Shown here one piece after another: positions 1 through 64,000 of a stretch of 64,000 bases of DNA. Within the stretch, counting starts at the first letter, position 1. Every line of letters starts with the position of its first letter. The notes under the pieces were generated by a model. The model saw only the letters and a program-made list of their open reading frames with translations, did no database searches and was not told the origin of the DNA. The DNA is from Bryum argenteum (lineage: Eukaryota > Streptophyta > Bryopsida > Bryales > Bryaceae), in the NCBI GenBank assembly GCA_037043015.1, contig CM073329.1, forward strand, positions 11,858,648 through 11,922,647. Reading direction: 5' to 3'. A program made the translations under genes and the position numbers.

Positions 1-14
1 CCATGTTTCAAACC

Positions 15-794
15 TCAAAGAACTCCTCCCACTATCAACTTCTTTGGCTCCTTAAGCTCCTTAGGCACCTTCGGCTCTTTTGGTTTCTTGGGGCCTTAGG
101 GACCCTAGGGACCTTGGGCGCCTTAGGTGCCTTCGGTGCCCTCGGTGCCCTCGGTGCCCTCGGTGCCTCGGTGCCTTAGGCGCTTTAGACGCCTTTGGCA
201 CGGTGCATTCTTCTCCCTTGCTAGAAATGCTTGCTCCTAAGGACCGATTGTCCTCGTCTACTTCTTGAGATGGGTTGCATCCATCAAGGTTGATGGTTGC
301 CTCATTCATAACTTTTATCTTCTTTGCTACCTTAGATAATGCCTCCAACTTCCGCTTCGTGGGTTGCACAATTTCCATTGGAGACGGTGCTTCCACTTGC
401 TCAAGTGGCCCTCTATTGATGAAAAATCCGAATGTTTGTTCTTTCTATCATCGACTCCAAAATACTCATCTAACCCCTCGTCATCAATGAATGAATCATC
501 ACTATCGTATTCATCTCCACCCGAGTGACCCAACCTTCCATCTTCACCCTCGTCATCGCTATCATCGCTATCTACACCGCAGTACATACGTTCGATCCTT
601 TCTAGAACCGAGCTAAATCGGTTGACCTTAACTTGTTTTGCGTCTTCCTCTCTACTGGTAGAGGCACAAGAATTTGTTCCATCAGCGCGATACAATCCTT
701 TTGCAATTTCATCATCACGCACCAACTTCTTCCACGACACAATCGTGGTCTCACCCTCCTTCAACTCCACATGGAAATATTGTCGTGAAGACAT
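15..794 (-). pseudogene. Ubinuclein-like HRD gene, unit 1
   Basis: The frame is open from ATG at 792-794 through the HRD to KNKHSD. Three single-base losses follow: CCGAATG (near 431), one base inside the minisatellite (near 170) and one G in TTGGGGCC (near 90). They sum to three, so total length stays a multiple of three although the frame is broken. The copy is only just inside the left edge of the window. Confidence 0.75.
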
Positions 795-1705
795 AGCTAA
801 AAAACAGATCTCTCTCTATATGAGACTACGGTGGATATCAAGCCTTCTTACAATGTGCTAAGGAAAATGTTGTGAGTGCCAAGTGAAAGGCCCAAGGTAA
901 ATATATAGGTGGACACAATAGTCTCGGCGGCTTAGGCCGACCGCTTACCGAGACGATACAAAAACATGTCAACAAGTTCATAATCATATTTCAATTTGGT
1001 AAATTTTCATCTCAAATCCCCCCACAAATATCAAGAAGCGACCATTCTACCCAACGAGTCTCATGTTTGTCACTTTGTTCATAAATCTTTCCGATATATC
1101 TTTTGCATCTTCATGTTATATATAGTTTTGATAAATAACATGCATGTAGTATTCATAAAATACTCAAAGCTACCGTTTATTTCAAATTTTAGTTTACTTG
1201 TGTGTTGTTGAATTCCCAAGTCAGTATGGCTCTTACTTACTCAAATTTGATAATTTTGACTTGAAATTTTTGGGAGCGCCGGTGGCACTATATTAATAGC
1301 CCCCTTGACCTTGCAATGGTGAAAAATGACCAAAGGGAAAATAGTCCAAAACTCGTCCTTTGCACTCAAAACCTACGCCTTATCTTCAACATATCTTTGA
1401 TTTTGTCAAGTCTTCTAGCCATAAAACTAGTCTCCAATTGGAACTCATTACAAGAGATAAAGTCCAAAATCCAACGGTGGGTGAAGGAGATATAGCTCTT
1501 TAATCATCAATCATTTATTCATCTTTTTCATTGCAAAAACATCATTGCAAATCCAAATCCAAATTTATTTGGATCAAAAGTCTTCCAACTAGAAATGTTT
1601 TGGAATTCATCCTAAGATCCTCATGAAAGTTATTTTTCATAAAAACATCTATTTTCTTTCCCATAATTGCCCTATGATGGTAAAACATGTCCCATGTTTC
1701 AAACC

Positions 1706-2496
1706 TCAAAGAACTCCTCCCACTATCAACTTCTTTGGCTCCTTAAGCTCCTTAGGCACCTTCGGCTCTTTTGGTTTCTTGGGGCCTTAGGGACCCTAGG
1801 GACCTTGGGCGCCTTAGGTGCCTTCGGTGCCCTCGGTGCCCTCGGTGCCCTCGGTGCCCTCGGTGCCCTCGGTGCCTTAGGCGCTTTAGACGCCTTTGGC
1901 ACGGTGCATTCTTCTCCCTTGCTAGAAATGCTTGCTCCTAAGGACCGATTGTCCTCGTCTACTTCTTGAGATGGGTTGCATCCATCAAGGTTGATGGTTG
2001 CCTCATTCATAACTTTTATCTTCTTTGCTACCTTAGATAATGCCTCCAACTTCCGCTTCGTGGGTTGCACAATTTCCATTGAGACGGTGCTTCCACTTGC
2101 TCAAGTGGCCCTCTATTGATGAAAATCCGAATGTTTGTTCTTTCTATCATCGACTCCAAAATACTCATCTAACCCCTCGTCATCAATGAATGAATCATCA
2201 CTATCGTATTCATCTCCACCCGAGTGACCCAACCTTCCATCTTCACCCTCGTCATCGCTATCATCGCTATCTACACACCGCAGTACATACGTTCGATCCT
2301 TTCTAGAACCGAGCTAAATCGGTTGACCTTAACTTGTTTTGCGTCTTTCTCTCTCTTGGTAGAGGCACAAGAATTTGTTCCATCGGTAGCGATACAATCC
2401 TTTTGCAATTTCATCATCACGCACCAACTTCTTCCACGACACAATCGTGGTCTCACCCTCCTTCAACTCCACATGGAAATATTGTCGTGAAGACAT
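1706..2496 (-). pseudogene. Ubinuclein-like HRD gene, unit 2
   Basis: This copy has the most lesions: a shift at GGTAGCG (near 2388), two extra bases in CTACACACCGCAG (near 2275), one missing A in GAAAATCCG and CCGAATG (near 2125), CCATTGAGAC (near 2080) and TTGGGGCC (near 1780). It has the longest minisatellite, five CTC-type units. These indels together account exactly for its 791-nt length relative to the inferred intact frame. Confidence 0.73.
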
Positions 2497-3414
2497 AGCT
2501 AAAAAAGCAGATCTCTCTCTATATGAGACTACGGTGGATATCAAGCCTTCTTACAATGTGCTAAGGAAAATGTTGTGAGTGCCAAGTGAAAGGCCCAAGG
2601 TAAATATATAGGTGGTGGACACAATAGTCTCTCGCGGCTTAGGCCGACCGCTTACCGAGACGATACAAAAACATGTCAACAAGTTCATAATCATATTTCA
2701 ATTTGGTAAATTTTCATCTCAAATCCCGCCCACAAATATCAAGAAGCGACCATTCTACCCAACGAGTCTCATGTTTGTCACTTTGTTCATAAATCTTTCC
2801 GATATATCTTTTGCATCTTCATGTTATATAGTTTGGATAAATAACATGCATGTAGTATTCATAAAATACTCAAAGCTACCGTTTATTTCAAATTTTAGTT
2901 TACTTGTGTGTTGTTGAATTCCCAAGTCTGTATGGCTCTTACTTACTCAAATTTGATAATTTTGACTTGAAATTTTTTGGGAGCGCCGGTGGCACTATAT
3001 TAATAGCCCCCTTGACCTTGCAATGGTGAAAAATGACCAAAGGGAAAATAGTCCAAAACACTGTCCTTTGCACTCAAAACCTACGCCTTATCTTCAACAT
3101 ATCTTTGATTTTGTCAAGTCTTCTAGCCATAAAACTAGTCTCCAATTGGAACTCATTACAAGAGATAAAGTCCAAAATCCAACGGTGGGTGAAGGAGATA
3201 TAGCTCTTTAATCATCAATCATTTATTCATCTTTTTCATTGCAAAAACATCATTGCAAATCCAAATCCAAATTTATTTGGATCAAAAGTCTTCCAACTAG
3301 AAATGTTTTGGAATTCATCCTAAGATCCTCATTGAAAGTTATTTTTCATAAAAACATCTATTTTCTTTCCCATAATTGCCCTATGATGGTAAAACATGTC
3401 CCATGTTTCAAACC

Positions 3415-4195
3415 TCAAAGAACTCCTCCCACTATCAACTTCTTTGGCTCCTTAAGCTCCTTAGGCACCTTCGGCTCTTTTGGTTTCTTGGGGGCCTTAG
3501 GGACCCTAGGGACCTTGGGCGCCTTAGGTGCCCGGTGCCCTCGGTGCCCTCGGTGCCCTCGGTGCCCTCGGTGCCTTAGGCGCTTTAGACGCCTTTGGCA
3601 CGGTGCATTCTTCTCCCTTGCTAGAAATGCTTGCTCCTAAGGACCGATTGTCCTCGTCTACTTCTTGAGATGGGTTGCATCCATCAAGGTTGATGGTTGC
3701 CTCATTCATAACTTTTATCTTCTTTGCTACCTTAGATAATGCCTCCAACTTCCGCTTCGTGGGTTGCACAATTTCCATTGAGACGGTGCTTCCACTTGCT
3801 CAAGTGGCCCTCTATTGATGAAAAATCCAGAATGTTTGTTCTTTCTATCATCGACTCCAAAATACTCATCTAACCCCTCGTCATCAATGAATGAATCATC
3901 ACTATCGTATTCATCTCCACCCGAGTGACCCAACCTTCCATCTTCACCCTCGTCATCGCTATCATCGCTATCTACACCGCAGTACATACGTTCGATCCTT
4001 TCTAGAACCGAGCTAAATCGGTTGACCTTAACTTGTTTTTGCGTCTTCCTCTCTACTGGTAGAGGCACAAGAATTTGTTCCATCAGCGCGATACAATCCT
4101 TTTGCAATTTCATCATCACGCACCAACTTCTTCCACGACACAATCGTGGTCTCACCCTCCTTCAACTCCACATGGAAATATTGTCGTGAAGACAT
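3415..4195 (-). pseudogene. Ubinuclein-like HRD gene, unit 3
   Basis: The N-terminus is open up to the AKQ codons, where an extra T (TTTTTGCG, near 4040) shifts the frame. The HRD through KHSGFFINRGPLE is open. The missing G at CCATTGAGAC (near 3778) and an altered first minisatellite unit (near 3530) break the tail. Confidence 0.73.
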
Positions 4196-5108
4196 AGCTA
4201 AAAAACAGATCTCTCTCTATATGAGACTACGGTGGATATCAAGCCTTCTTACAATGTGCTAAGGAAAATGTTGTGAGTGCCAAGTGAAAGGCCCAAGGTA
4301 AATATATAGGTGGACACAATAGTCTCGGCGGCTTAGGCCGACCGCTTACCGAGACGATACAAAAACATGTCAACAAGTTCATAATCATATTTCAATTTGG
4401 TAAATTTTCATCTCAAATCCCGCCCACAAATATCAAGAAGCGACCATTCTACCCAACGAGTCTCATGTTTGTCACTTTGTTCATAAATCTTTCCGATATA
4501 TCTTTTGCATCTTCATGTTATATAGTTTGGATAAATAACATGCATGTAGTATTCATAAAATACTCAAAGCTACCGTTTATTTCAAATTTTAGTTTACTTG
4601 TGTGTTGTTGAATTCCCAAGTCTGTATATGGCTCTTACTTACTCAAATTTGATAATTTTGACTTGAAATTTTTGGGAGCGCCGGTGGCACTATATTAATA
4701 GCCCCCTTGACCTTGCAATGGTGAAAAATGACCAAAGGGAAAATAGTCCAAAACTCGTCCTTTGCACTCAAAACCTACGCCTTATCTTCAACATATCTTT
4801 GATTTTGTCAAGTCTTCTAGCCATAAAACTAGTCTCCAATTGGAACTCATTACAAGAGATAAAGTCCAAAATCCAACGGTGGGTGAAGGAGATATAGCTC
4901 TTTAATCATCAATCATTTATTCATCTTTTTCATTGCAAAAACATCATTGCAAATCCAAATCCAAATTTATTTGGATCAAAAGTCTTCCAACTAGAAATGT
5001 TTTGGAATTCATCCTAAGATCCTCATTGAAAGTTATTTTTCATAAAAACATCTATTTTCTTTCCCATAATTGCCCTATGATGGTAAAACATGTCCCATGT
5101 TTCAAACC

Positions 5109-5898
5109 TCAAAGAACTCCTCCCACTATCAACTTCTTTGGCTCCTTAAGCTCCTTAGGCACCTTCGGCTCTTTTGGTTTCTTGGGGGCCTTAGGGACCC
5201 TAGGGACCTTGGGCGCCTTAGGTGCCTTCGGTGCCCTCGGTGCCTCCCCTCGGTGCCCTCGGTGCCCTCGGTGCCTTAGGCGCTTTAGACGCCTTTGGCA
5301 CGGTGCATTCTTCTCCCTTGCTAGAAATGCTTGCTCCTAAGGACCGATTGTCCTCGTCTACTTCTTGAGATGGGTTGCATCCATCAAGGTTGATGGTTGC
5401 CTCATTCATAACTTTTATCTTCTTTGCTACCTTAGATAATGCCTCCAACTTCCGCTTCGTGGGTTGCACAATTTCCATTGAGACGGTGCTTCCACTTGCT
5501 CAAGTGGCCCTCTATTGATGAAAAATCCGAATGTTTGTTCTTTCTATCATCGACTCCAAAATACTCATCTAACCCCTCGTCATCAATGAATGAATCATCA
5601 CTATCGTATTCATCTCCACCCGAGAGTGATGACCCAACCTTCCATCTTCACCCTCGTCATCGCTATCATCGCTATCTACACCGCAGTACATACGTTCGAT
5701 CCTTTCTAGAACCGAGCTAAATCGGTTGACCTTAACTTGTTTTGCGTCTTCCTCTCTACTGGTAGAGGCACAAGAATTTGTTCCATCAGCGCGATACAAT
5801 CCTTTTGCAATTTCATCATCACGCACCAACTTCTTCCACGACACAATCGTGGTCTCACCCTCCTTCAACTCCACATGGAAATATTGTCGTGAAGACAT
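5109..5898 (-). pseudogene. Ubinuclein-like HRD gene, unit 4
   Basis: The frame is open from the start to GRLGH. A 5-base insertion (CCCGAGAGTGATGACCC, near 5625) disrupts the acidic stretch just before the HRD core. This is the largest lesion in the array outside the minisatellite. Further breaks are CCGAATG (near 5527), CCATTGAGAC (near 5478) and a scrambled minisatellite (near 5240). Confidence 0.73.
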
Positions 5899-6810
5899 AG
5901 CTAAAAAACAGATCTCTCTCTATATGAGACTACGGTGGATATCAAGCCTTCTTACAATGTGCTAAGGAAAATGTTGTGAGTGCCAAGTGAAAGGCCCAAG
6001 GTAAATATATAGGTGGACACAATAGTCTCGGCGGCTTAGGCCGACCGCTTACCGAGACGATACAAAAACATGTCAACAAGTTCATAATCATATTTCAATT
6101 TGGTAAATTTTCATCTCAAATCCCCGCCCACAAATATCAAGAAGCGACCATTCTACCCAACGAGTCTCATGTTTGTCACTTTGTTCATAAATCTTTCCGA
6201 TATATCTTTTGCATCTTCATGTTATATAGTTTGGATAAATAACATGCATGTAGTATTCATAAAATACTCAAAGCTACCGTTTATTTCAAATTTTAGTTTA
6301 CTTGTGTGTTGTTGAATTCCCAAAGTCGTATGGCTCTTACTTACTCAAATTTGATAATTTTGACTTGAAATTTTTGGGAGCGCCGGTGGCACTATATTAA
6401 TAGCCCCCTTGACCTTGCAATGGTGAAAAATGACCAAAGGGAAAATAGTCCAAAACTCGTCCTTTGCACTCAAAACCTACGCCTTATCTTCAACATATCT
6501 TTGATTTTGTCAAGTCTTCTAGCCATAAAACTAGTCTCCAATTGGAACTCATTACAAGAGATAAAGTCCAAAATCCAACGGTGGGTGAAGGAGATATAGC
6601 TCTTTAATCATCAATCATTTATTCATCTTTTTCATTGCAAAAACATCATTGCAAATCCAAATCCAAATTTATTTGGATCAAAAGTCTTCCAACTAGAAAT
6701 GTTTTGGAATTCATCCTAAGATCCTCATTGAAAGTTATTTTTCATAAAAACATCTATTTTCTTTCCCATAATTGCCCTATGATGGTAAAACATGTCCCAT
6801 GTTTCAAACC

Positions 6811-7604
6811 TCAAAGAACTCCTCCCACTATCAACTTCTTTGGCTCCTTAAGCTCCTTAGGCACCTTCGGCTCTTTTGGTTTCTTGGGGGCCTTAGGGAC
6901 CCTAGGGACCTTGGGCGCCTTAGGTGCCTTCGGTGCCTCGGTGCCCTCGGTGCCCTCGGTGCCCTCGGTGCCCTCGGTGCCTTAGGCGCTTTAGACGCCT
7001 TTGGCACGGTGCATTCTTTCTCCTTGCTAGAAATGCTTGCTCCTAAGGACCGATTGTCCTCGTCTACTTCTTGAGATGGGTTGCATCCATCAAGGTTGAT
7101 GGTTGCCTCATTCATAACTTTTATCTTCTTTTTGCTACCTTAGATAATGCCTCCAACTTCCGCTTCGTGGGTTGCACAATTTCCATTTGAGACGGTGCTT
7201 CCACTTGCTCAAGTGGCCCTCTATTGATGAAAAATCCGAATGTTTGTTCTTTCTATCATCGACTCCAAAATACTCATCTAACCCCTCGTCATCAATGAAT
7301 GAATCATCACTATCGTATTCATCTCCACCCGAGTGACCCAACCTTCCATCTTCACCCTCGTCATCGCTATCATCGCTATCTACACCGCAGTACATACGTT
7401 CGATCCTTTCTAGAACCGAGCTAAATCGGTTGACCTTAACTTGTTTTGCGTCTTCCTCTCTCTCTTGGTAGAGGCACAAGAATTTGTTCCATCAGCGCGA
7501 TACAATCCTTTTGCAATTTCATCATCACGCACCAACTTCTTCCACGACACAATCGTGGTCTCACCCTCCTTCAACTCCACATGGAAATATTGTCGTGAAG
7601 ACAT
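6811..7604 (-). pseudogene. Ubinuclein-like HRD gene, unit 5
   Basis: The N-terminus and ADGTNSCAST linker are open. An expanded CTCTCTCT run (near 7460) shifts the frame. The HRD is intact in another frame, then broken by CCGAATG (near 7237) and by two extra T in CTTCTTTTTGC (near 7130). The tail minisatellite also has a one-base loss (near 6935). Confidence 0.72.
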
Positions 7605-8515
7605 AGCTAAAAAAACAGATCTCTCTCTATATGAGACTACGGTGGATATCAAGCCTTCTTACAATGTGCTAAGGAAAATGTTGTGAGTGCCAAGTGAAAG
7701 GCCCAAGGTAAATATATAGGTGGACACAATAGTCTCGGCGGCTTAGGCCGACCGCTTACCGAGACGATACAAAAACATGTCAACAAGTTCATAATCATAT
7801 TTCAATTTGGTAAATTTTCATCTCAAATCCCGCCCACAAATATCAAGAAGCGACCATTCTACCCAACGAGTCTCATGTTTGTCACTTTGTTCATAAATCT
7901 TTCCGATATATCTTTTGCATCTTCATGTTATATAGTTTGGATAAATAACATGCATGTAGTATTCATAAAATACTCAAAGCTACCGTTTATTTCAAATTTT
8001 AGTTTACTTGTGTGTTGTTGAATTCCCAAGTCTCGTATGGCTCTTACTTACTCAAATTTGATAATTTTGACTTGAAATTTTTGGGAGCGCGGTGGCACTA
8101 TATTAATAGCCCCTTGACCTTGCAATGGTGAAAAATGACCAAAGGGAAAATAGTCCAAAACTCGTCCTTTGCACTCAAAACCTACGCCTTATCTTCAACA
8201 TATCTTTGATTTTGTCAAGTCTTCTAGCCATAAAACTAGTCTCCAATTGGAACTCATTACAAGAGATAAAGTCCAAAATCCAACGGTGGGTGAAGGAGAT
8301 ATAGCTCTTTAATCATCAATCATTTATTCATCTTTTTCATTGCAAAAACATCATTGCAAATCCAAATCCAAATTTATTTGGATCAAAAGTCTTCCAACTA
8401 GAAATGTTTTGGAATTCATCCTAAGATCCTCATTGAAAGTTATTTTTCATAAAAACATCTATTTTCTTTCCCATAATTGCCCTATGATGGTAAAACATGT
8501 CCCATGTTTCAAACC

Positions 8516-9296
8516 TCAAAGAACTCCTCCCACTATCAACTTCTTTGGCTCCTTAAGCTCCTTAGGCACCTTCGGCTCTTTTGGTTTCTTGGGGGCCTTA
8601 GGGACCCTAGGGACCTTGGGCGCCTTAGGTGCCTTCGGTGCCCTCGGTGCCCTCGGTGCCCTCGGTGCCCTCGGTGCCTTAGGCGCTTTAGACGCCTTTG
8701 GCACGGTGCATTCTTCTCTCCTTGCTAGAAATGCTTGCTCCTAAGGACCGATTGTCCTCGTCTACTTCTTGAGATGGGTTGCATCCATCAAGGTTGATGG
8801 TTGCCTCATTCATAACTTTTATCTTCTTTGCTACCTTAGATAATGCCTCCAACTTCCGCTTCGTGGGTTGCACAATTTCCATTGAGATGGTGCTTCCACT
8901 TGCTCAAGTGGCCCTCTATTGATGAAAAATCCAGAATGTTTGTTCTTTCTATCACTGACTCCAAAATACTCATCTAACCCCTCGTCATCAATGAATGAAT
9001 CATCACTATCGTATTCATCTCCACCCGAGTGACCCAACCTTCCATCTTCACCCTCGTCATCGCTATCATCGCTATCTACACCGCGCATACATACGTTCGA
9101 TCCTTTCTAGAACCGAGCTAAATCGGTTGACCTTAACTTGTTTTGCGTCTTCTCTCTCTTTGGTAGAGGCACAAGAATTTGTTCCATAGCGATACAATCC
9201 TTTTGCAATTTCATCATCACGCACCAACTTCTTCCACGACACAATCGTGGTCTCACCCTCCTTCAACTCCACATGGAAATATTGTCGTGAAGACAT
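8516..9296 (-). pseudogene. Ubinuclein-like HRD gene, unit 6
   Basis: The N-terminus is open through ERMY, with a shortened linker (CCATAGCGAT). It is broken at CCGCGCATACATA (near 9083), at CCATTGAGATGG (near 8882) and at an extra base in TTCTCTCCTTGC (near 8715). The HRD core has the FGVSD and KHSGFFINRG forms. Confidence 0.73.
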
Positions 9297-10206
9297 AGCT
9301 AAAAAACAGAGATCTCTCTATATGAGACTACGGTGGATATCAAGCCTTCTTACAATGTGCTAAGGAAAATGTTGTGAGTGCCAAGTGAAAGGCCCAAGGT
9401 AAATATATAGGTGGACACAATAGTCTCGGCGGCTTAGGCCGACCGCTTACCGAGACGATACAAAAACATGTCAACAAGTTCATAATCATATTTCAATTTG
9501 GTAAATTTTCATCTCAAATCCCGCCCACAAATATCAAGAAGCGACCATTCTACCCAACGAGTCTCATGTTTGTCACTTTGTTCATAAATCTTTCCGATAT
9601 ATCTTTTGCATCTTCATGTTATATAGTTTGGATAAATAACATGCATGTAGTATTCATAAAATACTCAAAGCTACCGTTTATTTCAAATTTTAGTTTACTT
9701 GTGTGTTGTTGAATTCCCAAGTCGTATGGCTCTTACTTACTCAAATTTGATAATTTTGACTTGAAATTTTTGGGAGCGCCGGTGGCACTATATTAATAGC
9801 CCCCTTGACCTTGCAATGGTGAAAAATGACCAAAGGGAAAATAGTCCAAAACTCGTCCTTTGCACTCAAAACCTACGCCTTATCTTCAACATATCTTTGA
9901 TTTTGTCAAGTCTTCTAGCCATAAAACTAGTCTCCAATTGGAACTCATTACAAGAGATAAAGTCCAAAATCCAACGGTGGGTGAAGGAGATATAGCTCTT
10001 TAATCATCAATCATTTATTCATCTTTTTCATTGCAAAAACATCATTGCAAATCCAAATCCAAATTTATTTGGATCAAAAGTCTTCCAACTAGAAATGTTT
10101 TGGAATTCATCCTAAGATCCTCATTGAAAGTTATTTTTCATAAAAACATCTATTTTCTTTCCCATAATTGCCCTATGATGGTAAAACATGTCCCATGTTT
10201 CAAACC

Positions 10207-10988
10207 TCAAAGAACTCCTCCCACTATCAACTTCTTTGGCTCCTTAAGCTCCTTAGGCACCTTCGGCTCTTTTGGTTTCTTGGGGGCCTTAGGGACCCTA
10301 GGGACCTTGGGCGCCTTAGGTGCCTTCGGTGCCCTCGGTGCCCTCGGTGCCCTCGGTGCCCTCGGTGCCTTAGGCGCTTTAGACGCCTTTGGCACGGTGC
10401 ATTCTTCTCCCTTGCTAGAAATGCTTGCTCCTAAGGACCGATTGTCCTCGTCTACTTCTTGAGATGGGTTGCATCCATCAAGGTTGATGGTTGCCTCATT
10501 CATAACTTTTATCTTCTTTGCTACCTTAGATAATGCCTCCAACTTCCGCTTCGTGGGTTGCACAATTTCCATTGGAGACGGTGCTTCCACTTGCTCAAGT
10601 GGCCCTCTATTGATGAAAAATCCGAATGTTTGTTCTTTCTATCATCGACTCCAAAATACTCATCTAACCCCTCGTCATCAATGAATGAATCATCACTATC
10701 GTATTCATCTCCACCCGAGTGACCCAACCTTCCATCTTCACCCTCGTCATCGCTATCATCGCTATCTACACCGCAGTACATACGTTCGATCCTTTCTAGA
10801 ACCGAGCTAAATCGGTTGACCTTAACTTGTTTTGCGTCTTCCTCTCTACTGGTAGAGGCACAAGAATTTGTTCCATCAGCGCGATACAATCCTTTTGCAA
10901 TTTCATCATCACGCACCAACTTCTTCCACGACACAATCGTGGTCTCACCCTCCTTCAACTCCACATGGAAATATTGTCGTGAAGACAT
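10207..10988 (-). CDS. Ubinuclein-like HRD-domain protein, unit 7 (one net frameshift)
   Basis: The frame is open from ATG at 10986-10988 for over 130 codons: N-terminal HIRA-contact motif, linker ADGTNSCASTSREED, RFSSVLERIERMY, acidic run and HRD core to KNKHSD. A single missing A in CCGAATG (near 10622) shifts the frame. The last 127 codons, from PSPMEIVQPTKRK through the KAP/APR/PKV tail, are open to TGA at 10207-10209. The total of 782 nt is one base short of a 260-aa frame. A TATA box at 11093-11102 lies about 105 bases upstream. Confidence 0.82.
10318..10372. repeat. 9-bp coding minisatellite in the protein tail (unit 7 example)
   Basis: Repeats of GGTGCCCTC (plus strand) encode Ala-Pro-Arg steps on the minus strand. 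The number of CTC-type units ranges from three (units 12, 13) to five (unit 2). Several units contain partial or scrambled repeats here, which is the most variable part of the array. Confidence 0.85.
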
Positions 10989-11092
10989 AGCTAAAAAAAA
11001 AGATCTCTCTCTATATGAGACTACGGTGGATATCAAGCCTTCTTACAATGTGCTAAGGAAAATGTTGTGAGTGCCAAGTGAAAGGCCCAAGG

Positions 11093-11102
11093 TAAATATA
11101 TA
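11093..11102 (-). promoter_or_regulatory. TATA box of unit 7 (repeated in each unit)
   Basis: The minus strand reads TATATATTTA about 105 bases upstream of the ATG, followed 4 bases on by TTGGGCC, a plant site II-type (TGGGCC) motif. The same pair occurs in most units, for example at 899-908 in unit 1. In unit 13 it is changed to a weaker AAAATATA form near 21235. A 5' UTR of roughly 70 bases is inferred. Confidence 0.5.
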
Positions 11103-11115
11103 GGTGGACACAATA

Positions 11116-11150
11116 GTCTCGGCCGGCTTAGGCCGACCGCTTACCGAGAC
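11116..11150. promoter_or_regulatory. Imperfect palindrome upstream of the TATA box (repeated in each unit)
   Basis: The arms GTCTCGG and CCGAGAC enclose a second short inverted repeat (CGGC-TTAG-GCCG). The element sits just upstream of the TATA box in the direction of transcription and recurs in each unit, for example at 921-954 in unit 1. Unit 12 has a mismatch (TTTACGAGAC) and unit 13 lacks part of the left arm. It may be a protein-binding site or simply a conserved part of the repeat. Confidence 0.4.
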
Positions 11151-11901
11151 GATACAAAAACATGTCAACAAGTTCATAATCATATTTCAATTTGGTAAAT
11201 TTTCATCTCAAATCCCGCCCACAAATATCAAGAAGCGACCATTCTACCCAACGAGTCTCATGTTTGTCACTTTGTTCATAAATCTTTCCGATATATCTTT
11301 TGCATCTTCATGTTATATAGTTTGGATAAATAACATGCATGTAGTATTCATAAAATACTCAAAGCTACCGTTTATTTCAAATTTTAGTTTACTTGTGTGT
11401 TGTTGAATTCCCAAGTCTCAGTATGGCTCTTACTTACTCAAATTTGATAATTTTGACTTGAAATTTTTGGGAGCGCGGTGGCACTATATTAATAGCCCCT
11501 TGACCTTGCAATGGTGAAAAATGACCAAAGGGAAAATAGTCCAAAACTCGTCCTTTGCACTCAAAACCTACGCCTTATCTTCAACATATCTTTGATTTTG
11601 TCAAGTCTTCTAGCCATAAAACTAGTCTCCAATTGGAACTCATTACAAGAGATAAAGTCCAAAATCCAACGGTGGGTGAAGGAGATATAGCTCTTTAATC
11701 ATCAATCATTTATTCATCTTTTTCATTGCAAAAACATCATTGCAAATCCAAATCCAAATTTATTTGGATCAAAAGTCTTCCAACTAGAAATGTTTTGGAA
11801 TTCATCCTAAGATCCTCATTGAAAGTTATTTTTCATAAAAACATCTATTTTCTTTCCCATAATTGCCCTATGATGGTAAAACATGTCCCATGTTTCAAAC
11901 C

Positions 11902-12673
11902 TCAAAGAACTCCTCCCACTATCAACTTCTTTGGCTCCTTAAGCTCCTTAGGCACCTTCGGCTCTTTTGGTTTCTTTGGGGCCTTAGGGACCCTAGGGAC
12001 CTTGGGCGCCTTAGGTGCCCTCGGTGCCCTCGGTGCCCTCGGTGCCCTCGGTGCCTTAGGCGCTTTAGACGCCTTTGGCACGGTGCATTCTTCTCCCTTG
12101 CTAGAAATGCTTGCTCCTAAGGACCGATTGTCCTCGTCTACTTCTTGAGATGGGTTGCATCCATCAAGGTTGATGGTTGCCTCATTCATAACTTTTATCT
12201 TCTTTGCTACCTTAGATAATGCCTCCAACTTCCGCTTCGTGGGTTGCACAATTTCCATTGAGACGGTGCTTCCACTTGCTCAAGTGGCCCTCTATTGATG
12301 AAAAATCCGAATGTTTGTTCTTTCTATCATCGACTCCAAAATACTCATCTAACCCCTCGTCATCAATGAATGAATCATCACTATCGTATTCATCTCCACC
12401 CGAGTGACCCAACCTTCCATCTTCACCCTCGTCATCGCTATCATCGCTATCTACACCGCAGTACATACGTTCGATCCTTTCTAGAACCGAGCTAAATCGG
12501 TTGACCTTAACTTGTTTTGCGTCTTCTCTCTCTTGGTAGAGGCACAAGAATTTGTTCCATCGGTTGCGATACAATCCTTTTGCAATTTCATCATCACGCA
12601 CCAACTTCTTCCACGACACAATCGTGGTCTCACCCTCCTTCAACTCCACATGGAAATATTGTCGTGAAGACAT
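11902..12673 (-). pseudogene. Ubinuclein-like HRD gene, unit 8
   Basis: The frame is open from the start through the HRD, with the compensated linker seen in unit 9. It is broken by CCGAATG (near 12307) and by the missing G at CCATTGAGAC (near 12260), after which 118 codons are open to the stop. The minisatellite lacks the usual TTC-type unit, so the tail is shorter. Confidence 0.75.
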
Positions 12674-13583
12674 AGCTAAAAACAGATCTCTCTCTATATG
12701 AGACTACGGTGGATATCAAGCCTTCTTACAATGTGCTAAGGAAAATGTTGTGAGTGCCAAGTGAAAGGCCCAAGGTAAATATATAGGTGGACACAATAGT
12801 CTCGGCGGCTTAGGCCGACCGCTTACCGAGACGATACAAAAACATGTCAACAAGTTCATAATCATATTTCAATTTGGTAAATTTTCATCTCAAATCCCGC
12901 CCACAAATATCAAGAAGCGACCATTCTACCCAACGAGTCTCATGTTTGTCACTTTGTTCATAAATCTTTCCGATATATCTTTTGCATCTTCATGTTATAT
13001 AGTTTGGATAAATAACATGCATGTAGTATTCATAAAATACTCAAAGCTACCGTTTATTTCAAATTTTAGTTTACTTGTGTGTTGTTGAATTCCCAAGTCA
13101 GTATGGCTCTTACTTACTCAAATTTGATAATTTTGACTTGAAATTTTTGGGAGCGCCGGTGGCACTATATTAATAGCCCCCTTGACCTTGCAATGGTGAA
13201 AAATGACCAAAGGGAAAATAGTCCAAAACTCGTCCTTTGCACTCAAAACCTACGCCTTATCTTCAACATATCTTTGATTTTGTCAAGTCTTCTAGCCATA
13301 AAACTAGTCTCCAATTGGAACTCATTACAAGAGATAAAGTCCAAAATCCAACGGTGGGTGAAGGAGATATAGCTCTTTAATCATCAATCATTTATTCATC
13401 TTTTTCATTGCAAAAACATCATTGCAAATCCAAATCCAAATTTATTTGGATCAAAAGTCTTCCAACTAGAAATGTTTTGGAATTCATCCTAAGATCCTCA
13501 TTGAAAGTTATTTTTCATAAAAACATCTATTTTCTTTCCCATAATTGCCCTATGATGGTAAAACATGTCCCATGTTTCAAACC

Positions 13584-14365
13584 TCAAAGAACTCCTCCCA
13601 CTATCAACTTCTTTGGCTCCTTAAGCTCCTTAGGCACCTTCGGCTCTTTTGGTTTCTTGGGGGCCTTAGGGACCCTAGGGACCTTGGGCGCCTTAGGTGC
13701 CTTCGGTGCCCTCGGTGCCCTCGGTGCCCTCGGTGCCCTCGGTGCCTTAGGCGCTTTAGACGCCTTTGGCACGGTGCATTCTTCTCCCTTGCTAGAAATG
13801 CTTGCTCCTAAGGACCGATTGTCCTCGTCTACTTCTTGAGATGGGTTGCATCCATCAAGGTTGATGGTTGCCTCATTCATAACTTTTATCTTCTTTGCTA
13901 CCTTAGATAATGCCTCCAACTTCCGCTTCGTGGGTTGCACAATTTCCATTGGAGACGGTGCTTCCACTTGCTCAAGTGGCCCTCTATTGATGAAAAATCC
14001 GAATGTTTGTTCTTTCTATCATCGACTCCAAAATACTCATCTAACCCCTCGTCATCAATGAATGAATCATCACTATCGTATTCATCTCCACCCGAGTGAC
14101 CCAACCTTCCATCTTCACCCTCGTCATCGCTATCATCGCTATCTACACCGCAGTACATACGTTCGATCCTTTCTAGAACCGAGCTAAATCGGTTGACCTT
14201 AACTTGTTTTGCGTCTTCTCTCTCTTGGTAGAGGCACAAGAATTTGTTCCATCGGTAGCGATACAATCCTTTTGCAATTTCATCATCACGCACCAACTTC
14301 TTCCACGACACAATCGTGGTCTCACCCTCCTTCAACTCCACATGGAAATATTGTCGTGAAGACAT
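13584..14365 (-). CDS. Ubinuclein-like HRD-domain protein, unit 9 (one net frameshift)
   Basis: The frame is open from ATG at 14363-14365 through the N-terminal HIRA-binding motif and the HRD core to KNKHSD. In the linker two opposite shifts (GGTAGCG, then CTTCTCTCTC) cancel, giving a different 10-residue stretch from units 1, 4 and 7. A single missing A in CCGAATG (versus CCAGAATG in units 3, 6, 10-13) at about 14000 breaks the end of the HRD. The remaining 127 codons are open to the normal stop. Restoring that base would give a 783-nt frame, the same as unit 7. Confidence 0.8.
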
Positions 14366-15275
14366 AGCTAAAAACAGATCTCTCTCTATATGAGACTACG
14401 GTGGATATCAAGCCTTCTTACAATGTGCTAAGGAAAATGTTGTGAGTGCCAAGTGAAAGGCCCAAGGTAAATATATAGGTGGACACAATAGTCTCGGCGG
14501 CTTAGGCCGACCGCTTACCGAGACGATACAAAAACATGTCAACAAGTTCATAATCATATTTCAATTTGGTAAATTTTCATCTCAAATCCCGCCCCACAAA
14601 TATCAAGAAGCGACCATTCTACCCAACGAGTCTCATGTTTGTCACTTTGTTCATAAATCTTTCCGATATATCTTTTGCATCTTCATGTTATATAGTTTGG
14701 ATAAATAACATGCATGTAGTATTCATAAAATACTCAAAGCTACCGTTTATTTCAAATTTTAGTTTACTTGTGTGTTGTTGAATTCCCAAGTCAGTATGGC
14801 TCTTACTTACTCAAATTTGATAATTTTGACTTGAAATTTTTGGGAGCGCCGGTGGCACTATATTAATAGCCCCTTGACCTTGCAATGGTGAAAAATGACC
14901 AAAGGGAAAATAGTCCAAAACTCGTCCTTTGCACTCAAAACCTACGCCTTATCTTCAACATATCTTTGATTTTGTCAAGTCTTCTAGCCATAAAACTAGT
15001 CTCCAATTGGAACTCATTACAAGAGATAAAGTCCAAAATCCAACGGTGGGTGAAGGAGATATAGCTCTTTAATCATCAATCATTTATTCATCTTTTTCAT
15101 TGCAAAAACATCATTGCAAATCCAAATCCAAATTTATTTGGATCAAAAGTCTTCCAACTAGAAATGTTTTGGAATTCATCCTAAGATCCTCATTGAAAGT
15201 TATTTTTCATAAAAACATCTATTTTCTTTCCCATAATTGCCCTATGATGGTAAAACATGTCCCATGTTTCAAACC

Positions 15276-16059
15276 TCAAAGAACTCCTCCCACTATCAAC
15301 TTCTTTGGCTCCTTAAGCTCCTTAGGCACCTTCGGCTCTTTTGGTTTCTTGGGGGCCTTAGGGACCCTAGGGACCTTGGGCGCCTTAGGTGCCTTAGGTG
15401 CCTTCGGTGCCCTCGGTGCCCTCGGTGCCCTCGGTGCCTTAGGCGCTTTAGACGCCTTTGGCACGGTGCATTCTTCTCCCTTGCTAGAAATGCTTGCTCC
15501 TAAGGACCGATTGTCCTCGTCTACTTCTTGAGATGGGTTGCATCCATCAAGGTTGATGGTTGCCTCATTCATAACTTTTATCTTCTTTGCTACCTTAGAT
15601 AATGCCTCCAACTTCCGCTTCGTGGTTGCACAATTTCCATTGGAGACGGTGCTTCCACTTGCTCAAGTGGCCCTCTATTGATGAAAAATCCAGAATGTTT
15701 GTTCTTTCTATCATCGACTCCAAAATACTCATCTAACCCCTCGTCATCAATGAATGAATCATCACTATCGTATTCATCTCCACCCGAGTGACCCAACCTT
15801 CCATCTTCACCCTCGTCATCGCTATCATCGCTATCTACACCGCAGTACATACGTTCGATCCTTTCTAGAACCGAGCTAAATCGGTTGACCTTAACTTGTT
15901 TTTGCGTCTTCCTCTCTCTTGGTAGAGGCACAAGAATTTGTTCCATCGGTAGCGATACAATCCTTTTGCAATTTCATCATCACGCACCAACTTCTTCCAC
16001 GACACAATCGTGGTCTCACCCTCCTTCAACTCCACATGGAAATATTGTCGTGAAGACAT
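15276..16059 (-). pseudogene. Ubinuclein-like HRD gene, unit 10
   Basis: The N-terminus is shifted at the GGTAGCG site (near 15950) and by an extra T in the TTTTTGCG run (near 15900). The HRD and KHSGFFINRGPLE are then open through PSPMEIVQ. A missing G in CGTGGTTGC (near 15623) breaks the frame. The last 111 codons, with the full basic tail and stop, are open. Confidence 0.75.
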
Positions 16060-16972
16060 AGCTAAAAAAAAGATCTCTCTCTATATGAGACTACGGTGGA
16101 TATCAAGCCTTCTTACAATGTGCTAAGGAAAATGTTGTGAGTGCCAAGTGAAAGGCCCAAGGTAAATATATAGGTGGACACAATAGTCTCGGCGGCTTAG
16201 GCCGACCGCTTACCGAGACGATACAAAAACATGTCAACAAGTTCATAATCATATTTCAATTTGGTAAATTTTCATCTCAAATCCCGCCCACAAATATCAA
16301 GAAGCGACCATTCTACCCAACGAGTCTCATGTTTGTCACTTTGTTCATAAATCTTTCCGATATATCTTTTGCATCTTCATGTTATATAGTTTGGATAAAT
16401 AACATGCATGTAGTATTCATAAAATACTCAAAGCTACCGTTTATTTCAAATTTTAGTTTACTTGTGTGTTGTTGAATTCCCAAGTCTGTATGGCTCTTAC
16501 TTACTCAAATTTGATAATTTTGACTTGAAATTTTTTGGGAGCGCCGGTGGCACTATATTAATAGCCCCCTTGACCTTGCAATGGTGAAAAATGACCAAAG
16601 GGAAAATAGTCCAAAACTCTGTCCTTTGCACTCAAAACCTACGCCTTATCTTCAACATATCTTTGATTTTGTCAAGTCTTCTAGCCATAAAACTAGTCTC
16701 CAATTGGAACTCATTACAAGAGATAAAGTCCAAAATCCAACGGTGGGTGAAGGAGATATAGCTCTTTAATCATCAATCATTTATTCATCTTTTTCATTGC
16801 AAAAACATCATTGCAAATCCAAATCCAAATTTATTTGGATCAAAAGTCTTCCAACTAGAAATGTTTTGGAATTCATCCTAAGATCCTCATTGAAAGTTAT
16901 TTTTCATAAAAACATCTATTTTCTTTCCCATAATTGCCCTATGATGGTAAAACATGTCCCATGTTTCAAACC

Positions 16973-17752
16973 TCAAAGAACTCCTCCCACTATCAACTTC
17001 TTTGGCTCCTTAAGCTCCTTAGGCACCTTCGGCTCTTTTGGTTTCTTGGGGGCCTTAGGGACCCTAGGGACCTTGGGCGCCTTAGGTGCCTTTCGGTGCC
17101 CTCGGTGCCCCTGCCCGGTGCCCTCGGTGCCTTAGGCGCTTTAGACGCCTTTGGCACGGTGCATTCTTCTCCCTTGCTAGAAATGCTTGCTCCTAAGGAC
17201 CGATTGTCCTCGTCTACTTCTTGAGATGGGTTGCATCCATCAAGGTTGATGGTTGCCTCATTCATAACTTTTATCTTCTTTGCTACCTTAGATAATGCCT
17301 CCAACTTCCGCTTCGTGGGTTGCACAATTTCCATTGAGACGGTGCTTCCACTTGCTCAAGTGGCCCTCTATTGATGAAAAATCCAGAATGTTTGTTCTTT
17401 CTATCACTGACTCCAAAATACTCATCTAACCCCTCGTCATCAATGAATGAATCATCACTATCGTATTCATCTCCACCCGAGTGACCCAACCTTCCATCTT
17501 CACCCTCGTCATCGCTATCATCGCTATCTACACCGCAAAGTACATACGTTCGATCCTTTCTAGAACCGAGCTAAATCGGTTGACCTTAACTTGTTTTGCG
17601 TCTTCCTCTCTACTGGTAGAGGCACAAGAATTTGTTCCATCAGCGCGATACAATCCTTTTGCAATTTCATCATCACGCACCAACTTCTTCCACGACACAA
17701 TCGTGGTCTCACCCTCCTTCAACTCCACATGGAAATATTGTCGTGAAGACAT
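16973..17752 (-). pseudogene. Ubinuclein-like HRD gene, unit 11
   Basis: The N-terminus (MSSRQ to ERMY) is open, including the in-frame ADGTNSCASTSREED version of the linker. Extra bases in CCGCAAAGTAC (near 17535) break the frame before the HRD. The HRD core with KHSGFFINRG is open. A missing G at CCATTGAGAC (near 17335) and a scrambled minisatellite (near 17090-17120) break the tail. Confidence 0.75.
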
Positions 17753-18662
17753 AGCTAAAAACAGATCTCTCTCTATATGAGACTACGGTGGATATCAAGC
17801 CTTCTTACAATGTGCTAAGGAAAATGTTGTGAGTGCCAAGTGAAAGGCCCAAGGTAAATATATAGGTGGACACAATAGTCTCGGCGGCTTAGGCCGACCG
17901 CTTACCGAGACGATACAAAAACATGTCAACAAGTTCATAATCATATTTCAATTTGGTAAATTTTCATCTCAAATCCCGCCCACAAATATCAAGAAGCGAC
18001 CATTCTACCCAACGAGTCTCATGTTTGTCACTTTGTTCATAAATCTTTCCGATATATCTTTTGCATCTTCATGTTATATAGTTTGGATAAATAACATGCA
18101 TGTAGTATTCATAAAATACTCAAAGCTACCGTTATTTCAAATTTTAGTTTACTTGTGTGTTGTTGAATTCCCAAGTCTGTATGGCTCTTACTTACTCAAA
18201 TTTGATAATTTTGACTTGAAATTTTTTGGGAGCGCCGGTGGCACTATATTAATAGCCCCCTTGACCTTGCAATGGTGAAAAATGACCAAAGGGAAAATAG
18301 TCCAAAACTCGTCCTTTGCACTCAAAACCTACGCCTTATCTTCAACATATCTTTGATTTTGTCAAGTCTTCTAGCCATAAAACTAGTCTCCAATTGGAAC
18401 TCATTACAAGAGATAAAGTCCAAAATCCAACGGTGGGTGAAGGAGATATAGCTCTTTAATCATCAATCATTTATTCATCTTTTTCATTGCAAAAACATCA
18501 TTGCAAATCCAAATCCAAATTTATTTGGATCAAAAGTCTTCCAACTAGAAATGTTTTGGAATTCATCCTAAGATCCTCATTGAAAGTTATTTTTCATAAA
18601 AACATCTATTTTCTTTCCCATAATTGCCCTATGATGGTAAAACATGTCCCATGTTTCAAACC

Positions 18663-19437
18663 TCAAAGAACTCCTCCCACTATCAACTTCTTTGGCTCCT
18701 TAAGCTCCTTAGGCACCTTCGGCTCTTTTGGTTTCTTGGGGCCTTAGGGACCCTAGGGACCTTGGGCGCCTTAGGTGCCTTCGGTGCCCTCGGTGCCCTC
18801 GGTGCCCTCGGTGCCTTAGGCGCTTTAGACGCCTTTGGCACGGTGCATTCTTCTCCCTTGCTAGAAATGCTTGCTCCTAAGGACCGATTGTCCTCGTCTA
18901 CTTCTTGAGATGGGTTGCATCCATCAAGGTTGATGGTTGCCTCATTCATAACTTTTATCTTCTTTGCTACCTTAGATAATGCCTCCAACTTCCGCTTCGT
19001 GGGTTGCACAATTTCCATTGGAGACGGTGCTTCCACTTGCTCAAGTGGCCCTCTATTGATGAAAAATCCAGAATGTTTGTTCTTTCTATCACTGACTCCA
19101 AAATACTCATCTAACCCCTCGTCATCAATGAATGAATCATCACTATCGTATTCATCTCCACCCGAGTGACCCAACCTTCCATCTTCACCCTCGTCATCGC
19201 TATCATCGCTATCTACACCGCAGCATACATACGTTCGATCCTTTCTAGAACCGAGCTAAATCGGTTGACCTTAACTTGTTTGCGTCTTCCTCTCTCTTGG
19301 TAGAGGCACAAGAATTTGTTCCATCGGTAGCGATACAATCCTTTTGCAATTTCATCATCACGCACCAACTTCTTCCACGACACAATCGTGGTCTCACCCT
19401 CCTTCAACTCCACATGGAAATATTGTCGTGAAGACAT
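18663..19437 (-). pseudogene. Ubinuclein-like HRD gene, unit 12
   Basis: The N-terminal part reads through RFSSVLERIERMY. The frame then breaks at an altered CCGCAGCATACATA site (near 19220) and is regained for a 163-codon stretch holding the HRD core and basic tail. A missing G in the TTGGGGCC run (near 18738) throws the last 30 or so codons out of frame. It has the FGVSD and KHSGFF variants, like units 6, 11 and 13. Confidence 0.75.
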
Positions 19438-20155
19438 AGCTAAAAAACAGATCTCTCTCTATATGAGACTACGGTGGATATCAAGCCTTCTTACAATGTG
19501 CTAAGGAAAATGTTGTGAGTGCCAAGTGAAAGGCCCAAGGTAAATATATAGGTGGACACAATAGTCTCGGCGGCTTAGGCCGACCGCTTTACGAGACGAT
19601 ACAAAAACATGTCAACAAGTTCATAATCATATTTCAATTTGGTAAATTTTCATCTCAAATCCCGCCCACAAATATCAAGAAGCGACCATTCTACCCAACG
19701 AGTCTCATGTTTGTCACTTTGTTCATAAATCTTTCCGATATATCTTTTGCATCTTCATGTTATATAGTTTGGATAAATAACATGCATGTAGTATTCATAA
19801 AATACTCAAAGCTACCGTTTATTTCAAATTTTAGTTTACTTGTGTGTTGTTGAATTCCCAAGTCTCGTATGGCTCTTACTTACTCAAATTTGATAATTTT
19901 GACTTGAAATTTTTGGGAGCGCCGGTGGCACTATATTAATAGCCCCTTGACCTTGCAATGGTGAAAAATGACCAAAGGGAAAATAGTCCAAAACTCGTCC
20001 TTTGCACTCAAAACCTACGCCTTATCTTCAACATATCTTTGATTTTGTCAAGTCTTCTAGCCATAAAACTAGTCTCCAATTGGAACTCATTACAAGAGAT
20101 AAAGTCCAAAATCCAACGGTGGGTGAAGGAGATATAGCTCTTTAATCATCAATCA

Positions 20156-20161
20156 TTTATT
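20156..20161 (-). terminator. Poly(A) signal AATAAA of unit 13 (repeated in each unit)
   Basis: AATAAA on the minus strand lies about 190 bases downstream of the TGA at 20349, in a conserved GATGAATAAATGA context found in every unit. Spacing fits a 3' UTR of about 200 bases. Confidence 0.45.
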
Positions 20162-20198
20162 CATCTTTTTCATTGCAAAAACATCATTGCAAATCCAA

Positions 20199-20216
20199 AT
20201 CCAAATTTATTTGGAT
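20199..20216. repeat. Perfect 8-bp-arm palindrome in the 3' flank of each unit
   Basis: ATCCAAAT and ATTTGGAT are separated by two bases. The element is present in every unit within the presumed 3' UTR, so the transcript could form a short hairpin here. Confidence 0.5.
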
Positions 20217-20348
20217 CAAAAGTCTTCCAACTAGAAATGTTTTGGAATTCATCCTAAGATCCTCATTGAAAGTTATTTTTCATAAAAACATCTATTTTCT
20301 TTCCCATAATTGCCCTATGATGGTAAAACATGTCCCATGTTTCAAACC

Positions 20349-21123
20349 TCAAAGAACTCCTCCCACTATCAACTTCTTTGGCTCCTTAAGCTCCTTAGGC
20401 ACCTTCGGCTCTTTTGGTTTCTTGGGGGCCTTAGGGACCCTAGGGACCTTGGGCGCCTTAGGTGCCTTCGGTGCCCTCGGTGCCCTCGGTGCCCTCGGTG
20501 CCTTAGGCGCTTTAGACGCCTTTGGCACGGTGCATTCTTCTCCCTTGCTAGAAATGCTTGCTCCTAAGGACCGATTGTCCTCGTCTACTTCTTGAGATGG
20601 GTTGCATCCATCAAGGTTGATGGTTGCCTCATTCATAACTTTTATCTTCTTTGCTACCTTAGATAATGCCTCCAACTTCCGCTTCGTGGGTTGCACAATT
20701 TCCATTGGAGACGGTGCTTCCACTTGCTCAAGTGGCCCTCTATTGATGAAAAATCCAGAATGTTTGTTCTTTCTATCACTGACTCCAAAATACTCATCTA
20801 ACCCCTCGTCATCAATGAATGAATCATCACTATCGTATTCATCTCCACCCGAGTGACCCAACCTTCCATCTTCACCCTCGTCATCGCTATCATCGCTATC
20901 TACACCGCAGTACATACGTTCGATCCTTTCTAGAACCGAGCTAAATCGGTTGACCTTAACTTGTTTTGCGTCTTTCTCTCTCTTGGTAGAGGCACAAGAA
21001 TTTGTTCCATCGGTAGCGATACAATCCTTTTGCAATTTCATCATCACGCACCAACTTCTTCCACGACACAATCGTGGTCTCACCCTCCTTCAACTCCACA
21101 TGGAAATATTGTCGTGAAGACAT
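20349..21123 (-). CDS. Ubinuclein-like HRD-domain protein, unit 13 (one net frameshift)
   Basis: This is one of the three least damaged copies. The start ATG (21121-21123) opens a plant ubinuclein-type N-terminus (RQYFHVELKEGETTIVSWKK), the region that in UBN1 contacts the WD40 domain of HIRA. One net +1 shift near 21010-21020 moves the frame, which then stays open for over 200 codons to the TGA at 20349-20351. It carries RFSSVLERIERMY, an acidic DSDDSDDE stretch, the HRD core (DSFIDDEGLDEYF, then KHSGFFINRGPLE), a basic KRK/KKIK stretch, and a tail of KAP/APR/PKV repeats. In ubinucleins the HRD binds histone H3.3-H4. Full plant ubinucleins are much longer, so the C-terminal middle domain is absent. 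The ancestral type is clear from the motifs. Function, and whether the frameshift is real, are open. Confidence 0.8.
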
Positions 21124-21637
21124 AGCTAAAAAAAAGAGATCTCTCTATATGAGACTACGGTGGATATCAAGCCTTCTTACAATGTGCTAAGGAAAATGTT
21201 GTGAGTGCCAAGTGAAAGGCCCAAGGTAAAAATATAGGTGGGACATAATAGTCGGCGGCTTAGGCCGACCGCTTACCGAGACGATACAAAAACATGTCAA
21301 CAAGTTCATAATCATATTTCAATTTGGTAAATTTTCATCTCAAATCCCGCCCACAAATATCAAGAAGCGACCATTCTACCCAACGAGTCTCATGTTTGTC
21401 ACTTTGTTCATAAATCTTTCCGATATATCTTTTGCATCTTCATGTTATATAGTTTGGATAAATAACATGCATGTAGTATTCATAAAATACTCAAAGCTAC
21501 CGTTTATTTCAAATTTTAGTTTACTTGTGTGTTGTTGAATTCCCAAGTCTGTATGGCTCTTACTTACTCAAATTTGATAATTTTGACTTGAAATTTTTTG
21601 GGAGCGCCGGTGGCACTATATTAATAGCCCCCTTGAC

Positions 21638-22654
21638 GATTTTCGGTTTTGTAGATATAATATAGAATTTTCATAATTATGACTTTTTATAGTAATTATA
21701 TGTCATGGTGACAATGTTATGTTATTATCTACTTTCATTTGTATTATCAATCCAAAATCCTTATTTTTTCATTACTAAAACTTGAGTATGAGATCTCATC
21801 TATCTTTTTGGAGATAGTTACTCAAGTTAAGGAATGTCTTAGGTCTTGATTTAGTAATTTCTTATGATAACAATTAAAGTTATTGTATTCATGAGAAACA
21901 TTGTTTATGACTTCAAATAGTTAAGATTGAAATCATTGTTAGAGCAAGTACCAAGATTCTGTTTCACTTGAAATTATTTTTTTAAAAATAACCTTACAAA
22001 TCCTACTCTTTTCTAGTAGTGTTGTGTATAAGTTTCCATACATGATTACAAGGTTTTAGGTACAAGGGGCATGCACATATCTTTATTCATAATAATTTAT
22101 TCTTAGAATCAAATATTTTGACGAACATGTAATTTTATCTCTTACCACATAATTATTTTTCCGTATGCGAGACGTATAGAGTGCATGTCATACACTATAA
22201 AATATTTATTAGTTAAGTATTCAAAGATTGTGGCATTTGTAACTCCCTATTTCAAGGATATTTGAAATTTATCTAGCTGCTTGTTGTAAAACATACCTTA
22301 CGTTTTAAGTCTCTCTCGATAGAGCTACCTTTATATTATGACATGCTATACATTCATGTAATCTTCTTTGACTTTGTAACTTGTAGCAAAAAACCTAGAC
22401 TTGATTTTGAGTCCAACCTAACTGAATCTATCAACATTGAATGCTATGATAAAGTCTCAGGTCTCTTCATGGATTTGAGCTTGTCATCCTGAGTGTCTAA
22501 CTTGGACAATAGGATCTCATAGGTATTACATCGATTTCTAGTTCAAAATCAAGTGAACTTGATGATTTGGTAGTAGAGTTTTAAAAATAATGCTTACCTT
22601 GAGATTTCTAAGCTTCACAATATGAATGACATAGTGTTCGTGGGTTTCTTGTAG
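21638..22654. other. AT-rich DNA, no gene seen
   Basis: This is unique sequence right of the array edge. Nothing on either strand resembles a coding exon beyond short frames. Confidence 0.6.
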
Positions 22655-23032
22655 GTTGATATAGATGGAGAATTTGGGTTTCGAAAGTACGGTTGTTGGG
22701 GATTAAAATGTAGGACCTCCGAGAGCAAGAACAAATACGAGGGCAGAAGACTTCTATTTATTCTTGTAACAACTTTTGACAGACAAACCTTTGAAGAGCA
22801 ACAAAACTTGAGTAGGCCCGATGGAGTTGTAGAGCTTCTTATAGAGGACAACGTATTGGTGGGGAAACACAACATGCAAAGAAGCAAAGAACCGCAACAA
22901 CTTTGTATTCCAATATATGGTGTTTCAATGGAGCGAAACATCAAAATACTAACTTTTGCAAATCCACACCTTTTAGCATACATTGCAATGGAGATTGAAT
23001 ACATAAATGACGAACGCCTTCAAATAATATAG
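22655..23032 (+). CDS. Possible terminal exon, unknown protein (125 codons)
   Basis: The frame begins directly after a good acceptor (TTTCTTGTAG at 22645-22654) and stays open for 125 codons to TAG. It has mixed charged and hydrophobic composition unlike the AT-rich noise around it (for example KYEGRRLLFILVTTFDRQTF and PDGVVELLIEDNVLVG). The codon before the exon is an in-frame stop, so the frame only makes sense as a spliced exon. I do not recognise the family, and no matching upstream exon was found between 21638 and 22640. It could be a gene remnant. Confidence 0.35.
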   Translation, partial: VDIDGEFGFRKYGCWGLKCRTSESKNKYEGRRLLFILVTTFDRQTFEEQQNLSRPDGVVELLIEDNVLVGKHNMQRSKEPQQLCIPIYGVSMERNIKILTFANPHLLAYIAMEIEYINDERLQII

Positions 23033-25212
23033 ACCGTTATTAGTATAGAAATTAGGTAGAAATAATTATTTAGGAAAGAGAAGGTTTACTTTCAGCAGTG
23101 TAAGTTTATTTTAGTAGTAATCGTAAATTATGGTTGCTAACTAAAGGAGTTTGTAGAAGTATTGGATTTCTTCTACATTACATGTTTATTTTGTTACAAG
23201 GATGCGATAAAGTTTTGGACATCTTGGCCATTTAAACCACTTGAAGGGTTCTAAAATATGGGAAATGAATGGTACACATAAAGATTGCCAAGATACATTG
23301 CATCCAATTATGAAGTTCAATATTTACAAGAAATAAATATTTCTTTATAATTTTGATATTAAAATAAGATACCACATTTAGGAATAAAATGGTCCCCCTA
23401 ATTTCTCTATTATATGCAATTTTTTAAACCATCCATTTGCAAGTGCATGATTCTACCCCCAAGTGCAAAAATTCCTAATTTTGTGTTATGTGTTGTTATT
23501 CCACATTCGACCCATTTAGGGTTTGGAATGCTTCTTAGAATAAGTTTTGATTAGATGAGAAATATTAGTAGTATCTTTTATGCACATTGATAGGTTCAAA
23601 TTTCTCCCTCTTTTTAAGGTTGTCTGAAGGACTAGGGTGTATACTTGTAAATAAGTGATTTGGTTTGCGTATTGATTTTACGGTATTGTGGGGAGTAAAA
23701 ATAGTTGAGTAAGTTTATAGTCGTATAATTTTAATTATAGTAACGATCTAGCTCCTTGGGATTGTCAGTCATTCAAGTTTTTATGAAAGTGAATCTAGGA
23801 CAAGATGTGAAAATTTACAGGGAGCATAATCTTAGGAAATATTGGTTGATGGTATAGAGTGACGAACTGACAACTTGGTAGAAACTAAGTAGAAGTTACA
23901 ATCTTTGAATAATTGTCCATAAGCTTTAAAACCACAGTGCTACAAAATCATTTTGTTCACTAATTATTATCTCTTGAAGCTCCTTGTGTGTTACTAATTA
24001 TTATCTCTTAGAGCTCCTTGTGTGTTTCGAGGAGCTTGAAACCTCAAAACTCTCATGTTCTACTTTCATACATGTGCTCTTTGGGGGTGTAAACCATTTT
24101 TTTTCTTTAAAAAAAAAAAAAAAATTAAAAATCAACTATAAGATCTTGTACTTAAGAATAGGCATAATTACCGTTCCACAAAGATATCATTACAACTTAG
24201 AGATATTATAACAGCCAAAGTTTGTCTCCTAAGTTTCTTTGAGCATTGCGAACTCAAGATTGTTTTTGTAATTTTTGGAGGCTACACTTGTAAAATCATT
24301 AGAATGTTCGAATTTGATTCTTTGAAAATTTAAGTAATTGTGTCATTGTGAATATATTTTCAATGTTATTACAAAAAAAGAAACATATAAATAAAAAATA
24401 TCTCTCCTATTTGGGCTTTGAAACAAGAATTTGCGCTAAAACATTCTAAAATTGGAATTTGATTTTAAAATTTCTACACACACCTTGTAGTACAGGAAAC
24501 TCTCACACCATTTCAAATCCCATAATATTGAAGCTAGACTCTTCATCTAGGCTGTATTTAATATTGTGTATATTGAAACACATAGGCACCATGTTGACAG
24601 TTTTTTGTGTCATATCAGTATTGTGAGTTTTACAACCAAAACATTTATAAGCGTTGGATGTGTGTTGATGACCAAATATATTAAAACCCTACACGCACAA
24701 AGTGAGGCTGTTCATGGAGCCTAAAGAGGGCAAAAATGCTCTTATGTGATTGGTTTGCTTCTTGAAATATGTTGAATGAACCAATTACATGAGAGGATAT
24801 TTTCCCCTTAGGCCCCATGAACAACTTAACTCCCTGTCCAAAGCGTTCCTTGGAATGCTATATTTTACATTATCCCTATACCTCACTTACTTGTATCACT
24901 TTGCATTCATATCATTACTATTATCTAATACACTAATTCTTCAAAGTAATTGTGTCTTATTTTTACTCGTAAACCACAAGCAAAGATATCATTTTTCCTA
25001 AATCTCAAGATTGAGACACAATCACTCAAGTAAGAATGCTTTTATTGCACAAGGCTTCTATCGTTGGTGTAAACTAGAATGGAGACGTTGGACTTGTTAT
25101 TGTTTTTAGTATCCACATATCATTCATTTGAATTTATGGTATCGAACATGTAATTTGTTTAATCACAAATCACTTGGAACAAAAGAAAATGAATGTTTAA
25201 AAAGCCCAAATT
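23033..25212. other. AT-rich DNA, no gene seen
   Basis: Only short low-complexity frames occur here. An A-rich run of about 16 bases lies near 24110-24125. No repeat matching the rest of the window was noticed. Confidence 0.6.
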
Positions 25213-26220
25213 TCACCTAGCTTGAAGACATGGAGGTAACCAACCTCCTAAGAAGAGTAAAGTTCTAAGACTTGGATAAGTACGAGATCGCACTCTTTGA
25301 GACAACTGTTTTTTAGGTTTTTTGTTTTTTGATTTCATAGCACTTCTAAATGGAGCTATAGGAGCAGGAATACCCATACGGATTGGTCTAGATCCGGGTA
25401 GCCTTAAAATATCGAGTCCATAGTCACAAATGGCCATGTGGGATTTGAGCCAATTTTTACCTAGAGTAATGTTATAAATTTGTCCTGGAAGTACATTCAA
25501 CTCTTCTGAAATTTGAAGATCTCCAATTTCAAATGTAACAACACACATTCGCTCGGGATACCTCTCGACATGTGTATTTGCTAAAGTAACTACCAAAACA
25601 TCATCGGTATACCAAGTTTCTAAATGTAAATGTTGTGCAAAACTCTCAGTTATTGCGGATATTGATGAGCCAGTATCCAACAACATAGTAGTTTGTACTC
25701 CATTTACCTTTCCACATACTATAGCTACAGATTCTTCATTTTCTATTAAACTTGAGGTTGGTGAATATCCATCATACTTACTCCAATAGTCATACCAATC
25801 ATCAAAATTTCTTTCTAATTGATCGTAAGGATCTTTATGTGGACTACTATCAAATTTCTTTTTAGGTTTATAAGTTGGGGTCTCGCTTTCGGATTCGGTT
25901 TTTGAGCTCGTTCCAGGTGAATAAGAACTACTACTCAAACCTTGATTCCTATTACAACACTCACACACATCGTCGTGTTGTGGTGGACTAATATAATCTA
26001 AGTGTTGACTTCCTCGTTGACGATAGCTCATTTGTGCTAATTGCCTCCGAGCCTTTTTAAAGGGCTTGATTTTACTAATACAAGAATGGCATTGAGGCCA
26101 AAGTTGGTCATTTTTTGTGGTTGGACCATTACATGTGATACAACTCACGAGAGGCTTTGTAGTGTCTAGTGGCTTTATCTTTGATGCAGTTATAGTTTTT
26201 GCACATGAAAACTGAGACAT
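25213..26220 (-). CDS. Stand-alone retropepsin-like aspartic protease (335 aa)
   Basis: This frame is intact, with ATG at 26218-26220. Residues 27-47 contain two CxxC pairs (C27, C30, C44, C47), a possible zinc ribbon, and CECC lies near 86-89. A Ser- and charge-rich linker follows. Residues 165-265 fit a retroviral-type aspartic protease: LLDTGSSISA (catalytic D182) and the later hydrophobic LGKNWL (253-258) matching the usual ILG-x-x-WL block. The C-terminus is Lys/Arg-rich. Such domains dimerise to cut polyproteins in LTR elements. No gag zinc knuckle, reverse transcriptase, RNase H or integrase follows within several kb, so this is either a remnant of a gypsy-type or pararetroviral polyprotein or a domesticated gene. 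A TATAAAAT box lies about 40 bases upstream. Confidence 0.75.
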   Translation of the reverse strand: MSQFSCAKTITASKIKPLDTTKPLVSCITCNGPTTKNDQLWPQCHSCISKIKPFKKARRQLAQMSYRQRGSQHLDYISPPQHDDVCECCNRNQGLSSSSYSPGTSSKTESESETPTYKPKKKFDSSPHKDPYDQLERNFDDWYDYWSKYDGYSPTSSLIENEESVAIVCGKVNGVQTTMLLDTGSSISAITESFAQHLHLETWYTDDVLVVTLANTHVERYPERMCVVTFEIGDLQISEELNVLPGQIYNITLGKNWLKSHMAICDYGLDILRLPGSRPIRMGIPAPIAPFRSAMKSKNKKPKKQLSQRVRSRTYPSLRTLLFLGGWLPPCLQAR

Positions 26221-26258
26221 TTCATTACTCTAATAATGAATTTGTTGTATCAAGAATC

Positions 26259-26266
26259 ATTTTATA
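26259..26266 (-). promoter_or_regulatory. TATA-like box upstream of the retropepsin ORF
   Basis: TATAAAAT on the minus strand lies about 40 bases before the ATG. In DNA this AT-rich it may be chance. Confidence 0.3.
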
Positions 26267-27929
26267 GATACAAGTATGAAGCAACTAACTAAGTATTTTA
26301 CTTCAAAGCATTTCCTTGATATTTAGAATTATATTCTTCTAATTTTTTTAAAAATCATGTAAAAAAATTAGGTCATTATTATGCTAAACATGGAGAAGCA
26401 CTAAGTAGTTCATATTATAATAGTCTATAGAATAAGAATCTCATTCAAGGAGTTCCTTTTCTATTTTATGGTGGGCTAATGTGTAGTATCAATCTACTCA
26501 ATAGCCATTACTTTTCGAAGTTTTTTGTGGAAAATAATCATTCTTTCTACAGATGTAAAGGACTATCTATATTTCTTAAACTTTTTATAAAATCAAAACT
26601 CTTGTATCTCTTTTGCACTTAGTGTACATTCTATTCATTGCATGAATGTAATGGATAGTGAGATGATTCATATCAAATTTAGATTGGTCTATGAAGTCAA
26701 TTGCTTTACAATCTCATAGCGATCCAAATTTAATCGTTGTTCTTCCATTTTCTTATATTCTTTTACTCTTTTCAACGCAATGTTAGAATATAAGTCCTAC
26801 ATTAGAATCCACTCAATCATATTCAATTTTTTTGTTATCAATAATCGCAATTTCTGAGGTTAAATTGTAGTTCAAGATCTTGCAACAGAGAAGATATATT
26901 GACTAACAATCATAAACATATTCACAGTTTACAAATCGAATTCTTCAAGGATTATCTGAGTGCATTTTGGTGAATATTTGTATAAAGTTCTCGTATTGTA
27001 GATTCTTCCAAATTAACTTCTTTTCACTTTGTAAGTTTGAATAATTGCCATAGAGTTACAAATGGAAACATGAAGCTTTCAAAAGCAAGATTGATGATCG
27101 ATATACAAATGGGTAGAGAAAATATATTATCTTCTTCATCATCTAGTATCATGTTCTTTTTCTTGAAACTATCTTGCCCTAACATTGCCATTCTTTGATA
27201 AACTTTGTATATTAACCCCAAAGGGTATCATACCACAACATATGCCAATGGTTGTTGTTCTATACATACTCCAAACCCTTTCATATGATATTATTCTATT
27301 TCCACCAATAGAACGATCTTATCTCTTATCCTAGTTAATCATTTGAAAACTCTATTAACTTAAATTTGAAATTCTTTACTTATGGCAATTAGTAACTTAT
27401 TTTGATAGTCATAGGAAAGAAGAAAACGAAAGCATGTGTTAAGGACTTAAGGGTAGGTTTTGTATATGACGTAACTTAATTTTTATTGAGAGATAGAATT
27501 TTAGAGTAGTAGAGTACAAATAAAATGTCATAATAAATTTGATTAAATATTTCTAAAAATAAGTTAGTACGGGTCTTGATATAAACAATAGAATACTTTT
27601 GTATCTTTTTATATTGATCTTCAAATTTTGAAGCTAGATATAATTTGTTTGGCACATTAGTATAAAATATACTTATATAATGAAAGTGTAGAGAATCAAG
27701 ATGATGCATTGCTATATTTTTGTTCATGACAAACCTAGAGAATAGATGAAGAAATTATTTTTGTTCAAGAAATTTGTAATAAAGTAAAAGAGTAGTGTAT
27801 TTGAAGCTTATGATATTATAGAGGGATTTTTAAAAGAATTAAAAAATAACAACAATTAACAAACAATTCGTAAATATAACAATCATTTAAGATCCTTCTT
27901 GTTAATTTGATGCCAACTTCCATTTTACA
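26267..27929. other. AT-rich DNA, no gene seen
   Basis: Short frames at 27024-27221 and 27476-27727 (minus) are rich in Ile, Lys, Asn and Phe, as expected from AT-rich noise. No domain is visible. Confidence 0.6.
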
Positions 27930-29239
27930 AGAAACAATTTCTAATCCTAGAGGCCAAGGGGCACTAGAGACCCACAACCACTTCAAACTACCGCTTTAAA
28001 TTGAGTATTTAAAACTTTCTATATTGGTAACTCAAAATTATAAACTTGTTATTAACTATCAATAGAGCCTGCCTATTGCTTCAGAAAAAATCTCATTTAA
28101 ACTAAAAAACTATTCTACCTACCAATTTGCGATGATTTTGAATGTACAAACTTTTAGATGTATTTATTTCAAATGTAGCATTCAGTAATACCACCATTTT
28201 CTCTCAAGTTTAGTAAAAACATCAATTTCTTTTAAAGACATAGTGGGTATTGTGGGTATTGGACACTATGAGAACTTAGATGAAATCTTGATGAACTTAG
28301 CGTAAATTTGCATTAAACTTGCTTATCAACACCACCTAGACCGAAGAGATTTTTGGCGTTACAACTAAGAATTTTAGGAGCATGGAATCTAAGATCTTCA
28401 TGTACATATTAGGGAAGCATGTTGCTTAAGCTTCCTTTGGGATGACAATAGTCATACTTGCTAAAAATTGATGCAAATCTCATACAAACCTGATTTTGGA
28501 AGTCATTCTCACACACAAATATCCATTTTTCAATGAAATGTGCATAAAGGTTTACAAGTGTCTAGTCAAATTTCATGATCTTGTTGTTTACTATCATCAT
28601 TGAGTGGTGAGATCATGTAATAGTTCCTAGATTAACCAATTTTGTGGAAATACACTTGTAGGAATAGCGCCCAAAAATGTTGTTCGGAATGGCTTGTCTC
28701 ATATGCCGTAAGAGAATTATGATAGAATGACGTATACATCCGTCATTACAGATATATTTATGTTTACAATGACATAGGTTTATGTCATGAGAGATTTTTT
28801 TCATTATTTTATTTTTTGTGTCATTTTAGACATGTTATTCCAAACAACGTTTTTGACGGGATTTCTCCTATTGATAGGTGATGTATTGCTTTCTAACAAA
28901 CCCAACTAATCAAAACTCATAGGATTGATTGCATATATGATAAACTCCACACTGCTTACCTTTACATGGGGCAAGCTGATTCGTGAAGGATTATTGTTGC
29001 TCTATCTGTATTCTTTCTAGCAATTACACATGACTAGTGCCGACTCTCTACAATCAAGCAAACCGTTATTTCAAATTTATAGTCGAGTTTTACTATTAAA
29101 AATGATGAGTTCAACAAATGATTTAATGTTAGTAAGTGCCCATTTATTTCTTGTGACAAGATTTAAATTCGAACCAACAACAAGCAATGTTTTCAAATCT
29201 TCTTCGACATTGTCGTTGTCCACACAGCCATGAATTTTC

Positions 29240-29602
29240 TTGGGGAGTTCAATGGCGGATTCTTCACTCTCATTTGCACCATTTTGCCATCCTCAAGTTT
29301 CACCAATTGCTTTCCTTCCTCACCCTTCGCAACAACAACAATACCTTCCTCACCCTTCGCAACAACAACAATACCTTCCTCACCCTTCGCAACAACAAGC
29401 ACACACCCTTGAATTTCCTCGGGGAAGTTCAATGGCGGATTCTTCACTCTCATGTGCACCATTTTGCCATCCTCAAGTTTCACCAGTTGCTTTCCTTCCT
29501 CACCCTTCGCAACAAGAAGCCTTGTATCAACGCAAACTTTTCTTGATTAGCAATAGACCAATTAGTATTAGATCACTTACATTAATCATAACCAATTCCT
29601 AA
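29240..29602 (+). CDS. Module A conserved frame, unknown protein with YLPHPSQQQQ repeats
   Basis: A frame beginning MADSSLSFAPFCHP and ending LTLIITNS at the stop is open here and in the equivalent positions of the other three modules (in B the first codon is ACG). Three 30-bp repeats encode YLPHPSQQQQ, and the MADSS segment is duplicated within this copy. The opposite strand also has a long open frame (29193-29483), so the coding strand is uncertain. I do not recognise a family. Confidence 0.3.
   Translation: MGSSMADSSLSFAPFCHPQVSPIAFLPHPSQQQQYLPHPSQQQQYLPHPSQQQAHTLEFPRGSSMADSSLSCAPFCHPQVSPVAFLPHPSQQEALYQRKLFLISNRPISIRSLTLIITNS
29314..29400. repeat. 30-bp tandem repeat, about three copies
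   Basis: The unit CCTTCCTCACCCTTCGCAAC plus AACAACAATA repeats nearly perfectly. It is also present, inverted, in module A'. It is absent from modules B and B', which have one copy only. Confidence 0.85.
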
Positions 29603-29940
29603 GGCGCATTCTGGGCAAGAACGATGGTGATCAATCGCGCGCCTTTGGTCTATGTACAAAATGCTACAGATCAAGGTCAAGAAGCTCACAATTACTCAAT
29701 TAGGAAGTAAGGAGAGTAATTGAGAAATGTGGATGTGTACCGCCATGATGCTCACGAGCAATGCAAGTAGGAATGAGACTTGTACGCGTGTGTGAAGCTT
29801 TCGTGTGGAGAAGCAGCTTAAGTACTAACCATTTGCAAAGGGAGGAGGAGGAAGGAGGCGATTATGCACTTATGGTGCAAACATTGGCAAACTTTAGTAG
29901 ATAGAGCATTAATCTAAATTTTTGGCACCTTAAGGCTGAA

Positions 29941-30036
29941 TGATTTGTACCGTTCGATTTGTATTGTTCGATTTGTACCGTTTGATTTGTACTTGTACCG
30001 TTTGATTTGTACTTGACCGTTCAATTCGTACCGTTT
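29941..30036. repeat. Degenerate minisatellite GATTTGTACCGTT
   Basis: Five to six variants of a 15-20 bp unit occur in a row. The other modules contain only one or two units at the same place. Confidence 0.7.
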
Positions 30037-30154
30037 TGAGCCCTTCACTACTTGCTACCAAAAGCTTAAGCGTAAAGTTAAGGATTTGAACTTAAGGATT
30101 TGAAGCGACAAAGACTTTAACTTTTACAGTTGCTTTGGGAGCAAAGCCTAAAGG

Positions 30155-30236
30155 CTCGTTAAATATATATAAAAAATTAAAAAATTAAAAAATTAAATAT
30201 AAATATATATATATTTATATATATTTATATATATTC
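30155..30236. repeat. AT microsatellite tract
   Basis: Runs of AAAAATT and ATATATTT. The corresponding position in A' and B' holds pure (AT)n. Confidence 0.8.
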
Positions 30237-30927
30237 ACGTGCTTTTCAATTAATGATGAGATTGGAGACCAAAGGTGCGCAGCGATCATGGGTCTAGATT
30301 CATTTTTTCTAGCCATGCGCTTGTGGCCACCCTCAGTTTTTGTTAACTTATTCTACGAAATCAATTTTTGAAGGGCATCTTTAGTTTAAGTTCTTGCCTC
30401 CTATACCTATAGATAACAAGGGTATTGTAGTAAGTGGCTTAGAAATTGTGCAAATTGCAAATTGACATGCTTTTCTGGAAATTTGCCACGGGAATCAATT
30501 TTGAAAATTGTGCAAAGTATGTTGGAGATTGAACCAATTGGGATCACTAATTTTGAATTAATATAAAATGAATTGTGAACTTGGGAAGAGGGACCCATAG
30601 GTGTACCCAAAACTGCTCAACCTAAAACATACACCATGTTTAAAGGCCATGTTTGTTATTTGAAGAAAAATTGATCGGTAGACTTTTTCCCTAAAATTTT
30701 AGTAACTAATTTGAGACTATCTCGACTTTTTATAAAATTTCCGATTTTAAATTATTGTCGGGCCGATGATAACTTTCCCATGTAGAGTAAAACAGTCAAT
30801 TATAAATATAGTATTTGTGAAGAAATCAACAAAAAGAACATAAATTCAAGCATTTAAAAAGTCTAAATTTAACAAATATGGCCATATTATATCAAATTTA
30901 CGAAGGGGAAGCTATAGTGTACAATGC

Positions 30928-32110
30928 TCTTTTCTCTATGTAAAATTATAGGCAACATTTCTTGCCATTAGTATGCAAAGAAATTATTTTCATGACTCTT
31001 TTTTGTTCAAGGTTGAAATGAAGGTAAACAACTCCACAGTTGGTGATTTTTTCATTGAAATAAGTCTCATGGTAGCATTTTCACTTCAGAGTGAAAAATA
31101 ATGAAATTTTGTGATATATTTCTATATGATATCATGTCATAATTTACGAGGCCTAATCACTCAAAATTTGACCCACTTGACTCACAATAAGTATGATACA
31201 AGATTGTTTGTTTGAGGCCTAAACAACTAACAAATCCTTTTCATCTATGTCACTTTACGATTGGCTCCAATGAATTATTGTAATTTTTTAATCTTATGTT
31301 TAAGATATAAATTCACAATTTTGACCGCAAGTAAAAAATGGACTTCTTTAATGTGCTCTCAACAATGTGTTGCCATTTTTGAGTTCAAAATCATCTAAAA
31401 TGGCCTTAGAGGGTCTTTATGGATTTTAGAGTGCCTTCTCGTTAGCTACCACAAACCATTGCCCTTCTCAACGTAACCCTTCGATGCCCATACCCTATTG
31501 AGTTACTCAATAGCTTAGCAAAGCCTAATCTTACAAAATTGGGAAAACTGGTACAAGTATTAAAAAGATTAAACTTCACGTCGTAAAACCTTGACTTAAA
31601 AACATATGTATTTGATTTCTTGGAATCAGTTAATAAAAAAAATAAAAAATCTAGTTTACAAGATTCAATAGTTTGACAATACAAATTATATTAGTGTTGA
31701 CTAGAGTGACATGCAAGGTTTTGAGAATTTGACGGAGAAAACCATTAAAACAGTAAATGAAACTTGAATTCAACTAATAAATAATAAAGGGTCATGTAAA
31801 GTATATAATGTTTGCATTTCTTATAATTTAAATGTCACAAATTATTTCTTGATAAATCTATAAATTAAAAGTTCTCAAAACTACAATTCATGTTAGGCTT
31901 CTGGACACCAAACTGAAAAAATTTGTGCTGATGACATTTGGTTGTTTTGTTGATGGTTTCCAAGATATTGAATTTTGAATTATTTATGGCTCCAAAAATT
32001 CTAGAAATTATTCAAATGAGCGTGGCATTGCCGTGGGGACGTACTAGTATTTAACCCTAAACTTCCATGGTATTTTTTGGGAGCTTGAAACTTCAAAATT
32101 GTGATTCTCT
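30928..32110. repeat. Segment E, inverted match to 50590-51560
   Basis: Inverted homology covers the TAAAATTATAGGCAA stretch near 30940, the GGCCTTAGAGGGTC segment near 31400 and the GGCTCCAAAAATTCTAGAAA segment near 31990. The first 170 bases also match 37610-37725. No coding frame is convincing. Confidence 0.6.
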
Positions 32111-32140
32111 ACCTCTACGATTCATCAGATTTGAGTTTCA

Positions 32141-32232
32141 TTACTCACTTTACAAACCCTTTACAGTCATTATTAAGCAGCCCCCCTTACTCACTTTACA
32201 AAAACTTTACAGTCATTATTAAGCAGCCCCCC
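32141..32232. repeat. 46-bp direct duplication
   Basis: TTACTCACTTTACAAA through TTAAGCAGCCCCCC occurs twice in a row. Module A' has a single copy at this site. Confidence 0.8.
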
Positions 32233-35149
32233 TTACCTCTAAGAACCTTACTCTCTTTCTTCCATATGTGTCGTTGTTGTGCATGTTTAGAGTGCACATA
32301 TAGTAGGTGGCTCAAAACCCACACAACACCTCGAACGTTCACTAATCCTATCCAAGCCGGTACATTATAGCTTCCCCTTCAGAAATTTAATATAATATGG
32401 CCATATTTGTTAAATTGGGACTTTTTGAAGTCTCAAATTAATGCTTGAATCTATGTTTTTTTGTAGATTTCTTTACGAATCATTTATTTATATTTGAATT
32501 TTTTACTACACATGGAAAGGGTATCATTGGCAAGAAGATAATCCAAAATTAGAAATTCTAAAGAAAGTCCAGATTGTCTCAAATTAGTTACTAAACTTTT
32601 AGGGCAAAAGTCTTGGACCAATGAATTAGATTCAAGATAATGACCATGACCTTTAATCATGGTGTACATTTTAGGTTGAGCGGTTCCGGTTACAGGAATG
32701 GAATCCTCTTCCCAAATTCATTAATAAATTTTATATTTTACAAAATTATTGAGTCAGATTGGTTCAATCTTCAACATACTTTGCTTAGATTCCAAAATTG
32801 ATTCACGTGGCACATTCTGAGCAAGCATGCCAATCCGCAGTTTGCACAATTTCTGAGCCACCAACTAAAGTGCGCTTCTTAATTATAGTTATAGGACGCT
32901 AGAAATCAAACCTAAGAGGCCGCTCAAAGATTGATGTTGTAGAATAAGGCGAAAGCATTTGATATGTTAACCAAAACAGAGGGCCGTTGCAAACGCGCGA
33001 TCGGAAAAAAAGAATATAGACCAACAGTTGCTTTGCGCCTTTGGTCTCCAATCTCCTCATTTATCCAAAAGCAACCGAAGCTATGCATTATCAAAGATTA
33101 TTAAAAATAATTTCCAACAAAAGGTGAAGAAACTAACGAAGAAAAAAATTAAAAAAAATTAAAATACATATATATACCTGTTTTTTTTTTATTCAACGAG
33201 CCTTTAGGGTTGTCCTCCCAAAGCAATTGTAGAGGTTAAAATCTTTGTCGCTTCAATTCCTTTACGCTTATGCTTTTGGTAGCAAGTGGTAAAGGGCTCG
33301 AACGATACAAATTGAACGGTACAAAACGTTCGACCCTAACGTGCCTAAAATGCTCCATTTCCTAGAGTTTGCTACTGGCTGCACTGTAAGTGCATTGCCG
33401 CCTTCTTCCTCCTCCTTCTGGTCCAAATGGCAAGTACAAAACCTTCACACACGCGCACAAGTCTCATTCCTAAGTCTCATTCCTACTCGGGCTGCTCTTG
33501 AGCATCATGGCGGTACACACCCACACCTCTCAAATACTCTCCTTACTTTCGGATTGTGAGCATCTTAACCTTGATATATCTCTTGCATTTTGTGCAGCGA
33601 CTCAAGATGACTGCTCAACGTGCGCGATTGTTATGGCCCAAGAATGCGACTTAGGAATTGGTTATGATTAATGTAAGTGATCTAACATTAATTGGTCTAT
33701 TGCTAATCAAGAAAATTTTGCATTGATTTAGGGCTTGTTGTTGTTGTGAAGGGTGAGGAATGAAAGCAACTTGTGAAACTCGAGGATGGGAAAATGGTGC
33801 ATATGAGGGTGAAGAATCCGCCGTCAAACTCCCCTGAAGAAATTCATGCTTTCAGCATAAGAAGATCTATAACATTCCTTGATGTTGGTTCATATTTAAA
33901 TCTTGTACAAGATATAAATGGGCACTTACCAACATTAAATCATTTGTTGAACTCATCATTTTTAGCTGGACCATAAATTGAAACTGGCTTGATTCTAGAG
34001 ATTCGACACTTGTCGTATGTAATTACTAGAAAGAATACAAATAGCCTAACGATAATCCTTCACAAATCGTTTCACCCCATGTAACGATTAGTCATGTGGA
34101 GTTTATCATATGCAATCAATCCTATAAGTTTGATTAGTTGGGTTTGTTAAGAGGCACTCCATCACCTATTGATTGTCGAAACCCGGTCGAAATCGTTGTT
34201 GAGAATAACATGTCTCAAATGACAAAAATAAATAAAAATATAAAAAAATCTCAAATGACATAAACCTATATCATTATAAACATAAATATGTGCGATGACA
34301 GATTTTTACTTCATTCTAACATAATTCTCTTATGGCATATGAGACTGTAAGCCATTCCAGACAACATTTTGGGGCGCTATTCCTACAAGTGTATTCCCAC
34401 AAAATTGGTTAATCTGGGAAACTGTGACACGATTTCAATCACTCAATCATGAAAGTTAACAGTAGGATAATGAAATTTGACTAGACTTTTGCGAACCTTT
34501 ATGCACATTTCATTGAAAATTGGATATGTGTGTGTGTGAAAATGACTTCCAAAACCAGGTTTGTATGAGATTTGCATCAATGTTTAGCAAGTATGACTAT
34601 CGTCATCCCAAAGGAGGCTTAAGCAACATGCTTCCCTAATATGTACATGAAGATCTTAGATTCCATGCCCCTAAAATTCTTAGTCATAACGTCAAAAATC
34701 TCTTCCGTCTAGGTGGTGTTGATAAGCAAGTTAAATGCATATTGACACTAAGTTCATTGATGATATAAGTGTAGAATTGATGCAAAGAGTTAGATTTAAT
34801 ATCACTGTCACTTAGTATACTAAATAATACAAAGAAGTTAAGATAAGCTCTCTAAATTGTGGACAATGAGCTAGCTAATTTTCCTTAGATCTAAATTGTT
34901 ATCAGAGGTGTAAGAAGTTCTTGCACAACAATTCAACGTGAAATGATTTGAGGTCATTCTTACACCTTGTTTCAAGAGTTAGCTTGACATGAATTTAAGG
35001 TGTTTGAAGTCCCAATTTCTTGCACAAGTTACCATTTAGTGAAATAATTTTGTAATTTATAGAAGCAATGACCGTGAAATGGTTGCTACACAACTAGTGA
35101 CAACAGGCAAGCTCAAATATATCACATTACTGAATCCTTGTACTACATA

Positions 35150-35275
35150 CTGGTTTTCATGAAGTTTTCATGAAGTTTTTATGAATTTTTCATGAATTTT
35201 TCATGAGATTTTCATGAAGTTTTCATAAAATTTTTATGAAGTTTTCATAAAATTTTCATGAGGTTTTCTTTCTGT
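35150..35275. repeat. TTTTCATGAAG minisatellite
   Basis: About ten variants of an 11-12 bp unit. The paralogous site near 44950 has only two units, so it expanded here. Confidence 0.8.
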
Positions 35276-35425
35276 CTTTGAAAGATGATTTTTCTGTTAG
35301 AAGCAAAATTCAAGAGAAAATGGTGGTATTACCGAATGCCATACTTGAAAGAAATACATCTAACGATTTGTACATTGAAATTCATTGCAAATTGGTAAGT
35401 AGACTAGTTTTTCTAGGTTTTCTGT

Positions 35426-35427
<2 letters not shown>

Positions 35428-35460
<33 letters not shown>
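35428..35460. repeat. Poly(T) tract of about 32 bases
   Basis: A homopolymer run flanked by module B sequence. Length is unreliable in most assemblies. Confidence 0.9.
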
Positions 35461-36173
35461 CTTCAGAAAATTTAACAGTAGGTAAACTATAGGTCTAATA
35501 GTGATAGTTCACAACAAGTTTATATTTTCAAATCACCAAAAATAGAAAATTCCACATATTGGAATGAAGAGCAGTATTTTGAAGTGGTTTTGGGTCTCTA
35601 CTGCCCCTTGGCCTTTAATAGGATTGGAAAATTGTATCTTATGTTGTTTAGGAAAGTGGCATCAAAGTTACCAAGGATCTTTAACAAATGTTATATTTAC
35701 GATTTAATTCTTTTGAGAATCCCTCTATAGTATCATTAGCTTCAAATACATTAAACCCCAATTCCGTTAAAATCGCATTATTCCGGTAAAATGGCACACC
35801 TCAACTTTAGCTCAAAAACCATGAGATATAACAGAATTTTAAGGTGATATTAGGGAAAATGAGTGACAATGCATATAGAGAAGTGATATTACAAAAAAAA
35901 ATTGTGATATTACAGAATATACCATTTTATATGAGCACAAATGTAAGATCTAGTGTGACAAATTGGCACATGACATAGTGCCATTTTAACGAAATTGGGG
36001 TTATTACTCTTTGACTAATGTATGGGACGTGATGAGACTGCATTGATAGCTTGTGCTAATATCCGACCAAATTGCTGTGTCTTTGCAGAATCTCTGGATG
36101 AATATGCACAGAAGGATTGCCGATAATCCCACATCTTGCATTATAGCCCTGGATGATAACAATGACGGTGCAC

Positions 36174-37055
36174 ATTTCAAGCAGATTAAACACTTACAGT
36201 GCGACTGGTCCTCTAAATTTGGATGCAGTATGTTACTGCATCACATCTGTGTCTGTTCGATGTCGGTGGGCATGAGTGCGATCGAATGCTCGAGTCTTGC
36301 AAAGTGAAATTGGTTGCTTGTGCACAATCCGGCTGGCCTTGCGACACCCACAGAATGTGTGAACGATGTTTGGAAAGTTTCGAAGGAGTAGCTAGTAAGC
36401 CTCCAGTCATCAAGCCCTGTCAGTTCGGAAACGACAACTCTGGGAGAAGTTCCAGGGCAGTCCTGGTTACAAATAGACCGTATCTTCAATATTTCAAAAT
36501 GATGCACTTGAAGCATTGCGGTGATACACATGACGGGATTCATTGAAAAATGCAGCATGATATTAACATGATTTTAAAGTTAGGAATCAAAAACAATGGT
36601 GCATGCATTTATGAGCACTTGTGATGTGCATCGTTTGATCAAATTAGTGAACTCACGATGCAGATAAATTGTTTGATGATGGTCACGATGATTGGAACTT
36701 TCTTGAAAGAATTGTTTTGAACGTGTGTTAAAAACTTCAATCACAATTACTGATAGATGGAAGGTTTTTATGATTCTTTGTGTTGATTTGAACATCAAGT
36801 TAAAAGCTTACTACCATCACTACAATGTTACATGTAACTATTTAAAGTTGCAATCTATAGAGTTACTGTAGAACTTAATGTGTTCTCATCTATTTTTAAC
36901 TCCAAAATGTGCAATTTATTTCTTCCGATTGTGACATGATAATGCACAATCATAGAACAAGTGCAGTAGTACCATGAGGTGATCAAAGGACTCAATACAT
37001 TATAGTTCAGTGATCAAAGTGCTCTACTTGTTTGAAACTAATTACACGTTACAAC
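36174..37055 (+). repeat. Segment C, inverted match to 42530-44325
   Basis: Inverted homology begins at CAAGCAGATTAAACAC and continues past 37000. It includes a very well conserved 324-base core (see the entry at 36223). The match is interrupted in C' by a 914-bp insertion. Confidence 0.75.
36223..36546 (+). CDS. Conserved 107-codon Cys-rich frame, unknown (copy C)
   Basis: The frame is open in both C and C'. It is Cys-rich (HECDRMLESCKVKLVACAQS, MCERCLESF, KPCQFG). By eye the two copies differ at about six of 324 positions, four of them changing an amino acid. The antisense frame is also open in both. Just upstream, 36053-36307 is open in another frame after a TTTGCAG acceptor, so the true exon reading is uncertain. 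No family recognised. It may be a captured gene fragment. Confidence 0.35.
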   Translation: MQYVTASHLCLFDVGGHECDRMLESCKVKLVACAQSGWPCDTHRMCERCLESFEGVASKPPVIKPCQFGNDNSGRSSRAVLVTNRPYLQYFKMMHLKHCGDTHDGIH

Positions 37056-37059
37056 TTAC

Positions 37060-38545
37060 AATCTTGCAATATTTGAGACCTCATGACTCAAATATTGGTC
37101 CACATGACCTACGATAAGTCTATTAGACACTTATTCTCAAAATGTGTTTTTTGGCTACAGGAAGGCAAGAAATTTTAAAGGTTAAGTCTTGTTTGTGTGG
37201 TAAAGTTTGAGAGTAAAATTTATGAAGTTTGAATTGATGGCATACACTTTAGTGAAGGTAGCTCTTGATTTTGAGTTTTCAAACATGGGGGCACGTTTTA
37301 CCATTGCAAGCCAATTCAATTGTGTAAAAATCCAGTATGATTTATTAGGAACTTTTTTACACAATCATCATCTTAACTTTTGGATTGAATAACGTTGGTA
37401 TCGGATTTGCTACGATGTTTCTATCTTAAGAATTTGAAAAGATTACATAGTTTTAATGGAGTTGTTTCTCCTTCATCTAATTAAAAGTTGAATTTGAACT
37501 TTGTTCATTCGGATAAATTCCAATTGGATGAGGTTTATATAGTATAGACATTAATTTCATCCAAGATGTGATGAGTACAAGGCATGAAGTTAGAGCACTC
37601 GGTCTAGGCTTAAACTCTTTTCTCATTTTAAAATTATAGGCAATTTATCTTGCCATTACAATGCAAAGGAATTATTCTCACGGTTCTTTTTTGTTCAAGG
37701 GTGAAATGAAGGTAAATAACTCCATACAAATAATTACCAGTATTTTCGGAGCCATAAATTCTTCAAGATTCAATATCTTGAGATTCTTCAACCCGTTTCA
37801 TGATCGGATTGTTGTCCGCACCATCAAAAAAAATTCACCTTCCAACGACACCTCATAAGCCCTATTCCAACCGACGGTCTCCGAGATCATAATGTTACTT
37901 ACTCACTCACTCACAAACGAGACTACTTGCCTTAAATAGTAGATGTCATTTACTGCTCTAACTTCAAGATTTGAAAGTACTGCAAAGAAAGTCTCACGGT
38001 TACAACGCCAAGACTTCCACAAACTTTGATTTTTCTAAAGTAATGTACTTGACAACTTCCCAAGGAACTAGATATTTGTAGTACCGTACTACAATTTTTG
38101 AGCATATCGCCTTCTTTGTCCATTGGATTTCCACTAAAAACCTTTCTACCTCCAAGAACTTCGTGCACACACTTATTCATTCACTGAGTGTGTTGCCTTT
38201 CCTTGTTCATTGGCCCCCTTATGAAAAGTTAACCTTTTTAAGAGCATACTTGATAGACTAGGTATGCCGTCCCTTTTTATTGTTCCTTGTATATTCCACC
38301 CCACGCCTAACTCTACCACACCAATGACAAAAGCCCAAAAGCTTTGAAGTCCAAGAGCTGAAAAATTTTCAATTTTTTTCAAATAAGGGACTCAAGTTTC
38401 TCCAAGAGTCAAGTCAATTGAGGAATTGATGCAATTGGGTGGGAGTTGGGTAGGTGGCCATCCAAGCACGGAGGGGGACTTGATAAGTTTTTATTTTTGG
38501 CAAGTCGGGATCCTTCTTTGGCCCAAACTTGTTGCGTCGCCAAAC
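37060..38545 (+). repeat. Segment D, inverted match to 49626-52185
   Basis: Inverted homology runs from TACAATCTTGCAATATTTGAG (37065) to the GGCCCAAACTTGTTGC stretch near 38520. D' carries an additional internal segment (E') at about 50590-51480 that is missing here. No gene is convincing. Confidence 0.7.
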
Positions 38546-39426
38546 TTTCATGGAGTGAATATCATAGGTTACCATTTTATAAAAGGATTTGAAAAATACC
38601 TATAAGTTGAGCTCCAAAAATGAGAATTCTACTTGATCAATATTTCCACTTACTTTGCCCACACACAACAATTACTTATGCTCTAAACTTAGTACAAATT
38701 TTCCATATTTTAGTTATTATTGAGCAACCCCCTTTACCTCTAAGAACGTTACTCTCTTTCTCCCATAATTGTCGCCGATGTACATGTTTAGAGTGCACAT
38801 ATAGTAGGTGGCTTAAAACCCACACAACACCACAAATCGTCCACTAGACCTATCCAAGCTAAATGTACATTATAGCTTTCCCTTGAGAAATTTGATAGGA
38901 TATGGCCATATTTGTTAAATCTTGACTTTTTAAATGCTTGAATTTATGCTTGAATTTATGTTCTTCACAAATCCTACATTTATAATTGACTTTTTTACCA
39001 TACATGGGAAAGTTATCATCGGCCTGACAATAATTTAAAATTAGAAATTCTATAAAAAGTCAAGATTGACTCAAATTAGTCAATAAAATTTTAGAGCAAA
39101 AGTCTTAGACCGATCAATTTGTTTTCAAATATCAAACATGGCCTTTAAACATGGTGTATATTTTAGGTTGAGCAGTTTTGGGTACACCCATGGGTCCCTC
39201 TTCCCAAATTCACCATTGATTTTAAATTAATTCAAAATTAGTGATTCCAATTGGTTCAATCTGCAACATACTTTGCACAAATTCCAAAATTGATTCCTCT
39301 GACAAATTTCGTGCAAAGCATGCCAATTTGCAATTTGCACAATTTCTAAGCCACTTACTATAGAGCCCTTATTATCTATAGGTACAAGAGGCCAGAAATC
39401 AAACGAAAGATGCCGTTCAAATGTCA

Positions 39427-39457
39427 ATATATACATATATATATATATATATATTTG
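39427..39457. repeat. (AT)n microsatellite in module A'
   Basis: About 14 AT dinucleotides at the position equivalent to the AT tracts of modules A and B'. Confidence 0.9.
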
Positions 39458-39837
39458 TCATGTTTTTTTTTTATTTTTTTAATCAACAAGCTTCTAGGGT
39501 CTGCTCCCAAAGTAATTGTAAACGTTAAAATCTTTGTCGCTTCAAATCCTTTAAGCTTATGCTTTTGGTAGCAAGTGGTGAAGGACTCAAACGGTACAAA
39601 TTAAACGGTACAAAGCGCCCGGCCCTAAGGTGGCAAATTTTTTGATGAATGCTCCATTTACTAAAGTTTGCCAATGGCTGCACCATAAGTGCATCATTGC
39701 CTTCTTCCTCCTCGTCCCTCTCCAAATAGCAAGTACCCAAACCACTTCTCCACACGAAAGCTTCACACACGCGCACAAGTCTCATTCATACTCGCATACT
39801 GTTGAGCATCATGGCGGTACACACCCACACCTCTCAA

Positions 39838-40251
39838 TTACTCTCGGTACTTTCCGATCGTGAGCTTCTTAACCCTCGATATAATTGTGTCATCTTGTGA
39901 AGAGACCGAAGGCGCGCGATTCACCACCATTGTTCTTGCCCAAAATGCGCCTTGGGAATTGGTTATGAATAATATAAGTGATCTAATACTAATTGGTCTA
40001 TTTCTAATCAAGAAAATTTTGCATTGATAGAAAGCTTGTTGTTGTTGCAAAGGGTGAGGAAGGTATTGTTGTTGTTGCAAAGGGTGAGGAAGGTATTGTT
40101 GTTGTTGCGAAGGGTGAGGAACGAAAGCAACTGGTGAAACTTGAGGATGGCAAAATGGTGCACATGAGAGTGAAGAATCCGCCATCGAACTCCCCCGAGG
40201 AAATTCATGGCTGTGTGGACAACGGCAATGTCGAAGAAGATTTGAAAACAT
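39838..40251 (-). CDS. Module A' conserved frame, unknown protein
   Basis: This is the 137-codon counterpart of the MADSS frame of module A: MADSSLSCAPFCHP followed by YLPHPLQQQQ repeats and the ILFITNS segment. Here the frame runs on beyond ITNS. On the opposite strand 40134-40355 is open too (KLEDGKMVHMRVKNPPSNSP). Which strand, if either, is coding is unknown. Confidence 0.3.
   Translation of the reverse strand: MFSNLLRHCRCPHSHEFPRGSSMADSSLSCAPFCHPQVSPVAFVPHPSQQQQYLPHPLQQQQYLPHPLQQQQAFYQCKIFLIRNRPISIRSLILFITNSQGAFWARTMVVNRAPSVSSQDDTIISRVKKLTIGKYRE
40036..40122. repeat. 30-bp tandem repeat, three copies (module A')
   Basis: The inverted counterpart of the repeat at 29314-29400: unit GTTGTTGTTGCAAAGGGTGA plus GGAAGGTATT. 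Confidence 0.85.
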
Positions 40252-40521
40252 TCCTTGTTGTTGGTTCGAATTTAAATCTTGTCACAAGAAATAAATGGGC
40301 ACTTACTAACATTAAAACATTTGTTGAACTCATCATTTTTAATAGTAAAACTTGACTATTAATTTGAAATAACCAATTGCTTGATTCTAGAGATTCGACA
40401 TTAGTCGTGTGGAATTGCTAGAAAGAATTCAAATAGGTAATTGCTAATAATTATCCTTCACGAATCGGCTTACCCCATGTAAAGGTAAGCAGTGTGGAGT
40501 TTATCATATATGCAATCAATC

Positions 40522-40526
40522 CTATA
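40522..40526 (+). repeat. Target site duplication CTATA (left)
   Basis: Five bases repeated at 42106-42110. The uninterrupted paralogue near 34125 reads CCTATAAGTTTGATT, confirming a single CTATA in the empty site. Confidence 0.9.
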
Positions 40527-40739
40527 TGTGAGAGCGTGTAAGCTCTCTTTTGCTTAAGTGTTACTAATAATGGATTTTTATTAATGAATTGTTTGCAAAC
40601 CATGACCTCTTGAGGTAATTTGATGAATTTATGATAATTGAGTTTTGAATGCAATAGGTATATTAAAGATTAGTTGTCACAAGGCCTTTGGTAGATTATT
40701 TAGCATCAATTTTGAGCTTAGTTTAGATTAGGAGTGATT

Positions 40740-40841
40740 GGTTCGATAAGGAAGGACTAGAGGAGGTAAAAAGCCCCCTAGTGGATCCTTGGTTCGATAA
40801 GGAAGGACTAGAGGAGGTAAAAAGCCCCCTAGTGGATCCTT
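40740..40841. repeat. 51-bp tandem duplication in the solo LTR
   Basis: GGTTCGATAAGGAAGGACTA through AGTGGATCCTT occurs twice without change. Confidence 0.95.
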
Positions 40842-41329
40842 GGTTTGATTAGCGTAAGAATTAGGGACTTGGAGTTGGGTTAGAAATTTACCATGGGCCT
40901 TGTACAAGTAGTCTTTGATGTCCTTGTTGTGTTTGAAATTTGGTTGTTGAGAGATTCATTCATCTAACCTTGTGGTAGCATGTGGGAGCTACATCCATTG
41001 ATGAACTCGTTGATAGGATGGAGGCTTCAAGGACGAAGCGCGTAGAGTGGCGGTCATTCATCCATGCCTTAGTTAGGGCTTAGGCCTTAGTTAGGGTTAT
41101 GGTGAGCCGCCTCTTTGGCGGCTCCCATTTGGTACTTAATAGCTTGTTTCCAAGCTATCTTCATCTCTTCCATTTCCTCTTAGTTTAGGTTAGAGTAGGA
41201 GAAGGAAGGCCTTGGGCCTCCTTCTCCCCCATTTTGTTCACCTACCTATCCATCTATGTAGTTAGGAGGAGGAAGGCCATGGGCCTCCTTTTCCTCTTTG
41301 TTCACCTTGATCATCTTTCTTGAATTGTT

Positions 41330-41518
41330 AGTAGTTAGGAGAAGGAGAGCCCTTCTCAAAATGATCTTGTTGTTGAAGTGTTAGTAGTTAGGAGAAGGAG
41401 AGCCCTTCTCAAAATGATCTTGTTGTTGAAGTGTTAGTAGTTAGGAGAAGGAGAGCCCTTCTCAAAATGATCTTGTTGTTGAAGTGTTAGTAGTTAGGAG
41501 AAGGAGAGCCCTTCTCAA
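41330..41518. repeat. 53-bp tandem repeat in the solo LTR, about 3.5 copies
   Basis: The unit AGTAGTTAGGAGAAGGAGAG through GAAGTGTT is repeated almost identically. Confidence 0.95.
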
Positions 41519-42105
41519 ATTGCTTGTCTTGCCTCACTCATCTTCCTCCTCCTTATTGAGTTCCTTTGTTAGTAAGATAAAGAGCTTGTTCTTGCCCTAT
41601 GAAAGCCAGCCAGATTGTTTCCCCCATAACTCACTCGATTTTTCTTCAACTCCTCTGAGATTTCTACACTAGATAGAGCTCCAGTAGAGCTTTCCAATGG
41701 TATAAAGCATGCTCAATTCCGAGTTGTAGAGAGGGAGATATGAGCTTCCAAAGTCGGGGTGTTGAAAAAGTTTTCCCCCCGGCAGTGGCAAAAACCGCCA
41801 CAGTCAAACAACAATCAGTCTTAGCTCGTTGATCTTCTGCCTTTGAGATTTTAGGGGCGTGTGCACATTGAGCTTAGCTTTCCAAAAAGCTATGGCACGC
41901 CCCATTTGGACCTAAGACGAAGGAATGGCAGCCAAAAGAGTAGAGACCACTTCCAAGCCATCCGGCCGGTGGTTCTCTTTTTCTTCTTCCCTATTTCTTT
42001 GTCTTCTTCTTGTCTTCCTTCTTCCCCTCTTCTTTTCTCATCTAATCTTGCTCTTCAAAACCCCTTGTGACCAAATGCCACCTCATGGTGGTTTTTGGGT
42101 TCACA

Positions 42106-42110
42106 CTATA
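42106..42110 (+). repeat. Target site duplication CTATA (right)
   Basis: Matches 40522-40526. Confidence 0.9.
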
Positions 42111-42329
42111 AGTTTTGATTAGTTGGGTTAGTTAGGAAGCACTAAATCACCTATCAATAGGAGAAATCCCGTCAAAAACGTTGTTTGGAATAACACGTCT
42201 GAAATGACAGAAAGAAATAAAAAAATAAAAACAAATTTCTAGTGACATAAATCTATGTCATTGTAGACATAAATATGTAAATATGTCTGTAATGATTAAT
42301 TTTTACGTCATCTTAGATATTACATATTA

Positions 42330-42823
42330 GATTTAAATTGGTTTTTCATACTAGTAAACAAAGTTAAAATGCAACTTTTAATGAAATGAAGGAGAAACAA
42401 GTCCTAGGAAACCATGTAATTCTTTCAAATTTTCACCATAGATACATTGTAGCAAATCCGATAGCAATGTTATTCAAATCCAAAAGCTTCCATCAACACG
42501 GTTATTGGATTTTATGTTACGGGTCTCTAATCACTTTCAAACAAGTTGAGCACTTTGATTACCGAACTATAATGATCACCTCATGATACCAGTGCACTTG
42601 TTGTATGATTGTGCATTATCATCTCACAATTGGAAGAAATATTGCACGTTTAGGAGTTTAAAATGGATGAAAACACGTCATAGTATTTAAGTTCTATTCT
42701 ATAGATTGCAACTTTATATACATCTAACATTGTAGTGATGACAATAAGCTTATAACTTGATGTTCAAATCAACACAAAGAATCATAAAAACCTTTCATAT
42801 GATAGTTATTGTAATTGAGTTTT
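42330..42823. repeat. Short D-like piece joined to the outer end of C'
   Basis: 42335-42500 resembles 51640-51790 and, inverted, 37370-37540 (AACAAAGTT through GGAGAAACAA). From about 42530 the sequence matches segment C inverted. No gene. Confidence 0.55.
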
Positions 42824-42827
42824 TTAA

Positions 42828-43741
42828 TCCCTAAAAATCTAGGAAAACCGATTTGGTATTTTGAGATTTTGGGCAGCTTATTTTCAGATGATAAATTCAT
42901 ATTTTTGCCTAAGATTTTTACTCAGTGCTATGTGTGTATGTGGTTAAATTTGCAGAGCCATATTTGAATTTTAAAAGCTTCATTTAGAAATTTTAGGTTT
43001 CAAGTCCAAAAGGGCACTTTAAAATTAGCTATTTCAAAGTTTTTTTTTTTTTAAATTATGTTTATTACCAAATTATTATTCAAATTCCAAAGTGACTGAA
43101 GTCAAAAAGTTTACCAATTTTACAAGGGCAAGCCTCCAAAACTTTCAAAAATAATCTTCACAGATTCTAGTAATTTTACAATTTTTTCATTCAACAATTG
43201 CCAAAATTTAGGATTTTGCATTTTTTTCAAGATTTTTTTTTCGACATTTAAGTACTCATAAAGGCATCTACTCACCGTCCAAATTTTTCTTAAACTTAAT
43301 ACATCATATGTGGTGCTTGTTTACTATATTATTGTTTTTAGATCTTCTTTCATAAAGTAATGTACATTGAGGTCAAAAAGTGGAATGAGTCTCTAAAATT
43401 TTGCGTGAGCGTACCCAACTTGATTACCTATATGGAAAAAATGAGGGATAAATCTTTGGAGTAACAATCATCAAGTTGCCCTTGGCACCATTTAGACAAT
43501 GCCTCTTGGACAACGACAAAAAAAAGTGTTGGACAAACTTTGATTGATATAATCTCACAAATGACAAACATCCAACAATTGAAATTTTGACTAGTCCTTT
43601 GTGTTCAAGTTAGGTACAAAATCTTACAATTGGAAGTCTAAAGTAAGAATAAAAGTTTCTCCATTTCCCCATTTCCCAACAGGGGTGAAAAATGGCAATT
43701 TTTGGTTTTGGAGGTTGAGGAATCGCTTGGATTTTTGGGGG
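42828..43741. mobile_element. Non-autonomous DNA element flanked by TTAA (914 bp)
   Basis: TTAA occurs at 42824-42827 and 43742-43745. The paralogous empty site in segment C (near 36730) has a single TTAA. The ends form an imperfect terminal inverted repeat: left TCCCTAAAAATCTAGG, right end read inward CCCCCAAAAATCCAAG. A TTAA target with CCC-starting ends is the signature of piggyBac-type elements, though PIF/Harbinger MITEs (TTA targets) are an alternative. No transposase frame. Part of it (43380-43640) resembles 49100-49360. Confidence 0.65.
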
Positions 43742-43943
43742 TTAACACACGTTCAAAAGAACTCTTCCAAGAAAGTTCCAACCATCGTAACTATAATTAG
43801 ACAATTTAGCTACATTGTGAGTTCACTAACTACGTAAGTAACTTGATCAAACGATGGATTGCACATCACAAGTGCTCGTAAATGCATGCACCATTGTTTT
43901 TGATTCCTTAGTCAAAAATCATGTTAATATTATGCTGCATTTT

Positions 43944-44267
43944 TCAATGAATCCCGTCATGTGTATCACCGCAATGCTTCAAGTGCATAATCTTGAAAAA
44001 TTGAAGATACGGTCTATTTGTAACCAGGACTGCCCTGGAACTTCTCCCAGAGTTGTCGTTTCCGAACTGACAGGGCTTGATGACTGGAGGCTTACTAGCT
44101 ACTCCTTCGAAACTTTCCAAACATCGTTCACACATTCCGTGGGTGTCGCAAGGCCAGCAGGATTGTGCACAAGCAACCAATTTCACTTTGCAAGACTCGA
44201 GCATTCGATCGCACTCATGCCCACCGACATCGAACAGACACAGATGCGATGCAGTAACATACTGCAC
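43944..44267 (-). CDS. Conserved 107-codon Cys-rich frame, unknown (copy C')
   Basis: Counterpart of 36223-36546 on the minus strand, with changes G to C, R to G, Y to F and M to I. Antisense 43854-44333 is open for 159 codons. The preservation of both frames in both copies prevents a strand choice from sequence alone. Confidence 0.35.
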   Translation of the reverse strand: MQYVTASHLCLFDVGGHECDRMLESCKVKLVACAQSCWPCDTHGMCERCLESFEGVASKPPVIKPCQFGNDNSGRSSRAVLVTNRPYLQFFKIMHLKHCGDTHDGIH

Positions 44268-46288
44268 CCAAATTTAGAGGACCAGTTGCACTGTAAGTGT
44301 TTAATCTGCTTGATGTCAGTCGCACCCTCCTAACCAAAATGAGACACAATCTTCCAATCCTAAAGGCCAAGGGGCAGTAGAGACTCAAAACCACTTCAAA
44401 ATACTGCTTTTAAATCCAACATGTGGAATTTTCTATTTTTGGTAATTCAAAAATATATACTTGTTTTAAACTATCAATATAGTTTTCTTACTGCTTAATC
44501 TTCTAAAAAATAAAAAATAAAAACTTTTCTTACTACTTAATTTTCTAAAAAATAAAAAATAAAAACTTGAAAAACTACACTAAATTTGATAATTAGTGTT
44601 AGATTATTATAAGATTTGAAAATGCTATAAGTTTTTACTTTTGTTTAAAAAAATTTACCAAGAGCATTGATTCTGATACTATACAAGGACCCCCATCTTA
44701 GCCAATATACTGAATATAGTGGGTAAAATTATTGAACAACAGTAAAAACTTATAACATATTTATGTAAATTAGTGTATCTAACACTAATTATCAAATTTA
44801 GTGTAGTCTACTTACCGATTTGCAATATATTTCGATGTACGATTCTTCAGATGTATTTCTTTCAAGTTTGACATTCGATAATACCACCATTTTCTCTTGA
44901 GTTTTGCTTCTAACAAAAACATCAATTCCTTTCAAAGATAGGAAGAAAACTTCATGAAAACTTCATGAAGTCCAGAATATGTAATACAAGGATTCAGTTA
45001 TGTGATTTTTTGGGTCTCCTATTGTTGTGTAGCAACCATTTTATGGTCATTGCTTCTATAACTTACAAACTTACTTCACTAAATGGTAACTTGTGCAAGA
45101 AATTGGGACTTCAAAAACCTTAAATTTATGTCAAGATAACTCTTGAGACAAGGTGTAAGAATGACCTCAGATCATTTCACGTTGAATTGTTGTGCAAGAA
45201 CTTCTTACACCTCTGATAACAATTTAGATCTAAGGTAAATTAGCTAGCTCATTGTCCACAATTTGGAGAGCTAAAATTAACTTCTTTGTTTTATTTAGTA
45301 TACTAAGTGACAATGATATTAAATCTAACTCTATGCATCAATTCTACACTTATATCATCAATGAACTTAGTGTAAATATGCATTAAACTTGCTTATCAAC
45401 ACCACCTAGACCGAAGAGATTTTTGAAATTACAACTAAGAATTTTAGGAGCATGGAATCTAAGATCTTCATGTACATATTAGAAAAGCATGTTGCGTAAG
45501 CCTCCTTTGGGATGACAATAGTCATATTTGCTAAACATTGATGCAAATCTCATACAGACCTGATTTTGGAAGTCATTTTCACACACACATACCCAATTTT
45601 CAATGAAATGTGCGTAAAGGTCAACAAGTGTTTGGTGAAATTTCATTATCCTATTGTTTACTTTCACGATTGAGTGACTGAAATCATGTAACCATTTCGA
45701 GATTAACCAAATTTGTGGCAATACACTTGTAGGATTAGCGCATCAAAATGTTGTCTGGAATGGCTTGTCTCATATGCCATAAGAGAATTATGTTAGAATG
45801 ATGTAAAAATCCATCATTACACACATATTTATGTTTATTTTGATATAGGTTAAACTCATTTGAGATTATTTTATATTTTTATTTATTTTTGTCATTTGAG
45901 ACATGTTATTCTCAACAACGATTTTGACCGGGTTTCGACAATCAATAGGTGATGGAGTGCCTCTTAACAAACCCAACTAATCAAACTTATAGGATTGATT
46001 GCATATGATAAACTCCACATGACTAATCGTTACATGGGGTGAAAGTTGTGAAACGATTTGTGAAGGATTATCGTTAGGCTTTTTGTATTCTTTTTGGTAA
46101 TTACATACGACAAGAGTCGAATCTCTAGAATCAAGCCAGTTTCAAATTTATGGTCAAGTTAAAAATGATGAGTTCAACAAATGATTTAATGTTGGTAAGT
46201 GCCCATTTATATCTTGTGACAAGATTTAAATTCGAACCAACATCAAGGAATGTTATAGATCTTCTTATGCTCAAAGCATGAATTTCCT

Positions 46289-46474
46289 CAAGGGAGTTTG
46301 ATGGCGGATTCTTCACCCTCATATGCACCATTTTCCCATCCTCGAGTTTCACAAGTTGCTTTCATTCCTCACCCTTCACAACAAAAACAAGCCCTAAATC
46401 AACGCAAAATTTTCTTGGTTAGCAATAGAGCAATTAATATTAGATCACTTACATTATTCATAACCAATTCCTAA
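46289..46474 (+). CDS. Module B' conserved frame, unknown protein
   Basis: A frame starting MADSSPSYAPFSHP and ending LTLFITNS, without the 30-bp repeats. It is the counterpart of 29240-29602. The antisense frame has a TGA where A and A' are open, which slightly favours this strand. Confidence 0.28.
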   Translation, partial: QGSLMADSSPSYAPFSHPRVSQVAFIPHPSQQKQALNQRKIFLVSNRAINIRSLTLFITNS

Positions 46475-46924
46475 GTCGCATTCTTGGGCCATAACAATGC
46501 TTATCAATCGCCCACATTGAGCGGTCATCTTCGGTCGCTGCACAAAATGCGAAAGATATATTAAAGGTTAAGATGCTTACAATCTGAAAGTAACAAGAGT
46601 AATTGAGAGCTGTGGGTGTGTACGGCCATGATGGTCAAGAACAGTGCGAGAGTAAGAATGAGACTTGTGCGCGCGTGTGAAGCTTTCGTGTAGAGAAGCA
46701 GTTTGGGTACTCGCCATTTGGAGAGGGAAGAGGAGGAAGAAGGCAGCGCTGCACTTATAGTGCAGCCAGTAGCAAACTCTAGGAAATGGAGCATTCATCC
46801 AAATTTTAGGCACATTAGGGTCGAACGTTTTTTACCGTTCAATTTGTATCGTTTGAGCCCTTCACCACTTGCTACCAAAAGCATAAGTGTAAAGGAATTG
46901 AAGCGACAAAGATTTTAACCTTTA

Positions 46925-46927
<3 letters not shown>

Positions 46928-46975
<48 letters not shown>
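46928..46975. repeat. (TA)n(GT)n microsatellite in module B'
   Basis: About 19 TA steps followed by about 4-5 GT steps. Confidence 0.95.
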
Positions 46976-46976
<1 letters not shown>

Positions 46977-48104
46977 TTTTTTATTTTTTATTTTTTATTT
47001 GAATTTTCTCTTCTTTAGCTGCTTCACTTTTTGTTGGAAATAATTTTTATTAATCTTTGATTATGCATAGCTTTGCGTGGTTTGGATTAATGAGGAGATT
47101 TGAGACCAAAGGCGCGAAGCAACGGTTGGTCTATATTCTTTTTTTTCCGATCGCGCGCTTGCAACGGCCCTCTGTTTTCGTTAACATATCAAATGCTTTC
47201 GCCTTATTCTACAACATCAATCTTTGAGCGACCAATGTGGTTTGATTTCTAGCCTCCTATAACTATAATTAAGAAGGGCACTTTAGTTGGTGGCTTAGAA
47301 ATTGTGCAAATTGCAGATTGGCATGCTTGCTCAGAATTTGCCACGTGAATCAATTTTGGTAATTGTGCGAAGTATGTTGAAGATTGAACCAATTTTACTC
47401 ACTAATTTTGTAAAATATGAATTTATCAATGAATTTGGGAAGAGGATCCCATAGCTATAACCAGAACCGCTCAACCTAAAATGTACACCATGATTAAAGG
47501 TCATGTTCATTATCTTGAATCTAATTAATCGGTCCAAGACTTTTGCATTAAAAGTTTAGTAACTAATTTGAGACAATCTGGACTTTCTTTAGAATTTCTA
47601 GTTTTGGATCATTGTCTTGCCGATGATACTCTTTCCATGTGTAGTAAAAAAGTCAATCATAAATAAAGGATTCGTAAAGAAATCTACAAAAAATCATAGA
47701 TTCAAGCATTAAATCGAGACTTTAAAAAGTCCCAATTTAACAAATATGGCCATATCCTATCAAATCTCTGAAGGGGAAGCTATAATGTACATCTAGCTTG
47801 GATAGGTTTAGTGAACGTTGGTAGTGTTGTGTGGGTTTTGAGCCACCTACTATATGTGCACTCTAAACATGCACAACAAAGACAAATATGGGAGAAAGAG
47901 AGTAACGTTCTTAGAGGTAAGGGGGGTTGCTCAATAATGATTGAAATATGAGAAATTTGCGCTCAAGTTTAGAGCGTAAGTAACTGTTGTGTGTGGGCAA
48001 AGTAAGTGGAAATATTGATCAAGTAGAATTCTCATTTTTGGAGCTCAACTTATAGGTATTTTTCAAATCCTTTTCTAAATTGGTAACCTATGATACTCAC
48101 TCAG

Positions 48105-49625
48105 AGTACATGTTAGTAGGATTGTATGATTTGTATCACAAAGATATTATGTACTGTACCTTTGTGTCATTAGGAAAATCATGTCATTATGGCATTATCC
48201 CCTAACTTTCCTTAAAACCCGAAACGGGTTTTGGCTCTTTTGGGTAGTGAAAGTGAAGTAATAAAAATTAATTTTTTTTGTTAATTTTTTTACTGAAGAT
48301 AGATATATCCATAGTGAACATGTGGTAAAAATCTTGAAAGTAAATTCAAATTTTAGCCTCTTGTATGGCATTTTTAAGTTTTTGAGTCGAGAAGGAGCAG
48401 AACGGGCAGGGCTTTAGGCCAATGGGAGATGGTGGTAGCAAATGGGCAGTCGTGCGGTTAGCTTAGGAAAATTAGGAAAGGGTAGGGGGTTTTGGAAGGG
48501 GTTGAGAGAGGGGCCATGTGCTTGCATGGTGGAGAGGGGCCATGTGCTTGCATGGTGGAGAGGGGCCATGTGCTTGCATGGAGGGGAATTTCTCTAATTA
48601 GCAAGATCATGTTCTTGCATGTCAGCCCCGGCTTTATTGTATTTATTTGTAGCATGCCCAAGGCTTGCTCATTGGGTGGGAGGGCTTTGCTCGTTGAAGC
48701 TCAATATCTGACACACCGAATGCACATAAATATTATCATTATTGCGAAAATACATTTAGCTAGTAATAGCCATTTATTGCTATTATGGCATGTACCGGAC
48801 CCGTTTGGTCATTTATTGCAAGGGGGTGAAGGAAGGGCCCAGCTTTCCTAAGCTGCCCTTCAAAATAATATATCATTTTTCACTAGTTTAGCATTAGAAA
48901 TTCATAAGTAATTGAGATTTTACAAGTTTTACTCACAAATTGTCCCAAAAATTCACAAAACTACAAAGGTATACTTTTATCGTTCATATATTTATAATTC
49001 TAAAATCCCATCCTTACACATGGGTTTATCCTATTTCAACCACAAAGTGACATTTCTAACCTTCACGTAGAAATCATTTTTGATGAAGGTTCCAAAAGAG
49101 GAATCAAGATGAAATTTTTTGCACATGCATAGAGAACTTAGTATCCTACATTGAAAAAAATACGAGCAAAATGTTTGGGGGTAACAATCATCAACTTGCC
49201 CTTTGGCCCATTTGCACCATGCCTCCCGGGCAATGCCAAAAAAAACTTTTGTTGAAACTTTGAACGTTATGATCTCACAAATGACAAATATCCAACGGTT
49301 GAAATTTACACCAGTTCTTCCAAGTAGGTTAGGCTTAAGATCTTACGGTTTAGGGTTTGAAAAAATTGAATAAATTTAGTTCATGCTCCCGGGAGTGCAA
49401 TGTGGTTGAAAATCACAGTTTTTCAAATTCAAGCTCCCAAAATCACAAGGAAAGTTAGGGGTTATGGACCATGCCTCAATTTTAAATCGTTTTTTTAGAG
49501 CATTTCTGACAAACTGGATAAAGCGACGGGACTCAAAACGTTTAGGAAGGGTCAATTTCATTTCTAACTTGCTCTTAGTACTATCAACCCGCCAAGGTTG
49601 GCAACGCGCCTTGTTTGGCTATGTA
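48105..49625. mobile_element. ~1.5 kb insertion at the B'/D' junction, class uncertain
   Basis: On the paralogous arm (around 38540) module A' and segment D are directly joined, so this block is extra here. Its ends contain GTACAT and ATGTAC. No clear target duplication was found. Its right part (49100-49360) resembles the interior of the TTAA element at 42828-43741, so it may be a larger or composite relative. Confidence 0.5.
48506..48583. repeat. 26-bp tandem repeat, three copies
   Basis: The unit GAGAGGGGCCATGTGCTTGC plus ATGGTG is repeated, the last copy slightly changed. This is a GC-rich patch inside AT-rich DNA. Confidence 0.95.
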
Positions 49626-52185
49626 CGAAGTTTGGCGACGCGCCAAGTTTGGGCCAGAGAAGGGGTAACTTGCCAAAGATAAAAAACTTTCAAGTCCTCC
49701 TTTGTGCTTAGATGGCCACCTACCCCAACTCCCACCCAATTGCATAAATTCCTCAATTGACTTGACTCTTGAAGAGATTTGAGCCCCTTATTTGAGAAAA
49801 TTGAATATTTTTCAACTCTTGGACTTCAAAGCTTTTGGACTTTTGTCATTGGTGTAGTAGAGTTAGGCGGGGGTGGAATATACAAGGAACATTTGAAAGG
49901 GACAACATACCTCGTCTATCAAGTATGCTCTTCAGAAGGTTAACTTTTTATAAGCGGGCCAATGAACAAGGAAAGGCAATACACTCAATGACTCAATAAG
50001 TGTGTCAATACACTCAATGACTCAAAGTTCTTGGAGGTAAAAAGGCTTTGAGCAGAAAGCCAATGTACAAAGAAGGCGATGTGCTCAAAAAATGTACTGT
50101 ACAAGTAGCTAGTTCCTTGGGAAGTTGTCAAGTACATTATTTTAGAAAAATCAAAGTTTGTGGGAATCTTGGCGTTGTAATCGTGACACTTTCTTTGCAA
50201 TACTTCCAAATTTTGAGGTTAAAGCGGTAGATGTCATCTACTATTTAAGGCCGGTAGTCTCTTTTGTGAGTGAGTAAGTAACATCTATATGGTCGTGGAG
50301 ACTATTGGTCGGATTGGAACGCATAAGGTGTTGTTCGAAGGTGAAATATTTTTAGAGGTGCGGACAGCAATGAGATCAGGAAACGGGTTGGAGAATCTTG
50401 AGATATTGAATCTTGGAGTATTTATGGCCCCAAAAATACTAGAAATTATTTGTATGAGCATAGTAATGCCGCAAAGAGGTATTAGTATCTATTTCCTAAA
50501 CTTCCTTAGTGTTTCTTGGGAAGTTTAAAAAGTAAAATAATATTTGGTTCTCACCCTCGAGAATAAATAGAGATAGAAAATCACAATTTTGAGGTTTCAA
50601 GGTGCCAAAAAATACCATGAAAGTTTAGGGTTAAATACTAGTACGTCCCGCGGCGTTGCCACGCTCATTTCAATAATTTCTAGTATTTTTGGAGCCACAA
50701 ATATTTCAAAATTCAATATCTTGGGGTCCATCAACAAAAAACCAAATTTCATCAGCACAAATTTTTTGACTTTGGTGCCCAAAAGTCTAACATGAATTGT
50801 AGTTTTGAGAACTTTTAATTACAGATTTATTTATTGAGAGATAATTTAATTGGTGACATTTAAATTATAGGAAATCCAAACATTATACACATCAAATGAC
50901 CCTTTAATATTTATTAGTTGAATTAAAGTTTCTTTTACGATTCTAATGATTTTGAGCGTCATATTCTCAAAACTTTGTGTGTCACTCTAGTCAACTCTAG
51001 TCAACAATAACATGTATGTACATTGTTGAACTCAAATCTTGCAAACTAGATTTTTCTTATTATTATTAACTAATTCCAAGAAATAAAATACATATGTTTT
51101 TAAGTCAAGATTTTACAACCGGAAGTTTAGTATTTGTAGTTCTTGTATCACTTTTCTCAATTTTGTACAATTAGGCTTTGATAAGCTATTGAGTGACTCA
51201 AAAGAGTATGGGTATCCAAGGGTTAAGATAAGAGGGGCAATGGTTTGTGATAACTAAGAGGAAGGCACCTTAAAATCCATGGAGACCCCCCAAGGCCATT
51301 TTAGATGATTTTGAGTTTAGAAATGGGAGCACATTGTTGAGAGCACATTAAAGAAGTTCATTGTGAAATACTTGCGGTCTCTGAAGTGAAAATGCTACTA
51401 TGAGACTTACTTCGATGCAAAGATCACCAACTATAAAGTTGTTTACCTTCATTTCACCCTTGAACAAAAAAGAGCCGTGAGAATAATTTCTTTGCATAGT
51501 AGTGTCAAGAGAAATTGCGTATAATTCTACAAAGAGAAAAGAGTTTAAACCTAGACCTAGTGCACTAAACTTCATGCCTTGTATAGTTGTATTCATCACA
51601 TTTTGGATGAATTAATGTCTCTACCACATAAACCAAATCCAAATTGGAATTTTATCCGAATAAACAAAGTTCAAATTCAACTTTTAAATAGATGAAGGAG
51701 AAACAACTCCTTAAAAATCATGTCATTTTTTCAAATTTTTAATATAGAAACATCATAGCAAATCTGATACCAACGTTATTCAAGTCCAAAAGTGAAGTCA
51801 GATGATGATTGTGTAAAAAAGTTACTAAAAAACCATATTGAATTTTTACATAATTGGCTTGCAATGGTAAAACGTGCCCTCGTGTTTGGAAATTAAAAAA
51901 CAAGAGCTACCTTCACTAAAATGTATGCCATTATTATTTCAAACTTCATAAATTTGAGTCTCAAATTTCTACCACACAAAATAGATTTAACCTTTTCTCA
52001 AATCTCTACCACACAAACTAGACTTAACTTTTAAACGTTTCAGCCTTTCTGTAGCCAAAAAGCACATCTTGAAAATAAGTGTCATAGGTAATAGACTTAT
52101 TGTAGGCGTACAAACTTGTAATAAACTTATTGTAGGTCATGTGGACCAATATTTTGAGTTATGAGGTCTCAGATATTGCAAGATT
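49626..52185 (-). repeat. Segment D' with internal E', inverted match to 37060-38545
   Basis: Inverted homology to D runs from GGCGACGCGCCAAG near 49635 to CTTGCAATATCTGAG-type sequence near 52185. The stretch 50590-51480 matches segment E (30928-32110) inverted and is absent from D. Within it, 50395-50525 and 50600-50735 are inverted copies of each other (TATTGAATCTTGGAG versus TTCAATATCTTGG), a foldback of about 130-bp arms. No gene is convincing. Confidence 0.65.
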
Positions 52186-52209
52186 GACCATTGTGTGGGA
52201 ACACTAAAG

Positions 52210-52435
52210 TTCTAATGAAGATCCTCTCAACTTACGTTGGCCCCACCTCGTTTACTTGCAATGGTCCCACCTCTAAGTTTACTTTAGATGACCCCACCTC
52301 ATTTACTTGAGGATGTAAGATCCTCTCAACTTACTTACCATGGCCCCACCTCATTTACTTCCAATGGCCCCACGGAATGGTCCCACCTAGTTTATTTGAG
52401 ATGACCCCACCTCATTTACTAAAGGATGTGGGGCC
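52210..52435. repeat. Degenerate minisatellite GGCCCCACCTCATTTACTT
   Basis: Seven or so variants of a 19-25 bp unit, with spacing irregular. Located downstream of the last LRR exon seen. Confidence 0.8.
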
Positions 52436-52492
52436 TCTAGTAATTTGTGCTATTGCATTTGAGGAAATGGCACACTCATACAAGTTGTCATT

Positions 52493-52545
52493 CCCTATTC
52501 ACACTGCGATTGAGCAATTCCCCATTCACACTGCAATTGAGCATA
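52493..52545. repeat. Short tandem duplication CATTCACACTGCAATTGAGCA
   Basis: Two copies of about 24 bases differing at a few positions. No gene is visible around it. Confidence 0.85.
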
Positions 52546-52775
52546 CTCATCCAGAAATGATACATTGCAAATATTTAATTAAAGATATTGCTGCCAATAC
52601 GAGCGTTATCAATGAATTGACAATGAGCCTCACACATTGTACAACAGTGATAGGCACCCGACCTGTATTAAGTCTCATACCGTTGCACAACAGAGTGATA
52701 GGCACTCGATCTTGCATATCTGCAAATCTGAATTTTTGCAAATAAATCCTATCAACTTCTATAATAGCTACCAAC

Positions 52776-52923
52776 CTGGAAACTTGAAGAAAGTCGCTCC
52801 AAGCCTCCAATCTCGTACAATCTTCCGAAATACACGGCAAGGAATGTCCGGTGACGGTTCCACCAACTCCGATGGCAAGATTTTCAAGCTCACTCAAAAT
52901 GCCGATCATCGATAATGCATCCA
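52776..52923 (-). CDS. LRR gene, exon-like piece 4
   Basis: It follows an AAGCTCAG acceptor and ends at CCAG/GTTGGT. It reads DALSMIGILSELENLAIGVG then GHSLPCISEDCTRLEAWSDF, leucine-patterned like a further repeat. Joining to piece 3 is not in phase with the boundaries I can see. Gene fragment or exon boundary errors are possible. Nothing further downstream is clearly coding. Confidence 0.45.
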
Positions 52924-53011
52924 CTGAGCTTGATGTACCCCATCCAACTTACAAGCTCACCCACTTGAGGCTTCTCTGGATGAGAAAGTAATCAAAAGGA
53001 TAGAGTGCCAC

Positions 53012-53082
53012 CTGTGTGCATCCTCTCATATTCAAATCCTGCAAGTTTCTGTTCCTTGCTAAAACCTCGGAAAGAGTCCGTC
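53012..53082 (-). CDS. LRR gene, exon-like piece 3
   Basis: It is bounded by CTATCAG and by CACAG/GTGGCA. It encodes RTLSEVLARNRNLQDLNMRG CTQ, a classic cysteine-containing LRR step (L-x-x-L-N-M-x-G-C). The phase does not match the apparent end of piece 2, so one boundary is misjudged or a base is wrong. A different acceptor at about 53095 would keep phase but destroys the LRR reading. Confidence 0.5.
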
Positions 53083-53190
53083 CTGATAGTTACCTGGAAA
53101 TCCAATACAAAGTTTAGCACAGATAGTTGAAAACTAGTAAGCAGAACCCAAACATTCAAACCCAAAAGTAAAATGTGAACGTGAAATTGC

Positions 53191-53336
53191 CTTCGTTTCT
53201 CTGACATTGAGGCGCTCCAAGCTAGTCCCAGAGAATGCTGAGAGTGCTATGTCGTTCAAGTTCGAGAAGGCAAGTGCTAAAGACACCAACGAAGATAGTG
53301 CTTGCAACACAGAGCGCATGTCGTCAAAGCTCAGGG
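53191..53336 (-). CDS. LRR gene, exon 2
   Basis: It is entered after TGATGTCCAG and in phase 1 with the exon at 63781-63892. Across the junction the joined frame reads LDLCKCS then ALSFDDMRSVLQALSSLVSL, followed by ALAFSNLNDIALSAFS and SLERLNVRET, a run of leucine-rich repeats of the cysteine-containing type found in F-box/AMN1-like or RNI-type proteins. The donor seems to be a GC type (AAG/GCAATT) or is damaged. The preceding intron holds the LTR retrotransposon. Confidence 0.6.
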
Positions 53337-53438
53337 CTGGACATCACCAAAATATGTTTCACATCAACACATGCAGTTACACAACTGAAAAAAGGAAACG
53401 TCTTCTCAAAAGATAACTACTAATATAAAGAGTCAATG

Positions 53439-53443
53439 CAAGC
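53439..53443 (+). repeat. Target site duplication CAAGC (left)
   Basis: Five bases directly before TGTCGAACC, identical to 63719-63723. Confidence 0.93.
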
Positions 53444-55579
53444 TGTCGAACCCTGTTCTCCAATATTTTTGTTTTTAGCAATTAATTAGGAGTAAAATAG
53501 CTGATTTAGCAAATAGGAATAAAAACCGGCCTGTTTAAACCGGTTCGTAGGTAGTAATTTTGTGTTAAGATTCTTCCGGCTAACCTTATGGGATTTTAGA
53601 GCTTACTGGATAGCCGGGTTGATACCCGGCCGATGATACCCGAGATGCCCGGATGGCGGTTCTCCTAGGGTTGATGACCGAGCCGCGGTCGACCGGAGAA
53701 AGGGCCGGAAAACTCATGGGCGCCGACATAATCACCGGCGGCTCAATGATGACCGGGTACTTCGGTGTGTACGTCTCGAGCGGCCTGGTGATGATGTCTC
53801 GGAAGGAGAGTTCGGTTTGTTGTTATTAGGAGCCGCCGCCTCCATTCTCAGCCATTCCAGTCCGCGCGTTTTGAGAGATAGAGCAATTTTGAGAGCTCAG
53901 CGATCCGAGAGTGTTGGAAAAGCAGAGTTTGGAGAGATTAGGGTTTCGGGAAGTAGGGTTTCTACCGGAATCAGTCCGGGAAAGCAGGGAGAGAAGAGTT
54001 CGGGCGACTACGAGGATACTGGGAGCGATGCCGAAGAGGAGGGAGGTGGTCCCGTGGCGACCGGGGATGCCGATCCCCCTCAAGTCGGTGAAGCCGCAGG
54101 TACCCGAGCTTCCACTGCACCAAGCGGAGCTGAGGGATGACCTCCTCCGGATGGGGTGCGCCGGGCTGTACGATGCCCCGTGGGACTTGGCGGACCAGAC
54201 CATCATCGAGGAAACAGTCACCCACCGCTTCCCCGAGATGTACGTGACGCACCCCCTGAGGGGGAAGACGGACAACTGGGGACCCCGCCATTGGAGGGCG
54301 ACTTACAAATTTCCGGACTCCCCAATCGGCTACATCAAGAAGAAGGGCGACGAACGCCGCCGTCAAACCCCTCGAGCCGACCCACGCCGCCGGAAGAAGA
54401 CACTAGTCAGTAGTTAGTTAGGTTAGAATGGGTAGGATTAGTAGGTGCCTTTTTGGCCACTCACCCGGGAATCTCGGAAGCCCGAGAATTCCGGATCTGA
54501 TAGGGTTTCGGGAAAACCGGGACCCTCTGATTTCACCGAAGACTCTGCGGAGTCCTTCGGGTCTTCTCTGTGTTTCCGCACTGTGTGAGTAAAGGTTGAT
54601 CTTTGCACCTAAAATTCGTGATTGTGTGTAAGTCGTGATCTTGTAATTGTGTGTGCGTAGTTGATGTCTGAGCCGGGTCGTGGATACAGGAAGTCCCTCG
54701 TAGATTCGGTGGTTGCAATCCCGGAACCCGGGAGAGGTCTCTAGGAGAGTGTGAGTCGGTGAGAGGTCCGTGTGAGAAGTACTAGAGCATATCTGGGAGT
54801 AGTCGTCACCTAGGAAGGTGATACACTAACCAGGTTGGTGAGGTACTAGGGTTAGCAAGAAACGCTAACACGATTGCCAACCTCCCGAATGGGATGTTCG
54901 GTTGAGGAAAGCCTCTCCCGGGAGTAGGGTACGAACCCGGTTCTATGTTATTGGAACTCTAATGGATTAAGTGGCGGGATACCACCCACTTGTGATCCGG
55001 TCACGAGTAAACAACCCCCTCGTTGGCTCAGTTAGGGAGGAAACCGGGCCCTTTTTGTGTGACCCACTGTTTGGGTGAGAATCCGGATAGTGGCAGTAGT
55101 AGCAAGGAAGGAACTCCCAGAGAGAAGGAAAGGGTAGTCGAGATACTAAGGGTGGAACTCCGGACACCTTAATCAACCGGTAGGGAGCGACATTCCGCGC
55201 TCTTCCAAATAAATAGGAAAGACCCCTCCGAGGATTTACGGAGGTTAAACTAAATCACCACAGGATACTAAGTCCCCCTCCCGGACGGGGGAGGCCGTTC
55301 GAATCTAGAAAACCACCGGATCGGACGCAAAATTTGGTTTCCTTGGGGTTTTGGGTTTGGGAGCTAGTCAGACCCCAACCCCTCCCCGAGTTCCCTAATC
55401 CGGTAGATTAGAACGTTTTCTGTCGTTGTAGCGTCCATAGGTTGTTGGTCCGGATTTCAATTGGTCTTCACACTTCACAGAATCTCCGTGGAACGTTACC
55501 CGGAAGGCGAACCATTTTGCTTGGTTGTATAAGTAAAATTGTCTTGTTTTTGGTCTTCTCGATGCAGTAACTCACGACA
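53444..55579 (+). repeat. 5' LTR, 2136 bp
   Basis: Starts TGTCGAACCC and ends CTCACGACA. It contains AATAAA at 55208-55213, a possible poly(A) signal, and a CCTCCC/GGGAGG hairpin near 55277-55294. It also contains a 129-codon ORF (54028-54417). It aligns end to end with 61602-63718, with many small indels and fewer substitutions. Confidence 0.96.
54028..54417 (+). CDS. ORF inside the 5' LTR, unknown protein (129 aa)
   Basis: ATG at 54028-54030 (GCGATGC context) to TAG at 54417. The protein is basic and Trp/Pro-rich (MPKRREVVPWRPGM, then LRMGCAGLYDAPWDLADQ, GKTDNWGPRHWRATYKFPD, IGYIKKKGDERRR), and composition looks coding. The same frame continues upstream without stop to 53911. In the 3' LTR the equivalent stretch (about 62186-62550) is broken by several indels. 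It is not a known gag domain that I can identify. It could be a leader ORF or the remnant of a captured gene. Confidence 0.45.
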   Translation: MPKRREVVPWRPGMPIPLKSVKPQVPELPLHQAELRDDLLRMGCAGLYDAPWDLADQTIIEETVTHRFPEMYVTHPLRGKTDNWGPRHWRATYKFPDSPIGYIKKKGDERRRQTPRADPRRRKKTLVSS

Positions 55580-55591
55580 TGAGTGAAACTT

Positions 55592-55609
55592 TGGCGCCAT
55601 TGCCGGGAT
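55592..55609 (+). other. Primer binding site, tRNA-Asp type
   Basis: TGGCGCCATTGCCGGGAT, 12 bases after the LTR end. It resembles the complement of the 3' end of plant tRNA-Asp (TGGCGCCGTTGCCGGGG). One mismatch in the core. Confidence 0.75.
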
Positions 55610-55678
55610 TCTAAAGTCGTGAAGCCACGAATTCCCTGGTGGGACGCCGAGTTCCTTTTGTAGATCCGGTGGGAGCAA

Positions 55679-57350
55679 ATGGGAGATCGGAATGTTGGTG
55701 AGCTCGTCAAGACGAAGTCGCAAGTGTGAGTCGGATCGAACGAGGGAGAGGCTCTGCGAGGAATACCCGGCCCGATTGCTTCATGACTCAAGGGCAAACC
55801 AATGAACCGGACTCACGACGTGTTACCCGTCTGCGAGAAGGAGTACCATTCCGGTAGTTACCCCAAATCGCCCAAGCACGAGAGGTTCCGTACGGCCTAG
55901 AAGAAACGCTATACGCCGCTCCACCGGAAGAGGTTGTTGTTCTGTGAGGGAGTGGAACGCGTACCAGCCCCTCCACCGGGTGTGGAGATACTAGTTGCAC
56001 CGGAGGAAAGGAGGCCAAACCCCATGGAGGCTCCTCGCCGGTCAAAGGAGAGCCGCCCCACTCACTCGCACGAAGTATAATCGCTTCCAAGGAGATGGCG
56101 GCAAGGACGTGGACGATCGGTTGCAAGAGTTCACCACCACGGCGAACGCCAACCAGGAAGATCCGAGTCCCGGTTGAGAGTCTTCTCCGGAATGATGAAG
56201 GGGGAAGCACTCAAGTGGTTCATGGATGTTCCGGATGAGGTACGCGAGAATCGGGAGGAGCTCACGGCGTTGTTCCCGCATACCTTCCGTGAAGCGGGAG
56301 GGAGGCGAGCCCGGGGCGGTTGAGCGAGATCACCAAGAAGAAGTCCGAGAACATCCGGCGATGAGGATGAGGGTTAAGTCCTCATGAACAAGGTCACAAC
56401 GGACATTGCTCCGATTGTGGCCATTGATGGTACATAGCCGGTCTACCGAATGAGATGGCCTTCCAGATCCGGAGGACCAAACCGGTTACACTCCGAGCGG
56501 CGATGGAGGCTGCTCAGGATTATGAAGATTCGGCCCTATCTCTGCGTGATCCGAAGAAGGAGAAAAATAAGAAGCAGCGCGAGAAGGACCGCAAGAAGAA
56601 GAAAGAGGAAACGAGTCGGACGGCTTGGAGGGCAGCGGTGCTGAGAAGGAGTCCGAAGAGGATGGCGATCCGGACAGCGAGTCGGACCCCCCGAAGAGGT
56701 CCGGCAGTAGCAAAGCCGCGAAATCCGGTAAGGAGAAAGCGACCATCAAGATCAAGGTCGAACCGGAAGACAACATGAAGCTCCTCCTGGACGAACTCCG
56801 CGCCATCAAGGTCAACCTCACGGAGAACCGGCCATCCCGAAAGCGCCTCAAGTACCAGGTCGAACGTGTGGTGTTCACGCCGCCGCGAGCCCGGCCATTT
56901 TGCTTGGATCGCCCACGCAAAAGCAAAGAAACCGTCCATTTCGTGGAGGCAGAGACCGGAGTGGAGTACACCATGCGGATGACGATGATTATGAGGATGG
57001 TGATGTCGAAGACATCTACCAAGTCCAAACCGGTTACGGAAGAGGAAGAGGAACCCCCTCGACCGAACGGCAACCTGCGCAGATCCGGTCGCGGGCGGGA
57101 GCTAGTTCTAACGGCCCACCCGGGGATCGGCGGAGTTCTGACTACCGGACAATGTCCAGTGCTACCGGTGTGGACAGTATGGTCATTATGCGACCGGTGC
57201 TTCAACGAGCCCCGCAAGGTAACGGAAACGCGCAAATCCTACCTTCAAAACCGGGGGAGCATGGCCATAGGGAGACGAGTCGTCCGAAACCTCCTCGACG
57301 TAAGATTGCACCGAAGATGGTGGTGGAGCCACCCGGGAGATGATCACTGT
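55679..57350 (+). pseudogene. gag: gag region with CCHC zinc knuckle, frameshifted
   Basis: A likely start is ATG at 55679 (MGDRNVGELVKTKSQV), closed soon by a stop. Capsid-like segments follow in shifting frames (SGMMKGEALKWFMDVPDEV near 56190, NKVTTDIAPIVAIDG near 56390, EMAFQIRRTKPVTLRAAMEA near 56450), then a highly charged Lys/Glu/Asp stretch. CYRCGQYGHYAT near 57155-57190 is the start of a CCHC knuckle whose last Cys is in another frame (CFNEPRK). At least five frame breaks. Gag would form the particle and bind the RNA. Confidence 0.8.
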
Positions 57351-57619
57351 TGAACTACGCGCACACACCGGAGGTCGACAATCCGCCCAAATGATGCCAG
57401 GAGGTGGAAGCGCCGGACGTGGGGGAGGTTCTTTGTGAACAAGGTCTCCACCCGGCTCCACCAAAGGCAATACGGACTCCGTAGCAGCGCGGAAGAAGAA
57501 GAATACCGAGCCAACCGGAAATGCGGTGGTAGTTCGGGCGGTTACTCGAGGAGGTAAACCGGAGTAGTCACCATGAGAGAACCACCCCGGAAGAAGCAAA
57601 GAAAGGGGTGGAGTACGAT

Positions 57620-58230
57620 AGGTTAGAAATAGACATAATCGATGAAGTCGGGAACTCACGCGAGGGAGAACCCGAAACCGGAGGCGAAGAAAGTCCGGTT
57701 TGTGGACAATCCGGTGATATTGAAACCGGGACCCAAGGCAAGGGTGGATGAGTACGACATCTGCGCAGACGTCAAGGATCGCCGCGAACGTCACAATCGG
57801 TCAACTACTCCACGACAACGTCAATTACCGAAGGTTATCCGGGAGGCTTGGATACGAGAGAAGGAAGAAGAGGTACAAGCTTCCGGCGGTGGCGGTAAAT
57901 TTTTCGCCCTCGAGGATTACGGAGCCCCGAAATTACGATTGAAGTTGATGGCTGCAATATCCATAACGTTCCGGTAGATGGCGGATCCGGAGTTAACCTC
58001 ATCTTTGGAAGATACGGCATACGACCTCGATTACACGACTTTGGAGAGAACCGCCCCTGGTGCTACGGATGGCGAGACCAATCTCGAGTAGTTCGGTCGG
58101 CCTTCTCTCTCGAGATCCCATCCCGTGTAGGAAAGCGGACCTATTCTTTGAACTACGTGGTGATCCGGGTTGACGAGGGAAGACCCTTCCGAATCTTGCT
58201 TGGACGACCATGGCTCTATCTCGGCCAAGG
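57620..58230 (+). pseudogene. pol: pol: aspartic protease domain
   Basis: The catalytic loop reads VPVDGGSGVNLIFGRYGI (about 57950-58005) and the second conserved block ILLGRPWL (about 58193-58216). The usual DTG/DSG is DGG here. The two blocks are in different frames. Upstream, KKVRFVDNPVILKPGPKARV (57660-57740) is a linker. Confidence 0.75.
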
Positions 58231-58639
58231 TAGTGGTAGATCGGGAGAGAAGGAATTCGGGTTGGGAGACCCCGTCCGGATTCCTTGGAGACACGTCGCT
58301 CACGAAGGAGAAACCAAGATAACCGAGGATTACACCTCGGATTGGTCGGAGTCAGAACCGGAGTCCCAGGCGTGTTATCTGGTCGAGGAGTTTACCGGAT
58401 TGGTGGAGAAGGACTTCGAATTCCCAGAGCAAGTCCCGGAGGAAGCACCCCTCCTGCAGTTGGACCCACTCCGGGAAGGGAAGACCGATGTGGAGGACCG
58501 TTCAGGCGAATCATGTACCGCATTCACGAGAGAAGTGGACGCCAACAATCGACTAACCCGGATACCCAACCTGTACGAATGGGAGGGGGTAGTCACTTGT
58601 CATGGGGGGCGTTAGACCCGGATCCAGAGGAGAAAGGAC

Positions 58640-59500
58640 CTGAGAGGGTCAAGAACGTGGTCTCACCCAAGGACTACGAGGAGATGGAAGTCCGGGCAGG
58701 ACGGAAGTTCTACGTGGGGAAGACGTTGACCGCGGAGGAAAATGAGAATGCCGCCAACTATTTGGCGGAATATTCCGATGTGTTCGCCGACTCGAGCGAC
58801 CCGGGGGATCCCTTCCCACCTGGGGGAGCATGAAATCGATTTGATCGATGGAGCCGTTCCGGTCAGACAACGTCAGTACCGGCTGAACCCAAAGTACTCG
58901 CTGATGGTGAAGGAAGAGATAGATCGGTTGCTGGATGCAGGATTCATCTACCCGGTCAACAACTCGGAATGGGTTTCTCCGATAGTGGTTGTTCCGAAGA
59001 AAACCGGAGCAGATGGGAAGGTAAAGATCCGTGTCTGCCAGGATTTCCGGAAGCTGAATGCGGCCACCAAGAAGGACTACTACCCCTACCCTTCACCGAT
59101 GTCATCCTTGATCATGTAGCTGGTCGGGAACTGTACAGCTTCCTCGACGGATTCTCGGGTTACAACCAAGTGTCAATCCGGGCTAGCGATCAGCTGAAGA
59201 CCACCTTCACGACGGAATGGGGAACCTACGCGTTCAACCGGATGCCCTTCGGACTTTGTAACGCCCAGTACAGTCAAAGATTGATGATTGACATCTTTAA
59301 AGACTTCTGCGACATTTCCCGGAAGTCTTCATCGATGACTTCGCCGTGTTTGGAGAACGGAGGAACCACCTTTCCCACCTTCGCCAAACCTTCCCACTGC
59401 CGCAGAGACGGACCTCAAAACCGCATCCCGGTAAATGCTTCTTTGGCATGGAAACCGGGTTCTTTGTTAGGACACGTTGTTAGTCGGCAAGGGTTGCAAG
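58640..59500 (+). pseudogene. pol: pol: reverse transcriptase domain
   Basis: Segments in order are AEYSDVFADSS and HLGEHEIDL (frame change between them), YRLNPKYSLMVKEEIDRLLD, GFIYPVNNSEWVSPIVVVPK, RVCQDFRKLN, then after another frame change FLDGFSGYNQVSI, TEWGTYAFNRMPFGLCNAQ and the catalytic VFIDDFAVFG (FIDDF at 59328-59342). Several frameshifts make this copy inactive as written. Confidence 0.88.
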
Positions 59501-59559
59501 TGGATCTGAGATAAGGTTAAGGTAATCTCGACCCTATCCCCACCCCCGGACGGCATGGG

Positions 59560-60130
59560 AAGTGCGAGGATTCCTTGGGCGTGTCGGGTACTACCGGAGA
59601 TTTATCGACGGACTATGCAAGGAGGGCGTCCCCTCTGACGGAGTTGCTGAAGAACAACGAGCCGTTCGTGTGGACATCCGAACGGCAGGCTGCGTTCGAG
59701 GACCTGAAGAAGCAGTTGGTCAGTGCTCCAATCCTCTCCCCACCGGATTGGAAGAAGGAGTTTAATGTGACCATTGATGCGTCCGGATGGTGCCTAGGGG
59801 CCATCTTGTGGCAAGCGGACGACCAAGGGCGGGAGAACCCGATTTACTACGCTAGCAGGCAGATGAGCTCCGCGGAGCGCAATTACACCACCACAGAGAG
59901 GGAAGCGTTAGCAGTGGTGTACTCCTGCAAGAAGTTCCGGCATTACCTCCTCGGTTACAAAGTCGTGTTCCATACGGACCATGACTCCCTGAAGTACCTT
60001 GTTAACAAGGCTGACCTGTCCGGGAGGATTGCCCGGTGGATCCTACTCCTCCAGGAATTCGATTACGAGGTGAAGGTGAAATCCGGGAAAGCCAATTCCA
60101 ATGCGGATTATCTCTCCAGGATGCGTGGAG
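59560..60130 (+). pseudogene. pol: pol: RNase H domain and RT connection
   Basis: Part of the longest intact pol frame (59575-60582). It contains SERQAAFEDLKKQLVSAPIL, NVTIDASGWCLGAILWQADD (first catalytic Asp), TEREALAVVYSCKKF (catalytic Glu) and FHTDHDSLKYL (third acidic position), ending in NADYLSRM. All core acidic residues are present. Confidence 0.9.
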
Positions 60131-60369
60131 ACAAAGCTTTTGAGGATGTGCCGATCCTCTTTCCGGACGAGTTTTCAGAAGGGAACCCGGTTCCCTCCAC
60201 AGGAGTGTTCCACATTGAACAGGCGCCCATATCGGACTATCAGGACATCAGGGATTTTCTAAACACGGGGGAGTATCCGGAAGGTATGTCGAGGGATCAG
60301 AAGAGCGTGTTCCAGTACAAAATGGCACCCTACACCCTCCTATCTGGGATCCTCTTCCGGATGGGACCT

Positions 60370-61538
60370 GATGATGTCATCCGACGCTGCTTGGAGCCTG
60401 ACGAACGTAAACCGGTGATGGAAGCACTTCACGCAGGCGATTCAGGAGGACACCTCGCAGCGATGAGCACGGTGAACCGGATCAAAAGTGCTGGTTATTG
60501 GTGGCCCTACATCATCCGTGACGTGAAGAAGTATGTTCGAGTTGCGATCGGTGCCGTGAACCGTGTGCCTGCTGTGATTTAAGCACCACCGCCATCGAAT
60601 TTCATCATCCCCTTAGCCCCTTTTGTCAAATGGGGATCGACTTCATCGGTCCGGTCAATCCGGTCAGAAATGATCGGAAGAGGTACATAATCCGGCTACG
60701 GATTATGCCACCAAATGGGTAGAGGCCCGGGCTACAAGAGAAACGACGCACGAGTAGCGGCCCGGTTCCTTTTCGAGAGATCATGATGCGTTTGGTACCC
60801 CGGAGTTGGTGAGTGACCGGGAAAGCACTTCATCAACGACATTGTGGAGGATCGACCAAGAGGTATGCCATCAAACACCGGAAGACGACTCCGTATAACC
60901 CGAAGGCTAACGGTCTTACGGAGCGTCCAACGGAATTGTTGGCAAAATCCTCGGCAAAATGGTGTCGTCGCACACAAGACGGATTGGGATCGCAAGTCGC
61001 CATCCGCCATACATGCCTACAACACCTCGGAGAAGACCACCACCGGGAAGACCCGTTCTTCATGGTGTTTGGACAAGAATGCATCCACGGCATTGAGCTC
61101 AACATCGAGTCTCTCACGGGTGATGGCAATCCGGATGGGGAGAGAGTAGAGGATGACACCCCCCGCCTGATGGCCATTGACAACTTGGAGGAGCTGAGGG
61201 AAGAGGCCATTGAGAAAAACCGGGTAGAGCAAGAGAACCGTAAGGTAATCTATGACCGACGCCTTCCCCGGGATCATGGAATCCGAACCGAGACGCTGGT
61301 CCTACTGTACGACAGCCGGTTCATGGACTTCCCCGGAAAACTCCACACCCGGTGGATCGGACCTTACAAGGTCACAGAGGTCTTCGCCAATGGGTCACTA
61401 CAGTTGGAGGATTTGCAAGGTAATCCCCTACCAACCCGAACGAACGGATCTCGAGTGAAAAGGTACTACCCCGAATCAATTTCGGAGGCAGACACCGGTT
61501 CCGAACCGGAGGATGCCTCAGCTGATGATTCCAGTTAA
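60370..61538 (+). pseudogene. pol: pol: integrase
   Basis: The zinc-binding region reads HAGDSGGHLA in one frame and SCDRC in the next (shift near 60540). The catalytic core has GIDFIGPVNPV, LVSDRE, and NGLTERPN (third acidic residue), again in several frames. The last 240-codon frame ends with RWIGPYKVTEVFANGS and RVKRYYPESISEAD, the GPY/F-type C-terminus. No chromodomain is visible. Stop at 61538, only about 50 bases before the polypurine tract. Confidence 0.87.
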
Positions 61539-61588
61539 AGGCAATCGTGTTGGAGAGGACGAATGTGTTCGCGGGGACGCTCACATTT

Positions 61589-61598
61589 AAGAAAGGGG
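61589..61598 (+). other. Polypurine tract
   Basis: AAGAAAGGGG, three bases before the 3' LTR starts. This is the plus-strand primer site. Confidence 0.85.
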
Positions 61599-61601
61599 TA
61601 A

Positions 61602-63718
61602 TGTCGAACCCTGTTCTCCAATATTTTTGTTTTTAGCAATTAATTAGGAGTAAAATAGCTGATTTAGCAAATAGGAATAAAAACCGCTGCTGTTTAAACC
61701 GGTTCGTAGGTAGTAATTTTGTGTTAAGATTCTTCCTAGCTAACCTTATGGGATTTTAGAACTTATTGGATAGCCGGGTTGATACCCTACCGATACCCCG
61801 AGATGCCGGATGGCCGGGTTCTCCCTAAGGGTTGATGATCGAGGCCGCCGGTCGACCGGAGAAAGCGGCGGAAAACTTCATGGCGCCCGACATAATCACC
61901 GGCGGCTCAATGATGACCGGGTACTTCCGGTGCACGTCTCGAGCCCAGGTGATGATGTCCGGAAGGAGAGTTCGGTTTGTTGTTATTAGGAGCGCCGCCT
62001 CCATTCTCGGCCATTCCGATCCGCGCGTTTTGAGAGATAGAGCAATTTTGAGAGCTCGGCGATCCGAGAGTGTTGGAAAAAGCGAGTTTGGAGAGATTAG
62101 GGTTTCGGGAAGTAGGGTTTCTACCGGAATCGGTCAGGGAAGCGCGGGGAGAGAAGAGTTCGGGCGACTACGAGGATACGGGAGCGATGCCGAAGAGGAG
62201 GAGGAGGTGGTCCCGTGGCGGCCAGGGGATGCCGATCCTCAAGTCGGTGGCCGCAGCATCCGAGCTTCCACCGCACAAGCGGAGGCGAGGATGACCTCCT
62301 CCCGGATGGGGTGCGCCAACAGACGATGCCCCGTGGGACTTAGCGGACTGACCATCATCGAGAAACGATACCCACCGCTTCCCGAGAGATGTACGCGACG
62401 CACCGACGGGGAAGACGGACAATCGGGGACCCCGCCATTGGAGGGCGACTTACAAATTTCCGGACTCCCCAATCGGCTACATCGAAGAAGAAGGCGACGA
62501 ACGCCGCCGTCAAACCCCTCGAGCCGACTCCACGCCGGAAGAAGACACTAGTCGTAGTTAGTTAGGTTAGAATGGGTAGGATTAGTAGGTGCCTTTTTGG
62601 CCACTCACCCGGGGAATCTAAGCCCGAGAATTCCGGATCGATAGGGTTTCGGGAAAACCGGGACCCTCTGTATTTACCGAAGACTCTGGAGTCCTTCGGG
62701 TCTTCTCTGTGTTTCCGCACTGTGAGTAAAGGTTGATCTTTGCACCTAAAATTCGTGATTGTGTGTAAGTCGTGATCTTGTAATTGTGTGTGCGTAGTTG
62801 ATGTCCGAGCCGGGTCGTGGATACGGGGAAGTCCCTCGTAGATTCGGTGGTTGCAATCCCTTAAACCGGGAGAGGTCTCTAGGAGAGTGACGAGTCGGTG
62901 AGAGGTCCGTGTGAGAAGTACTAGAGCATATCCGGGAGTAGTCGTCACCTAGGAAGGTGATACACTAAACCGGGTTGGTGAGGTACTAGGGTTAGCAAGA
63001 AACGCTAAACGATTGCCAACCTCCCGAATGGGATGTTCGGTTGAGAAAGCCTCTCCCGGGGAGTAGGGTACGAACCCGGTTCTATGTTATTGGAACTCTA
63101 ATGGATTAAGTGGCGGGATACCACCCACCGTGATCCGGGTCACGAGTAAACAACCCCCTCGTTGGCTCAGTTAGGGAGGAAACCGGCCCTGCTTTGTGTG
63201 ACCCTTTGTTTGGGTGAGAATCCGGATAGTGGCAAAGAGTAGCAAGGAAGGAACTCCCGAGAGAGAAGGAAAGGGTAGTCGAGATACTAAGGGTGGAACT
63301 CCGGACACCTTAATCAACCCGAGAGGGAGCGACATTCCGCGCTCTTCCAAATAAATAGGAAAGACCCCTCCGAGGATTTACGGAGGTTAAACTAAATCAC
63401 CACAGGATACTAAGTCCCCCTCCCGGGGGGGGAGGCCGTTCAATCTAGAAAACCACCGGATCGACGCAAAATTTGGTTTCCTTGGGGTTTTGGGTTTGGG
63501 AGCTAGTCAGACCCCAACCCCTCCCCGAGTTCCCTAATCCGGTAGATTAGAACGTTTTCTGTCGTTGTAGCGTCCATAGGTTGTTGGTCCGGATTTCAAT
63601 TGGTCTTCACTTCATGCTGAATCTCCGTGGAACGTTACCCGGAAGGCGAACCATTTTGCTTGGTTGTATAAGTAAAATTGTGCTGTTTTTGGTCTTCTCG
63701 GTCTGGTAACTCACGACA
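61602..63718 (+). repeat. 3' LTR, 2117 bp
   Basis: Starts TGTCGAACCC, ends CTCACGACA. Compared with the 5' LTR it has numerous 1-5 base indels, many beside CCG or CCGG. The LTR ORF is not preserved here. Confidence 0.95.
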
Positions 63719-63723
63719 CAAGC
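63719..63723 (+). repeat. Target site duplication CAAGC (right)
   Basis: Matches 53439-53443. Confidence 0.93.
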
Positions 63724-63780
63724 GAGAAGGCCAACAAGATCTCAAGTACACAACATACATACAGTTTTCCTAATCAGCAC

Positions 63781-63892
63781 CTGAACACTTGCAAAGATCC
63801 AAACTGTTCAAAGCGTGGGGGAGTAAACTCTCTGGATTCGTAAATGATTTGCATGACCGGGGACCAAATCTTGTTGCTGCAGCAGAAATTTC
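63781..63892 (-). CDS. LRR gene, exon 1 of the visible part
   Basis: It is bounded by a GCATGACAG acceptor (63893-63901) and a TTCAG/GTGCTG donor. It reads EISAAATRFGPRSCKSFTN, then PESLLPHALNSLDLCKCS, ending in phase 1, which fits exon 2 exactly. LNSLDLCKCS is a typical LRR step. The gene must start beyond the right edge. It presumably binds a protein ligand or substrate through its repeat surface. No F-box is visible in the window. Confidence 0.6.
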
Positions 63893-64000
63893 CTGTCATG
63901 CAAACCCCATTAGTTTTAAAACAACCATAGAAGCACTTTGAACTATCACTAATTGCGAGTCTTCTTTTCAGTACTAAGTACCTCTAGATAGATCAACTTC

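Follow-up and report, generated by a model that had tools for sequence, protein, structure and literature searches.

Arabidopsis has two ubinuclein genes, UBN1 and UBN2 (AT1G21610 and AT1G77310), whose products combine an NHRD with an HRD and are described as HIRA-complex subunits; duplication of ubinuclein has been reported in ferns and mosses (PMC4163656). In the yeast HIRA/Hir subunit Hpc2 and its S. pombe counterpart Hip4, the likeness to UBN1 is reported to be essentially confined to the HRD (PMC2956695). Seven UBN1 residues of this domain, Y132, D133, D136, F138, I139, D140 and N141 (sometimes D), have been probed by alanine mutation, and the mutants bind H3.3/H4 less (PMC4510971).

The stretch analysed here (the window) comprises 64,000 nucleotides of Bryum argenteum DNA, C9:11858648-11922647. 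Self-comparison revealed a repeat spanning window positions 1-21637 at 97.6-98.6% identity, with 13 unit starts on the minus strand at spacings of 1681-1707 bp (consensus 1693 bp); 12 of these units are complete and one spans 1304 bp, giving 12.8 units in the window. The array extends leftward beyond the window start and occupies C9:11845071-11880284 in the genome, with 21 gene units. The assembly does contain the array, so the dense head-to-tail amplification described in the first-pass annotation is borne out, and its count of at least 12.8 gene units fits the window, but the whole array is larger.

Table 1. Window coordinates of the tandem array, its units and the features of unit 1
Feature	Position	Strand	Basis or remark
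Window part of tandem array (12.8 of 21 units)	1..21637	-	self-comparison, unit spacing, genome search
Unit 1, array right edge	19948..21637	-	self-comparison, unit starts
Unit 2	18261..19947	-	unit starts
Unit 3	16570..18260	-	unit starts
Unit 4	14875..16569	-	unit starts
Unit 5	13182..14874	-	unit starts
Unit 6	11501..13181	-	unit starts
Unit 7	9805..11500	-	unit starts
Unit 8	8115..9804	-	unit starts
Unit 9	6409..8114	-	unit starts
Unit 10	4707..6408	-	unit starts
Unit 11	3012..4706	-	unit starts
Unit 12	1305..3011	-	unit starts
Unit 13, cut by window edge	1..1304	-	unit starts
Unit 1 coding region (ATG to TGA), with a single frame-shifting site in the assembly	20349..21123	-	
Unit 1 NHRD-like (HIRA-contact-like) stretch VELKEGETTIVSWKKL..., named by analogy; in 13/13 units	21016..21099	-	
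Unit 1 HUN/HRD domain (PF08729)	20727..20852	-	profile match
Unit 1 Lys/Pro/Ala-rich basic tail, partly from 9-bp minisatellite	20352..20522	-	
Unit 1 ~200-bp piece (unit 2-200) of dispersed repeat	21433..21631	-	90.5-92% identity to 17 copies
Unit 1 3' segment (unit about 1285-1693), dispersed repeat, carries AATAAA	19948..20348	-	

The encoded protein agrees with the earlier description of a truncated ubinuclein bearing an HRD. In unit 1 the HUN profile scored 44.6 bits (E 1.4e-11, cut-off 26.9), and HUN apart, no Pfam family reached its cut-off in the six frames of this unit. HUN scored 43-49.5 bits in all 8 open members scanned; in unit 13 one broken-frame piece fell below the cut-off, at 24.6 bits. 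UBN_AB (PF14075) had no match in the six frames of unit 1, and it was silent throughout a genome-wide search, even at the controls, which may mean only that the model suits this lineage badly. The motifs that had been claimed, the NHRD-like stretch and the HRD core, are present in all 13 window units, together with the NRFSSVLERIERMY stretch and the tail; GFFINRGPLEQVEAPS was found in 12 of the 13. The NHRD-like stretch lies about 60 residues N-terminal of the HRD core (counted by hand), and it is conserved in the intron-containing candidate described below. Each of the 13 units carries EYDSDDSFIDD, which provides counterparts of the seven UBN1 HRD residues, with D where UBN1 has N141. On the histone side, H3.3 of plants and of animals is not identical, the two differing at position 90. 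A TATA box and AATAAA had been assigned to every copy; both signals are kept, the TATA-like TATATATTT in 12/13 window units and AATAAA downstream of the stop codon in 12/12 units whose 3' part falls inside the window. Immediately 5' of the TATA-like box lies a palindrome whose fold is somewhat more stable than that of shuffled sequences (z -1.96, 8/200).

The array unit also includes pieces of two dispersed repeats, which the first-pass annotation missed. The 17 copies of the ~200-bp piece were fetched from elsewhere in the genome. The 3' segment also adjoins other members of the short ubinuclein family, and at two dispersed loci, L019 and L025, part of it lies directly upstream of the gene.

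A candidate for the genome's intron-containing ubinuclein lies on C3, on the minus strand with its ATG at 22579810. It has five exons in one frame, separated by four GT-AG introns of 130, 120, 261 and 275 bp, one of which falls inside the HRD; its fused exons 2-4 match HUN at 58.1 bits. Downstream on the same strand is a weak UBN_AB match (19.4 bits, below the cut-off of 25). All four introns are absent from the short genes, which upholds the earlier statement that these are intronless. Lacking the four introns, the short genes look like retrogenes; judged from sequence, retroposition would be the route by which they arose, and the C3 gene may be their direct parent.

The short form is also present outside the array. 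The genome contains 11 further HUN loci, five of them on C9, and the array is thus one part of a family scattered through the genome that bears marks of purifying selection, an observation that had escaped the first reading. Among seven open paralogues and the array gene, dN/dS between subfamilies was 0.20-0.40 (NG86), indicating that the short proteins have been selected; six fetched dispersed loci that look broken (L021, L022, L023, L024, L026 and L032) were left out. The subfamilies are old, with dS of 0.46-1.41 between them. For the one open array unit, an edge unit, compared with L029, L027 and L031, bootstrap medians of dN/dS were 0.24, 0.28 and 0.21, with upper limits of 0.41, 0.47 and 0.35. 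Constraint among the open subfamilies is an observed result. The youngest branches give dN/dS values that are not clearly less than 1: the edge unit against L020 gave a bootstrap range of 0.17-2.13, and against L019 it differs at 2 synonymous and 6 non-synonymous codons.

We consider it reasonably probable that these genes form a retroposed and selected mini-ubinuclein family, one C9 member of which was amplified to 21 units, and that they encode a minimal HIRA subunit. A ubinuclein mRNA would have been copied back into the genome as a short intronless retrogene that retained an N-terminus resembling the HIRA contact together with the H3-H4-binding HRD, followed by a lysine/proline-rich tail. 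This mini-ubinuclein would have spread to many loci, split into subfamilies and been maintained by selection. One C9 member would then have been amplified head to tail, probably by unequal crossing-over between flanking copies of a dispersed repeat, and the units would be nearly identical because the amplification was recent or the units were homogenised. By analogy, the mini-protein would most likely bind H3-H4 via the HRD and HIRA via the N-terminus; since it is without the rest of ubinuclein, it would supplement the full-length protein or compete with it. The array copies would probably be methylated and, in the tissue that was sequenced, silent for the most part.

A rival reading, which we regard as unlikely, is that the array is a silenced repeat holding a ubinuclein retrogene, its copies pseudogenes and only the dispersed members working. 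As assembled, none of the 13 window units and only one of the 21 array units is open throughout, so that 20/21 are frame-broken; the breaks in every window unit, and their error-like look, went unremarked in the first-pass annotation. The repeat pieces within the unit and the unclear constraint on recent branches fit a dead satellite, as does the depletion of CAG/CTG, which is greatest in the array (2-kb bins at 0.06-0.16 against 0.19-0.82 elsewhere). Overall, CAG/CTG stands at 0.10 of expected in the array, which is compatible with a silenced repeat. Against this reading, the edge unit, which adjoins unique DNA, is open across 303 codons (303 aa), and the TATA-like and AATAAA signals are retained. 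A composite built from units 7 and 1 is also an open frame; therefore, every break in the coding region is matched by an in-frame allele in some other unit.

The breaks probably reflect errors in the consensus, because all 54 CAG/CTG triplets in the window units fall at variable sites and two single-copy paralogues, used for comparison, carry the CAG/CTG allele in 13/14 cells (L019 at 6 and L020 at 7 of the seven variable sites with such alleles). Between unit positions 500 and 1150, the CAG/CTG triplets of the edge unit are kept in 51/100 cells of the 20 other units, and its other triplets in 12592/12900. Beyond position 1150, where the edge unit diverges, four further CAG/CTG triplets of this unit are common to 0/20 units. 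This class of error does not explain all breaks, since 21 of the 30 variable sites among window units have no CAG/CTG allele. Nor is the shortage entirely error, an idea we dropped because open single-copy paralogues are short of these triplets too (L019, 6 vs 30.9 expected; L020, 13 vs 36.1 expected). Deamination was rejected as the main cause of unit differences: only 51/376 changed CAG/CTG comparisons between units fit it (CAG to CAA 40, CTG to TTG 11). At five pairs of older repeats in the window, CAG/CTG stability was 0.33-0.53 with some C-to-T changes, so these pairs do not tell error apart from mutation. A literature search on nanopore errors at CHG returned no match.

It is quite improbable that the copy number is an artefact, the assembler having expanded or looped a small number of true units. 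Adjacent units are no more alike than in shuffled orders (194 shared states, mean 187.2, p 0.13), and unit differences are confined to the 30 sites, many error-like; both points speak for such an artefact. However, both array edges are present and unlike, the right beginning within a repeat piece and the left continuing into the natural gene end, and copy number of the 9-bp minisatellite in the tail varies among units.

A reproductive or sex-linked ampliconic gene, whose many copies would give gametes more of a HIRA competitor, is very improbable. In its favour, the array and five of the 11 outside HUN loci share C9, and in the fly the ubinuclein Yemanuclein is reported to cooperate with HIRA in the pronucleus of the male (PMC3567178). 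Against it, C9 (17.0 Mb) exceeds C11 (7.0 Mb), is not the odd small contig and gains no support from its size as a sex chromosome, and Arabidopsis plants mutant for hira, ubn1, ubn2 or cabin1, or for combinations of these, are reported fertile (PMC4163656). A rolling-circle or viral replicon was rejected; the hairpin at the unit start is no more stable than shuffled sequence (z 0.06), the six frames of unit 1 contain no replication-protein domain, and searches for relatives matched 27 stretches in viral_contigs and 82 in genome_contigs, with 0 confirmed in either. Helitrons begin with TC after a host A and end in CTRR; read by eye, the array opens with TCAAGG behind a G and the unit closes with GCAAGG, which does not match these ends. 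Scanning the window for tRNAs and, at the gathering threshold, for Rfam families gave no hits, and a solved-structure search gave low-complexity or marginal matches only.

Returning to the retroposed and selected family, a more speculative and rather doubtful extension is that this plant lineage evolved by retroposition a separate class of minimal HIRA subunit, composed of NHRD, HRD and a lysine/proline-rich, linker-histone-like tail. The 21-copy array would raise its dose, and competition with full-length ubinuclein would tune or block H3 deposition in particular cells, perhaps gametes. In those plants for which ubinuclein has been described it is low-copy, with two genes in Arabidopsis (PMC4163656). 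A retroposed, selected and amplified short form that retains just the two putative binding modules offers a natural experiment on how much of ubinuclein suffices, and makes this question addressable with a small protein. Units that look like pseudogenes in an assembled array of repeats can instead reflect errors in the consensus, in this case linked in part to CAG/CTG, a lesson relevant to the annotation of tandem genes in plants.

Tandemly amplified genes include rDNA, histone clusters and ampliconic sex-chromosome genes, and the array resembles them in its near-identical head-to-tail units, each with its own promoter-like and poly-A signals. We know of no such array with a ubinuclein gene, and a literature search at the level of titles and abstract openings found neither a tandem array nor a retrogene family of ubinuclein. 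Within the genome, the C3 candidate shares with the short form the order NHRD-like start, NRFSSVIERIERLY, HRD and Lys-rich segment; it differs in having four introns in that stretch and in sequence likeness that continues downstream, where the short form stops early. Hpc2 and Hip4 are, like the short form, HRD-containing, and the available part of their description does not mention retroposed or arrayed copies (PMC2956695). Set beside Arabidopsis UBN1 and UBN2, and compared by description only, the Bryum genes differ in being a short intronless form at many dispersed loci and in an array of 21 units.

The tandem array of short ubinuclein genes proposed in the first-pass annotation was recovered by self-comparison of the window, at 97.6-98.6% identity, with 13 unit starts spaced 1681-1707 bp apart and a consensus unit of 1693 bp. 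Within the assembly (258.8 Mb, 25 contigs), homology continues leftward on contig C9 beyond the window, which corresponds to C9:11858648-11922647, and the whole array holds 21 gene units.

The histone-binding (HRD/HUN) domain ascribed to the units was confirmed by profile search. Unit 1 matched HUN at 44.6 bits (E 1.4e-11; cut-off 26.9); no other Pfam family exceeded its cut-off in the six frames of this unit, where Collagen matches (18.1 and 13.8 bits) fell below theirs. Residues of UBN1 important for H3.3 binding have been defined (available part of PMC4510971), and their counterparts lie in EYDSDDSFIDD, present in 13/13 window units. The composite protein from units 7 and 1 is 257 residues long; its middle is acidic (pI 4.2) and its tail basic (pI 11.3).

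Profile search of the contigs found at least 24 HUN places in the genome, of which 13 belong to the array; the other 11 are spread over C9 (five), C2 (three) and C6, C7 and C8 (one each). DNA search added partial relatives on C4, C6 and C9. L027 and L028 are near-identical open members of 312 codons, in opposite orientation ~30 kb apart, which differ by a short stretch resembling a compensated frameshift and one further residue.

Coordinates of the array, family members and neighbouring features
Feature	Location	Strand
Self-similar stretch (array in window)	window 1-21637	minus
Whole array	C9:11845071-11880284	minus
Open members	L019, L020, L027 (C9:11691291), L028 (C9:11721178), L029, L030, L031, edge unit	
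Broken members	L021, L022, L023, L024, L026, L032	
5' fragment	L025	
Candidate parent, ATG	C3:22579810	minus
Aspartic protease frame	window 25213-26220	minus
Inverted repeat pair	window 36100-36700 and 43800-44400	
Gypsy-type element	window 53501-63718	
Its long direct repeats (at least)	window 53501-55579 and 61659-63718	

The L031 protein, used as query, matched contig C3 in three pieces in gene order (residues 11-38, 109-140 and 137-166), each individually weak (E 0.017, 0.14 and 0.0032). The gene model, read from DNA and not from transcripts, has five exons in a single frame from the ATG to the Lys-rich segment, and four GT-AG introns of 130, 120, 261 and 275 bp, the third inside the HRD. 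Fused exons 2-4 scored 58.1 bits for HUN, and a UBN_AB match downstream on the same strand reached 19.4 bits, below the cut-off of 25. All four introns are absent from the short genes, which the first-pass annotation had described as intronless. Being uninterrupted at these four places, the short genes are, from gene structure, best seen as retrogenes or retrogene descendants.

Between subfamilies, with the array gene represented by the composite, broken members left out (a bias that favours constraint) and the pairs L019-L031, L019-array and L027-L029 excluded, dN/dS was 0.20-0.40 at dS 0.46-1.41 (NG86, 141-151 codons) and 0.20-0.61 by YN00. Bootstrap medians for the edge unit, the leftmost in the array, were 0.24 against L029 (upper limit 0.41), 0.28 against L027 (0.47) and 0.21 against L031 (0.35). 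The youngest branches are uninformative on selection: the bootstrap against L020 spanned 0.17-2.13, and L019 differed at 2 synonymous and 6 non-synonymous codons.

Unit positions 2-200 are a piece of a dispersed repeat common to 16/17 fetched loci over at least 2.3 kb, the 17th (L046) sharing it only from position 1714 of its stretch onward. Positions 1285-1693 are a second dispersed repeat. L020, L021 and L022 have it downstream of the gene, L023 and L024 have it upstream, and in L019 and L025 part of it immediately precedes the unit-like stretch. The natural gene extends past position 1284 in L020 and the edge unit; internal units change to repeat there, ending with GGVL. Unequal crossing-over driven by such direct repeats could have amplified the array.

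None of the 13 window units is open from start to stop. Relative to the composite, itself derived from units 1 and 7, each carries 1 to 5 frame-shifting gaps (42 in total), and differences between units cluster in 30 sites. No other triplet class of the array is as depleted as CAG/CTG (54 seen against 543 expected, ratio 0.10; next lowest class 0.72), and all 54 occurrences fall at variable sites. Some unit carries a CAG/CTG allele at 9/30 sites (random placement, 2000 draws: mean 1.5, maximum 6); the other 21 have none. Compared between units, CAG/CTG stayed the same in 248/624 cases, whereas the other classes counted did so in 88-98%. The same pattern holds for the Gypsy element's long direct repeats (16/59, against 72-92%) and five older repeat pairs are intermediate (0.33-0.53), but the inverted repeat pair departs from it (32/34).

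Across 2-kb bins of the window (1-64000), CAG/CTG ranged from 0.06 to 0.82 of expected, with the minimum all along the array (0.06-0.16); CpG depletion is milder there than at 22-52 kb. The inverted pair, 96% alike, contains CAG/CTG at a normal level (39 against 40.7 expected) between depleted neighbours, and no Pfam match at E 0.01 was found in six frames of window 36100-37000.

The edge unit adjoins unique sequence and has an open frame of 303 codons. Seven sites with a CAG/CTG allele were compared with two single-copy paralogues, of which L019 has that allele at 6 and L020 at all 7; at a minisatellite site CAG occurs in unit 3 alone and both paralogues lack it, and the ninth site lies outside the compared stretch. 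Between unit positions 500 and 1150, edge-unit CAG/CTG recurs in 51/100 cells of the other 20 units, against 12592/12900 for other triplets; beyond 1150, where the edge unit itself is divergent, four such triplets recur in 0/20 units. In bacteria, ~70% of the consensus errors of then current nanopore basecallers fell in methylated CCAGG/CCTGG (available part of PMC6591954). From the open edge unit, the paralogue alleles and these bacterial errors, the simplest reading of the breaks is therefore that native reads were miscalled at methylated CAG/CTG and that these errors, lying in a repeat, escaped polishing, with ordinary repeat and homopolymer errors in addition. The sequencing would then have been by nanopore and the array CHG-methylated. 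Part of the depletion is real, because open paralogues are also short of CAG/CTG.

The Gypsy-type element has RNase H and integrase zinc-binding domains, a reverse transcriptase match below cut-off, long direct repeats 93% identical, and a GC content of 52-57%, against 29-41% from the array to 52 kb. The minus-strand open frame nearer the array encodes a retroviral-type aspartic protease domain (41.7 bits). TTTAGGG, the plant-type telomere repeat, runs at 997 forward and 224 reverse places in the genome; the first of these places, as listed, are internal to C1, where many short interstitial runs occur, and do not show telomeres.

The likeliest role of the product is that of a minimal HIRA-type histone-chaperone subunit, encoded by a selected retrogene family of which one locus was amplified; array copies may be mostly silent. 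Since the short protein consists of little more than the two putative contact modules, it could compete with, or supplement, full-length ubinuclein. Our literature search, over titles and abstract starts, found no ubinuclein tandem array or retrogene family; duplication of plant ubinucleins, mosses included, is already on record (available part of PMC4163656).
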